Positions 1-64,000 of a stretch of 64,000 nt of DNA are shown in pieces; within the stretch, counting starts at the first letter, position 1; each line of letters starts with the position of its first letter. Under the pieces are notes generated by a model. It was not told where the DNA came from. It did no database searches and saw nothing but the letters and a program-made list of their open reading frames with translations. The stretch spans positions 496,001 to 560,000 of the forward strand of contig WBVU01000004.1 in NCBI GenBank assembly GCA_009192285.1, given 5' to 3'. A program made the position numbers and the translations under genes. Source of the DNA: Morchella semilibera (taxonomy: Eukaryota > Ascomycota > Pezizomycetes > Pezizales > Morchellaceae).

Positions 1-216
1 ATATGAAACTTTCTCAAGAACGATCGTGCGAGGGAGTGTGAATGAAGGCGTTCATATGCCTTATGCGTAGATGGGCATCAAAAACAAAAAATTTGTGGGA
101 GGAGGAGCGGGTGATCCCTGCCCTGTAGATCTGCAGAGCATACCAACGCCGTTGAAAAGTATGTACCTACAGGAAACCTCTGTCGCCAACCCCACCTGAG
201 TGAGAAATCGATAGCA
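1..216. other. 5' flank of the PPR gene
   Basis: This stretch lies between the window edge and the PPR start codon. I see no coding potential and no clear promoter motif. It presumably holds the PPR promoter and 5' UTR. Confidence 0.4.
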
Positions 217-2108
217 ATGACCCTGCGCCGTCTAATAGTCCAGCGCCATCTCTACCCACAACTATCAAAAGCATTACATAGACAGGCTCATAGCCCAACA
301 GCAGTCCTCAATATAAATCGATTATTCCCATTGTCAATTGTCAGAAACCTCTCAACACCCAGCGAACCCAGCACCCCCGAGAGCAAAACCGAGCCACCCC
401 CAGACGAAATCACATACCAATACTCCGGCTTGAGGATACGGAAGGTGGCCTTCAAAAAAGATGACAATGCCAAGCGAGTAAATCGAGAGCGGTACATTGG
501 AACCGCACCGGTGGTGTTTCGCTCTCCGGAACTCACGGGGGTCGACAAGGTGGCAGATCTGGGGAAGCGGGGCATGTACCCAGGGGTCTTCAAGGCGGCA
601 GAGGAGTTGGTGCGAGGGGGATATGTACCGGATTCAAAGCTCTTTGCGGCCTTGATTGAGGCGTGTGCAAACTTCCAAGGATGCCTGTTACAGCCTTTAG
701 CATTTCGCCTTGTCGAAGAGATGAGAGAGAGGGAGCTACAGGTGAACTCGGAGATCTACCATTCGCTTCTGAAGGTTGGTTAGTTGTGTGGGGTGTCTAT
801 AGTGGTTACGCGCTGCCTGTGGAATGTAATGCTAATCTATTTCACGGATGAAATAGCTCCTGGCCAAGTCACCGGACTACCTCAAGAGAGCAGAGGTTCT
901 AAGTGAGATGAAACAAGGATGGTACGATGTGTCGGAGAGCGGTTGGGAAGATATAATTGCAGGATATATTTTGGGTGGTCAGTTTGAGATGGCGCTGGAA
1001 ATCCTTGAGAGGCGGCGGCAGGGCGGCCAGGTTCTGCATCGGAATATCTACAACGACACAATCAAAGGTCTTTGTAAAGTTGGAGAAATTGACGAAGCCC
1101 TGCGCTTGCTTCGCGAATTACAGTCGGAAATCACTTGGGTCACACCCCCGGAGTTAATATACAATATTCTTGCGGCCGCCACAAAACAGCTTCATGTAAG
1201 TGTTTCCCCCTAATACAGGCTTATCGTGGTCCATTTCTAATTTTGCATATATTTAGCTTGAAGCTACTCTTTTTTGTTGGAAGATGGTCACCGACAGAGA
1301 GATGTTCACCCCCGACGACGGAATTTGTTTGTCCACACTCAATGTTGCAGCTAGATATGGGCAGCCCCAATTGGCGTCTGACGTTTTTAGGGTTCTCTGG
1401 AACCGCAGCTTTAAGTACCAGGAGCATCACTATGCTGCTCTTCTGGAATCATATGCCGTTTCTGGTGACTTAACGGCTGCATTTTCGATCCTAGCTCTTA
1501 TGCGGAAGTCAGATGTTCCTCCAGCTGAGAATACGGCCCAACCAATCATAAAGGTCCTTCACGACGAAAAATCTATCCAGGATGCTTTGGAACTCTTGAA
1601 AAAATTGAAAAAATCCGGTAGAGATGTTGACCTTGCGGCAATTCATGCCTTGATCGCTGCACATATTGCTCGCCGCGACATCGACGCGGCATTTGGGATA
1701 TACAAAGAAATGCCCGAGTTCGACATGCGGCCCGATATAGACACATTCAATCTCCTCTTGGGGATTGCTGCAAAAGAGGCCAGGAAGGACTTTGCGATGA
1801 ACCTTGTTAGCGAGATGAAGGAGATGAGGATTGAACCAAGCATAGAAACATATATGCATCTTTTCCATGTGTCTCTGGCACAGGACGATTACGAGGATGC
1901 ATTCATCTACTTAGAAGAACTGAAAGTAAAATGGAGACGAGTGCCACCGAGTCTGTACAAAGCTCTGGCTACCAAGTGTTACTTGGTGGGGGACAACAAC
2001 AGGTATCACACGGCAGTGCGAGAGCTGCGAACAACGGGCTATAAAGTATCGCCCTTCTTGAAGGAGTTAAGAGGATCTCATGATCGACCGTCTAACCCAG
2101 TCATGTAA
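217..2108 (+). CDS. Pentatricopeptide-repeat (PPR) protein, probably mitochondrial
   Basis: Three exons read through: 217-774, 857-1195 and 1284-2108, giving 573 residues. The donors are GTTGGT and GTAAGT and both introns are under 90 nt. The first ~50 residues are rich in Arg, Ser and hydrophobic residues and poor in acids, as in a mitochondrial presequence. The rest is helical with PPR-like 35-residue units, for example IYNDTIKGLCKVGEIDEAL near residue 270 and DTFNLLLGIAAKEARKDFAM near 460. PPR proteins bind organellar RNA and act in its processing, stability or translation. I cannot assign it to a named yeast factor. It is convergent with RPC9 across a 200-bp gap. The reading frame looks intact. 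Confidence 0.85.
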
Positions 2109-2308
2109 AAACATATATCTGTAAAATTGGTGTCATAATTGCATACTTCTTTCTCTCTTAGCTTATTAAGATATGTAGGTTCTAGATGCTAATAACTTGG
2201 GTTCACATATTGCGAAATAAAATTAATTAAATCCTCCAAAGTCCCTACAAAGCAAGGAAACACGAATTTATACATACATATACTTGCCCCCCATAAAAAG
2301 AAAACCTT

Positions 2309-2791
2309 TTAGTTTGAATTTTCACCTTCTGCGCCTTCCACTGGACCTGCCGGCAAGGTTGTCTTGACTATGCGCAGTAGTTCCTGAGCTCCTTGGTCAT
2401 CGAACCGGGCGTCCATTTCTTCGACTAGGCAGTCTAATTCAGCGATACTGGAAGGCCGTGAGTTGATGATCATCAGCAACTCCGCCTTCTCTAGTGCGAA
2501 CTTTGACACGGCGCTCATGAATTTGTCGATGTCCGCTTGGGTCTGTGTCGTCGCCGGTGTTGTAGATAGGTAGTCCTTTACCTAGTGACCCACAAAGTCA
2601 GAAGCATTTCGGCCAGGGGTTAATGGCGAGAAAAGAACCTCTTTCATAACGGTTTCAAGATTCCCGGCCTTCATAGCGTGGACAGCGCCCTGGGTCTCGT
2701 GAACGTGTGTGTAACGGGCTTTCATCCCAATGAGGTGTTTTAAGACCTCATGATCACAGAGAAAGCTCTCGGAGGGGTTAAGGACTTTCAT
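2309..2791 (-). CDS. RPC9: DNA-directed RNA polymerase III subunit RPC9 (Rpc17/CRCP family)
   Basis: Two exons, 2791-2639 and 2581-2309, give 141 residues. The N-terminus (MKVLNPSESFLCDHEVLKHL) is the typical RPC9 start. The C-terminal half carries the HRDC-like helices (KFALEKAELLMIINSRPSS and the following acidic helix). RPC9 pairs with RPC25 to form the Pol III stalk that contacts initiation factors. The 57-nt intron (2638-2582) is a multiple of three and keeps the frame, but it contains an in-frame TAG as its own 3' splice site, so retention would truncate the protein at about 70 residues. Its donor GTTCTT is weak, and a CTGAC branch-like sequence lies about 20 nt before the acceptor. Divergent from MCM3. 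Confidence 0.85.
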
Positions 2792-3521
2792 TTTACTCGG
2801 TCCGGTCTTTGCGCTATTGTGCTGTAGTTTGTTGAACTTTTTGGAGGAGCATCAACAGGTGACGTCCGGCAACTAAAATTATAAAACTAAGCTTTGCGGC
2901 TCTGTGTGACACATGCGGCTTGGCGTTGACAGGGTCCTGAGATGTTTGAATTATTCAAAGAGAGAGCTTAATTGGTATTATGGGAGCACTTTTAAGCATT
3001 CGTGTAAATTTTATACGAGTATAGGAGCCACGAGAAAACTCCCCCTTTGCATACTATGCAGATAGCTCTAGACAATGGCACAAATAGAACTGAGTATCTA
3101 TAAGGATTTCAGCAAGGTCACAAAGTCAATGTGTGGCACTTGATCATGGGAATGCACTTGGAGGGATTGGTTATATAGGCCAAGTTATGCCAAGACTGTT
3201 GTTTGACGCGAAAGACAACGATTCGCGAAAGTCCCTTCTCATTGTGCCCCGACAACCACTTTACGCGTCCCACCTCAACTCTGCCCCTCTTTCCCCAACA
3301 ATCAATTCGATCATCTGCCTCTGTCTTTTTATCGGGAAGGAGAAAACAAAGCAAATATTGGTAATTCTCCTCCGTTTCCCTCAATTTGTTTCAACATCTC
3401 CGGAGGCTAGCTTTCCCTTTGTTCTTGAAACACAAGTACTAACCCTCAACTGTGGGAACTGCATACTATGTAGCCCCTCTAACCCTCCAACCATTCACCA
3501 ACTCATAACACTGCCTGAGCC
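2792..3521. promoter_or_regulatory. Bidirectional promoter between RPC9 and MCM3
   Basis: A 730-bp gap separates the two divergent start codons. It holds the MCB/SCB-like cluster listed separately, on the MCM3 side. No credible coding region was seen. Confidence 0.6.
3205..3268 (+). promoter_or_regulatory. MCB/SCB-type G1/S box cluster upstream of MCM3
   Basis: Three boxes sit in 64 bp, about 250-320 bp before the MCM3 ATG: GACGCGAAAG at 3205, TTCGCGAAAG at 3222 and ACGCGT at 3263. ACGCGT is the MluI cell-cycle box and CRCGAAA is the SCB core, read by MBF/SBF (Mbp1/Swi4-Swi6) in yeasts. MCM genes are classic targets of this system, so G1/S control is the likely inference. Confidence 0.65.
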
Positions 3522-6458
<2,937 letters not shown>

Positions 6459-7077
6459 TTGATCCGATAAAAGAGGTTTACGGCTTATGTCCTTTCTATT
6501 AAATACCTGTTCACGGCGAATATCATGTCCTTACACGCGGGTTATACTACAATTCGTAGTTCTTTTATCATAATCCCTCTTACCTTCAGATTTTACTCTA
6601 CATAGCCTGTGTATTGTATATCTAAAGAGTAGGATTTATCTAGGCAAAATACCCACGGTTTTGGTCATTGGTTTTCTCTTTTTTCTTTTTGGTTTGCCTG
6701 GAAAGTCGTAGCGAAAGTTGTGACCCCGGTACTGAATGTGGCAAGGATCTATACGGCAGCCCTCTCTTTTATGCTCCAAACATACATGTACATGTATAGA
6801 AAAGGGGCGGGTTATGAGGTAAAGGATTACGAGGGCACCTTGCCATATTATTCTCAAGCCGGAGAGTAAACAACTTGCAACTTCAATATCTCCGGTAGAC
6901 TACGATGCTGATACCGGTGGGACAAGACAGTATATTGACCAATACTAGCAGTTATCTATCTGGGTTTCATGGCTATCGCTAATAGTAAGGGGGGAAAATG
7001 GCCAATCATGAGCCATCACTCGATATCTAAATAATGCTGAGACCTTTTGTCCATTCGAGCCTAAGCACACGCTACAC
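6459..7077. other. Gap between convergent MCM3 and HEM4 3' ends
   Basis: This 619-bp stretch has no convincing gene. It carries overlapping TACATGTA palindromes near 6783-6796 and one composite 17-bp motif at 7006. Confidence 0.5.
7006..7022 (+). other. Composite intergenic motif, copy 1
   Basis: Reads TCATGAGCCATCACTCG. It lies 56 bp from the HEM4 stop, between two convergent genes, so it is not in an obvious promoter. Confidence 0.7.
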
Positions 7078-8017
7078 TTATGACTGGGTCTCCATAAATC
7101 CTGTAATTCCATCCAATAATCCTTCAGGGTTCGGCTTCTTTGCTGTTACCTCCGGCTTTCGATCCAACGCATCCTCTAGACACTTCTCAGTTGTCGGTCC
7201 AATGGCTGCAATGCAAGACCCACTCCCGTTTCCCGATGCCCAATGCTCTTTAAGAACGTCAACAGCCACATCTGCCCCCGATGGTGAGAATACACAAATC
7301 CATCTCATGCTCCCGCCCCCATCCGTTTCCTTGACCACTTGTGTAAATTCCCCCCGGAAGCCTTCCTCAACGGTGGTTTCATAAATTACCATTTCTTCGA
7401 TGCCTATGCTCGCTTCTCGAAGTGTTTTGGGAATGATATCGCGGCGAATCTCACCTACGAGGAAGAGGATAGGCTTTTGAGGCTTGCTATAGGAGGAAAC
7501 TATAAACTTTGACAAAACCTCACCGTTCCCGCATTCAGCACCAAGGACGTTGGAGGCGGTGAAGCCAAGTTTGGTTATCGCTGAGGCAGTAGCGGGGCCG
7601 ACAACGTAAACGACCGTATTTGCGAGTAGAGGCGCCACTTTGGCCTCCCATATGGGGTTTTCTGCGGGTGGTATATAATTTGAGATTCGAGTCCTATATA
7701 CAGGAGGGGATTGTAGTTAAACCTTTAATCCTATCAAGCACCGCCCCAAGTGCCTCAACTGCACGCTGTGACGTGACTATCAGCGCACCATATCCTGCCT
7801 CTGCGTCCTGTTCAAGTTTGCTCGAAGTGATGACCGACTCTAGTGAATCAAGGTTGATATGTTTATGTTGCAGCACGGGGACAAAGATCGGTTGGAATGG
7901 CACCACAGGTCCCCCGTTGGCAGGACGGAAGGGATTTTGAGAGAAATAGACCTCGTAGGGGTCCGTTGGGTTTGAACGGGTTTTGAGGAGGAGGAGGGGG
8001 ATTGGTGAGGGCGTCAT
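7078..8017 (-). CDS. HEM4: Uroporphyrinogen-III synthase
   Basis: Two exons, 8017-7723 and 7661-7078, give 292 residues, the usual length for fungal HEM4. The enzyme closes and rearranges hydroxymethylbilane to uroporphyrinogen III, the fourth step of heme synthesis, in the cytosol. Support comes from the family pattern: N-terminal LLLLKTRSNPTDPYE, a central LIVTSQRAVEAL, YVVGPATASAITKLGF at the start of exon 2, and a C-terminal segment with VFSPSGADVAVDVL and IAAIGPTTEKCLED. The 61-nt intron runs 7722-7662 with donor GTTTAA and acceptor GCAG, and joins IKENPIWEAKVAPLL. It is divergent from YIF1 across 462 bp. Confidence 0.92.
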
Positions 8018-8479
8018 GGCAGGCAGGCAGGTAGGTAGTAGATTAACTATGTAAAGTAGTGGTTAAGAAATAATAACTAGCGTAATAGAACAAAATCCCT
8101 CCTTGCATGTGGATGGATGATCTTCAGTGATTCAGAGATGGGGCGTTTTTTTGTTTTTTTGTTCACTGGGAAAGCTTGTCTCTGATTAAACAAATGAAAG
8201 ATTAATTAATTTCTATGAGGCTCGGCGGTGCAACGTCACGCAGAGGATCCCCAAACTCAGCCTCACGCGCCCCCCCCAGACAACCTAATTCGCCCACCAC
8301 CCCCTTGCTCTGATAATATCATGCACCTAAATACATAACAACACCTTTACAACTCTCTCTACCTCTCATAACCCTTCTTGAACTCAACTACCACTGGACT
8401 ACAGATAACTACCCGTATACCAGCTATCTCACACTCACATCCAAAATTTCCCCACAGTCCTGTTAACAATACATCCACT
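8018..8479. promoter_or_regulatory. Bidirectional promoter between HEM4 and YIF1
   Basis: This 462-bp gap separates two divergent genes. The YIF1 side is CT/CA-rich, as expected for a fungal 5' UTR. No specific box was recognised. Confidence 0.45.
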
Positions 8480-9663
8480 ATGCAGCGCCCAATGTACCCC
8501 GCCAAAACCCCTCCACTACATCATCCAGTACCCCAGAAACCCGTCCAGGTACCTGTGATGCACTCTCCACCACCGCCACCCACATCCTCAAACTCCTACA
8601 ACTCCCCATATGACAACCCTAGCTACTCTCAACCAAACGCCCGCGGCATCCCCGGGGGAAATCTACATCCCCAATCCGCTGCATACCCGTCATGGGTGCC
8701 GCAAAACATGAACGGGAATTTCTTCTCCGACCCAACAGCGCAGATGGGCTTCTCTGTCGCGAATGCTGCAATGTCCCGAGGGACGGATATGGCTGAGAAA
8801 AACGTAGGCCCCCTTTGTTACCTTTTCCGCTCTTTTGTTTGGACTGTCAGACTGATAGTAGTAACCGCATAGCTGAACCGCTACATCTCAGCTTTAAAAC
8901 CATATTTCGCAGTGACAAATACCTACGTTCTTCGCAAACTGCGGATTCTTCTATTTCCATTCTCGCATACTCCCTGGTTCCGCACATCCACCACACGGCC
9001 CTCCACCACTCCCGGGGGTCCGCTAGAATACTCGTATCTACCGCCAAGCGAGGATGTCAATGCGCCAGACCACTACATTCCGCTTATGTCCTTTGTGACG
9101 TACATCCTCTTCAACAGTCTTCTCACCGGGATCTCGGGGAACTTCCACCCTGAACAGCTCGCACAAACTGCCACTACGGCGTTTGTGATCATCTTCTTTG
9201 AGCTCGCGGTGCTCAAGATGGGCAGTTACCTTTTGAACATCAACGGTGGTGAGGGTCAGTTTTTGGACTTGTTGGGGTACAGCGGGTATAAGTTCTTTGG
9301 CGCAATCCTTACGATACTCATTGGGGAGGTGACGGGGATGAATAGCTGGATCTCCTGGACTGTGTTTACGTACTTCTTTGCCGCAAATGCGTTTTTCCTT
9401 GTAAGATCCTCTCTTTCATACATCCCTCTTGAGTATTTCTAACATAAACACGATAGTTGCGGAGCCTGAAATATGTGCTACTACCATCGGAAAGCGGGCA
9501 AGATGGACGAGATGTGTATACAAACAGCTCTTCGGCTGGTGTGCCTAGGGGACAGAGGAAGAAGAGAAGGACCTGGTTTTTGTTTTTTTATAGTTATGTT
9601 GTGCAGCTGATTTCGGCGCTGATTCTTACTAGTAATGTGGGAAAGGGTTCGAGCTCTAAGTAG
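8480..9663 (+). CDS. YIF1: YIF1/Hrf1 family Golgi membrane protein
   Basis: Three exons (8480-8803, 8873-9400, 9457-9663) give 352 residues. I chose the ATG at 8480 (MQRPMYPAKTP); an in-frame ATG at 8378 would add 34 low-complexity residues. The N-terminal ~110 residues are Pro/Ser/Asn-rich and cytosolic. The conserved YIF1 domain starts at LNRYISALKPYFAVTNTYVL and includes PLMSFVTYILFNSLLTGI and several membrane helices, the last being FFYSYVVQLISALILTS. YIF1 binds YIP1 and works in COPII vesicle fusion between ER and Golgi. The third exon begins LRSLKYVLLP, a family signature. The frame is intact. Confidence 0.92.
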
Positions 9664-9939
9664 AGATGGAAAGAATAGTATTCGGTGTTGTATGGTAGTG
9701 ATAGCAGGACAACAATAACCGCATTTTCTTGGTTTGAGTTTTAGTAATTAGGTTGTGTGAGGTAATATGTATGATAAGTGTGCTGCGAGGAATACAATCC
9801 GGTATTGGGATTTTTATTAGGAAGAGCGGGGTTATTTGTATTTGGCAAAATGCCGGTAAGATCCCGTGATTTTTAACATGTGCATTACTTAATCCTGGGA
9901 CAGGTATAAATAATCCTGGGCATGGAAAAGGAATTCTTG

Positions 9940-9956
9940 CGAGTGATACACCGTGA
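9940..9956 (-). other. Composite intergenic motif, copy 2
   Basis: Minus strand reads TCACGGTGTATCACTCG, about 280 bp after the YIF1 stop. Confidence 0.7.
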
Positions 9957-10324
9957 CCGAAGCATTCTGGTTAATTTACGTCCCTGGTTACTTATATGTA
10001 TGTGCAGATCGTAGTATCTCCCGACGTTTTTATCGCACTTTGCAACCTATGAACTTGTATACATAGTAGGGCAACGTTTGTGTTGTCCTTGTAATACGTG
10101 TTTATTTTACCCTGCTTTTCTTAGCGTAAAAGGAACCCCTCCCTTCGTCTCTTGTAGCAATACTTCACACTTCATGATACAAGTCTCTGTTTCTGAAGAT
10201 AAGCCTTCTATTCAACATCTCTTTCATAGGACAGCGCTCCTATTTCGACGCCTATTCTACCGTCAATTCGCTCCGATTTATAGAGCGGTAAATTTATCAA
10301 ACGTAATCTTACCAGAGGCGGTAT

Positions 10325-10476
10325 AAGCACTGAATTTCAGTCCTTGTGTCACACTATACTAGTACATACTTACATGTAGTAATCTTCTACCAGTGATATA
10401 AACACTGAATTTCAGTCTGTTCTATACCACATAAGTAAATGTTCAATACCTACCACTGAATGACAGTGTTGATATA
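10325..10476. repeat. Direct plus inverted CACTGAATTTCAGT repeats
   Basis: The segment ATAAGCACTGAATTTCAGTC near 10325 recurs as ATAAACACTGAATTTCAGTC near 10398. A third, inverted and imperfect copy (CACTGAATGACAGTGTTGATA) lies near 10455. The last two could form a hairpin with a ~35-bp loop. It may be a MITE relic or a structured RNA; origin unknown. Confidence 0.5.
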
Positions 10477-11094
10477 TATGGCCCCCTTTGGGCAAAAGGT
10501 CTGTAAACGCTTTAGTACTAAATTTAATGTGATACATTTGCCCGTTTATGTTTATGTTTGTCTGCTTAGTTCATCCAATGTGATGGGACGGAGATGAGTT
10601 AGGGGCCTGGTATATACTGCAGGTCTTGATACTATCATATATTAAGAAATATAGGCCATATGCATAATAATGGGCTCATTGATCATTACCATACGTACAC
10701 CAACAGGCTTAGTTACTATGCACACCTGGACACCTGTTCACATAGCCTCAACTCTAGATAGATGGCAGCAGAAAAGAAGAAAGGGGAAAGGGTGCCCATT
10801 GCCGCCGTATCAGCAAGATTTGAGTTTGTTGGGCGATATGATACGATCTTACAACATGGCTGTAACTAAGCCAATCGTGCCCCCAACGTAGGCTAGTGCA
10901 ATAGGTAGGATTAAACAGAAGTCGTATAAAACAAACATGGTCGAGGGAAGGGTTTGTTTGTCCTGTTAGGATGGTTATATTAGTGATGGTTTTTATAATA
11001 CAAATTAAAGTTTGATGGTCCTCTGATCAGATAAAAGACTTGAAGATATCGGTTGTGTAATTGCCATTGCATAAAGAGACATAATTTGGCATAC

Positions 11095-11111
11095 TCATAG
11101 TGTATCACTCG
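11095..11111 (+). other. Composite intergenic motif, copy 3
   Basis: Reads TCATAGTGTATCACTCG, 1.6 kb upstream of ERG5. Confidence 0.7.
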
Positions 11112-11521
11112 CACCTGGTCTGTGCGTTGTGGGTGGGAGGCTGCATGTGCACCCTGACCTCCTTTGCAGTTCGCAAGCTGGAAAACTAGTCCGGCAGCGA
11201 GATGGTAATCGCTATCTAGCAGGAGTTCAGGCCCCTATTCCTAGGTCGATATCTGGCTGTATTCTACAAGACTCTATTCGCGTTCTGACGTCTTTTCGTG
11301 GGGCTGCATACGCCATTATAACCTTTGTTATAACGGGCGAGAACTTATTGGGCTTGTAGTCTGTGCCGTGCCACTTTCCAGTGGGACTATTTGTCTCGGA
11401 TAGGGTAAAGCTTTAGTCATGGAATACACAGAGCAGATACCCTGGCAAGGCTCGGTTTAATGAAATAGGTTTCTGATAAGCTCAGTGGTCTGAGCACACC
11501 CATAAAACGCACAGCAAATTG

Positions 11522-11538
11522 CGAGTGATAGTCTGTGA
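11522..11538 (-). other. Composite intergenic motif, copy 4
   Basis: Minus strand reads TCACAGACTATCACTCG, 411 bp from copy 3 and in the opposite orientation. Confidence 0.7.
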
Positions 11539-12742
11539 GGATAGTATCAGCATGTTGAGATGCTGTCAGTATTCGCTTTAGAGGTAGGGGGGACGCTGTT
11601 TCCAGAGCTCGCACAAGACACAAAGTATCTTGCAGGGTATGCAGTCAATAATTTTATTCGTACTGAGCCGCCGGTAGTACGGCAAACACAGAAACTTTAC
11701 TCAATTGCTTGTCTTGCAGTGCTCGGCGAAATATCCCGGAAAGGAGTTAGCCGAGGGAGAAGTAGCCAGGATGACGACAAATGGGTGCGCGAGAGTGTGG
11801 TCTTTAAATGGCCCCATTAACCACGTGAGTTCTAGAAAGAAACGTTCGTGTATGTGCCCTATTTTTTTCTCATTACGCACATACGTTAAAGTGGTATGGG
11901 TTTCCACATATCAGACAATGGCCAGTAACCCATGTCAATGGGAGAACGAATACGAATATATAGTACTCTGCATACTGTGGAGTACATAGATAGAGTGCAA
12001 GTCTTATCGAGGTACATAGTCGAGGTAGATGCAAGTATTTATGATTTCGAGGCCTCCGATAAAATCAGAATCAGGGTGGTTAGATATTACCAATTAGCCG
12101 GATGGATAAGTAAGTACATGTATGTAAGTACATTGGATGCGAGCATATATGGACACAACAGGTCGAATCATGTTGTGGGCTGTGAACCCTGAGATTAAGA
12201 AATTACCCCTGACTGCAGTGATTGGACAAACTCGGGAGTGAGACCTGCCGTAACTGTGTAGATAATCTCAATAATCAGATTGTTGTAGAAGCCAAGCCCC
12301 CTCAACCATTGGGACAGACAGGGCCTCTGTTTAGGGGAAGAAAACTCATGTTATCGTTGCCATTAGTGATAACCTCCCATTGAGTAGTCGGTTGTTGTTG
12401 ACGTTACCTCTGCCTGTAACAGAATCGGCCCCGGGAATTGATTTATCATACCCTCCTTCCCCCTTCTATCTTGCCCTTTCCCCTCCTCTTTCTTTACCAT
12501 CTACTTCGGCCTCTTCATCACCGGCTGAGTGTTTCTCCATCTGTTGTCGCTGGTGTTCAGACTGTCCATTACGGTCTCTGCTTGTTTGTTTTACGTCAAA
12601 GGGCTTGTTCTCCCCAAGCCTTTTCATCAGATTACTGTTCTCGCTTGCTACAGCTAGATCCCGTTTTGACCTTGTATCGTATCTATCAAGAAAATAGGAT
12701 ACACGCGGCTGCGTTTTCCTACTTTTCCATCGATAACGAACA

Positions 12743-14605
12743 ATGGCAGAAATAACAGCCAACTCATCCACTTTTGCGCACCCCTCGGCCGTCAGTTCGG
12801 CTGAGCAGCCTTTTCAAAGCCTTGTAAACACAGTTGGAGAATTGGGGAAATCCCTCGAGGGAATAAGCGCGTGGCAGGCAATCATTACCATTGTACTGTT
12901 ATCTGTGACCTATGATCAAGGTTTGTTGCTCTTATTCACCCCTTTCTGGAAATTGTGATAAAAAATGTGATAAGTGCAAGTATTCCAAGCTAACACTGCA
13001 TTTCTGCACTTAGTTCGCTACATTTGGCAAAAGGGCAGCATTGCTGGACCAGCATTTAAGATCCCATTCATGGGACCTTTCTTGGAATCTGTCAATCCAA
13101 AGTTTAGCGAATATCTTGCAAAATGGAACAGCGGGCCACTGAGTTGTGTTTCAGTATTCCACAAGTATGCCACTGAATTTATCCCGAGGAAGAATCTCGC
13201 TAATTGGCCCATAGATTTGTTGTCATCGCTTCAACCAGAGATTTGGCCCGCAAGGTTTTCAACTCCCCTGCATACGTCAGCCCTTGTGTTGTTGATGTAG
13301 CGAAGAAGATTCTCCGACCCGAGAACTGGGTTTTCTTAGATGGAAAGCAACACGTCGAATACCGTAAAGGTCTCAACAATCTGTTCAGTCGTCAAGCCAT
13401 GGGCATGTACTTGCCTGGCCAGGAGGATATCTATGACTCCTACTTTAAGAGGTGGTTGGAACTCTCAAAGGATGGCAAACCTATCCCATACATGAGCGAG
13501 TTCCGTGACATCAACTGCGCCGTTTCCTTGCGCACTTTTGTAGGACACTATATCACCGATGAAGCTGTCAAGGAAATCTCCGAGAACTACTATAAGATTA
13601 CTGCTGCACTCGAACTCGTCAACTTCCCCATCATCATCCCATTCACCAAGACCTGGTACGGAAAGAAGTGCGCCGATTTCGTTCTTAATGAATTTGCAAG
13701 ATGCGCTTCTCTTTCCAAGATTGCTATGGAGGCTGGGAAGGAGCCTGGCTGCACTATGGATGCCTGGATTAAGTCCATGATCGACGCCAGAGACGCTCCA
13801 CAGGAGGAGGGACAGAAGATTTCTTCTAAAATCCGTGTCTTTTCTGATATGGAGATCTCCATGACTATCTTTACATTCCTTTTCGCCTCCCAGGACGCAT
13901 CTTCCAGCGCCAGCACTTGGCAATTCCAGCTTCTTGCTGATAGGCCCGATGTTATGGCTAAGGTCCGCGAAGAGCAGCTTCGCGTTCGTGGCGGTGACCC
14001 GTACAAGCGCCTCGACTTGGACTTGATTGATCAGATGGTCTACACTCGCGCCGTCGTCAAAGAGCAACTCAGATACCGTCCCCCAGTTATTATGGTCCCC
14101 TATGAAGTCAAGAAATCTTTCAAACTTTCTGACAATTACACCGTTCCCAAAGGTACTACTTTCTTGAATTTCGTGTAGAGAAAGCAAAAAAGGCTAATAA
14201 GGTTCAGGCGCCATGGTTATCCCCACCCTCTACCCAGCTCTTCATGACCCTGAGGTTTACCACGACCCCGAAGCCTTTAACCCCGACAGATGGTTGGAAG
14301 GTGGTGAAGCTGAGGCTGCAAAGAAGAACTGGCTTGTGTTTGGTACTGGACCTCATGTCTGTCTTGGTCAAAACGTAAGAATATCTTTCATAGGATAACC
14401 TGGTTGGACTTGAACTAACACTTTGCAGTATGCGATCATGAACTTCATGTCCATGATTGGTAAAGCCTCTCTAATGATGGACTGGGAACACCACACAACA
14501 CCTAAATCCGAAGATATCAAGGTTTTCGCAACAATCTTCCCTGAAGATGATTGCCATCTTGTTTTCAAGGAACGTCTTCCTCTGACACCACCAAAATCCT
14601 CATGA
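12743..14605 (+). CDS. ERG5: Sterol C-22 desaturase, cytochrome P450 CYP61
   Basis: Five exons (12743-12920, 13014-13164, 13215-14152, 14208-14374, 14429-14605) give 536 residues. The enzyme introduces the C22-C23 double bond late in ergosterol synthesis at the ER membrane. An N-terminal hydrophobic anchor (about 42-58, [14 protein letters not shown]) is followed by CYP61 markers: [13 protein letters not shown], the I-helix region [16 protein letters not shown], the ExxR motif EQLR (E393, R396), FNPDRW, and the heme loop [10 protein letters not shown] with Cys474. The [20 protein letters not shown] junction across intron 2 confirms ERG5. All splice sites are canonical GT-AG and the frame is intact. 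I saw no clear sterol-response element close to the start. Confidence 0.96.
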
Positions 14606-15259
14606 TATAACCGCAGTCTATGTGTGAATAATGTGTTTTGATTCAATACTTTTCTTTCACTTCAACTTATGATTCTTTGTCTCCCTATTGCTTCAAATGT
14701 TGCCCTCCCTAGGTGCAAAAATCATCCTTCACGAACTAGGAAAATAGACAAGGGCACTTTTGGTCTTGGGGGGATTTACTTTTTTTTTAACCTAGGGTTT
14801 GTAGCTGTATATGCAACGGGCGTATATTAATAATGGGGCAGGTGGTGGGGGTATAATAGAGTCGAATCTTTTTTTTTGTATTCTTGAAGGAAAAAGTTCT
14901 GGCTTGAGTGTGTCACGGAAGGACGTGCTTTGTATGGTTTTATATGGGGCCAAACTAGTATTTAGAACCGGGGAGCAGTATTTAGAAGGAATTTATACTG
15001 GCAATCTTTTAAAACTACTGTACTTGTGCATTCTTGGGGCAAGAAACTCGAGAGTAAAATTTTTTGTAGTGACGAAATATTTGTGATTTCCTTTGATGGG
15101 TATTCAAGCTGTTGGGGTTTGGATCGATAAGCATATATAGGTATACTGGATGTGCAATATATATGGATTCCAGAGGTTTTGATTGGTCAGGTTCTAGTTA
15201 TATAGGTATTAATTTCCATATCGGCACTCTTTTTTTTTTGGTTATTACATCATATGACC
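14606..15259. other. ERG5 3' flank up to the retroposed insert
   Basis: About 650 bp of AT-rich sequence with T runs. No gene was recognised. Confidence 0.45.
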
Positions 15260-15277
15260 AATATCCAATGTAGCCCA
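15260..15277 (+). repeat. Left target-site duplication of the retroposed insert
   Basis: AATATCCAATGTAGCCCA occurs here and again at 16092-16109, directly after a poly(A) tract. The first two A's could belong to the tail, so the certain duplication is 16 nt. Confidence 0.85.
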
Positions 15278-16091
15278 ACCCTCTTGCTCCTTGCAACCTC
15301 GTTCTCAACTCCGCCAAGAGTTGGGAATAGGGGGGTTCACCCACACACAAAGACTTTTCTTAGGCTTCATGTCTTTGAAAATGTCTACAAACTCTACTCT
15401 TCCTCACAACGACGTTCCATTCTCTATGGACGTCGTCTCTCCTCTCTTTGCGATGACCCTGGCCACCAGGTTTAGGCGACATTCCGGATCCCAACCTAGT
15501 TTCTTTATGTGTAAATCTGGGCGGACCTTCCTTTACCACCACTATGCTAAGTCAATGAGCGAGTTCTTGCGGCGGCCCCTAAGGGCGTGTTCTTACGCCG
15601 GCGTGTTTAACGAAAACCCACTCTCCACGAAAGATTCTCCCTTTGGCAAGGGGATTCCGTCAAATTCTTTTCTCCTGCTGGACTCCCTTCTTCGGACTGC
15701 AACCGGATTCCTTCAGGCCCTCCACGTCCTCTTCGGGGTGTTACCCCGCCCGCGGATCCTATCCTTTTTTGGACTGCAACCGGATCCCACCCACCCTCCT
15801 CCTGGTGTGACGTGTCCTGTACCACACACACGCCCACTCAGGCTCGCTACCGCTCGCAATCTCCGGCCTTCTTCGGTTGACCGGTCACATTCTCTTCTTT
15901 CCTTATCTTCTTACGCAATTTTTTTTAACGAGGCCTTCGTGCAGGGTACTCTTTTTTTTTTTTTAAAGGCGGAAAAAGGTTGTTTGGGGATAGGTGCTCT
16001 TTATGCCATAGGGTTTGCCCTGCATGCAATGTTCATGTACCTAGAATTAATTGAACGATATGAAATAAAAAAAAAAAAAAAAAAAAAAAAA
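15278..16091 (+). mobile_element. Retroposed insert (5'-truncated LINE, SINE or processed transcript) with poly(A)
   Basis: The 814-bp insert ends in about 27 A's (16067-16093) preceded by GATATGAAATAAA, a plausible polyadenylation context, and is bounded by perfect 18-bp direct repeats. Poly(A) plus a long target duplication is the mark of target-primed reverse transcription by a LINE-type machinery. An open frame runs through most of it from 15291, but its end is lysines from the poly(A) and then host sequence, so it is not a native gene end. The inside holds a short direct repeat, GGACTGCAACCGGAT, near 15694 and 15770. I do not recognise the source. The perfect duplication and clean tail suggest recent insertion. 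Confidence 0.8.
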
Positions 16092-16109
16092 AATATCCAA
16101 TGTAGCCCA
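16092..16109 (+). repeat. Right target-site duplication of the retroposed insert
   Basis: Perfect copy of the 18 bp at 15260-15277. Confidence 0.85.
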
Positions 16110-16431
16110 TATATAAAGAAGCATAACCAAAAGCCCTTAGGCAAAAAAAACAAAAAAACAATAGTTCATAATCTCAAGTAAAGTAGTAGGTACTTATTTT
16201 CCCGTAGATATCTCTAAATGTATTGGATCATCTATCATGTATCAATGCGCGCTACACATAGCATACAAGTACAATAAACTCCGTGCATACATAAAACACT
16301 AAAACATAAAAATCGCAATTTCCCAAGAAAGAAAAAAAAAAGACATAAAAAAAAGTAGGGGTAAGGGGTGCCCCCTCCCCCCGCTCTCCAAGGAGGGAAG
16401 AAGGGAAAGAAAAAGAAAAGGGAATCTACAA

Positions 16432-18365
16432 TTACAGTTTCGACTTGGTAGGTTCTACAAGTTCCGTCTCCATCAACTCCCTCATGGTCGTTCGCCGCAT
16501 CCGTCAAGTAGAAGTGCATCTTGTCGGCGCCCAACTTCTTGCTCGCAATGTTGAACTGCAGGTTCGTCTCGTTGATCATGTAGGCGATTCCGAACCCTTC
16601 GTCAATAACCTGACTCCACCCGTATCCGTTGAAGTGGTCCGAGCTCAGCTGACTAGTGCTGAGGTACCAGCTGCTGGAGTAGCCGTAGGCGGGTCCTTGT
16701 AGATTGCGGGGAGTTCCTGGCCCTTGGGGACAAGGTTCTTGAGACCGAAGAGGTGGCGGTCGACACCGCGGCCGTCGGAGCCGTCGGTTATGTACTTGAC
16801 GTGGGCATTGATGGCCTTGCGGAAGAGGTCGATTGAGGTCTTTTGCGTCAACTTCTGGGTCGGCCATGGCCTTGCACCACGCGACGGACTCGTCGGAGAC
16901 GGTGCGGCAAGTCTCGGTGCGGCCTTGCTGGAATTTGCGGGTTGCGGTGGACTCGTAGGTTGGGCGGTTCTTGCCGTACATCTTGAAGTAGGCGAGCTGG
17001 ATCACCATCTGGACGTAGGCATCTGGTGAGCACTTGAACTTCTTGATGAGGCCCTTTCCGTAGCCCTGGTAGGCGAGGACTCGGAGGTCGTGCTTGCCAA
17101 TAACCTCGCGGAAGGCCTTTTGGGCGGCGTCAATGTCGCTGTTGACGGCGTCGTTGACCGCAAAGTTGATTGGTGCGGGCTCGGGAAGGTTGCTGCGAAT
17201 GCTGCCGGCGGTGAAGTCCATCTTGTTCTTGAAGATCACCTCGTTGATGTAGTCGTTGAGGCGGTGCGTGGGGGTACCGTCCATCATCGAGTGCTCGCCC
17301 ATGAACCCGGCGGTGCCGTTCTCGTTGACGATGAACTGAAGGGGCTTGTCATAGAAACGGTTCTGGCCATCACCGTGCCAGTACTGGTGCGCACGCTCTT
17401 CAAAGGTAACGGGGGCGGCGTCGTCGAGGCAGACGACGAACGAGGCAGACTCAATCTCGGCGAGAGAGTTAGCATTCTGGGGATCAGCCTCGATGAGAGT
17501 CGCGCGAGCGTCTGTCCAGATATCACGGTTCTGCGATGTCAGGGCTCCGATGGCGGGGGCCTTTCCGGAGTTTGCAATCTCGTAGATGCGGTTGAACTGC
17601 GCCTCTAGCTCCTGCGCGTTGAGCTGTACCCCGTTAACCTCGTGGAGAACCTTGAAGAAGCGGTTCTTGCGGATCACGACAATGTGCTTGTGCTCGGACG
17701 CTGGGTAGATGAGTGGCTCGTCGGCAGGCTTCTTGGGGATACGGCTAGTATTGAACATGTACTTGTACGAGTCCATGCACATGGGCTGTTTCCTCATGTA
17801 CTCGGGTTCCAGAGACTTTGAATCAACCATCTTCTTGAACTCCAATGCCACAGTTGAGATGGCCGCAGCCCTCTTTGCCGGGTTACGCCTCTTCTTATCA
17901 TCTTTATACGAGTAAAAGTACGAGACATAGGGAACTACAGGGTCACGGTACGCCAGGTACGCGTAGTGATTCCACCAGTCCGCGAGCCAGTTCTTGACAT
18001 TTGGGTCCTCAGCCTTCGCGATGAGTTTCTTCTGAAGCTCCTCGCCGATACCCCCGGGCTTAATGAACTCGCTAACAGCGGACTTTGTAGACTCGAACTC
18101 CTCAGCAGAGAGGAGAGGGTGCACTGATTTGACGTAACGGTCTGCAGTCTCTTGCAGTGTTGGTACTGGAAGTCTAGGGAGTGACTCTTGGAAACGCAGC
18201 ATAGCACCCTTTGAGTGATCCTCTTTGTAGCCTTTGAAGAAGGAGTTTTAGTCAATATGAATACATGTGAAATCAACAACAACATAGCACGTATAAGGGG
18301 GGGGGGGGATCCGTACCTGCAGCAACGGCAGCTGTAGCGTTTGTTCTTGCTATTACGGGGGCCAT
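16432..18365 (-). CDS. CAT2: Carnitine O-acetyltransferase CAT2-like, with three 1-nt frameshifts
   Basis: Exon 1 is 18365-18317 (MAPVIARTNATAAVAAG) and exon 2 starts at 18231 with YKEDHSKGAMLRFQESLPRLPV, the usual CAT2 start. The enzyme moves acetyl groups between CoA and carnitine in peroxisomes and mitochondria. The catalytic His is about residue 330 in GEHSMMDG. Homology then jumps frame three times: one extra base at the AAAA near 16840, one missing base in the CCC near 16695, and one extra base at the CC near 16486. Between the first two sites about 50 codons, including the conserved DRHLFGL segment, are out of frame. After the third site the frame misses the natural end TKSKL-stop (16432), a type-1 peroxisomal signal. 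With the three bases corrected the protein would be 615 residues, a normal length. Either sequencing indels or a decaying gene. Confidence 0.9.
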
Positions 18366-18597
18366 TCTTCTAATCTGTACAAAAACGTCCCAAGAAAAAA
18401 GACTCTTATTACTACTATTCTCAAGCTGAATCTGAACGGTTTTAAAGGTGTAGTAGTAGTACCTGAGAAGTTACTGGTCGACGCAGGGAGGCCGAGGTTA
18501 GAGCCCTGACAGAGATGCCTCGGCAAAAGGCGGAAGAGGACATATGCGAGACTTGATGACGAAACTGGACTGGGGGGGGGGGTGGAATAGGGGGTGG

Positions 18598-18832
18598 TAA
18601 GAAAGGGAGGAGGAGGAGGGAGAGGAGGAAGTTCGGTCTTTAGTAGTGGGGGTTGGGTAACAGGTGCGCAAAATCAAACGGAAGGGGAAGAGAGGGGGGG
18701 GAGGACAACAGTTTTTTATATGTATACTTGAATCCTCGGTCCAGCGGCTTCATGAGGTTGAAAACGTGGGGGGAGGGGGAGGAGGGAGGGGGAGGGGGAA
18801 GAGGAAGAGGGGAAGAGGAAGGAGGGGAATTT
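18598..18832 (+). repeat. G-rich purine tract
   Basis: Long runs of GGGAGG and GGGGGA units, with many runs of three or more G's, lie upstream of CAT2. It could form G-quadruplex or triplex DNA; that is inference from base composition only. Confidence 0.5.
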
Positions 18833-19087
18833 GTAGAACCTATCGGTTCGAGGTTGAAATGAATTCATGTGGAGAAGAGAAAGTCACATCTACAGAAATG
18901 TAGCTGTACTGTAGACTGGCACGGCGTAAAGGAAGATTCACTTTCTCCCCCACGGTGTTTATGAGTTTTTCTATCACATGCTTTGCACTTGAGATGCAGC
19001 GCACTTTCCTTTTTTCCTTCCCCAGCTTTTTTCCTTTTCCTTGTTTCCGGGGGTGTGGTGGGGGACACGTGCTATTCGAGGAGGGTA

Positions 19088-19214
19088 CTGTCGTTCACGG
19101 GGTATTGACGGGTACTGGGTGTTGACGGATTGCAGGCAAAACCCGGCTTGGCTGTCTCTCTTTTTGGCTTGTTCCGTCAACACCCAGTGTCCGTCAACAC
19201 CCAGTGAACGACAG
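19088..19214. mobile_element. 127-bp MITE with ~42-bp terminal inverted repeats, TA-flanked
   Basis: The left end CTGTCGTTCAC...GGGTGTTGACGG matches the inverted right end over about 42 bp. Both ends contain a doubled TTGACGG unit. TA dinucleotides flank both sides (19086-19087 and 19215-19216), as expected of a Tc1/mariner/pogo-type target duplication. It has no coding capacity and would need a transposase in trans. Confidence 0.8.
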
Positions 19215-19522
19215 TAACTGGTCAGAGTTGGTTTTACTCAGAGTGTCATATGCCCTCTGTCTCTTCCATGTATAATCACTCACTGTAAGCAGTCTAACCC
19301 CCCCCCTTCTTATTCACATGCTAATCACAGTAGGCAGGTACAGTCTAACTGTTTACTGTTCCTGGGCGGATTAACAATAATTCCGACACTAAGGATCATC
19401 AATTGATTACTGAGTGGTGGATCGCAAGCCGAGGCCGGAGTAACAGTTGAGTGAGTACGGGAGAGGTCTCCATGCATAGTTCCAGCTTCCAACGAATCAA
19501 AAGGGCTTACGAGACGATCCCA

Positions 19523-19539
19523 CGAGTGATGGCTCATGA
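19523..19539 (-). other. Composite intergenic motif, copy 5
   Basis: Minus strand reads TCATGAGCCATCACTCG, identical to copy 1 at 7006 although the flanks differ. Confidence 0.7.
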
Positions 19540-21600
19540 ACTTGAGAGCCCACAGAACCACCCCCCTGTCATATTGAATACCGAGGTGCGACGGAGAATA
19601 GGTGCTGAGTTAGCACCGTGGGGTAATAATATGCCAAGACCAAAGCGCATAAGCCACCACAGTACGAACCGTGGATCAATCGGCTTCAACTTTCTGCTGG
19701 TTTAACCTAGGTAGTTGCCTCTTAGCTAAACAGGTTGTGTAAACGTAGCACGGCCCGGAGGTCCCCAGGTCTGATGTGACAAGGCAAGCCGAACTGCAAT
19801 GGCCCGCGATGAAAATATTTCTTTGCTGGTACAGGACAGCCCAAGCAGGTGTATAGGCCCAACGTAATATTGGGAATTTGTTTAACCAATGTCATCAAAC
19901 CTTGTGGAGTACAAAGTCTCAGTGCAGGACTTGTCCTTATTAGGCGGGTAATATCACAATGCCACTTACCCAGTCCTTATAGCGATGTCTTGTTGCACAT
20001 CCATTTCTCCGGTGCCAGCGGGGCAACAGGTGGCTGAAATAGCCGCACGAAACTGTCGAACCAAGTAAATACTTGAAAGAAGATAAAGGTATCAGTATTC
20101 CTATACGATGTCATTGTACAGTAGCCAATAAAACCATATTAATTCCCACTATAGTACAGCAAAACTATGGTTTGTGTTATCAAAGACAAAGTGCGATACT
20201 ACATACATGTACATGTATACATGTAGTTTTGCTACCCGCTAATACTCATGGGTGCTTACATGTATATTTGAATTGTATACCTCCGTGTCAAAAACCCCGA
20301 GACAAGTCCTCGCGGTTGCGTTGTCCCAGCACTTTTGAACAAGAGCTACACCAACATACTTCCCAGTCAATATTGACCAGGTCACTATTATATGCATAAG
20401 GGTACATGTATATTGTTTAAAGATGTCTCGTCTGCAGAGCCTCACCGGCTTCGAAAGTCAAGATACATAGAACCGACTCCACCACCTCTATCTCTTGGTG
20501 AAAGGCTCAACTCCAATCTCAATCACAGCAACGCCGGTAGAATCCCACTTGTCACCGCGGTCCAGCTACATGTACTTATCGAAGGCCAGCGTTCGGAGTT
20601 CCGTCGTGGGGTATACATATATGCAGGTCCCCTCCCAACCGAGGACCGACTCGGGGAGCTGGTGGGCTGGTTGGTCATCGATGCTCAGATCGGCGCGGGG
20701 TGCTCTTGTCTGTTCCGCGGGACGTTTATGCATGCAACACCAGACCAGTGGATCACAGGACAGCACTCGGGTCTATCACAAACCTAACCCACCCGGCAAC
20801 CAAGTGTTCATCCAACACAAACAATCCGCCCAAGATACTGGCACGGGCAATGGCCTGAACTCCGCATGGAAGGTGCCACCGACCACAGCCGTCAATCGCG
20901 CTACACAGAGGGTCAAAATGTCACGCCCAGGTGAACTAACGTACGTACCCCGGGTTTGAGCCCGTCGCATCTAACATGTAGGTGCATGCACTGTACTGTC
21001 CGCCCCCCCCCCCCTTGGGTCAAGGTAAGCTCGGTATATATGAGAGAGAGAGGTAAAGTACACACCACGAGCTAGGTAGAGCCCACGATTCGCGCTTCCC
21101 AGGGGACGATGGGGATAAGAGCTGCATGTAGGTTGCGTAATGTACATACCAGCTGCAGTCAATCAATCAGGCAGGGCCCTATGTGATCATGATATACCCA
21201 GCCGGCCGCAGCCCCCTCCCAAAGGCACCAAATCAACCAGACTCACACCGCCCCGCGCCAGAGACAAACACACAAAACACACTGACCCTCCCCTCCCCCC
21301 CAAAAATGTTCTGATAGAATACATGTACCCACGAGCACATAGACCCAGCTCCCGGGCCCGACTACTGACATGGACGTACGTACCTACGCGGGAGTAAAAA
21401 CTAATACAACCTCACGCCCACTAACCCATTGTCGCAAAATGCTGCAGATCGGTCATTGATATATGGGCTGGGTGTTTGGTACTCTTTTATGTAGAGGGAG
21501 GGGGTCACTACTACACTCCTCCTCCCACAAGCAGCAGCAGTAGAACCAAAAGACTCAAGAAAAGATTAATTACTATAAAACTATAAAAAAAATACACAGA

Positions 21601-24600
21601 CTATCTACCCCCACCCGTCGCCACATCCGTATAATACCCCGTCATCTCCAACCTCACCACCAACACGCCCAACACATTCGTCTCCTCCGCGCCCCTCCCC
21701 TTTCCCCCGGCGCCCCCCACCCCGTCTCCATACCCCCTCTTCTCCGACAAGCCCCTACACACGCTGATAAAGATGCCCACCTTCCTTCGGAACACCTTAT
21801 ACAGCTCTCTGATCTCGCCCTCCCTCCTCCTCTCCTCCTCCTCCCCACCGCCGGCGTGCCCCCCCTCCGCAAGCTCGTGGCTCCACCTCGCAAACGCCAG
21901 CACCGCCACAAACACCTCCTCCACCAGCTTCATCGCCGGCGCCTGCCGCCGCCTCGTCAGCGTCGCAAACATGATCCTATCCAGCACGCCCTCATGACAC
22001 GCCCGCAACCGGTCAATACCCTCTCCCGCCAGCGCCTCCTCGCCGCTACCGCCGCCGTCCCCCAGCGCCGAATCGATCGCCGCGAGCCGCTCCTCGAAGC
22101 GCCGCCACGGCGCCGCAACTCCCGTCTCAAACATGTAGGCTGCGACCGTAGTGACAAAGTGGCGGGCATCGATACGGAACCGCTGCGCGGTGGGCGACTG
22201 TCTGCTGCGCGGCCAGCGGGAGGCGCGGGCCGTGGCGTCGCGGTAGAGCTTCGCCGTGACAAAGAGCATGCGCAGCAGGCGGAGGAGGAGGCGGAAGAGG
22301 CGGTCGTAGCGGTACAGCGCCGTGGGCGTGATGATGGCGTTGAGCGGCGGCGGCGGCGTGTAGTGCAGCTTGAGGAAGTCGAGGGCACTGATGGAGTGCG
22401 GGTCGAGGCAGGCGGCGAGTTCGGGCGGGGTCATGTCGCGGACGGCGAAGCTGAGGTTGCCCGGGAGGGCGTGTTCCTTGCCGGCCGTGTGGATGCCGGA
22501 GGGGCTGCTGGCGTGGAAGGAGTCGGTGAGGACGCCCATGAGCGCTAGTCGGAGCTCCGAGGAGCCCGGCGGCCATGTGTCGCGCGAGCCAAGTTTGAGG
22601 CCCATGCTGCCGCCAGTGCGGTACTGGCCAGGGTGCTTCTCGGTTGTGTCGAGGTCGTCGGAGAAGAGTGCGTTGGAGAGGCGAGAGGAGAAGACGCCGT
22701 CGCCAAAGAGCTGAAAGCGCCGCAAGAGGGACAGGTGAGTGCGGATATCGTGCTCGCGGAAGAACATGCGCAGGCAGGCGATGTTGATGAGTTTTGCCTG
22801 GGCGGCGAAGAGGTGCGAGAACGAGAGCATAGGCGTTATGGAGATTGGGGGCGCAAAGGTCGTGAGATGGTCCTCCTGCTCCTCCTGCTCCTCCTCTCCT
22901 TCTGCGGGGCGCCCACTGGTGGTGATTGGTTTGTGAACAGAACTAAGGCGGGATATGGAGAGGACGAGGCGGCGAAGGGTATCAGTGCGGGAGGTTGAGA
23001 GTGGGGGAGGAGGAAGGATGGCGTTCATGGTGGAGGCCGAGTGAGAGATCATGCTTATGATTTCCTCCTTACTTTTCCCAAACGTGGGGAAGGCCTCAAA
23101 GTCCACGGGGGTGTCATTACGGAGTGCGCATGCGGGCAGTGCGATGGAGCCACCGGAAGAATATTTCGAGATTGCGGTCTGTAGCTGCCGCTCGTAGTTC
23201 TTTGCCTGTGCCTGTAAATTCTCGAGATCTTCCCACGAGAACTTCCATTCCAGCTTTGGCGCTTTAACGCCCTCCACTGCGCCGGGCTTGCTCAATGGAT
23301 GGTTTGGGTGAAACTGCTGTAGGAACCTCAAACTCTTGCCCGTCTCGAAAATGCTCTCTGCCGTCTCCACGCTCGTAAAGCTCGGCACCTTCTTCTTGTC
23401 GAATACCTATCATCGCCATCAGCACCTCCGACAAAAAAAACCAAAAAACCAAATGAAATCAAACGCACAAAGTTCCTCTTTGTGACCTCCTGCCCACGCT
23501 CATCCACCTCCACCTCCTCTTCAACCCTCACAAACAGCCCCCTCTCTACCAGTCCCTCAAACCCAATACCCTCACCGCCAATAGGCCTGTCGAGGCCGAT
23601 CCACTCCTCCAGAAAGCCCAGCCACGGCCTCGAGACCCTCGCAAGCGTCTCCATGAGCAGCGGCCTCAGCCACCCGCTCCGGTGCTGCTCCTGCTGCACC
23701 ACATCAAACAGCCTGGTCAGCAGCACAGAGTCATTCTTGGCGCCCGCGGTCTTGGTAATGATCGAATGGAAGGTATTTATAATGAGCGCGGGCTCGCGGA
23801 TCAGGGAGTGCAGGTGCAGTATGGACCTGATGGTGGAGGGCGGAATGCTGAGCCGGGCCTGGATCGACTCCAGGATCGAGGTGATGCAGTCTGCGAGGGC
23901 GATCGTGGACGGGTTTGGGCGGGATGCGTAGATTGAGGATGTGTAGGACTCGAGGAAATGGATCTTTGTGCCTGTTGTAGCAAAGGATGTGACGATACTA
24001 CATTCCCGTCAGCTACAGTTCCTCCATTAGAACTACCAGGGCCGAAAGACTAACCTCTCCACCGTCCCCGCTGTGCACCCCGATATCCTCAGATTCGGCC
24101 TCACGGGCCTAAACTCCTTCAGCACCGGATCCCAATCAAACAGCACACTCGAGCGCCCCAGACCCAGATGTAACAAGCACTACCCTCTCTCTCCATTAGC
24201 ACCCCCACTCCAACACCGAGGGCCAAGGGACAAAAAAAAAACCAACCGTGCAAAACACATCGCTCCTCACGACGACATCCCCCACATCCTGTCCCTGCTG
24301 CCGCTGCACAAACTCTGCCCACGCCGCATCAAACACTCGCGGCCCCGCCTCCGTGAAATACGGGTTCGCAGGCTCCTCCGCGCCCTCGACAAGAAAGCTA
24401 TCCCACGTCTGGAACCTGGGCTTGTCCGGCGCCCTGCACGTGTCGGGCTGCGCCCACAGGTCCACACTTGTATCCGAGGACCCATCTCTACCGTTGTCGT
24501 CGTCGTCGTCGTCGTCGGCGTTGCCAGTCGATGATTGCGTCGAGTCACCACCGCCGGAGGGCTGGGGCTCGGGCTCGGGAGTGGCAGCGGTGGTAGTGGT

Positions 24601-24937
24601 GGTTGTGGGTAAGAATCCGGGATTGAAGCTGAAGAGGGAGGATTGGGGCGCCGGGGAAGGCGTAGAGTCAATGTATTTTGTGTCAGCTGTGCATATGAGA
24701 GTTAGCTAGATATCTGTAGATGTAGGTAGATGGATGAAGATATATATACTAGCTAGCTAAGGGGGGAACTGATGAAACTTACTTGCCTTGGAGGAGGGCA
24801 ATTGGAAAGAGCTGGGACTCCCGGGAGAGGTCTGGGGCGAGATAGGAAGAGCGCCAGAGATCAGGTATGGCGAAGGGGTAAACTTCAGCGTCTGGGGATC
24901 TCTCTGAGTCTGCGAATATGGGGGTGTAGTCTGTCAT
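21601..24937 (-). CDS. Gamma-tubulin complex component, GCP6/Alp16-like (Spc97/Spc98 family)
   Basis: Five exons (24937-24787, 24686-24247, 24179-24055, 23997-23469, 23406-21601) give 1016 residues. The N-terminus (DYTPIFADSERSP...FAIPDLWRSS) and a poly-Asp linker lead to the Spc97/98 core: ISGCTAGTVER, RPWLGFLEEWIG, then KKKVPSFTSVETAESIFETGKSLRFL, which is the typical junction of the GCP5/GCP6 group. C-terminal helices include LDFLKLHYTPPPPLN and YRYDRLFRLLLRLLRM. These proteins help assemble gamma-tubulin rings at spindle pole bodies. The first intron is best read as GC-AG (donor AG|GCAAGT). An alternative GT donor 4 nt downstream needs another acceptor near 24629 and would lose about 19 residues. 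GCP6 over GCP5 is a judgement. Confidence 0.82.
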
Positions 24938-25187
24938 TGTGTGTGTGGATTGGGTTGATTGAGTGTTTGTATTGTGTTTTTATATCATCGACGTCAATGT
25001 TTTAAATACATGTGTTTGTGTGTGTGTGCGTGTGTTTTTGTCTCCTCCGGCAAAGTCGCGTCAACGACACCAACGATCAAAGACTCTCTCCATACCGCAG
25101 CCCCAAACCCCCAAACCCCAAACCTCCAAACCTCCAACTCCAAACCTCCAAACCTCAAACCTCCACAGCTCTCCAAATCTACAAAAC
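24938..25187. promoter_or_regulatory. Bidirectional promoter between the GCP gene and EAF7
   Basis: A compact 250-bp divergent promoter with a TG microsatellite near 25008-25035 and a CCAAACCTC-type tandem stretch near 25105-25175, next to the EAF7 start. Confidence 0.5.
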
Positions 25188-26391
25188 ATGCCCCCAAAGA
25201 AAAAGTCAAAGGCCCCCAACCGTGCTGCAGACGCAGACTCACCAGCCCCAGAGCCCGTCATATTCGATGGCTGGACCGACGAGCAAGAAACCACCCTCTT
25301 CAAAGCAATCTCCGTCTACCGCCTCAAGCCCGCTGGTGAGCTGAGCTTTCTCCTGCTGAGCCAGACACTGCATCTAGAACTAATTGTTCCCCAGGAATGC
25401 ACAAGCACTTCCGAATCATCGGCATCTCCGAGCTCATGAAGAACCACGGCGTCTCGGACATCCACACCGGTGTCGAAGGAATCTGGCGAAAGCTACAGTC
25501 ACTCTACAACCTCGAGGGGCTCGACGAGCGGGTACCTCCCCTCTTCTTCTTCTTCACCTAGTTTACTCTACCCCCATACTCAATGGACTAATCCCCCCTC
25601 CCGCACAGGAAGACCTTGAAGAGGATGGCTCCCCCGACCCCGGGACCGAATTCACGCTCCCCGACGAAGACTTCGGCACCCTCATGACCGCGCGCAGGCT
25701 CGACCCCAACAGCACCGACTCTCCTCCGCGCCCACCATCCACCTACACGCCGGCGCCCCGTGGGAAGAAGGGACGGGTAATGCGCAGTGTCAGCGCCGAC
25801 GGCTCCAGGACCCCTCGCACAAACAGCATAATTCCCGACGACACCGAAGACGGTATAACACCTCTCCCTACACCCTACTACCTCTCTGCCTCCATCTTCC
25901 CAATTTACTACACTACATTACTACTACTACTACTATAGTCTACTAACACCACCGCCGCAGAACTATCCCTCAAATCCGCCTCTCCCGTCCCGCGCAAGAC
26001 CAAGATCGTCAGCACACGGGGCCGCAAGCCCGGTCCCGGAAAGGGCCGTGGCCGCGGTCTCAAGAAGATGCCATCGCCGCGGCGAAGACCTGCTACGCCC
26101 AAGCCTGCCGAGGAGTCGGCCGAGGAGGAGTCGGCCGAGGAGAGCGCCCACAATGCTTCTGACGACGAACTATCCGACGTTCCGGACGACGATGATGACG
26201 AGGAGGTTGTGGAGGTCGAGAGCGATGGCGAGGCCGAGAGCGATGGGGGTGAGAGCACGACGGCGGCAGAGAGCCCGGCGCCGACGGTGAGTAGTCGTGG
26301 GAAGGGCAGTGGGCGGGGGAGAGGGGGAAGAGGGAGGGGGAGGGGCGCGAAGAGGGGGGGGGATGTGAGGAGGAGTACGAGGAAGAAGTAG
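25188..26391 (+). CDS. EAF7: NuA4 histone acetyltransferase subunit EAF7 (MRGBP/CT20 family)
   Basis: Four exons (25188-25335, 25395-25531, 25609-25852, 25961-26391) give 319 residues. The N-terminal EAF7 domain spans about residues 24-95: WTDEQETTLFKAISVYRLKPAG, then MHKHFRIIGISELM and IWRKLQSLYNLEGLDER. EAF7 is a non-catalytic subunit of the NuA4 H4/H2A acetyltransferase. The rest is disordered: Ser/Pro-rich, a GRGRG-type basic patch, then Glu/Asp-rich repeats (EESAEEESAEES) and a final RG-rich tail ending RRSTRKK. All introns are canonical and the frame is intact. It shares its promoter with the gamma-tubulin complex gene. Confidence 0.9.
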
Positions 26392-29192
26392 CTGGGGGGG
26401 GGGAGGTTTCCCTCTTCTTCTTTCTTCCGCCCCGCTTTTTACTTCTTTCTCCCCTTGTTTCCTTTCTTCTCTGTCTGTTTCCTGTACTTGTCTGTCTCCT
26501 CCTCTCCGGTTATTTTCTGTTCTGCCCGTACTGTACATTACCGGCGCACGCATCACCATCACATCATCTTTCTCAATTTATTTTTATTTTTTCAGCCTTT
26601 TTTCTATTCTGTCCTGCTTTATACATGCATGCATGCACGCATATATCCCATATCCCTCCAAACCCTGGCTAGAGGAGAGTATGATAGTTACAACACCAGA
26701 AATAGCTAATTTTAACCGCACCGTTTATTTCCCCCTGCCCTTAGAGAGAGAGGGAGAGGGAGAAGGAGGGGATGGGGGCATTATAACCACGATCCGATTG
26801 TGTGCTTAACCGCGTAGATGAAGAGCCACGAGAGATGCGAGATGCACTGGAGGTGGTGGGGGAGGGAGGTAGAGAGAGTATACCCGGTCAGAGTAGGGTA
26901 TGAGTCGAAGCAGAGTGTGGTTTTTTACATACCGTACCTACATACCCAAGTATCTAGATAATTCCCTCGAGATCCCATATCGCGGGCTCGATCCTGCGGT
27001 GAGTGTGCTTTGTTTGTGGGGGCTGCGGGGGTGGTGATACACCCGGTGCCCGGTGCGGCGGCGGCGGGAGAATTGGATGGTGCATATCATATACAGTATG
27101 TATATATGTGTGTAGAGAGATGATGATGAGGGGGATTGACTGTAATTGCCTTGCCAGGGGCAATTAATTGTATCTGGCGGGGTGGTGGTGATGGCGGTGG
27201 TGATGATGGTGGGGTATGCTTGATGTATGTACTTGATGTATGAAGGAGAATACACACCTCCATGTAGGCAGAGGTCCAAGTCCCGTGTTCTATACTACTG
27301 CACTACTGCGGGGGCCGGGTACTCTATACCGTCATTACCAGTTACTACTCATCTACTCTCCATATGTCATGTAGCTATACCTGCCCCCCCCGATATATGC
27401 CTTCGAACCTTCCTTCTCCCTCCAGTACCTACATGACGGTGATGATGCCCCGGCTATGCACCCCGTTCCTGACCTGACTGACCTCTTTCACATGCGCAGC
27501 GAGCGCAGGACGGGGTTCTGAAAATCCCTCTCTGCTCTCTCTCTCCCCACGATACCTCTGCTGCGAGATCTGACGCTTCGGATCGCGCCTGGCGCTGTTG
27601 GAAACTGGGTGTGTGTGCTATGGGTTTTCAGCTGGGGGATCCGTGTAGGTAGGTACATGAGTATGAGTATGTATCTGGCTAGGTAACTACACACTCTAAA
27701 CCTGCTATGGAATCTCGAGGCTTTACAACTGACTGACTGACTGTGTGTGTGTGCACACCATTAGTTTCTAGAGTAAGTACTGAGGGCCGCCACTTCCTGA
27801 AACTCGAGCACCCCATTTTCACAAGACAGTGCGCGGGCCTCATCTCCCAGCGATCCCGCGCGATCACAAAATAGATATCAGCGGCCGGCGTGACTTTCGA
27901 GACTTGACCTGTGATGTGATGTGATGTGATGAGTGGCTGGTGGCCGGCCATATAAAGTACCCACATAGATATGGGTGATCGAGATCTGGCGGAAGCAGTA
28001 CCCATCCCATCCCATTAGTTACTGTACTTAGTTGTCGCGATCACTTACCGCCGTACCAGTGAGGAGAGAGCATAGAGTAAATCATATATAATTTCTACTA
28101 TTCTTATTACCACTACTGCCGTTAACAGTGAGGGGGGTTAGGGTTAGAGGATGGGGCACGGGCCATCCATTGATCCAATACCGGGTATTTCCCACAACAA
28201 CGACGACGACGACGACGTCAATCGAGGGTAAATTAAGAATCCAGAACACTGCTCGGGCCGGCTCTGTATTTTGCAAAACCTATCTATTATCCTGATTTGG
28301 TCTTCTTTTTTTAAATTTAGATCTCTGCTGATGACTCTTTCCTGGGATCTATTTGTATCTACAGTACGTACGTAGAGTAGGTACATGATTACATTGAGCT
28401 GCTTTAATTTAATTACATAGGTGGGTGGGTGGGTACTTTAGCTACAGTCCCATATGGGCAATACAATCATTGACCCACGCCACGCCATGCCATGCCATGC
28501 CATGCCAGCCAGTATCAAAAAACCTATATGGATAAAATCCCCCCCTCCCCCGATCCATCCACCACTGCCTGCCTACCTCCCCGGCGGCGCGGCGCGGCGG
28601 CGGCACTCCTCGACGGCAATTCCAATTCCACCCCCACCATATTGGGGAGGAAAACAAATTACTGCACCACCAATAGACGGCCATGATCTCGGAATGTTAG
28701 AGACGATCGAGATTTGCGGATCTTTTTTTTTTTTTCCTTTTCTTTTGCACGATGCACATTTGTTTGCCACCCCTCCCTCTGTGTGTTTTGAATCGAACTG
28801 GGGGATGGGAGTGAGGGAGGGAGGAGGGGAGGGGAGGGAGGGAAGGTTGGCCTGGGTTGGGTTGGGTTGGGATATCCCTTTTTAGACCTTCCATTTAGAC
28901 CACCACCACCACCACCACCGCTACACAGAGGGAGGAAGAGGAGGAGGGTACGTACCCATGGTTCAAGATACCTTAGATATTCTACTTAAATATAAACAAA
29001 CATCCAAACCCCCCCCCCGGTCCCCGTCCCCGCCCCAATCCCGTCCCAGCACCCCCATTCCACCAGTCGGGACCCCCCCCAAACCGTGATCCCGGCCAGC
29101 CAGCCCACCTCTCCCGATCTCGATCGGACCCTGCATATCAACAGCATATCCAACCGTTGAGCCGGGGGGGGAGGGGAGGGGAGGAAAGATAC

Positions 29193-29209
29193 CGAGTGAT
29201 CGGTTGTGA
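29193..29209 (-). other. Composite intergenic motif, copy 6
   Basis: Minus strand reads TCACAACCGATCACTCG. It is the only copy with G at position 9. Confidence 0.65.
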
Positions 29210-31622
29210 ATCTTCCAATCGGCGCGCAGTGTGCGCGCATAGCCCTACTAACCTACTTTCTTCGCATTGTGATCCACAACTCGGGCCCGGGGGGGGGGGG
29301 GGTATGTAGGTCCATGGCCACCCACACACATACCCCTGGCTGGTGAAGGGGTCGTCGTCCCGGGACTTTGGGTTCACGTGTAGGTACATAGGTATGTATA
29401 TATGAGTGCTTTGTACATATCTACAGTATCTACAGCACATGTGATCTTGACCTGATTTGCGCGCTACATAACTGAGAGCTGAGGTACCTGGCGCTGTATA
29501 CGTAGATCCCCAAGAATAGCCACCACATCTGCTCTACTCTAGAGAGAGTACGGTACAGAGGAGGAGACGGCGCGCGCGCGATGAGATTGCGCAATTGCAC
29601 TTTTGTAGATAGGGGAATGTGCCCTTTAATTCCCGCCCCATCATCCATGAATGAAATATGGGTCTGGGGTATGACGTTGGGCTGGTGGGGATTACAATGA
29701 TCGCCGGGACATGTTTTTTTCTTCCCCCATCCCGTCCCGTCCGTCTCCAAAGCAACCGCAGTGACTCTCCCCGTCGTCCATCCCGTCGTAAAACACCCCC
29801 AAAACTGGTCTCAGAAATCATTTCCCCGTCCCACCCCCCGGTCCGATCCAATGCTTGAATTCGCATCCATTTCCAGGGTAGTGGCCTTGCTAGATAGCCT
29901 TACCAAGGATCTTGAGGGGATCCGGAGGGCAATCCCTCAAAAGCCAAGCTTTCCTGTCTCTTTTTTCTTTTTCGCTAGCTCAGCGCCTGACTCCTGATAT
30001 GTAAATGCCCATTCCCATCTACCCTGGACAATGACAATGGCAAGCAATTGAAAAGCATCGAACCCTGCCTACGGGACCTAGAGTTAGAGTATGTACTCCA
30101 GGGCTTCCCGAGACAGGTGAATCCAGGCCCGCCAGCGGGGAGGCGAAAAGAAAAGAAAAGCAAGGGAAAAAGAAAAAGCAAAGCGAGACACGAGGAACAA
30201 CCGGATGAAAACGGAGCCAGTCATCAATCGATCGGATGTATGGCACCTACAGGTATCGTGAGTCTATGTAGAGCACCCAGACAGACAGGGCACATGGACG
30301 TACATATATGTGGTGAGGGGAGTTGTAGACTCGTGGAGTGGTCTCCCGTTCATCATACGAGTGGAGAGAAGAGTACCTACGTTACGTATGTGCGTAGAGT
30401 TCTCTGCTCTACGTACCTACATGTAGGTAGATAGAGCCTACGCTCGTGACGGCCAATTATGATGTGGCTTTCTTTTTCAGAACTCTCGGATCGAAGAGTT
30501 CCAAGGCTGGCAAAAGGAAAAAGAAAAAGGAAAAGGAAAAAAATAAAGGGAAAAAAAATAAAATAGAGTAGAGCCCTACATCTCTACCTCTATTCTAGGC
30601 AGACATGTAGGTACATACTCTGAGCATGAGGTTTCTCACCGCCGCAGAGACATTACAGGGGACCCAGTAAGCGCAAGATCGGATGAACCAGGGTGTGCTT
30701 CGCTCTGCACTACTTTATCTACACTTCAACATATCTCCGAGATAGGCAACCTTGGAAAGGGCAACTAGAGCACGAGTAGAGCCCCGCCAAGAACCGGCAG
30801 CGGGGGAAGGGAGAGAGAGGGGTGGGCAGATCGAAAGGGTCCAATTGCATCTTATCGCGCCGCCGTTACACCCTGAACCCAGCACCAGGAACGTGCACCC
30901 ACGATGGGTTGACTAAAAATACGGTCTAAAAGGAAGAGAAAAAAAGAAAGGAAAGAAAGCTAGGGAGAGAGGGGAAATGATGCAACCGCAGACGTAATAG
31001 GACCTTACTTATATATTCACATTATGCAGTCTGCCTACTCAATGTATGCAGTGTGTATGTGAGTGAGAGTACTTACTGGATGGATGTTCATGTCGCCCTG
31101 TGCTTTACTCTTGGAGGAGGGGCAAGGTACCCTACCTACATACATACCTGCTCTCTGCCTCTGGATTTCCATCGCGACCTTTTAGCTAATTAACAAAGGT
31201 TATCGTACGAGGCTGTCGCTGTCGCTGTCGGGATCGGTAGAACAGAGTATTCGGTACCTCTCCCATGGATCTCGCCTCAGTAAAGCCTCGTTCCTCGTCC
31301 CTTGATTTGACTGAATGAGTGCTCAACGAGGCTCCTACCCGTATGTATGATACTCGAGGCATTTACACGCTCCAAAGAAAGGCGATGAGAGAAAGGTGGG
31401 GGGAGGTTTATGCTCGAGGATATTCTGGATAGGTGGTAAAAAGGCGCACATCTTCTTCTTCGTCGTCGTCTTCTGCTTCCCGCCAATATCCGTCTGGCAG
31501 TTCTGGCACACCTCATCTCAGGCTTACATGTTTCGTCAAAGGGGGACAACCGTGCACCGGAAATGGGGGCATGTGTTTCCCCGAAACTCTCTGACTGGAC
31601 ATGTACCCAAATATGCGTGTGT

Positions 31623-31681
31623 GTTTTGTCCTGTGGGCAAGAAAACAATCTCTCATCAAAGCGTTTTGTCCTGTGGGCAAG
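31623..31681 (+). repeat. 19-bp direct repeat
   Basis: GTTTTGTCCTGTGGGCAAG occurs at 31623-31641 and 31663-31681, 40 bp apart. Isolated; function unknown. Confidence 0.6.
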
Positions 31682-32374
31682 GAAGGTAAGGGCGCCCGTC
31701 CATCGTTGGTGGTGCGTTGGCCGATGCCACTGACCAGGTTTCCAGAGCGCCATGAGATTACATATGTAACTGCAGGGAGTGGTACCGGTAGCTGTGTCTA
31801 TCCGACTCTTTAAAAACAAAAAGAGCCGCTTGTAACTATTTGCTTACTGTTCGCGGATCATCATCCCGAAGTAGATAATATAGTAGATCTCTATTGTTTC
31901 GTGAGCAGTCAGTAGATATGCCCTAATTCACAATGTCAATGGAGGGGGGATTGGTATTATTTGACCTTTGTGGATTGTTTCCAAGTCATATTTAAACATA
32001 GATTGTCCGCTGGGACGGGGATGTGGACGCAGTGATCATTTGTCCCAATCAAGTATTTTTTTTCTGCCCCCCAGCAGAGGATCCCACACTCCATCTGCTG
32101 ATAACTGCACTCTTACATATCTAGCGAGGCGAATACCATACCGGCATTTCTGACCAACGCGGTTCAAGCGGCAGCTTGAACTATCATGTGCACAAAGAGG
32201 AAGAATGGTGACTTCTTCTTACTACAGATCATCATCAGTGCCTAGCTCGTCGAGGAAGGCAAAAGCTAGAAAGAAGGAATAAAAGAATATCATGACTTTT
32301 GCCACGTATGGGTATAGTAAACAACTCCAAATAAACGGATAGCAAATTCAACAATACGAGGTTTTCTTTTCACA

Positions 32375-32500
32375 TTACTCGTCTTCGGACATTGCCGACG
32401 ACCTTAATAAAAATCTTAGTTTGTAGATGGCATAGCCAACTAAACACCCAAACACGATTAACAGGATAACGATGAGCGCGATGACTTGGGCCTGGGGCAT
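32375..32500 (-). CDS. Candidate 41-residue single-pass membrane microprotein
   Basis: ATG at 32500 and TAA ending at 32375. The product starts MPQAQVIALIVILLIVFGC, continues through a second hydrophobic stretch with Tyr and Gly, then a basic segment (YKLRFLLR) and an acidic tail (MSEDE). This is a classic small tail- or signal-anchored layout: one ~22-residue membrane helix, positive charges just after it, acidic end. A TTTTTCAG acceptor-like site lies 28 nt before the ATG, so a spliced 5' UTR is possible. I do not recognise a family. The hydrophobic pattern and position in an otherwise gene-free region argue for a real gene, but no homology could be tested. Confidence 0.5.
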   Translation of the reverse strand: MPQAQVIALIVILLIVFGCLVGYAIYKLRFLLRSSAMSEDE

Positions 32501-34623
32501 TTCGATGCTGTCAGCTCGTATGGACTGAAAAACGAATATCTAACAGAGACTAGCTTCACAGCCAATTAGCAACCCGATAATTAGAGACAGGAACAAATGC
32601 TTCCCTTACGCTTTAAGGGGTCCGGTAGTGCACAGGTATCGTGGCTACCAGGGTAATACAATTGTAATAATGGGTGGGGGGAGGAAGTTTTGGTGGGGTA
32701 GAGGGGGAAAGAGTGGGTGGGCAGAAGGTATGCGTTTCGGGGCCCACGAGGATTTTCACGTATTTTCGGATATTGGTCGTATCAGTTCGTCGATCGATAT
32801 TTTTGGCGTCAGTGCCCCGAAAACACTTTAATTTTCGTAGAAACAGCTGTTTGTAAAATTGACTATCGTGAATTAATACTTCGTTGGGCTTGTGATCCTC
32901 AGCGGTGAAGACCCTGTTTAACGGATGAGCCTGCTATGAGGGTGCACAACAGGGCTTGTTAGGGCAGGCCGAGTACTATTAGCATAGTGGGGTTCTCGGA
33001 GTCTTGGTGTTTTGAATATTTTGTGGAACGAGTGCGGTGGCATGGTTGGTATTATTGCGGGGAGAGTAATTGCTTTTTTTTTTCTCACTGCTAATGGCGG
33101 TTCTGATAGGTTGGGGCGGTTTCTTAACGACCAATTGCTGTCTCTCTTCCAAGCGCCGGGGACAAAACGGGCCAGTCCAACTATTGATTTGCCCATTCGA
33201 AACCGCCTTTCATGAAGTACAGCAACAATGCTATCTTCTTACTCGAATTATTTTCAGTAACCTCCAACAGGTCGAGTAACAAGGTAATAACACTTTTTGA
33301 GGAAGCTGTGACTGTTAGTACACCATAAATGCCTTAAGCGTCCTAAACTGGATGTATCTCCCGCGAATTTGTGATATACTATCTACACTGTTGTGCCAAT
33401 TGTTCCACCTTCAAAGATCATCTCACGAAGTCGCACCGTGGGGCTGTCCAGATTGTAAGGATTGTCAACAGACATACGCGGCGTATGGGCATAGCAGAGC
33501 CGAGATGTCGCAGGAGCTCAGCATCCCCGTTCAACTTCTCGTTCGCCTACCTACCCAGTCGTGCGGAGCAGCGGCACTACAACGTTCGGGGAATTTACAT
33601 GTAGTTGGCAGAGATTGTATTTTTGACATGCGCATCGGGAGAAGTCCACAACAGCCGTGGGTGGGGGCGGCCCGAGCTTCAAGAGCCTCACGATGCCTTT
33701 GATAAGAACTGGCCCGCTGATCCTGAGGGGGAGAGAATTTCAATAAGGACGGCCATTGTCAATTTTTGTTTTCATTCCCTTTCCAGAACGTGACCTGCTG
33801 AGGTATTCGCATTCTGAGGGTACATACTCTATCTTCAGTGCTGAGCCGTGCGTCTCCCACCACCATCCTTCAATAACCTACATATGTAGGAGTGGAATAG
33901 TGCAGTGCAGGCTGCTTGCTGTAGCTCGGCTGGCAGTGCATGGCTCAAACCAGTGCCTTGCAATTATTCGCCATCACCACCAGTCGTTCGTTTTGCCATG
34001 TCATATTTTTCATTTGCTGGCTGCACTCCACACCGTCCTGACTTGCAGCAACCAGAGAAACATGGCCGAACCAATCCCTCCTCAACTCGTGGTCGTTCTG
34101 TAGTGAGCTGCATAGACTGCATGAACGCACTAGTGCTAGTGCGGTACTGGTGCCCTCTCTTCCCCCGTCAGGACTTAGCTCTGCTGCCAAACAAAATGTT
34201 AGATATAAGAAATGCCCTGCGACTCTCGTCTGAAGTTGAATTCTGCCTCGAACAACACGAATCTCAACCTAGTTCATCAGCTCAGAAATAAATTATCGCT
34301 CGGCTCTTGAAACGTTGCCTTAAAAAAGTTCTCGACTAAAGTCAACAACCCAACTAGCAACGTTTTTACGGGGAAAAAAACAAACAAGTTACCGCCGGCG
34401 GCTTCCAAGACTCCCCATAACTCGAAAGACCTACCAAAGCCCCGGATAACTTTTGAAAGTTGACTGTAGAGAATCTTATATATATATATATCATTGGTCA
34501 GTGCCTGGGCTCTCTCAACTTCAACTGTATATCAGTTCGCCCATTTACTAACCTTTTGCAGGGGTTGCTCTCATCAAGAGGCACCAAATAATCACGCTGG
34601 CGAAACGATATATTCCAGTAACA

Positions 34624-35558
34624 ATGTCACACCCAACAACACCACCTAGCACTGCTGGGTACTCTTTTGTTTCCTACCCCACGGATTATATCTACGGCCC
34701 GGATCCTCGTAATCACGTCGTTTCTCAGCCACAGCCGATCCAAGCAATTCAAGTACACCAAATAGAGCTTCCCGGAATCCAAACAGGGGCCCCAACTTAT
34801 CAACCATACTACCCATCAAATATCGCATATGCACATATGGCTCCTATGGGGCAACAGACGCCACCAAGTGGTCCAAGCCCGCTGCTTGCCCACTCACATT
34901 TACCACCAAGTCCAATAATGCATCACCCCCACGGAAACCCTCCCCCAACACCACCAAGCCCAGACCGGTGCAGTGCAGATACGAAGGTCATGCGACATAT
35001 CCTGACTGCAATGACGAAAATGCAGAGCACAATGAAGGATTTGGCTGAGAGGCAAGAGCAAATTCTCGACCGAATGAGCCTACTAGAGCAGCGAGGTAAG
35101 CTTATTGTCGAAAAAAACGCTAACTATAAGCCATTTGAAGAAACGCTAACTCTGGTTACAACAAACAGTCGGAAGAATTGATGAGGGCATTAGCACCCTA
35201 TTGCAACAATCCGAAGTTATTGTAGAAGATGGAAAGAACATTAGGGCTAGAGTTGATGATAGTGATAGGTTAGTTGATATCTTTCTTTGGACACCCGATG
35301 GTTCTCGAGCTAACGGGTTCTGGCCCCGACAGTCAAGATGCTTTCGAAAACAGACTGACGGCTTTGATGGACGGGGTTGTAGAGAAACTGATTGGTGGGA
35401 TTGGTGACGAAATCAAAGACATCAAACGACTAGTGAAGGATACCGAGAAATACGTCCGAGTCGACCCCTTCAGCTGGAACGGTAAAATGGCCTTGGGACA
35501 ACGCTATCGAGAAGCCATCAGTCTCGGAGAAGAAGAGCAGAAAGAGGTCAACGCTTGA
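34624..35558 (+). CDS. Uncharacterised Pro-rich protein with coiled coil
   Basis: Three exons (34624-35095, 35169-35268, 35333-35558) give 265 residues with canonical splice sites. Residues 1-115 are low complexity, rich in Pro, His, Tyr and Gln (for example PPSGPSPLLAHSHLPPSP). From about 120 it turns helical: MRHILTAMTKMQSTMKDLAERQEQILDRM, then RIDEGISTLLQQSEVIVEDGKNIRARV and FENRLTALMDGVVEKLIGGIGDEIKDIKRLV, a coiled-coil pattern. There is no catalytic motif, signal peptide or membrane span. I do not recognise it. It may be a lineage-specific scaffold protein. The even phase across both introns supports a real gene. Confidence 0.7.
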
Positions 35559-37547
35559 TTTCTAGATCTATTCTCCTACATTTCCCCTTTTAATCAGTCA
35601 TCATCTGCGGGTTTTCTTTCTTTTTTCGGGGCGGTAGCATATTCGGAGTGTACTCTTACAGGATTTATTTGACGGTAAACTCGTTGGGCAGGCTTATTTG
35701 AATTTTTTTGTATCTATCTTTTTTTTTTTTTTGGTCCTACCTTAACTTGCGGCTGGCTGGCTTGTCTTATCTTCTTTGTTTATTACTTTATTTCCCCAGC
35801 TGTCCTGGCTACACTATTTCTCCTTCTTATCTTCTGGCGTCTTTTGTTTCATAAGAGTTACTGCGGGTAGCAGTACTGGGTGGTCCCTTTGCGATATTCA
35901 AAGAATAATATTGCCTTGGAGCAGCTTTTTTTTCCTCTCCCGTGGTCTGGTCGTATCTTGGTGTTGCAATCGATTGCGATATCCCACAGTGGAAGCATCT
36001 CAGATCATATTCCGAGCCAGTCCCAAAGCAGAACACTCTACATGGAAATGCGCAGCAGGCGATAACGTTCGACCCAGTAGGAGCTTTTCAGCATCGCGGA
36101 TCGACGCTCGACACCAAGCGTCGTGGCCCAATACCTGAAACAGAGTGACAGGCAAAGCACTCTAGTGACCTGCAAAAGCCGTTGCATATATATTAAGGCA
36201 CCGATCAAATCGTGTCCAGCAATTGGAGAACGAACACTGTCCAGTAGGCAAGAAGCCTGAAAACCCCGTCAGCAGGTGATTTTTGTTTGGAAGCTTCTAG
36301 TAGGTACAAATTGAGATTAAGACCCTCACCCCAAGCTGTCACTGACTGGCTATCAATTTTTTTTTACAACCGCAAATCTCGTCCCATTAGTAAAGATCGT
36401 AGGTGGGTAAACAAACCGACTCGCTGCTGCCCGATTTCATCATCACCTCCTACATACATAGATAGCTCCCAAGGAACTGGTTGCCGCAAACCAAACCAAA
36501 CCAAACCAAACCAAAAAAAAAAGCAAAAATCCCTCTTTGTTGTCCAGAGCTTTGTCTGTGCGGGGGAGGGTGGAGGATGGAAATCGTACGAATCGAATTC
36601 AAGAGAAAAAAAATCTTTTGGAAAAAATAATTCTTTGCTCTCTGTATGACATCACGTGGACCTGTTTGCTCCATCCATCACATGCCCTGTTTCATTACCC
36701 GGCCTAGATCTCAATCGAATCATTTCCTATGATCAGGCACTTCCAACAGGAACCGCAGGCTGGTTTGGTAGCTACGGTACTCCAGGTAAGCAAATAGACA
36801 GCTTCCCCCTCCACTGGAACACCCCCTCACTGGGACAGATATTGATTAGTGATTGGTTGATATTTGATTAGTAAAACCGGTTCAAGAGGTAAAGAGCCCA
36901 GTTATAACGACGATATTTCCCTTCTTAGGGTTAGTTGTCCCGCTGAGGGGTGTTCCGCTGGAGGGGGAAGGCGTCTAGTCCAAAAAGTAGGACGGACTAT
37001 ATACCTTTAATCTTTGGAAACCTAAACGATCAAGGCCCCACCCGGTAACCCTACCCAAAAGTCTTTGACCGTAGTCCATTTAGACAGCCCTATAAGTCAG
37101 ACGGCTGATGAAGTTGGACCATACACCGAAGTTGCGAGGAAACGAGTTTATCCAGCCAATGGATACAGAGCCATCCGGTCGAGCTCATATGGCGCTGGGA
37201 GTCCAGCAAATCTGGTGTATATCTGACACCAAAATTTTGCTTTCCTCTACCATGGTTACATTTAGCAGTTAGGGGGCAGCCCAGAGAACCCTCGGGGCCT
37301 TAATGCTTTCCAAAAGGCATACATACTTCAGAAGCAGAGGAAGAGATGTTTCACCAGAGCCTCTAAGTTATTAAACCTCCTACTCTGAAGGGCCCCTACA
37401 GGACCGTAACTACATACATGTAGTACTCCAGGGGGTCCAGCCAGTTACAGGTGTACCGAACCCAGTGGCTAACCGACCACTTATACATACACGCCAATCC
37501 AGTACCGCGCTAGCATTACTTTACTCGCAGGGTGCAGAGTGCAACGA

Positions 37548-37564
37548 TCACGAACCATCACTCG
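37548..37564 (+). other. Composite intergenic motif, copy 7
   Basis: Reads TCACGAACCATCACTCG. Confidence 0.7.
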
Positions 37565-37770
37565 GACCCGAACACGCAGCCCGTTTCGTGGGGGGCGCTC
37601 ATTGAGTACTACCTACATTCACAACTGTGGTGCTAACTTCTGAGATATTAATATCTGTTCCCATCGATCGCGAAGGCAGCTGCATAACCCCAAGCGCACA
37701 CGTCTCCCGCCGTAGCCAAGGTGTTTATATAAGAAGCACACCCACCCACCCCCTCACCCTGCATCGTGGG

Positions 37771-37787
37771 TCACAGCCCATCACTCG
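37771..37787 (+). other. Composite intergenic motif, copy 8
   Basis: Reads TCACAGCCCATCACTCG, in the same orientation as copy 7 and 223 bp from it. Confidence 0.7.
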
Positions 37788-38448
37788 ACCGCTACCTGGC
37801 TTACTCCGCCGTGATATGGGTGTGTGTGAGCCAGTATACACTTACCGCATACAGAGTACCACCAAGATTGGAGCGAATGAAGCTGTATTGGCCAGACCAG
37901 GGGGTCATTCCCCAGAGGCGGTACAGGACAACAGAACTGGCGTGTCTCGGGACAACTCAAGAGCCTACGTTTACCTTTAGGTCGTTCTAGTCCGCGATTG
38001 AAGGACCGGTCGGTCTTGGTACCCTGCTTATATATATAACCCCCCGATTCTACACGTACCCCGGCCTGTGTATGCCTACATATATAGTTCCTGGGATGCG
38101 GGCTGGTGGGACTGTTGCTGTGAGGGGAGGAAGACTTCTGGGGGGGGGGGGTATTCGGCGCCTGTATTGCACTTGCAATTTGCACTAGCCCTAGATATAT
38201 ACTCAAACTGCTCCCCAAGCATCGGGGAGCTGCTCTACCTTATCCCCGCTTGTCCTATATAACACCCATAGAATCAAAATAGTAGTCAAACGCCCCACGG
38301 GGCCACCACAAGTCCAGTCCAGTCCAGAAAAAAACACATCGAGAAAGCAAAAGAAAAAAGCCACTCCCTCCGCGCAGAAAAGAAGGAAAAAAAGGGGAGG
38401 AAGAAACAACCCAAATTAAATACCAATCCCCCGACCCCCACCACATAT

Positions 38449-39049
38449 TTAAGACCTCCTCAGGCTCCTAATCACCATATCTAACTTCTCCGCCGCCTCC
38501 TCACGCGCCTTGATGGCTTCCTGCCGCTTCGCCTCTGCCTCCTTGTACTCGTTCTCGAGGTTTCGCAGGCGCTCCTGCTGCTCGTCCTCCGAGACGCCGA
38601 TGCCCGGTAGCGACGTGATCAGGAACTCGATCTGCTTGGACTTGAAGACTAGGTCGCGGGCGAGCTCGATCTTGGCAGCTGTTGGGGGTGCGCGGGATTG
38701 TTAGCTTCCGCGATACAGTGGGGGGGTTAAGTGTGGTTGTGGTGGGTACCGTCGAAGGTGGCTTTGTCGTCGATGACCACTGTGGGTGTGGGTTAGTTTT
38801 CTTTTACTTGCTGGTTGGTGAGAGGAGAGGGAGAGACCATTATCGTCAGTCACTTTAGCTTCATTGCCGGCGGGGACGGCGTCGTGGTGGGTGCCGATGT
38901 AGCGGAGGGCGCTGAAGAGCTGTGTGGCCATCTGGTGGTGGTGGTGGTGGTGTTAGAGCCGTGGGTGCGCTGGGGGGAGTAGAGAGTATAGTAGAGGGTG
39001 TACCTACCTGGTCGATTGCATCTTGGAGCTGTGAGAGACGGTCAGCCAT
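38449..39049 (-). CDS. MED21: Mediator of RNA polymerase II transcription subunit 21
   Basis: Four exons (39049-39008, 38931-38838, 38779-38750, 38678-38449) give 131 residues, a normal MED21 length. The N-terminus [32 protein letters not shown] is diagnostic. The C-terminal half is a long coiled coil ([23 protein letters not shown], then [21 protein letters not shown]) that pairs with MED7 in the Mediator middle module. Exon 3 is only 30 nt. All introns are GT-AG. It is divergent from ASK1 across 308 bp. Confidence 0.94.
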
Positions 39050-39357
39050 TATGAGGGAGGTATTGAGTGGGTTTGTGGGTGTGGAGTTGTTGGAGTTGTG
39101 GGCTCGTCTAGAGAGTGAGAGAGAGGAGAGTGAGGAAGAGAAGAAGAGGAAGAGGAAGAGGAAGAGGAAGAGGAAGAGGAAGAGCCTCAAGGGTTGCTTG
39201 TAACATGTTACACACAAAATCTCCCCACCACAACCACAAATTAAAAATCAAAGATCATCATCTCCCCCCACCACAAATCTCCTTCATCCCCCTCCCCCCA
39301 ATCATCTTCTTCTTCACCACCTTCATCACCCCCCTCCCCCCTCCAATTCCATCTCAA
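39050..39357. promoter_or_regulatory. Bidirectional promoter between MED21 and ASK1
   Basis: A 308-bp gap with a GAAGAG hexamer tract (about 39137-39182) and a C/A-rich stretch before the ASK1 start. Confidence 0.5.
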
Positions 39358-40989
39358 ATGGCTCAAAGACCCCCTCTCACTCTCACCGCCGAGCTCGAGA
39401 AGCTTGAACAGAGCATAACGCTCACCCTCCAAGGCAAGTTACACGCTCTCGTCCCTTACATCCCATTCTAACACTACACCACCCCCCAGAGATCGACCAC
39501 AACTTCAGCAAAACCCACCGCATAGTCACAAACTCCATAATCCCCATCGTCGAGCGCTACGCCAAAGAATCCGCCGCCGTCTGGGAAGGTTCAAAGGTTG
39601 CCCCCACCTCCCCTCCCCTCCCCCACCCCCCACTCTCAAGGGGGAACAATCATTGACCCCCCCCCCCCACAGTTCTGGAAACAATTCTTCGAAGCCTCTG
39701 CCAACGTCGCGCTCTCAAACTACCAAGAGGAGGAGGAGCAACCAACCTACGGCGAGCCCACGAGCATCGCCGAGGGTACTACATACGTGACGCACGACTC
39801 GTCCGCATTCCCGAACTCGTCGCCGGGCAACTACCGTGGCGGGGATGCCGCCGACGAGACCGTGACTACTACCGCGACGGCGGAGGAGCCGCATGTAGAT
39901 AGCGACGACGACGACTACCTCCTCGACGACTCCATGCTCGACTCGCTGAACCTCACTGGCGCAATCACCCACCACTCCACGCCAAAGCCAAAGAAGCCCG
40001 CGCAGAAGCAGCAGCAGAAGCAATGGGCAGATATCGAGTCCCCCTTTGAGACGCTCAAGAAGGAGCTCATCACCACTGACCACACCTACAACTTCCCCTC
40101 GGGTCCTTCCGGCCCCTCCGACGCCCACAATCGCGGCGCCGACTCCGACTCTGACGACTCCCTTCTCCCCCCTTCGACCCCTCCCACCAACCGCAGCCGG
40201 CGACCACCGCCCTCCGCCAACCCACAAACCCCTATCAACACCTCCTCCCCCTTCTTCCCTCCCACTACGCTCGGCCGCAAGACCCCCGGAGACCCCAAGA
40301 CCGACGCCCTCCTCCACCGCGTCCTCGACAAGAACTGGCGCGTCCAAGCCACACCCCTCGGAAAGGCCCCCGCAACCAAATACCGCACCACCACCACCGC
40401 CGCCTCCACGGCCGCAACCCCAAAGAGCACCCGCCGCCTATTTGCCCACCCACTACCCGACGACGACGACGACTCTGACGCATCCCCCGAGAAGCCGCAG
40501 CTACACACCAAGCACCTGTTCTCGCCGTCCCCCGTGCGAGCCGCGCACCTCAACCTCGGCCCCAAGACCCCCAAGGGCAAAGAGCCAGCTGCGGCGGCAG
40601 CAGACCCCTGGGAGAGCCAGGACGACGACAACGATGACGACGACAACATACTCGGCTACAGCCCACCGCAGACGATCCAGTTCTCGTTCCCGCAGCGCAA
40701 GCTTCTGGCGACGCCGGCGCGCGAGGCGTCGCGGCGCATCGTGAAGGACATACTGGTGACGGCGGGGGCCGCGCCGGGAGGGGGCGCGCAGGGGGGTGAT
40801 AGTCTGAGCTTTAGCAGCCCGCCGTTTGTGAGTGGGAGGGGGAGGGGAGGTGGGGGGATAGCGATGAGGATATTTTTTAGTGGCTTGTTCTCGTTTGCTG
40901 CTGTCCGCTTTGTCTCTTGTCTTTGTAGATATGGTACTATTTTCCTTCTCGTTTTTGGCCTTGGGTTTGTTTTGCGCGCGGTAGTCTAG
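39358..40989 (+). CDS. ASK1: DASH complex subunit ASK1
   Basis: Exons 39358-39433, 39490-39596 and 39673-about 40989. The N-terminal ASK1 domain reads LTLTAELEKLEQSITLTLQ-EIDHNFSKTHRIVTNSI and continues IPIVERYAKESAAVWEGSK-FWKQFFEASANVALSNY. The DASH/Dam1 ring couples kinetochores to microtubule plus ends and is essentially fungal. The middle is disordered, acidic and Pro/Thr-rich, with TP and SP sites that suit Ipl1/CDK control in the family. A conserved C-terminal stretch (ATPAREASRRIVKDILVTAG) follows. The first intron is GC-AG (AG|GCAAGT). The last ~50 residues are uncertain: a GTGAGT donor near 40828 may be used, and the open frame beyond it ends in an unlikely hydrophobic tail. Confidence 0.9.
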
Positions 40990-41214
40990 TCACCGGTGAT
41001 AATGATGGGCGCGGTGTTCTTTTTCTCTCTCTCTGTCTTTGGGGCAACGTACATGTATCTCAATAATTCGTGCACCTCTATAGAACTGGGGCCGCTGCGG
41101 CGGTGGTTCGGGCGGGGGGGCTCATAATACAACACAATACACACAGCAATCAAATATCAATATAATACCCGGCGCTCCCCCGCACCCCGGCATCAACAGC
41201 TAGGGACTTAACCC

Positions 41215-41231
41215 CGAGTGATAATTCATGA
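41215..41231 (-). other. Composite intergenic motif, copy 9
   Basis: Minus strand reads TCATGAATTATCACTCG. Confidence 0.7.
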
Positions 41232-41394
41232 TCCGCACCCCGCCAGATGCACGTCTGCCACCGGCCGGTAGGTAGGTACATGTAGTTAGTTTAGGAGCCA
41301 CTGCTGGACGTTACATGTAAGTAGCCCTGACCGTGCTGTCGTGTGTGCGTGTTTGTGTAGTAAACTAACATGTAGGCATCCCTCGTAGTGGACG

Positions 41395-41411
41395 TCATGG
41401 GATATCACTCG
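41395..41411 (+). other. Composite intergenic motif, copy 10
   Basis: Reads TCATGGGATATCACTCG. Together with copy 11 it is part of a longer 19-bp identity (CG plus the motif) on either side of TOP3. Confidence 0.75.
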
Positions 41412-41659
41412 GTGACGAGACATATGCACGAGGATTGATTAATTGATTCTTCATACTATATGCACGAGGAGAGAGAGGCATGTCGAAGTGGGTATTCTAT
41501 TCTACTCTACCCTTATACGCCTTTGTCATGTAGTAGTATCAGTAGCAGTATCAGTGATAGTAGAGTAGTAGTAGTAGTCTATTCTTATTTCCATCTCTAC
41601 AAACACAAATCTAGGCCATTCTATCCAACCGGCCGGCGATATCCCCCCCGCAAGTCCTC

Positions 41660-44358
41660 CTACGCGGGTCCTAAATACCTTTTCGCGCTCTAGCCACCAC
41701 ATGCGTTAGCAATCCACCATACCCACACCACACAACTCCCTCTCCCCGCCTGAAAATACATATGGAAAAACTCACCTCCTGCAAAACCCCCACCTGTCTG
41801 TTTGCCTTTACAAACATCTCACGATACTGCTCCAGGCTGCTCTGCACCATATCCCCCCTGGTCATGGTGCCGCCGCAAACCCTCACCATCATCTGCTCCA
41901 TCTCCTTGCGCAGGAACGGCTTGCTCAGGCTGTTGTCGAACCCAATCTTGTCGTACCCCTCTACCAGCGCGATGCCAAGATTGCTCGGTATGAACTCTAG
42001 CATCCCGCCTCTTCCGCCGCCGCCTGCTGCCGCTCCGCCTCTTCCGCCTCTTCCGCCTCTCCCGCCTCGGCCTCGACCGCGCCCCCCGCGCCCCCCTCGT
42101 CCAGCTGGTGCAGCGTCTTCAGCATCTTCGCCGAAGCCGCCGGCGCGCCCCTTGGGCTGCGCAAAGACGTACATGCGCTCCGTGATCTTTGAGATATGGT
42201 CCGCCATTGTCGCATCCGTGCCAATCCCGTTCGCGTCCATGAGCGCAATCAGCTCGGGCTCTGTCAGGTAAGAAGGCGGGCTCGTCTTCCCCTCCGTGAT
42301 GTTGGCCTCCGTCGGCACGAACCTCTCGCCGACGGTGAAGCTCGGCAGCATCTGCGACGACTCCCACTTGTCGTACACATACACGTCTAGGTAGTTGCGC
42401 TCGAGCACGACCAGGCCCGACGTGTGGAACCCCTCCGGGTCCGCGCCGCCGTAGGCGATGGTGACGGTTGTGGACTGGCCCAGGGCGTCGGCGGAGCAGC
42501 AGGCGAGGAAGCGCCGGACGACGAATTCGTAGACCCTGCGCTCGTCCGGTGAGGAGAGGGCGTGCGGGGCGACAAAGACGACGGGGTGGATTGGGGGGTG
42601 GGCTTTGTCGTTGTTTTTGCCGTTGCGAGGGGAGGAGAAGCCACCGTCGAGGAGGCTGCACATGGTCAGTGATCAATATCCCGGAATATTTTGGGAGGGG
42701 GGAAAGCTTGATCATTACCCTTGAGCATACTGCCCCCAGTTTTCACTCTGTGTCTGTTTCTCCACGAGGGCACGCAGGTCTATCGCTTTGTCGAACTGGT
42801 CCGTCTCTGTCCTTGGATAGCTGATAAAGCCGGAGATATACAGCTTCTCTGCAATCTACACCTCGCTCACAGTCAGTCATCCCACTCACTCACTCACTCA
42901 CACACACTACCCCCCTAGCACCAATAACACCTACCGTCATCATAACCTGCGATGAAAGCCCCAGCAGACTACTCCCCAGCTTCTGTAGTTCCACCGTCGT
43001 CAGCGGCAGCGGCTTCCTATCAACACGCAATCAATCCTCTTGTCAACACCGCGTCCAGCCTCTCAACTCAAAGGACAGAGAATATGAATATAATATTACC
43101 ATCTACGAGTCGGCTTCGTCACTACACTGGTGACGGTGGCATATTTGGCCAGCAGACAGCGCTCAAATAGGATAACGGTGCTCATGCGGTCAAAGAGGTG
43201 GTTTCGGTCCCAATTGAAGGTGACATGGATATCGTCCCGCTTGTGCACGACCTTGATGCTCCAGAATGGTTCCGCGACGAAGTTCTTGACCCTATTATAC
43301 CGGTCCACCACGAACCCCAACGTCGGGAACTGGCAAGACCCTACCCTTTCCACCCTCCATCAGCACTCAAACTCGCAACCCCATCCTCCCCCCCCTTGTC
43401 CTGCCCCTCGTCCTCCTCACCACGACAGCCTGCCACAAACCGCAACCACAACTCACCATAGCTTACAATCTGATTCTGGTCGTTCCCCAATATCGACTTC
43501 AGCGCCAGCGTCTGCCACCTCGTGAAGGCCGCCCCAATCCTCAGATCCAGCTCAATCCTGGCCGACACCGCCGCCGCCTGCCTCTCGTCGAGCTCTGCCG
43601 GGTTCTGCGCGGCGCGCAGTATGTGCGCCCTCTCAATGTTTGAGAACCGTGCTCTCTTGACTACTATGCGCGGGTTCGCCTTGAGCGCGAGGTCACGCAC
43701 CTCCGTGCCGATGTACTCGCCCTCACGGTCGCAATCCGTCCAGATGAAGAGCACGCTGGCGCCACGTGCCTCGCGGCTGATGTTGGCCGCCACGTCTTTC
43801 ATTTTGTCCTTTGGGGGGGGAGGATGTGTTAGGTATGGGTACTGCAGTGGGGGGGGGGGGGGTGGGTACATACGCCAATGACCTGGACGGTATGGGCATC
43901 AAAGAGAGAGCCGGGAGCGCAGGCATTCCATTTTCGGTGCGTGTCGTCAAAGTCCCACTCGACGGTGTGTCCCAGGACCGAGGTCATTGTGGCGGCGCAC
44001 TCGCCCCAGGGCGCAGCAAAGCGGTAGGTGAAGTCGTAGTTCTTGATGTATTTGTTCTGGCTGTTTCTGACCTGCCTCCCTCCTCCTCTCCCGTCGTAAT
44101 TAATCCAAATGCACCCTCCTAACCACAAAAAATCAGACGGTCCAGAGAGAACAAGTAACTTACAGTAGTCCGTCCACCACTCAAGTGCTGCGAGACCGCC
44201 TTTGCAATTGACGGCTTCTCCGCAACACAAAGGACCTTACCACCAGGCATCATGCGTGTCGTCGTCGTTGAGGATATCGATTTTGTGACCGCGGAGGAGG
44301 AGGAGGAGGAGTAGTATCTCTTTGAGATGTGGTGGAGGTAGGGCAGGTACAGGTACAT
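41660..44358 (-). CDS. TOP3: DNA topoisomerase III (type IA)
   Basis: Eight exons: 44358 (or 44253)-44164, 44071-43874, 43808-43457, 43340-43100, 43016-42935, 42855-42719, 42655-41776 and 41689-41660. From the MMPGGKVLCVAEKPSIA start the protein is 669 residues. The TOPRIM DCDREGE gives the metal site (about D121, D123, E125) and FISYPRTET gives the active-site Tyr334. TOP3 works with a RecQ helicase and RMI1 to dissolve recombination intermediates. An Arg/Gly-rich insert ([10 protein letters not shown] type, about 30 residues) sits between ERMYVFAQPKG and MLEFIPSNLG. An upstream in-frame ATG adds 35 residues (MYLYLPYLHHISKRYYSSSS...) without acids, which resembles a mitochondrial presequence. 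The last exon is 30 nt and encodes SAKRYLGPA. Confidence 0.93.
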
Positions 44359-44582
44359 GGGGGGTGTGGGAGAGGGGCGCTACTGTTGTCTATTATGATG
44401 CAGTTGTATATATATATACCTACATGTAGTATATGAGGTTATATGAAGTGTGGTGGGATAGAGATACTATATATACAGAAGACAGAAAGAAGAATTAAGA
44501 GGGCGGGGGGGGAGGGGGAGATGAGATGAGATGTGAACGACGTTGATGCTTAGCGTTGTCTCGTGCACGTGCGTGTGTGGCG

Positions 44583-44599
44583 TCATGGGATATCACTCG
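44583..44599 (+). other. Composite intergenic motif, copy 11
   Basis: Reads TCATGGGATATCACTCG, identical to copy 10, 225 bp upstream of the outer TOP3 ATG. Confidence 0.75.
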
Positions 44600-45506
44600 T
44601 CGTTTGTAGTCGATTCATTAATTGTAGATTATTGATTGGTTTGTTGGTTGAGGGGGAGGGCCCTTAACTCTTAACTATAGTAGATGTGACTGAACAATTA
44701 TTTGAAGGAACCGTCGTTCAATTAGAGGTAGATAAATATACATATCAATAAATCCATAAGCATAAGTTAAGTCTTCACATTAGCCTTCCTAGCCAGTCCC
44801 TCTTAGGGGAACTCGAGTCCTGGCCCCCGGTATATAAATTCATCAACTACCTTTGTGGTGGAAGATACATGTAATAACCTTACCATGCAACTGTCTAATA
44901 CATGTTTGTTCTCTGTTTCCGGCACTTGATTGGCCAAGAGTGATAAACCTAACCCACCATGGTAACCAAATTTACCGGTACCCAGGACAGAATCTGGTAG
45001 AACAATTGCAAAAATGGGTCTTGTGTGACCCCATAGTCCTATTATATTAGCCCTTAAAGGAAAAGGAAAAGGAAAAGGAAAAAAAAAAAAGTTAACCCAC
45101 CCCCATGCGCGGCTGGGGAACCTCTCCTCCACGACCACCCCATTTCCATCCCAACCACTAACCCACAGCCTCTCAACGCATGGCGGTGGCCACCTTCTTT
45201 GCTCCTTTAAAACCAACAACCCCTAACCCACAACCCCTAACCCTCACAACGCATGATGGCAGCAACCCCCTCCGATACGTAAAGTGAATCTTTTTTTTTT
45301 AACTAGAAAAAGCAAACAGAAGGAAAAAAACGAAGAAAAAGAAAGGTATATAACGAGCGGCGTTGGAGGGCATTAGTAGTGTGCATAAGATTAGAAAAGG
45401 CCGCGTTTCCTTTCTGTAAACTGCAAGAGTCCTCACCCTTTTAAACCTGATTTGCATCTAGGGGAAAAAAACGGATCCAATCTGGCCCCGAGAATTTTAT
45501 CTCTTA

Positions 45507-45639
45507 AGCTGTCGGTACTGGACCCCCTATGGAAGATCAGTTATTTGATAAGATACAAGTAGATAACAAGATCTGCTAGCAAGTGCCATCAACCTATGCT
45601 TTTCTTTTTTGGCTGGGGGGTCAGCATTTACTGACAGCT
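45507..45639. mobile_element. MITE copy A, 133 bp, TA-flanked
   Basis: Ends are AGCTGTCGGTA and the inverted TACTGACAGCT, with TA on both sides. The interior (GATCAGTTATTT ... GCTAGCAA ... GCTTTTC ... GCTGGGG) aligns at roughly 75% by eye with the copy at 63590. No coding capacity. Confidence 0.75.
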
Positions 45640-45699
45640 TACGGGATAAATGTATGTACAAACGGGGGTCAAAAAGTCAAGCCCAGGGGAGCCTAGGGG

Positions 45700-45816
45700 G
45701 GGATGAACTCCCATCCAAGTTTTAACTCATCACCTCTCGATGAAGGATGTCCAAACTCTCGGTGCTGGGCCAGCAGTCGAAGCGCTATGCCCACTCGACC
45801 ACTGGAATCCCCGGCA
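45700..45816 (-). repeat. tRNA-like or SINE-head fragment
   Basis: On the minus strand the sequence GGGGATTCCAGTGGTCGAGTGG followed by GCATAGCGC resembles the acceptor, D-arm and A-box of a Ser/Leu-type tRNA. The expected B-box GGTTCGANNCC is missing. It is not a working tRNA gene. It may be a decayed tRNA or the head of a tRNA-derived SINE. Confidence 0.35.
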
Positions 45817-46075
45817 GCTAGTATTATGTATCTACTGCTACTCAACATAAACCAACCCAACAACAATACCTACCTTTAATATACGTTGACCCTCTTCTTC
45901 TATTCCAAAGCGTAAACTTAAAGCTACAGCCTCTCCCGCCACTATCACAGTTTTCTACCGTTTGCTGTGGGCGTGTTATGGGCTTCTGGGGCCCGCGCCC
46001 CAACAATAAGAAGAGAGCCTAATTACTCACTATCGATCATTCACCAGTTGTTAGAGTAGGAGTACGACACATGGA

Positions 46076-46092
46076 TCACGATGTATCACTCG
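46076..46092 (+). other. Composite intergenic motif, copy 12
   Basis: Reads TCACGATGTATCACTCG, about 440 bp downstream of MITE A. Confidence 0.7.
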
Positions 46093-46686
46093 CTTGCTAG
46101 TGGACAATCGTAACCTTTTGATGTCCCTAGAGGAATCTAATAAGGGGATACAAGTAAGCATAAACTACGGGGTGAAAAAAGGGCACGCCTTGATCAATGT
46201 TTGGCAGTAGTGCCTTAATACAATGCGACTGCTTCATGCAACAGAACTCAAAATGATAGATCAAAATACGAAAGAACCCTAGACCTCCCTCCTCGATTCT
46301 TGAAAAACATATCATATCTTTTTTCATAATCGGCATAGCGCAGCTAGGTATAACCTCCTCAAAATTCCTACTTCCTACCCCCCCCCCCTCAAACCGCCCC
46401 AGACATTAATCGCCCCTACCTTCGCTCCCCAAAAAGAAACAAGATAGAAAAAAGAAAGAGAAATATTCCATTCCCATGCGATCGCGATAAAAGTCAACAA
46501 AGAATTTTTTTTTATGAGGATGTAGGGAAACAAACAAAAAGAACGCCCTTTGTCCGCTCACACATACATAACCAATAAAACGACCAGAGGGGGGAAAAAG
46601 TTACAAGAAGGTATATAAAAGCAAATGATTGAAATTTAGGACGCCAAATAGGCCGATAAGCCCCCAGTCATTACAAAAAAAAAAAA

Positions 46687-49600
46687 TCAAAAGATAACCT
46701 CATTATGGTCAATGAGAAACTGGATGGCGTTATTCTTCGCGTGCATGTCGGAAATCTCACGCTCGTCGGTGGTGTGCCGCAATAACGTTGGTGCGAAAAC
46801 GACTGCCAGATTTCTAGTTGTCATAAGATTCTCCTTCTCCCTTGCGGCGACCCTGGATGATGTCATTAAGCTTCAAATGGCCAGTAGTAAATGCAAAAAG
46901 CTGTATGGTCTTACCTCGCCAAGTGGAACACTAAAAACTGTAAACAGTCTTTGTAAATAGAAGGAAGTTCATCAATCAAATCTTTTATAATTTCTATTCG
47001 CTTTTCATCTTCGGGTTCATCTGTGGAGAAGTCAGCAACAATCGATCCGGGGTTTTAGTAAGGGCATACTTGTTGTATCAACGAAACGTTCGTAGATCTC
47101 ATAAGTAAGGAGAGGGTTTGGCAAGTTCCGGAAATATTGCTTAAGCACGCTTGTTACACCGCAGATGTCAACACTGCTATCGAAGTGTGGATCTTCACCC
47201 CTTTCAAAGGCATCCTGAATCTGTCGCATTTGCGAGGCACCTCCAGACTTCCTGTAAATCCCTACAAAGTCCATTCCTCGAATTTCAACCTCCTGGATGC
47301 ATTTTTGAACAACATTAGGTATCCGATTACCCTCGTACTCGGCTCGTTGCTCGAGTTCGGTACCAAAAAGTCCAACTGTGACTGTTAGGGAAATGGAAAG
47401 CGGATAATTAACAAGAATTTAGGAATACGTACGGACGCCATTGTCACCAAGAGCATTAGTGGATCCAGACCCGCCTAAAGCGATTGTGCCACTCTTGTTA
47501 TTCTTCGCCCAGCCTTTTCGTGCGCCGAAAATCTTGGCACCGGGCGCATCTGGAGCTACAGATGTGACCTTCGGTAAATCAGTAGAGTTAGTATATTCGT
47601 CTAATTGATAATGTTCCGTTTTTTCTCGGGGCACAAAACCTTATTGAATCCTTTCCCAGCCCCCTTCATGATTGAAGCGCTCCCCTTCTTCCAGAAGGTC
47701 TTCTTCGGCTGTGCACCATTTTTCAACGTAGTAACCTTCTGAGCTACAAGAACCTCGGCGCCATCATTGGCATGAAGTTGCGATTGTGAAGATTGTAATT
47801 GCTGGGTTGGTTGTTGCTGTAGCGCCTGCTGCTGGTAGTCCTGAGCAGAGATGGGGATTGAGATGCTAGACATTGACATTGATGCTGAGGGTGTGTTGGC
47901 GGTCGGTGGCCGTTTTTCATCTGATGAACCCTTCATGTTTCTAAAATATCCATGGGATTTCCAGTAAAAATTCCCAAACCATTCACTGGTGTTTTATTAG
48001 CCTTAAACTGACCTTGAATCCGTCTTGTAAGTTCATTATTAAGATCGGCTAGCTGCGCATTCTTTAAGTTAAGTTGTTCGGTATCCTGTATTGTCTGTTC
48101 GCGGGTATGAGCGAACATATTGACCTCTTCAACTAATTGATCTCTTTGGGTTACAAGGCGTTGGATTTCTGTTTTCAGGGTTGCCTTTAAGTCTTCTAAC
48201 TCCCGTGTTACACCACGAATAAGATCAGACTTCAGTTCTTCCACATTAAGTGGTTGCCTGTACATGTTTAGTAAACATCCGTCTGTTGGGGGGGGGGGGG
48301 GATTTCAAAGGATACTGACCCATCCTTAGCAGCATCAACCCTCTCTTTGATTACCATAAGTTCACGCAAAAAGGCTTCTCTTTCGGTTTCAAGCAAAGCA
48401 ACCGTGTTCCTCTTTTCAGTGATATTAGAATCCAGGGCCTTTGCAGTTCCCGCTTGCTACATAACGGTTATTAGTAGGCTTTAGGATGCTTCTCAGAGAG
48501 TTAACTTACAGTCAATTTAGCCTCAAGCTCGGCAACCCTTAGCATCGCGCGCCGAAGTTCTTGTTTTAGAATGATATTCTCCTCCTTGGTATCCAGCGAC
48601 AAAACCGGGCTGATATCTGTACTGTATGGAATGTATCCTGGATGGCCGGCACTTGGTGATCTTGGCCATTTTGGCGACGAGCTAGTTCTAGCCGCCAAAT
48701 CACTAAAACTCCGCCCGTGTCTGACGGCATTCGATACTCTTCGAAGAATCGAGGCTTGGTCACCTACACCAAAGACCCTTGCGATATCTTCATCCAGACT
48801 CAAATCACTTACTGGGGATTTGAAGGGATGTGGCAAGATTGTTGATGAAAGATCATAGTTTGTCATTAAATTTAGATTGTCACTGCGAGTAGTAGTAGCA
48901 TGCGCAGTTGAAGGGCGAGGATGAGATATGGGTTTTGCCAGAAAGGAAGGTAATTGTTGGCTCGAAGAAGATAAAGGAGTGTCCTGGTAATTCACACTGG
49001 GAACAATGGCCCCAGTATTAATCTTGATACCAGGTGGCCTAGATTCGCTAGCTCCTTGAACATTATTAGAGATTGTAACCTCCGGTGATTCGGCAGCAGT
49101 TATGGCAGATGCATTAGAACCTGATGTGCCGTGGGATCGCTGAGAGCGGCCCGATGAAGAGTTTGAATGGATAGGCGACTCGAATGATTTCTTGTGCACG
49201 GATGCCGGAGATGTCACAGGTGGCTTGTATGAGTCTGCTCTAGGTGGTATTTCTGGGTGTGCTGCTGGCGGCGACACATCCAAGTCCAGTGGAGAAAATG
49301 AAATTGAGATCTCATGGGAAAGATCATCCTCTACAGACCTGATGGTTCCCACCGACTTCTTTCTCTCATTTGGCACCTCCCCAAGCCTGAAATCCTCTCG
49401 TTTCTCTGGGGAATTTTGATGTTGAGAAATCATGGATTTTTGTGACGGCACCTTAGTAACCTCATTTTCTTTCGGGTAATACGCGGATGGATTATAAGCC
49501 TCACTCGAAAGGTATTCCTTTTCTAATCTCTCCCGACCGGAATCATGCGATCTTCTACCCACATCTTGCCCATCTCCGCCGCCTGGGTATTGGCGAGATC

Positions 49601-50775
49601 CAGCTTGGGCCGGAGCGTATGGGCGCCTTACTTTATCGCCATCCAAGTGAATTGATGGTTCGGATATATTGCGTTCAAAGGAAGGACGGGCGTTTGCCAG
49701 ATGATTTCGCCCTTGGTCTCGGCCGTGAAGATCCTGATAGATATTATATGAGGATGACCGATTTGGTCTGTAAGTTGTGCTAGGGAGAGGATCCGGAGCA
49801 GGTGGAGAAGGGTCTAGAACAACTGGGATGAATGAATATGGATCATACGACCCATTGTTCGTTGAGTTATCCGCCGAGTGTTCAGAGACTTGGGAGTTTT
49901 GTGAATATCGTTTATATGAGCGAGGGGTGGTACGAAGATGATTTTCTGCACAAAGTTAGAAATAAAGCTTTGTATAAATTTGCCGGACCTATCATTGTAC
50001 CTGGGGGAATAAACCCTAGCGGTGATAGCTGATCAGGTGTGTGGCCTGATCTTGAAGTTACAGTTCTGTTATTTGGCGGCCGTGGCCGCGGGGACAGTTC
50101 CGTTGGAGTTACATGGCCATCTGAAGGAGAATCATCTTCCACTGGTAAAGAAGGAAGAGACTTGTCTAACGAAAGCATTGGCGATGCCGAATTACTCCCT
50201 AGTGTTGGAGTCTTTGCCGCTTTGTTGCGTTTCCGTCGCCGGGCCATGATAGTTTCATGACAGCTCATACAGAATATCCCCTGCGAAGTTCTAGCATATT
50301 TGAGATTCTCAATCTTCCGCTTACAGTTCCGACATCTGAAACACCCTGCGCAAAATGCCTGGTCCCCCGTAAGAATTGCGAGGTCCTCGATTTTGTTCTG
50401 GCAAGCTGCACAACTGTATGTGCAGTTGTTACAAATCAGGGAGCCGTCACCCAGCAACAGCAAGTTAGCATCCGAGTCCAGTAACATGTCGCACTTATTG
50501 CACCGGAAGCAATCGATATGCCATCTGTTCCCCGCTGCGGTACTGTTAGCTAGAGATTACAGAGCCATGGTTGCAGAAGCCCTGGACCGATCAAATATAC
50601 TTACATAGCTCGAAAGCTTTCCCCTCTTCTAGTATCTATTCGCCAGTTAGCAAGGAACGTTTCCAACATAGCAGTAGGTGTTCCGTACATGTCCACATCC
50701 TTTACATGGAAAACAAGAATCTTCATCCTCGGTGACTGGTGATTCGGGTTCATGATCGTGATCTGGGGATTCCAT
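46687..50775 (-). CDS. LIM-LIM-RhoGAP protein (Rga1/RgaA family), one frameshift
   Basis: Ten exons: 50775-50689, 50635-50605, 50534-50001, 49945-48510, 48456-48320, 48257-47640, 47568-47433, 47381-47070, 47020-46915, 46852-46687. Two LIM domains open the protein (CFPCKGCGH, HIDCFRCNKCD, CNNC; then CAAC, CFRCRNC, CMSCH). A long Ser/Pro-rich linker and coiled coils (KSDLIRGVTRELEDLKATLK) follow. The C-terminal RhoGAP domain has the arginine finger in GIYRKSGG and NLAVVFAPTLLRH. Such proteins stimulate GTP hydrolysis by Cdc42/Rho at growth sites. Exon 6 shifts frame near 47936: ...NPMDILE is followed by MKGSSDEKRPPTANTPS one frame over. One extra A in GAAAC restores a single 1187-residue frame, so this is either an assembly indel or a real break. 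Confidence 0.9.
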
Positions 50776-50807
50776 AACTGCAACGAATTGTACGTCCTCC
50801 TAGTGTA

Positions 50808-50848
50808 CCACAGTCGTTAAATCGCGGACCACAGTCGTTAAATCGCGG
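50808..50848 (+). repeat. 21-bp tandem duplication
   Basis: CCACAGTCGTTAAATCGCGG(A) is repeated twice head to tail, about 33 bp upstream of the LIM-RhoGAP ATG. It may be a duplicated regulatory site. Confidence 0.65.
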
Positions 50849-52185
50849 TGTCGGTCCGCAGCCACGATACCGGTAAGATGTATTCCAGTTCCTCTACAAG
50901 CAAGGACAGATTTCGAGCTGGTATTCGGCCGTGTGAGTATTTTGAAGGGGAGGGGGGTGTTAGGTGGGAAAGTGAATTCGTAATGCCGGGATCAGCGGAG
51001 GATGAGTACGCAAAGGGCGATTTTGCGAGTGTAAATGTAGTGAAGGATACAGAAAACGTATAAAGATGGAGTTACTACTTGGAGAGCAATTTGGCCTGCC
51101 TATGTCGCCCCCAGATTCCCGTCGTTGGTGATGGCGGAGGATATTGGAGATTGGTGTGGTGGTCAGGGACGGGGTTTCACGTAGAAAGCCGCGATGTCTA
51201 TCTGCTCAGCCGCCTACTTCTTCTTTTGGTGGTTGAGTGCGGGTTTCCAGTCTAGTGGGCCGACACGGCTACAGCTACGGCTACAGGAGAGGGCAGGCTT
51301 TCAAATGCACTGGACAGGTACGATTGTGGAGCCTTACTTCTTCTTCTTCGCCTTTCTCTCCCTGAGCAATGCAGCAGCGGTAGCAGCTCTCGCTTGTGTG
51401 TATGTATGTATGTATGTATGCAGCCTATGCAGTTGACGACCGAATGAGATACATACGGCTGTTGCTGTGGGGTGCTCTTCTTCTTCTTTTTCTTCTCCTC
51501 CTTCTTCCTCGCCCGACACTCTTTCTTCTTCTCTGGATCGTAGTTCTTGGATAGTAAAAGTAAGAGCTCTGGGACTCTAGGAATCGGCTGATTGGGTTGC
51601 CTTGTAGAGTAGGGGTTGTTTGAACTTGGAAGGGAAGTCTTTGTCGGTGAAGGAATGCTACATACGTTTCCTTTTTTTTTTTTTTTTTTAGCCCTTTAAC
51701 TCATTCTTTTTACTTACACACACAAAAAAATAAAAACGTGTTCATCAATAGAAGGGCGGAATATAGTCAATCGTCGGATGGAACGTTCCCATGCCCCTTT
51801 TTTGCTTTGGCCCCGCCCTGATTGACTGATAGAAGATCACCACCACCCCTCTTATTAATAGCTACATAACTACTACTACTACTACCTGCTACTACTAGCT
51901 ACTACCACCCCTCTCTTCATCGTGCTCCTCCACAGTGAAGCACCCCCCCCCCCCCTTTGTACTTCTATTGAGGCATTATGGATACCCTGTGCAGCCTCAC
52001 TGACCCACATTATCGATATCATTATCCCCCCTCCCCCATGTCCCCGCCTCCCCGCCTGTGTGTGTGCGCGCCTGTGTGTACCTGAAATTTCCATTACCTG
52101 AGCTTTCGGGGCTTGGTCATTGCTGGAGGTGAAATTAAGACGCTAGTGCGGAAGGACCATGAAGCGAGTTCGCAACACTAGCACG

Positions 52186-52214
52186 TTCCACCGTTCCACC
52201 GTTCCACCGTTCCA
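52186..52214 (+). repeat. CCACCGTT minisatellite
   Basis: The unit GTTCCACC is repeated about three and a half times. Simple repeat, no function inferred. Confidence 0.6.
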
Positions 52215-54747
52215 GGAATCCAGGGGCTAGATACATATCTAATATCAACGCAATCGATCGGGAATCTTCTTGGCTGGCTAGCTGAAGTCTTTCGCGCAAC
52301 CCGCGCCTAAACGACCATATTAGGTTTTGACGCGTCTTTTGGAGGCACTGAGATTCTGAGATTCATTTCCTGGATAATTATTTAATGGGATAGCACTGCA
52401 GTAAGTGTAGGGCTTAGATTGCTGTTTTAACTGTTCCATTCTACAGCTGTAAAGTATAAATATATGCCAAGCTTATTGTAACAGGTCTTCTGAGTCTTTG
52501 GCACCAATGATTTTCAGGTCCTAGTACCACGAAAGTGAATCTTTCCTACCAACTCAAAGTGTGCGCCAAATAACGCAACACACGCCACGATCTGAGGATC
52601 TTCAAGGGTCCCCCAGTCTAAAACGGCCCAGTAGACTAGAAGGAAAACAGTTCGCTAGTTAATAGGTCAGTACTTCTATTCTAACAGCCAATGCCACCTT
52701 TTCTTTTTTTTTTTTTTTTTTTTTTGAGATTTTTTCACTCCCTCCTCTATCTATGTAGGCGCGAAACTATATAGTCACACATTCACACAAGGCTCCATTA
52801 CTGATCCACAACATATATTAAAGATCGACAAAATATATGATCAAGTGTTAGATTTCGGTTGGATGCATATCCCGACTGTTAGAGATTCCACCATCCTCAT
52901 CTGCCACATCTGACGAAACAACCGTCGCTGTTTCAAATAAAGTATCCAAACAAACCTCAAACGGTTTCCGGGGTGATACAGAGAGAACTAGCAACCGCAA
53001 GGAATTCGCTCAGAAGCTTAGATCATGTAGCCCTCATCTTACAGGCCACTGAATCCATCAGTGTAGCCTAGACTCTTCCCTCATCGCGCAAGAAACATAT
53101 ATATAACTGGTAGTACTACCAATATACCTTCTCGGCGCTTGCCCTTGGCCAGCTAGAATGTGCAGCATCAACGCTCAACAATGTTGTGATACAATCCCGG
53201 CACTGGGGGTAAGGCTACCAGTCATAGTCTGATTTGAAGTTGGTTTCGACGACGATAATACGCTGTTGCATTTACCTCCTAGTCTTTCGATTAACTTCTC
53301 TACCCTTCGTAATACGTAAGCTTATATGAAGCACTGGGATGCAACATACAATTAGATTCTTTTCTGACGACCCTTTTCATGATAGCCAGTCTTACCTGAG
53401 TAGCTACATGTAAGTAATCATTACTGGTCCGGGATCAACGGGTGGCATGATTTCGTCTAAAGGCGGCACAATCCTCGAAAAAGAGTTGAAAGATACAATT
53501 GTAAACAGGGCACACAGAGTAGTACATACATCTTAGATATAGTAGAGGTTTACTGTATTCGTACGAACCATTGGTTACTTAACCAAAACGCACGTTCAAG
53601 TAGTGCTGAGTGTAGAGGAGTGTCAAAGTACTCAGGCAAGACATACCTTTTTCCGAGACATCCACGGCGAATAAGTACATGTACATATCCTAGAATGGCT
53701 ACATACATACATGTATTTGAGGCGTGAACTTACCAGCACTAACTACATTTATGTATTACAAATTCTTGCTTTTTCCAAGGCGCTGCGGCGACAACCAGCC
53801 AATACGATGGCATCTTTGCTTTTTTAGTGAAAGTTCCAATGGCTGACCAGTTCTCAGAAGTGGAGTTATTTTAACCTAGGGTACAGGTATCAACGTGCAT
53901 GCACCTTTCATGCGTAGGGAGATTGCACGTGGGTCGATATAACCAATCAGATAGTACACACTTTTCAACATAAACCACTCTTAAGACTTCCGTACCCCAA
54001 TTATCTAAGCTCATCAATGAAAGCGCATCAAACATTACCTATCATCAAGACCTTCCCCCCGAGAATTTTGCCATCCCTAGCTGATAGCCGATACCTCAGA
54101 ACGTAAATACAGGATATGCTCAAGAATGTTTTTTTTTTTCATAGCCGCATGGGTTCTTCGTGGATACCCCTCCTGGATTGTTTCGTGGAATCTTCGTCAG
54201 GGATCGTGGCAAAACAGAAAAAAATCACAACCACAGAACTAACAGACTTTAAGAAGAGGTTCTAGAATAGTCCAATAGGTCAGATCGTGTCCTTACTTTC
54301 TAAGCACAAGCACTCTCCGGGTGTCTGTAGCATTAGTTACCTCCTTGTCTCGCTATGCCAGAGGCACACACTTGACCCCCCCACCGGAAACGTGCCGCGA
54401 ACCAGGACTATCTGATTTAAATGAGCGCCTCCCATTATTGGGTAAGTCTAGAACAAATCAAACACTTAGCTCCTAAACAATCCCGGAATCTCTAGCCCTG
54501 TCTACATATGAGTATTAACGCACAAATCCATCAATAATGTAGCCTAGATTGGTTGGGTAGATTAAACCCTCGAGCCTGCTGATAACCAGTGTGGATGTGA
54601 TTCGTATATGATTGTCCAGTGGTATTTGGGCGATAAGTTATCGGGACAATGATGACGTGTAGCTACAAAAGCGTCTCTACATACATGTATTTATTATTCT
54701 TCCTAATTGTCTTTTATGTGTCTACGGGCTTGAGATGTTAATTGCAC

Positions 54748-54764
54748 TCACAAACTATCACTCG
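54748..54764 (+). other. Composite intergenic motif, copy 13
   Basis: Reads TCACAAACTATCACTCG. Confidence 0.7.
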
Positions 54765-54893
54765 GACAAGCGGTAGACTTGCATCTGGTTCTACGACGGG
54801 GATTCAATAGGGTATAGACATATTGCTAGAATCTGATATTATCTCGGATAGTATAGGTTAATTGTCAAGTGGTTTTGAGAGGCGGTGATACGC

Positions 54894-54910
54894 CGAGTGA
54901 TATTTCATGA
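54894..54910 (-). other. Composite intergenic motif, copy 14
   Basis: Minus strand reads TCATGAAATATCACTCG, 146 bp from copy 13 and facing it. Confidence 0.7.
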
Positions 54911-55717
54911 ATAAAGCGCTGTTGTTCATTTATTATATGCAACTCGTAGGTTTCGTGGATGCATGTAACTTGAAGGTGTTTCCAGCATTACGTATCTAGT
55001 GTTGCACATAGTACCTAGGCCTATAAAAGTAGCTATTGAAATTATATTTAGTCCGAAACTCATTTTTGCAGATTAGGCTCGTTTTAATGGATGCCATGGG
55101 GTAGGGGTGCATTGTTGCTTGTGGAGTTGTGGGAGACAATAGGGAGCTATAGATTATTATTTCTCGCTGACAAATCTTGAAGAAAATATAAGATTCTAAA
55201 AACTTGCAGTAAATAACTATTGATTTCCATAGAATGTATCTTACAAAATTTAACTTGGTTGCTATTGTAAAAACAGAACAACTGCATACAAGGGCCAACG
55301 CGGATCAACACAGACACGCATACACACATACGCACACAACTCCTACTCCCTGCTCTATCGCCTTTTGTTCCCTTGGGTAAAAGTAATGATACGCCATCAA
55401 TGAAACCCAAACATAAAACTTTACTACCCCCATTTAAAGGACGTCCATGGTAGTTGTAGAAATAAATATGAGAAGGGAAGGGGTAGGAGGGGATAAATAA
55501 GGGAGATGCTGTAAGTAAACCACCCCAAACCTTTTGAGACGTAACCCAGAAAAGAAGGCACATAGGAAATGTCCACGCCAAAACACATAATGACATGTTA
55601 AGGCCGGGATGGTATCATAAAGACAAAGGGAATAACCGCAAATAAACAATCCCCCACCCAAAGACTTAGACGCCAAAAAGAAAAATGTAGTGAGAAATAT
55701 AATAAAAACTGGGTATA

Positions 55718-58700
55718 TCAAATATAAGGCGTAGCCACAGAAGAAGACCTTGACCTGGTATCATTGACCTCCAATTTCGTCCAATCCTCACCATCAAGTA
55801 ACGGCCCAGGAATTCCATCCCACCCAGAAAGCGAGGCAATTGACCCGCTCCTCTGATGATTGGCTAAACGAGCACTTGAACTCGCAGCACTCCCGGGTGC
55901 TGATATCCCAGCAGATCCGGCATCAGATGATGTGGCCGAAGCCACAATAGAGGCTTTCCTATCTCCTTCATAAAAAGCAGCTTCAGTTTCCTCTGTCAAG
56001 GGACCTGGTTCGCCGTGAATCGGCCCGCCCAAGATTCCCATGTCTACCGAAAGTCGGCTTCCTGGAGCAGTATTGGAACCAAGTGATCCGACAGGAGAGG
56101 TTTTTTGAAGGATACGTTGTTCAAAAAACGGCGCATAATCTTCAAAGGAGTCTGATTTCGGGCGCGGAAGCGCACCGTTGACCGGTTCTGCATCAACGCC
56201 ATTTGCAACAAGAAAGTTTGTCAACATATCAATAGCATCTCGAACACCTCCTGCGTTATTTCTGGTATAAGTAAAAGATACGGTCTGGTTTTTCGCATAA
56301 TTTTCTTTCCTCTCAAAATTCATTTCAATTCCAAACTGTCTTCGCATAGGTTCAGTAACTTGGTGGTGGATCGCTTCTCCATGGATCAGATCCTCGAGTT
56401 GTCTCGATCTCGATAGTTGAATTTTATGAGATTCGGGAACATGAGACTAAGCCTGTTAGATAAAACCGCGATGTCGGGAGTGCTACTATTTTAGAAGTGC
56501 ACATACCAAGAATTCATGAACGGCTTGAGGGATTTGCCACTCAGGGCCCTTGATTTTTACCACATCACTCGCTGATTCAGTACTCGGAAATATAACCGAG
56601 CACCCCCATTTTGCCTCGAGGTCATCAAATATTTGGCGTTGTGCCATCAATGGTCGGTGGAGTAGTCGTGGTACAATGACGTTTTCCTCCACAATTTCAG
56701 CGTCTGCCTGTTGAACCATTTTCATAATTTCTGCCTTGACCAGTTCAAGATTTTTCGCGTTTCTAGCCGGCGTCCTGCAAATAACGTTATCCACCTTAGA
56801 ATCATCGCATTCCATTCTCCCTGCAGAACCCCTTTCCATTGCGTTAGAAAATTTTACAAAAACCGAATATTTTTTCATTATCCTCTGGATATGTTGTCCG
56901 CCAATCCCTATGATGCGCTTGTGGTAAGAATCCGGGACATGAAAAGACACTGATGCCGGAAGCTCATGCTCAACCAAATGTAGACCTAAGGCTGCTTGCT
57001 CAAAATTATTGGAAACAACGTCAATGAAGAAGTTGTATTCGTTGAAAGCGTCGAAAACTATTTGTATACCGGCTTGACCCATGATTTTGTTGATTTTACC
57101 GTTCTTCTTACCAGAAACGAACTCCTTGTGTTCGTTGGCGAGCTCAATCTTTACCCGGGTCTGAAACGGATACTGCTTGACGAGGCGCACCTCGCTCAGG
57201 ATATGCATGGCGATCTTCACACAGTCGTCTACCCCACACATGTCAAATGATTGCTTGTTGAAAGCAATATCAGCACCACTAAACGCTGAGATATCGGTAA
57301 TCATTTTTCTGAGATCCTGTGGCGCCGGCAATGAAGTGAGTTCGCCATGGTGCATGTCTGGAGGGATCATCCACCAGGTAGCGTTATAATACTGCCCACA
57401 GATAGCCATGATTGATCGGACTGTGCGCTCAATGTTGAGGGTTTCTGTTCCTTGGATCCTCATGCAGACATCCTGTTGTCCCAAAGACCCGAGGCGTGGT
57501 AGTTGGACATAAGTAGCGTTCGCCTCCATAATTTTCTTGATATCATCCAAACGTTCAAGAAGAAGGTAATCAAGTTTCGTCATTGTGATGGAGACGTCCT
57601 TAACGTAAAGCCTTAAGCCACGACGCTATAGCAGCAATCAGCAATCATTTCGACAAGCAAAATAAGCATTACCCTTACAATATTGGCAAGCATCCTTTCG
57701 GCTTTGGCAATATCCTCGCGGCAGCTACCTGTGATGAATACCTGATCCGGATCTCGTAAGGTAGCAAAAGGGGGTCTATAGCCGTATATACGCGGGAATG
57801 GTGGCGGGAAATAAATGGCCGTCCGAGTCTGGGATTCGATATGCTTGATGTTCTTTCTTCCACGGCCACATATTAAGCTTTGCGTAGACAATTCGACAAT
57901 TGTAGTATCCAATACTTGGCCCAACTAAAAAAAAAGATGTATATGAGATCGATACCATTAGATTGAGATGAGGGTTATATGCTTACCAAATCATCAATGG
58001 CAACAAGGACTCTTGTTTTTGCATGCTCAACACTTTCATAGTCGCCGTAGATTTTTATTTGCAATCTGTTGCTTTGGCTGGTGCTGTTTCCAAGATCTGC
58101 TGCCGCCGCAGCGTCTGCGCTTATCCCGGGAGTCTTCAATAGAAAGATGTCCGTTCCGGTAAAGCTTGCTGTGTGCTCTAGATGAGTAAAGAAGCCCTCG
58201 TTGAGGACATTCTCTTCGTCATAAATTTGCTCACGATCAATGTTCACGTAGGCTGTTCTCTGCGCAAATAGTTTTTTATTACTAACCTATTCTCTCATCC
58301 CCCAAGATCCTCTGGCCAAACTTACTAGTGCGACTGGAGTATTCTGCATAATCAAGCCCCTGGCCCGCAACACCGACTCCGGATTACCGGATAGCCATAC
58401 GTTTGTAATAATCCCCCTCTTAGTCTGTCGATAAGATCCGTGTTGAGGCTCGGACACCGTCAGGGCCGCCTCGCACTTGAATTCTGATGAGTCGGATATT
58501 TCTTTGCATAGTTTCCTCAATTTGTCCACATTCGCCTGATGTATCGGTAGTGAATATGTAGGAGTGTCGTTATCATTAGTACGTTCTACTGTCTGTATCC
58601 ATTTCTCTTTCGCTCCCGGGCTTGCCGCAATTATGTCATTGGGGTCCGGACCTAGCAATATGCTAAAAGGAATGCAAAAAGAGTAGCTGACAGGGTTGCT

Positions 58701-58850
58701 TTCGTCCTTGGGTTTTGTGAGGCCTTTACTGCCTGGAGAAAGAATAACTGGCGAGCCACTGTCGAATACAGGTTTTGGTGGCAGTCCATGGATCGGTTGT
58801 TGTTGGTGGTGGTGATGGTGGTGGTGATGTTGGTGGTGGCCGTTGAACAT
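55718..58850 (-). CDS. Multi-KH-domain RNA-binding protein (vigilin/Khd4-like)
   Basis: Five exons (58850-58326, 58259-57987, 57924-57679, 57625-56507, 56446-55718) give 963 residues, all phase 0. The protein opens with a His/Gln run (MFNGHHQHHHHHHHHQQQ). KH-type units follow; the clearest are GRGRKNIKHIESQTRTAIYFP (GRGR loop) and YHKRIIGIGGQHIQRIMKKYS (GIGG loop). Other units look degenerate in the GxxG loop (for example NGKINKIMGQAGIQIVFDAF). The C-terminal 200 residues are Ser/Ala-rich with RSRSSS. Proteins of this type bind mRNA and act in stability, localisation or hyphal growth. The frame is intact. The exact orthologue is an inference. Confidence 0.82.
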
Positions 58851-60951
58851 CGTGAATTTCTACTTCTGACAAAAACACCCCCTCTTTGAGATAAATACGA
58901 GGCTCGGAATTTTGGCGTTGCGAAGGGATCACAGGTATTTATAGTGGGGACGTGACGGTGGTAGTTGGGGCTCTCAACACCCAGACCTTAGATAATGATG
59001 GGTGATGATGGGTGATGATAATGAACGAACAGTGACGATTGATACTAGTAACAACGCGGGTGGGAAGCTTTGGACAACCGTAACTGACACAAAAATGCGG
59101 GGCGACACGAAGAGGGGAAGGAGAAAAAAAAAGATTAAGAAGGCGAAAGAAGAAATTGGGACAAGCGAACTGAAGGTCTTTTTATGGGGGGTGGGGGACG
59201 AGCTGGTGGTTGGTGGCAGATGGAAGGGCCCAAAAGAAGCAGCGCTCGGAGAAGACGAGAAGAAAGATCGAAAGGGAGGGAAGGATTATAAAACTTTGAC
59301 TAGTGTGAACAGTCTTTTTTTTTTTTTTTTCCTTCCTCGTTCGCTTGTTATGCACTTGGTATGTCTGTCTGATTTGGCTGGCCTAAGTGTATCTGTTCGT
59401 TCCCATTCAGACACTGCAGCAGTGAGTGAACGCGCTCGGGTGTCAGGCAAAGCTAATGGGTGAACACTATCATTTATAAAAGTACAGCGGCCTTCTTAGG
59501 TACAGCATAGTGTGTACATACATGCACGTATATACACGTGCGTACAATACGTAGGTATAATGTACATATACATGTATGTACGGAGAAGCCGAGGGCTCTC
59601 TCTGATTGATTGATCTGAGGCTCAGAGGATGGGGGGGAGGGGGGGTGCAACTGTAGTTAAAGCCAAGGAGATGGAATTGAATTGAATTGAATTGAATATG
59701 GAGAAGAAGTAGAAGAAGAAGAAGAAGAAGAAGAAGAAGCTAACACAGGATCTTGGAGATGGGTGATCATGATTAGGATCCTAAGACGACAAACTCTGGG
59801 CGATGTGAATGAGGGTGTGGGTAACTGGAAATAGAGATCTGCATCGAATGCCAAACGTGGAGCACAGGCCACCACAACCTTAAGATGTTGGTAAACACCA
59901 TCAATATAAGTACAGCAATTGTACCTTTCATCACAACCACAAAACACACCTCCGCTACTCACTATCACGAAAAGAAAAGAAAAGAAAAAGAAAAATAAGG
60001 GGAAAAAAAGAAAAGAAGAGAAGAGAACTTGGTGTTTGATAAACCACGCGGGGGAGATGGATGAATGACATTGGACTGTAGAGTAGCAGGTTCTTCGGGT
60101 ACGACTTCTTTCTCTGTGTTACCGAGTCTGACGCGACGGCGGAACCTCCTGCAGATACAGACAGGCACTTCATCGTGGGTGACGAGAGAACTTGCCGTCC
60201 AGGGAGTCTGGAATTCTGACGCTTCCCACTGAGCTGCTGCACTTGGATAGACCGTTGCCCAAATAATCAGCGTCTTGTCATCACTTATACCAAATGACAT
60301 ACATGTATGCACACCCCGGATCTTATGAGAGCGGTCGTCATAGGCACCACGATGCCTGATAAAGAAGGGCTTCTTCCTCTTACTAAAATCGTCAAAGCTT
60401 TTGTTTGCACATAATCTGCTATTTATTATTATGGTTAACCTATTCCGGTATTCTTGGATACTAGAGCTATATTACATGCACCTTAGAAGATGTTAAATCC
60501 TCGACGTCTCCCTAAAGGGCTAGAGGATGTTCATCGTCTATGGGGAGGGGGGGCGCAAACGAAACAATTCGCTTCGTGATCTTCGGTCGCGATGCTCATA
60601 CAAGCTTCTAACGGTTCCCGGCGGCTCTGTGTCAATCCCACAAGCCACTTAACGGTTCTGAATCGTCGGTAGTTGCCGAATCTTCGAATCACGGCCACAA
60701 ATTGTGGTTGGACCTCTGAGATCACGTGAACAATTGACAAAACAAAATTTATTTACAGACATGTCTGTGACCAGGTAACCACCTTAATAATTATCTGCAG
60801 TCCTAGGAACTTAGGGACCATCTCAGTAAATACGATATATCCAGCCATAGATGTCAATTACTCGGATGGAGTTAACCAATATCCCCATCACCTATTCATA
60901 CAATATCACTCTTTTCCCCTTTACTAAAGAAGGGGAGGGGGAACGAAAAAC
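58851..60951. other. 2.1-kb gene-free region
   Basis: Holds the KH gene promoter and the 3' flank of the next gene. There are microsatellites at 59676-59742 (GAATT pentamers, then GAA triplets), a T run near 59315 and TACATGTA near 59569 and 60300. Open frames around 59965-60312 on the minus strand are unrecognised. Confidence 0.45.
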
Positions 60952-63132
60952 TCAATATTTCCCGCCGTATCTAGAGTCTCCATACTCGCTTCCAGCATAA
61001 GGAAGCCTTGGCGGCGGCTGCATTTGTCCTGAATCCCTAGTAAACCCCCCTGTAATTGGTTGAGGTTCAATATACTGTTGCCTCGAGTCGTCTCTTCTTC
61101 CTTCGGGCCTCACACTTTGTTGGCGGATCGCGTATTCCCTTTCTCCATAGCTCCTCGACATTTCCGGTCGCACACTAGCATGTCTCATGGGTAGATATCC
61201 CCTCTCATCAGGCCTAGCGCTTGCGCGCCCACCATGATCTCGTTCCCTCTCGTCCGGCCTAGGAAGGGATCGATCATGATAATCACCCATCTCACCAATA
61301 CCACGAGAATAATCCAGAATTTCCGTGGGTAGCCCCCCAGGTGCCCTAGATGCTGCTCTTGATGGTGCTCGAGTATATCCAAGAGGTGGCGGAGGATATC
61401 CGCCCCCAACGGCTGGGGGTGGCGGTAAAGATTGCCTTGCTACTGCTGAATAAGAATATTCCCTGTCTCTGTAGCTTCTCGCCTCCGCTTCCCGGGCCAT
61501 AATACTACTCTCTGGTCTTGGCGGTTCGTTGTAATGAACAGAAGCTTGAGCCTGATAGTAAAGTGGTCTTTCATCACCATAAGCTTGTCTCTCACGAGGC
61601 GGGGTGTAGGGATGTCCATATTCCGCAGCGTACATCTCACTACCTCGCTGCTGAGCGGATAAAGGTGGTGGGATCATAGTCCTGCCATACTGGTCGATAC
61701 GAGGAGGATCTATGGGCATTCTGCTCTGTGGCCGATAATCTGCGTGAACTGGCCGAGGTGGCGCTCTTCTCCCACGCTCGGCAGGCGAGATAGAGCGACT
61801 TGAACGGCGAGGGTGCTGGTACGGCCCCGAAGGCGAAGTAGATCTTCTTCCCGCACGCGAAGGTTGGCGTATTGGTACTGGTGGGGGCGGATACCTACGG
61901 TCATATTCATCATAGGGTGGTCGTGGGGGATATGCTGATGCCACTGGAGGCACATATACTGGCGTGTAAGACCTGCGCGCATAATCAATTGGCGCAAGGG
62001 GGTATGCATACGAATCTGCTTCTCTGTGCGAATAGGGGTCGTAGGGGCGATGAGCTGGTACAAGAGGGGGTGCGGGTGGGGAAGGGTAGTAACCAGTTGG
62101 GGGAACATATGGGTATTCGTAGCGTGCCCGACTCCCAGTATCTGAATATTGGCCAACACGGCCCGGAGATCTTCCTCTGTCAGGAGTCTGCACTCGCGGT
62201 GCCGGTTCACGATAACCAGGAGATGCAGGTTCGGGTTTGATGTAGGGCGCCGGTGAAACTCGGCTTCTGTACGGAGCTCTCCCAGCATTCCCATATGGGA
62301 TTTCTGTATCAACCTCGACTATCATTCTCTGATCCTGTGATTCTACACGAGCCATATTTGCTGGGCGGACCGGCTGAGGCGCTGCTGGTGATCGAAGCTG
62401 GCTAGTAGCAGAATAGTGGGGTCGGGCTGGCGGCGAATAGACGCGTTCGGGAATTATATCACGTGTATTATGAGATGTTGTTTCTGGCTCTCCATGTCCT
62501 GAGGATTGATCTTGTTCCCGTGAAGTAGACATTGCAGCTGGGCCTGTAGGTGGTTTCCGCAGAGCTTCGACTAAACTCTCTGGTTTTTGTTCCTGTTCTA
62601 GAACTCCTGTCCTCCTTGGTGCAGGTTCTCCTGTCTGCAAATCCATATCTTCATTGCCAGGACGGGTACTTCTCGTTACCGAAAGTCCAACCTTCTCCAT
62701 TACCTCCTCCAAATTAAGATCGTCCTCATTCATGGTTACTTGTCTTTTCTCCTCGACCTGCCTCTTCAACTCCTTCTCTATTCGCTGCCTCTTCAGCTTT
62801 ATTTCTGCATTTACCAAAACATCTGACTTTGACAACAAGATGTCACTTATTTGGCTCTCTGTAATTTGACTAGTAGAACCAGGCCAACCTTGTGATTGAC
62901 TACGCGATAGGCCTGAAGAGTAGTTCTTGTCGGCTGAAGTCCCAGAGCTCGAGTTTGCGGGCTGCGCGGTTGATCTCAAAACTGATCCAGGTTGTGAAGC
63001 TGGTTTAAAGCGGGGGTGTTTTCCTGCATATATTTCATCGCGAAGCTTGATGATTTTCAAATATTCCTGGATTTCGTGTTGGGTCTCGGCGCTATTTGAG
63101 GGCATTGAGGCCATTTGAATGTCTGTAGCCAT
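60952..63132 (-). CDS. Uncharacterised Pro/Arg/Tyr-rich disordered protein
   Basis: A single exon of 726 residues starts at MATDIQMASMPSNSAETQHE; no ATG lies further upstream in frame. Residues about 18-40 form a helix (HEIQEYLKIIKLRDEIYAGKHP) that may be a small conserved module. About 105-135 is a coiled coil (VNAEIKLKRQRIEKELKRQ). From about 200 to the end it is disordered, with repeated PPP, RPE, YPPP and SRSISP-type motifs and many Tyr and Arg, a composition often seen in RNA-associated or phase-separating proteins. I do not recognise it and assign no function. The frame is intact. Confidence 0.8.
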   Translation of the reverse strand: MATDIQMASMPSNSAETQHEIQEYLKIIKLRDEIYAGKHPRFKPASQPGSVLRSTAQPANSSSGTSADKNYSSGLSRSQSQGWPGSTSQITESQISDILLSKSDVLVNAEIKLKRQRIEKELKRQVEEKRQVTMNEDDLNLEEVMEKVGLSVTRSTRPGNEDMDLQTGEPAPRRTGVLEQEQKPESLVEALRKPPTGPAAMSTSREQDQSSGHGEPETTSHNTRDIIPERVYSPPARPHYSATSQLRSPAAPQPVRPANMARVESQDQRMIVEVDTEIPYGNAGRAPYRSRVSPAPYIKPEPASPGYREPAPRVQTPDRGRSPGRVGQYSDTGSRARYEYPYVPPTGYYPSPPAPPLVPAHRPYDPYSHREADSYAYPLAPIDYARRSYTPVYVPPVASAYPPRPPYDEYDRRYPPPPVPIRQPSRAGRRSTSPSGPYQHPRRSSRSISPAERGRRAPPRPVHADYRPQSRMPIDPPRIDQYGRTMIPPPLSAQQRGSEMYAAEYGHPYTPPRERQAYGDERPLYYQAQASVHYNEPPRPESSIMAREAEARSYRDREYSYSAVARQSLPPPPAVGGGYPPPPLGYTRAPSRAASRAPGGLPTEILDYSRGIGEMGDYHDRSLPRPDERERDHGGRASARPDERGYLPMRHASVRPEMSRSYGEREYAIRQQSVRPEGRRDDSRQQYIEPQPITGGFTRDSGQMQPPPRLPYAGSEYGDSRYGGKY

Positions 63133-63517
63133 TTTTTCAGCGATAAGAAACACCGCAGCAGCGGATAGTACTCCTAGAAACCCTGTGAGTAGTTACTCGT
63201 TCGTTGAAGTTCTCTGGCTGGTTGTGAGCACTGTTGAGCTTGATAAGGAAAGGAGGAAGCAAAGGACAAACTGCCAAAATGACGAGACTCATCAGATAAC
63301 AATGCCAAGAGCCAAGACACAAACGAACCAAGATTAGATCAAGGACCCTACATGTAGCTTCAGTTAATACGCTGCCATAAGAACGAACGACATGCATATG
63401 TGCTACATGCTGTCGACCCCACATTTTGCAAGATCTATTATTTCTCTTCACTGTAAGTGACGGTTGACGCCTTGCATCATTAACTATTGTAATCAGTTGT
63501 AAGTAACAAGGGATTCT

Positions 63518-63534
63518 TCATAGACTCTCACTCG
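63518..63534 (+). other. Composite intergenic motif, copy 15 (variant)
   Basis: Reads TCATAGACTCTCACTCG. It is the only copy with C instead of A at position 10. It lies 386 bp upstream of the ATG at 63132. Confidence 0.6.
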
Positions 63535-63589
63535 GAAACTAATACACTTCGGTTTCTCCATGAAACGCGTCGCTAAGCTAGATCCCTTA

Positions 63590-63730
63590 GTCTATCAATA
63601 CTAACTCCCCCTATAATAGAGGGTTAGGATTTGCATTGGGGATCAGTTATTTAACAAGAGGGATAACAGTTACTGTTAGCAAAAGCCACCAATCTTTGCT
63701 TTTCGCTGGGGTTAACATTTACTGATAGCT
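63590..63730. mobile_element. MITE copy B, 141 bp, TA-flanked
   Basis: Ends are GTCTATCAATA and the inverted TACTGATAGCT, flanked by TA. The interior shares GATCAGTTATTT, TGTTAGCAA, TTTGCTTTTC and GCTGGGG with copy A at 45507. More divergent at the left end than copy A. Confidence 0.7.
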
Positions 63731-64000
63731 TAAGGGATATGGAAAGCCAGTAACCCTAGAGGTTACCAAAGTAAGCTATCTTCAAATTCTTAATATCTAT
63801 GCGATGTCCATTCCCCCTCCTATAGTACATGTACTCAGTAGTATAACCTGAGATAACATTGGGGATTATAAATGGGCACATTGGGGCGATGGTGCAGATT
63901 GAACTGGTTTATATCGGTTTATATTGACAAAAGAAAAATCTCTACTCCCCTCAAGATTTATACATTTACTAAGCGTAGCTCTGACATGATATGTTGTTCG

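Follow-up and report, generated by a model that had tools for sequence, protein, structure and literature searches.

A 17-bp composite site, TCAYRRNNYATCACTCG, recurs thousands of times in this fungal genome as a rigid two-part motif that is depleted from predicted coding sequence and whose flanks are independent from copy to copy. Its distribution further suggests that fewer sites lie near gene starts and that convergent gaps are preferred. The anatomy of the motif makes it close to certain that we are dealing with a binding site, presumably for a protein. We favour, tentatively, a putative DNA-binding protein with a long footprint that would act as an architectural or barrier factor.

Copies of the motif in the window

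The first-pass annotation had listed 15 copies in the window (the whole stretch of DNA analysed, 64 kb). A scan of the window recovered all 15 at the same coordinates and on the same strands, 13 of them exactly and two with one mismatch (Table 1). The accompanying chance expectation of 0.002 per 64 kb was also correct, the pattern holding 26 bits. When up to two mismatches were allowed, 20 places were found versus 1.12 expected, and the maximum in 100 shuffles was 3. The places beyond the earlier list have either one mismatch (20753) or two (4388, 17288, 23038 and 60896); those at 4388, 17288 and 23038 fall inside predicted coding segments and may be chance matches. The window, whose 13 exact copies amount to about 200 per Mb, is denser than the genome as a whole (53 per Mb).

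Table 1. Positions of the 17-bp motif and its near matches in the 64-kb window
Feature	Position	Strand	Context
Motif copy, exact	7006..7022	+	Profile score 24.7; convergent gap, downstream of MCM3-like gene
Motif copy, exact	9940..9956	-	Tandem gap
Motif copy, exact	11095..11111	+	Tandem gap
Motif copy, exact	11522..11538	-	Tandem gap
Motif copy, exact	19523..19539	-	Overlaps isolated, doubtful 147-bp predicted coding segment 19505-19651
Motif copy, one mismatch	20753..20769	+	Profile score 18.7; predicted gene start 46 bp away
Motif copy, one mismatch (position 9)	29193..29209	-	8.2-kb gap without called genes
Motif copy, exact	37548..37564	+	Convergent gap
Motif copy, exact	37771..37787	+	Convergent gap
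Motif copy, exact	41215..41231	-	Convergent gap adjoining topoisomerase (TOP3-like) gene
Motif copy, exact	41395..41411	+	Same convergent gap as 41215, adjoining TOP3-like gene
Motif copy, exact	44583..44599	+	Tandem gap; flanks non-homologous to 41395 past ~7 bp
Motif copy, exact	46076..46092	+	Tandem gap
Motif copy, exact	54748..54764	+	6-kb gap without called genes; 54894 copy 146 bp on
Motif copy, exact	54894..54910	-	Same 6-kb gap without called genes as 54748
Motif-like copy, two mismatches	60896..60912	+	Profile score 19.1; convergent gap
Motif copy, one mismatch (position 10)	63518..63534	+	Profile score 23.9; past last called gene

Reading frames in the window match the MCM, carnitine acyltransferase, gamma-tubulin complex component, type I topoisomerase, P450, PPR and KH families. 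Ribosomal protein L3 of this genome, matched in five pieces, has chains 7r81, 7olc and 8oo0 (Neurospora and Chaetomium) as its nearest solved structures, followed by yeast-type chains; the host is thus probably a filamentous ascomycete, perhaps outside the Sordariomycetes and perhaps a Pezizomycete. No tRNA was found in the window, and neither the window nor stretch L009 gave an Rfam match at gathering score. Below the family cut-off, a 5.8S rRNA match lies at L009:1501-1672 (C19:2699587-2699758); it was the sole one for this assembly among the 39 of 1,209 candidates scored, and looks like a fragment.

A rigid two-part site

A refined profile with an information content of 22.8 bits identified 66 sites in 294 kb; at the same threshold 20 column-permuted profiles gave 0 or 1 sites each and the reversed profile gave 0. 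This sample, also used for the gene-gap analysis, comprises the window and 23 stretches of 10 kb (L010-L034 minus L019 and L022, duplicates of L018 and L021), and the window, as the place of discovery, favours the motif; it supplies 18 of the 66 sites.

Conservation along the site was assessed in 73 profile-chosen sites outside the dense cluster L035 (C1:1433001-1443000). Positions 1-3 and 11-17 are near-invariant (70-73 of 73), positions 4-6 and 9 prefer two transition-related bases, and positions 7-8 are loose. The clearest departures outside the 17 bp are the scarcity of T at position -1 (3/73) and of C at position 0 (6/73). There is a mild dependence between positions 4 and 5, where CG is the rarest pair (9/100, P = 0.011), as judged from 100 exact sites among the matches listed (72 distinct, all on C1).

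The proposal that the two boxes form a single rigid composite site was borne out by their spacing: in 325 kb, TCAYR and TCACTCG separated by a gap of 5 gave 71 matches, and each of 13 other gaps gave 0 or 1. Dyads from the motif rank among the most over-represented gapped pairs in the sample, alongside dyads of GTCG-like words. Outside the motif the half-site TCACTCG is about as frequent as control words are (24 of its 81 copies; control words 21-35). Runs of T downstream of the site, hinted at in L035, were not borne out elsewhere: they accompany 3 of the 73 sites, versus 2 with such runs upstream. The site combines a fixed core, some degenerate positions and unrelated flanks (the upstream flanks in L035 excepted), as a protein-binding site would, and the two boxes, 10 bp apart, plausibly contact one face of the DNA.

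About 14 bits would suffice to locate some 7,000 places, compared with the 22.8 bits that the site carries. This mismatch between information and copy number calls for an explanation that a simple one-protein reading leaves wanting; the surplus may point to a pair of proteins, to binding that is unusually tight, or to some process of copying.

Genome-wide abundance

The 23 contigs of the genome (56.76 Mb) were scanned with three patterns and their reversed controls. The exact pattern gave 3,036 matches versus 2 for the reversed pattern, the looser TCAYRNNNNNTCACTCG gave 7,131 versus 18, and the bare core ATCACTCG gave 8,723 versus 930, totals that include some double counting because of near-duplicate contigs. 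A frequency at chance level, by which the motif could have been dismissed, is far exceeded. In the sampled 10-kb stretches, contigs C9/C10 and C12/C13 are 100% identical over 9.95 kb, and C21/C22 have an identical core pair in common; these are probably haplotype or assembly duplicates.

Position relative to genes

Gene calls came from our own scoring of dicodons and used neither intron models nor transcript evidence. The motif had been described as lying only between genes, which holds approximately: 4 of the 66 profile sites in the 294-kb sample lie mostly in predicted coding sequence. Two of these come from the window (17288, and 19523 in its doubtful segment). Given that 38% of the sample is predicted to be coding, the anticipated depletion is pronounced (P = 3e-9), and avoidance of coding sequence is firm. 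Stretches L035 and L037 were chosen for their site density and were excluded from the coding and gap statistics; of the 66 sites, the gap statistics take in the 42 whose gap has a called gene at each end and omit the other 24.

Under the default calls there are 63 such gaps; of the 42 sites in them, convergent gaps contain 21 (0.55/kb), tandem gaps 17 (0.27/kb) and divergent gaps 4 (0.27/kb). Under three other settings the convergent and tandem densities were 0.49 vs 0.36, 0.58 vs 0.27 and 0.39 vs 0.40 per kb, respectively, the convergent excess being gone under the strictest calls (the last pair). Within 500 bp of a predicted gene start, the default calls gave 2 sites versus 8.5 expected (P = 0.006) and the other settings gave 3 vs 6.5, 6 vs 11.5 and 1 vs 5.4 (P = 0.09, 0.03 and 0.011); when sites were compared inside their own gaps, the depletion reached P < 0.05 in two of the four settings. 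Avoidance of gene starts is likely and enrichment in convergent gaps is a lead; both trends are modest and depend on the gene calls. The scarcity of sites up to 500 bp from predicted gene starts agrees with the early view that a plain promoter element is unlikely. It lends no support to the accompanying statement that sites lie in promoters, at least to any notable degree, the gene-start counts being under expectation in all four settings.

These distributions bear on whether the motif serves an ordinary, very abundant transcriptional regulator (an activator or repressor) with distal intergenic sites and a very large regulon. The site resembles that of a transcription factor, its copies are mostly non-coding, and 6 of the 42 gap sites are found at 500-1000 bp from a predicted gene start. 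However, fungal regulators usually bind less than 500 bp from gene starts, where few sites are found here, and the density in divergent gaps is not raised. We regard such a regulator as rather unlikely, while giving it serious weight.

An origin of replication recognised by its sequence, through ORC or a helper, and present about once per 8 kb (looser pattern), would suit a long, rigid, mostly non-coding and genome-wide site, and its frequency would be appropriate. In these respects the motif recalls the Saccharomyces ARS consensus bound by ORC, likewise a long non-coding element at an origin-compatible frequency. The ARS consensus is A/T-rich, whereas the motif is of mixed composition and the base composition within 150 bp of the 73 sites is flat, with no A/T-rich neighbourhood that might aid unwinding. 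Sequence-specific origins are known only from a few yeasts, and the 8 same-strand copies in 10 kb of L035 would be redundant as origins. Taken together, these observations make an initiator site improbable.

We judge it equally improbable that the bound protein acts like Reb1 of budding yeast, as a roadblock that stops RNA polymerase when it reads through past the end of a gene. The lean toward convergent gaps would be expected of such a terminator, as would a weak orientation bias against gene direction in tandem plus convergent gaps (26/38 sites under default calls and 22/33, 27/42 and 17/29 under the other settings). Against this, sites are not enriched within 500 bp of 3' ends when their own gap is held fixed (12 observed vs 13.1 expected), and several copies have no called gene within 1 kb.

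Flanks and the question of copying

The motif had been judged not to be a transposon family, its flanks being unrelated apart from the pair at 41395 and 44583. Across 80 sites, flank identity in register was about the same as out of register, both upstream (0.2530 vs 0.2508, sd 0.0012; 1.8 sd above) and downstream (0.2495 vs 0.2506, sd 0.0014). The judgement therefore stands and the flanks are generally unrelated, but the claimed kinship of the pair was not confirmed: their best local match is 24 bp, made up of the common 17-mer and about 7 bp. Comparing flanks by BLAST yielded overlaps where sites are close together, some short matches, and a single shared repeat next to two of the sites (L008 and L028). 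Since flanks lack homology outside one cluster, the copies do not form a repeat family. A transposon or MITE family was rejected, there being no homology beyond the motif except locally in the L035 cluster and the L008/L028 repeat. Stretches L016, L031 and L032, called retroelement-like from long frames judged by eye, hold 0, 0 and 1 sites, respectively.

The exception is L035, where the upstream flanks of 8 same-strand copies are alike (0.356 vs 0.251) and the downstream flanks are not clearly so (0.321 vs 0.309); we read this likeness as local duplication. In the same gene-poor stretch, CTCTGGCCGCGGTCTACCGCACACAGA-like units with partly alternating 39/43-bp spacing form an array (L035:3936-4617). 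Elsewhere, three motif-like units stand in tandem with an 18-bp period (L001:1501-1553), which suggests local duplication of the site.

Spread of the 17-mer by a repeat or by faithful copying, its flanks long eroded or never copied and the site possibly non-functional, could account for the information surplus, for the local duplication (the 18-bp array in L001, the upstream flanks in L035 and the 133 same-strand core pairs described below) and for the slight upstream excess in flank identity, but is very improbable given that this residue is tiny and missing downstream, that sites are strongly depleted from coding sequence, and that the profile-chosen sites are almost constant at positions 1-3 and 11-17 but free at 7-8, a pattern of recognition and not of neutral decay.

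Neighbouring sites

No strand rule was found between neighbours, of which 24/45 are on the same strand versus 23.1 expected (P = 0.44) among the first 46 places of the exact scan, which cover the first 562 kb of C1 and were taken to include every match on either strand. Of neighbours at least 100 bp apart, 20/44 are on the same strand. Core pairs whose sites would be separated by 3-33 bp comprise 40 facing (37 once duplicate contigs are set aside), 27 back-to-back and 133 same-strand pairs; evenly spread cores would give approximately 10, 10 and 21, respectively. This excess of close pairs reflects in part confinement to non-coding DNA and in part local tandem duplication. Helical phasing at 10.5 bp was not significant for inward (P = 0.27) or outward (P = 0.55) close pairs. 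With neither a strand rule between neighbours nor phasing of opposed pairs, a CTCF-like orientation code is not visible.

Two dense clusters were found on a single strand, with 8/8 profile-scored copies in L035 and 5/5 in L037 (C1:860201-865000), both picked from a plus-strand listing that favours such a result. The flanks of the five same-strand copies in L037 are unrelated by eye.

Discussion

Avoidance of coding sequence, sparse gene starts and the presence of sites in convergent and long gene-poor gaps lead us to prefer a barrier or architectural role for the motif over a promoter role. An architectural, insulator, replication or silencing function would each be conceivable. We propose that a putative sequence-specific protein reads the two TCAY-containing boxes, one helical turn apart, within a footprint of about 19 bp whose outer positions (T rare at -1, C rare at 0) would contribute weakly. 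A length of 17-19 bp corresponds to approximately six zinc fingers or two modules, so that candidate readers include multi-finger C2H2 proteins and proteins built of two modules. Several C2H2 arrays were located in the genome, candidates among them lying at C15:514388-515669 and C7:243933-244676, and could supply such a reader. Bound at several thousand sites, mostly non-coding and off promoters, such a protein might separate adjacent transcription units or chromatin domains, a role comparable to that of insulator or general regulatory factors. Points against this model are the loss of the convergent excess under the strictest gene calls and the absence of an orientation code.

The motif resembles CTCF sites of animals in being long, asymmetric and information-rich, in its thousands of intergenic copies and in its candidate boundary role. 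Unlike CTCF sites, it follows no orientation rule at the one contig end analysed, and its core sequence differs from that of CTCF sites. A fungal counterpart of CTCF, that is, an unrelated protein that evolved independently and uses the 17-19 bp site to mark borders of domains or transcription units, is an unlikely form of the barrier model. According to a 2023 review (PMC10246852), fungi lack CTCF, their boundary elements are only incompletely characterised, and domains in two yeasts are delimited by convergent genes. If the sites were bound and active at borders, they would constitute a sequence-coded boundary element for filamentous fungi, and the boundary-element question in fungi would become testable with one oligonucleotide. 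Even as the site of an ordinary regulator, a 23-bit motif with approximately 7,000 copies that is sparse at gene starts would be unusual.

Among budding yeast factors, Reb1, Abf1 and Rap1 also have abundant, strong sites and are barrier-capable, and the Abf1 site (TCRYnnnnnACG) is two-part like the 17-mer. The sites of these factors are shorter than 17 bp and located in promoters, whereas the present motif is longer and, whichever of the four settings is used, has fewer copies than expected close to predicted gene starts. The motif does not fit a Reb1/Abf1-type factor, as its profile differs from their known consensus sequences and its sites are not concentrated in promoters. The pairing-centre sites of nematode ZIM/HIM-8 proteins and the Tetrahymena Cbs likewise consist of a short fixed motif in many copies with unrelated flanks. 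Those motifs are confined to particular regions or number in the hundreds; by contrast, core pairs of the fungal motif occur on 22 of 23 contigs (C8 missing) among the matches listed.

Among the matches listed for open-licence papers (titles and starts of abstracts), no such site was described for ATCACTCG, CGAGTGAT, TCACTCG or TACATGTA, nor did the matches listed in a topic search of open-licence papers describe one. Portions of the Pyronema confluens genome paper (PMC3778014) mention no such motif.

A second intergenic motif

The palindrome TACATGTA is also over-represented between genes; in many copies a TA stands on either side, two bases beyond it. It has 126 copies in 309 kb, compared with 2-11 for six other palindromes, and 1 of 121 copies lies in predicted coding sequence. 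Only at 300 bp is there any co-location with the 17-mer, and it is weak: 23 cases against expectations of 16.9 and 17.5 (P = 0.057 and 0.041, respectively); at 50, 100, 200, 500 and 1000 bp there is none. Genome-wide, the palindrome occurs at 22,206 places versus 3,723 for the reversed word, and the window contains 27 copies, for example at 6783, 20204, 41277 and 54682.
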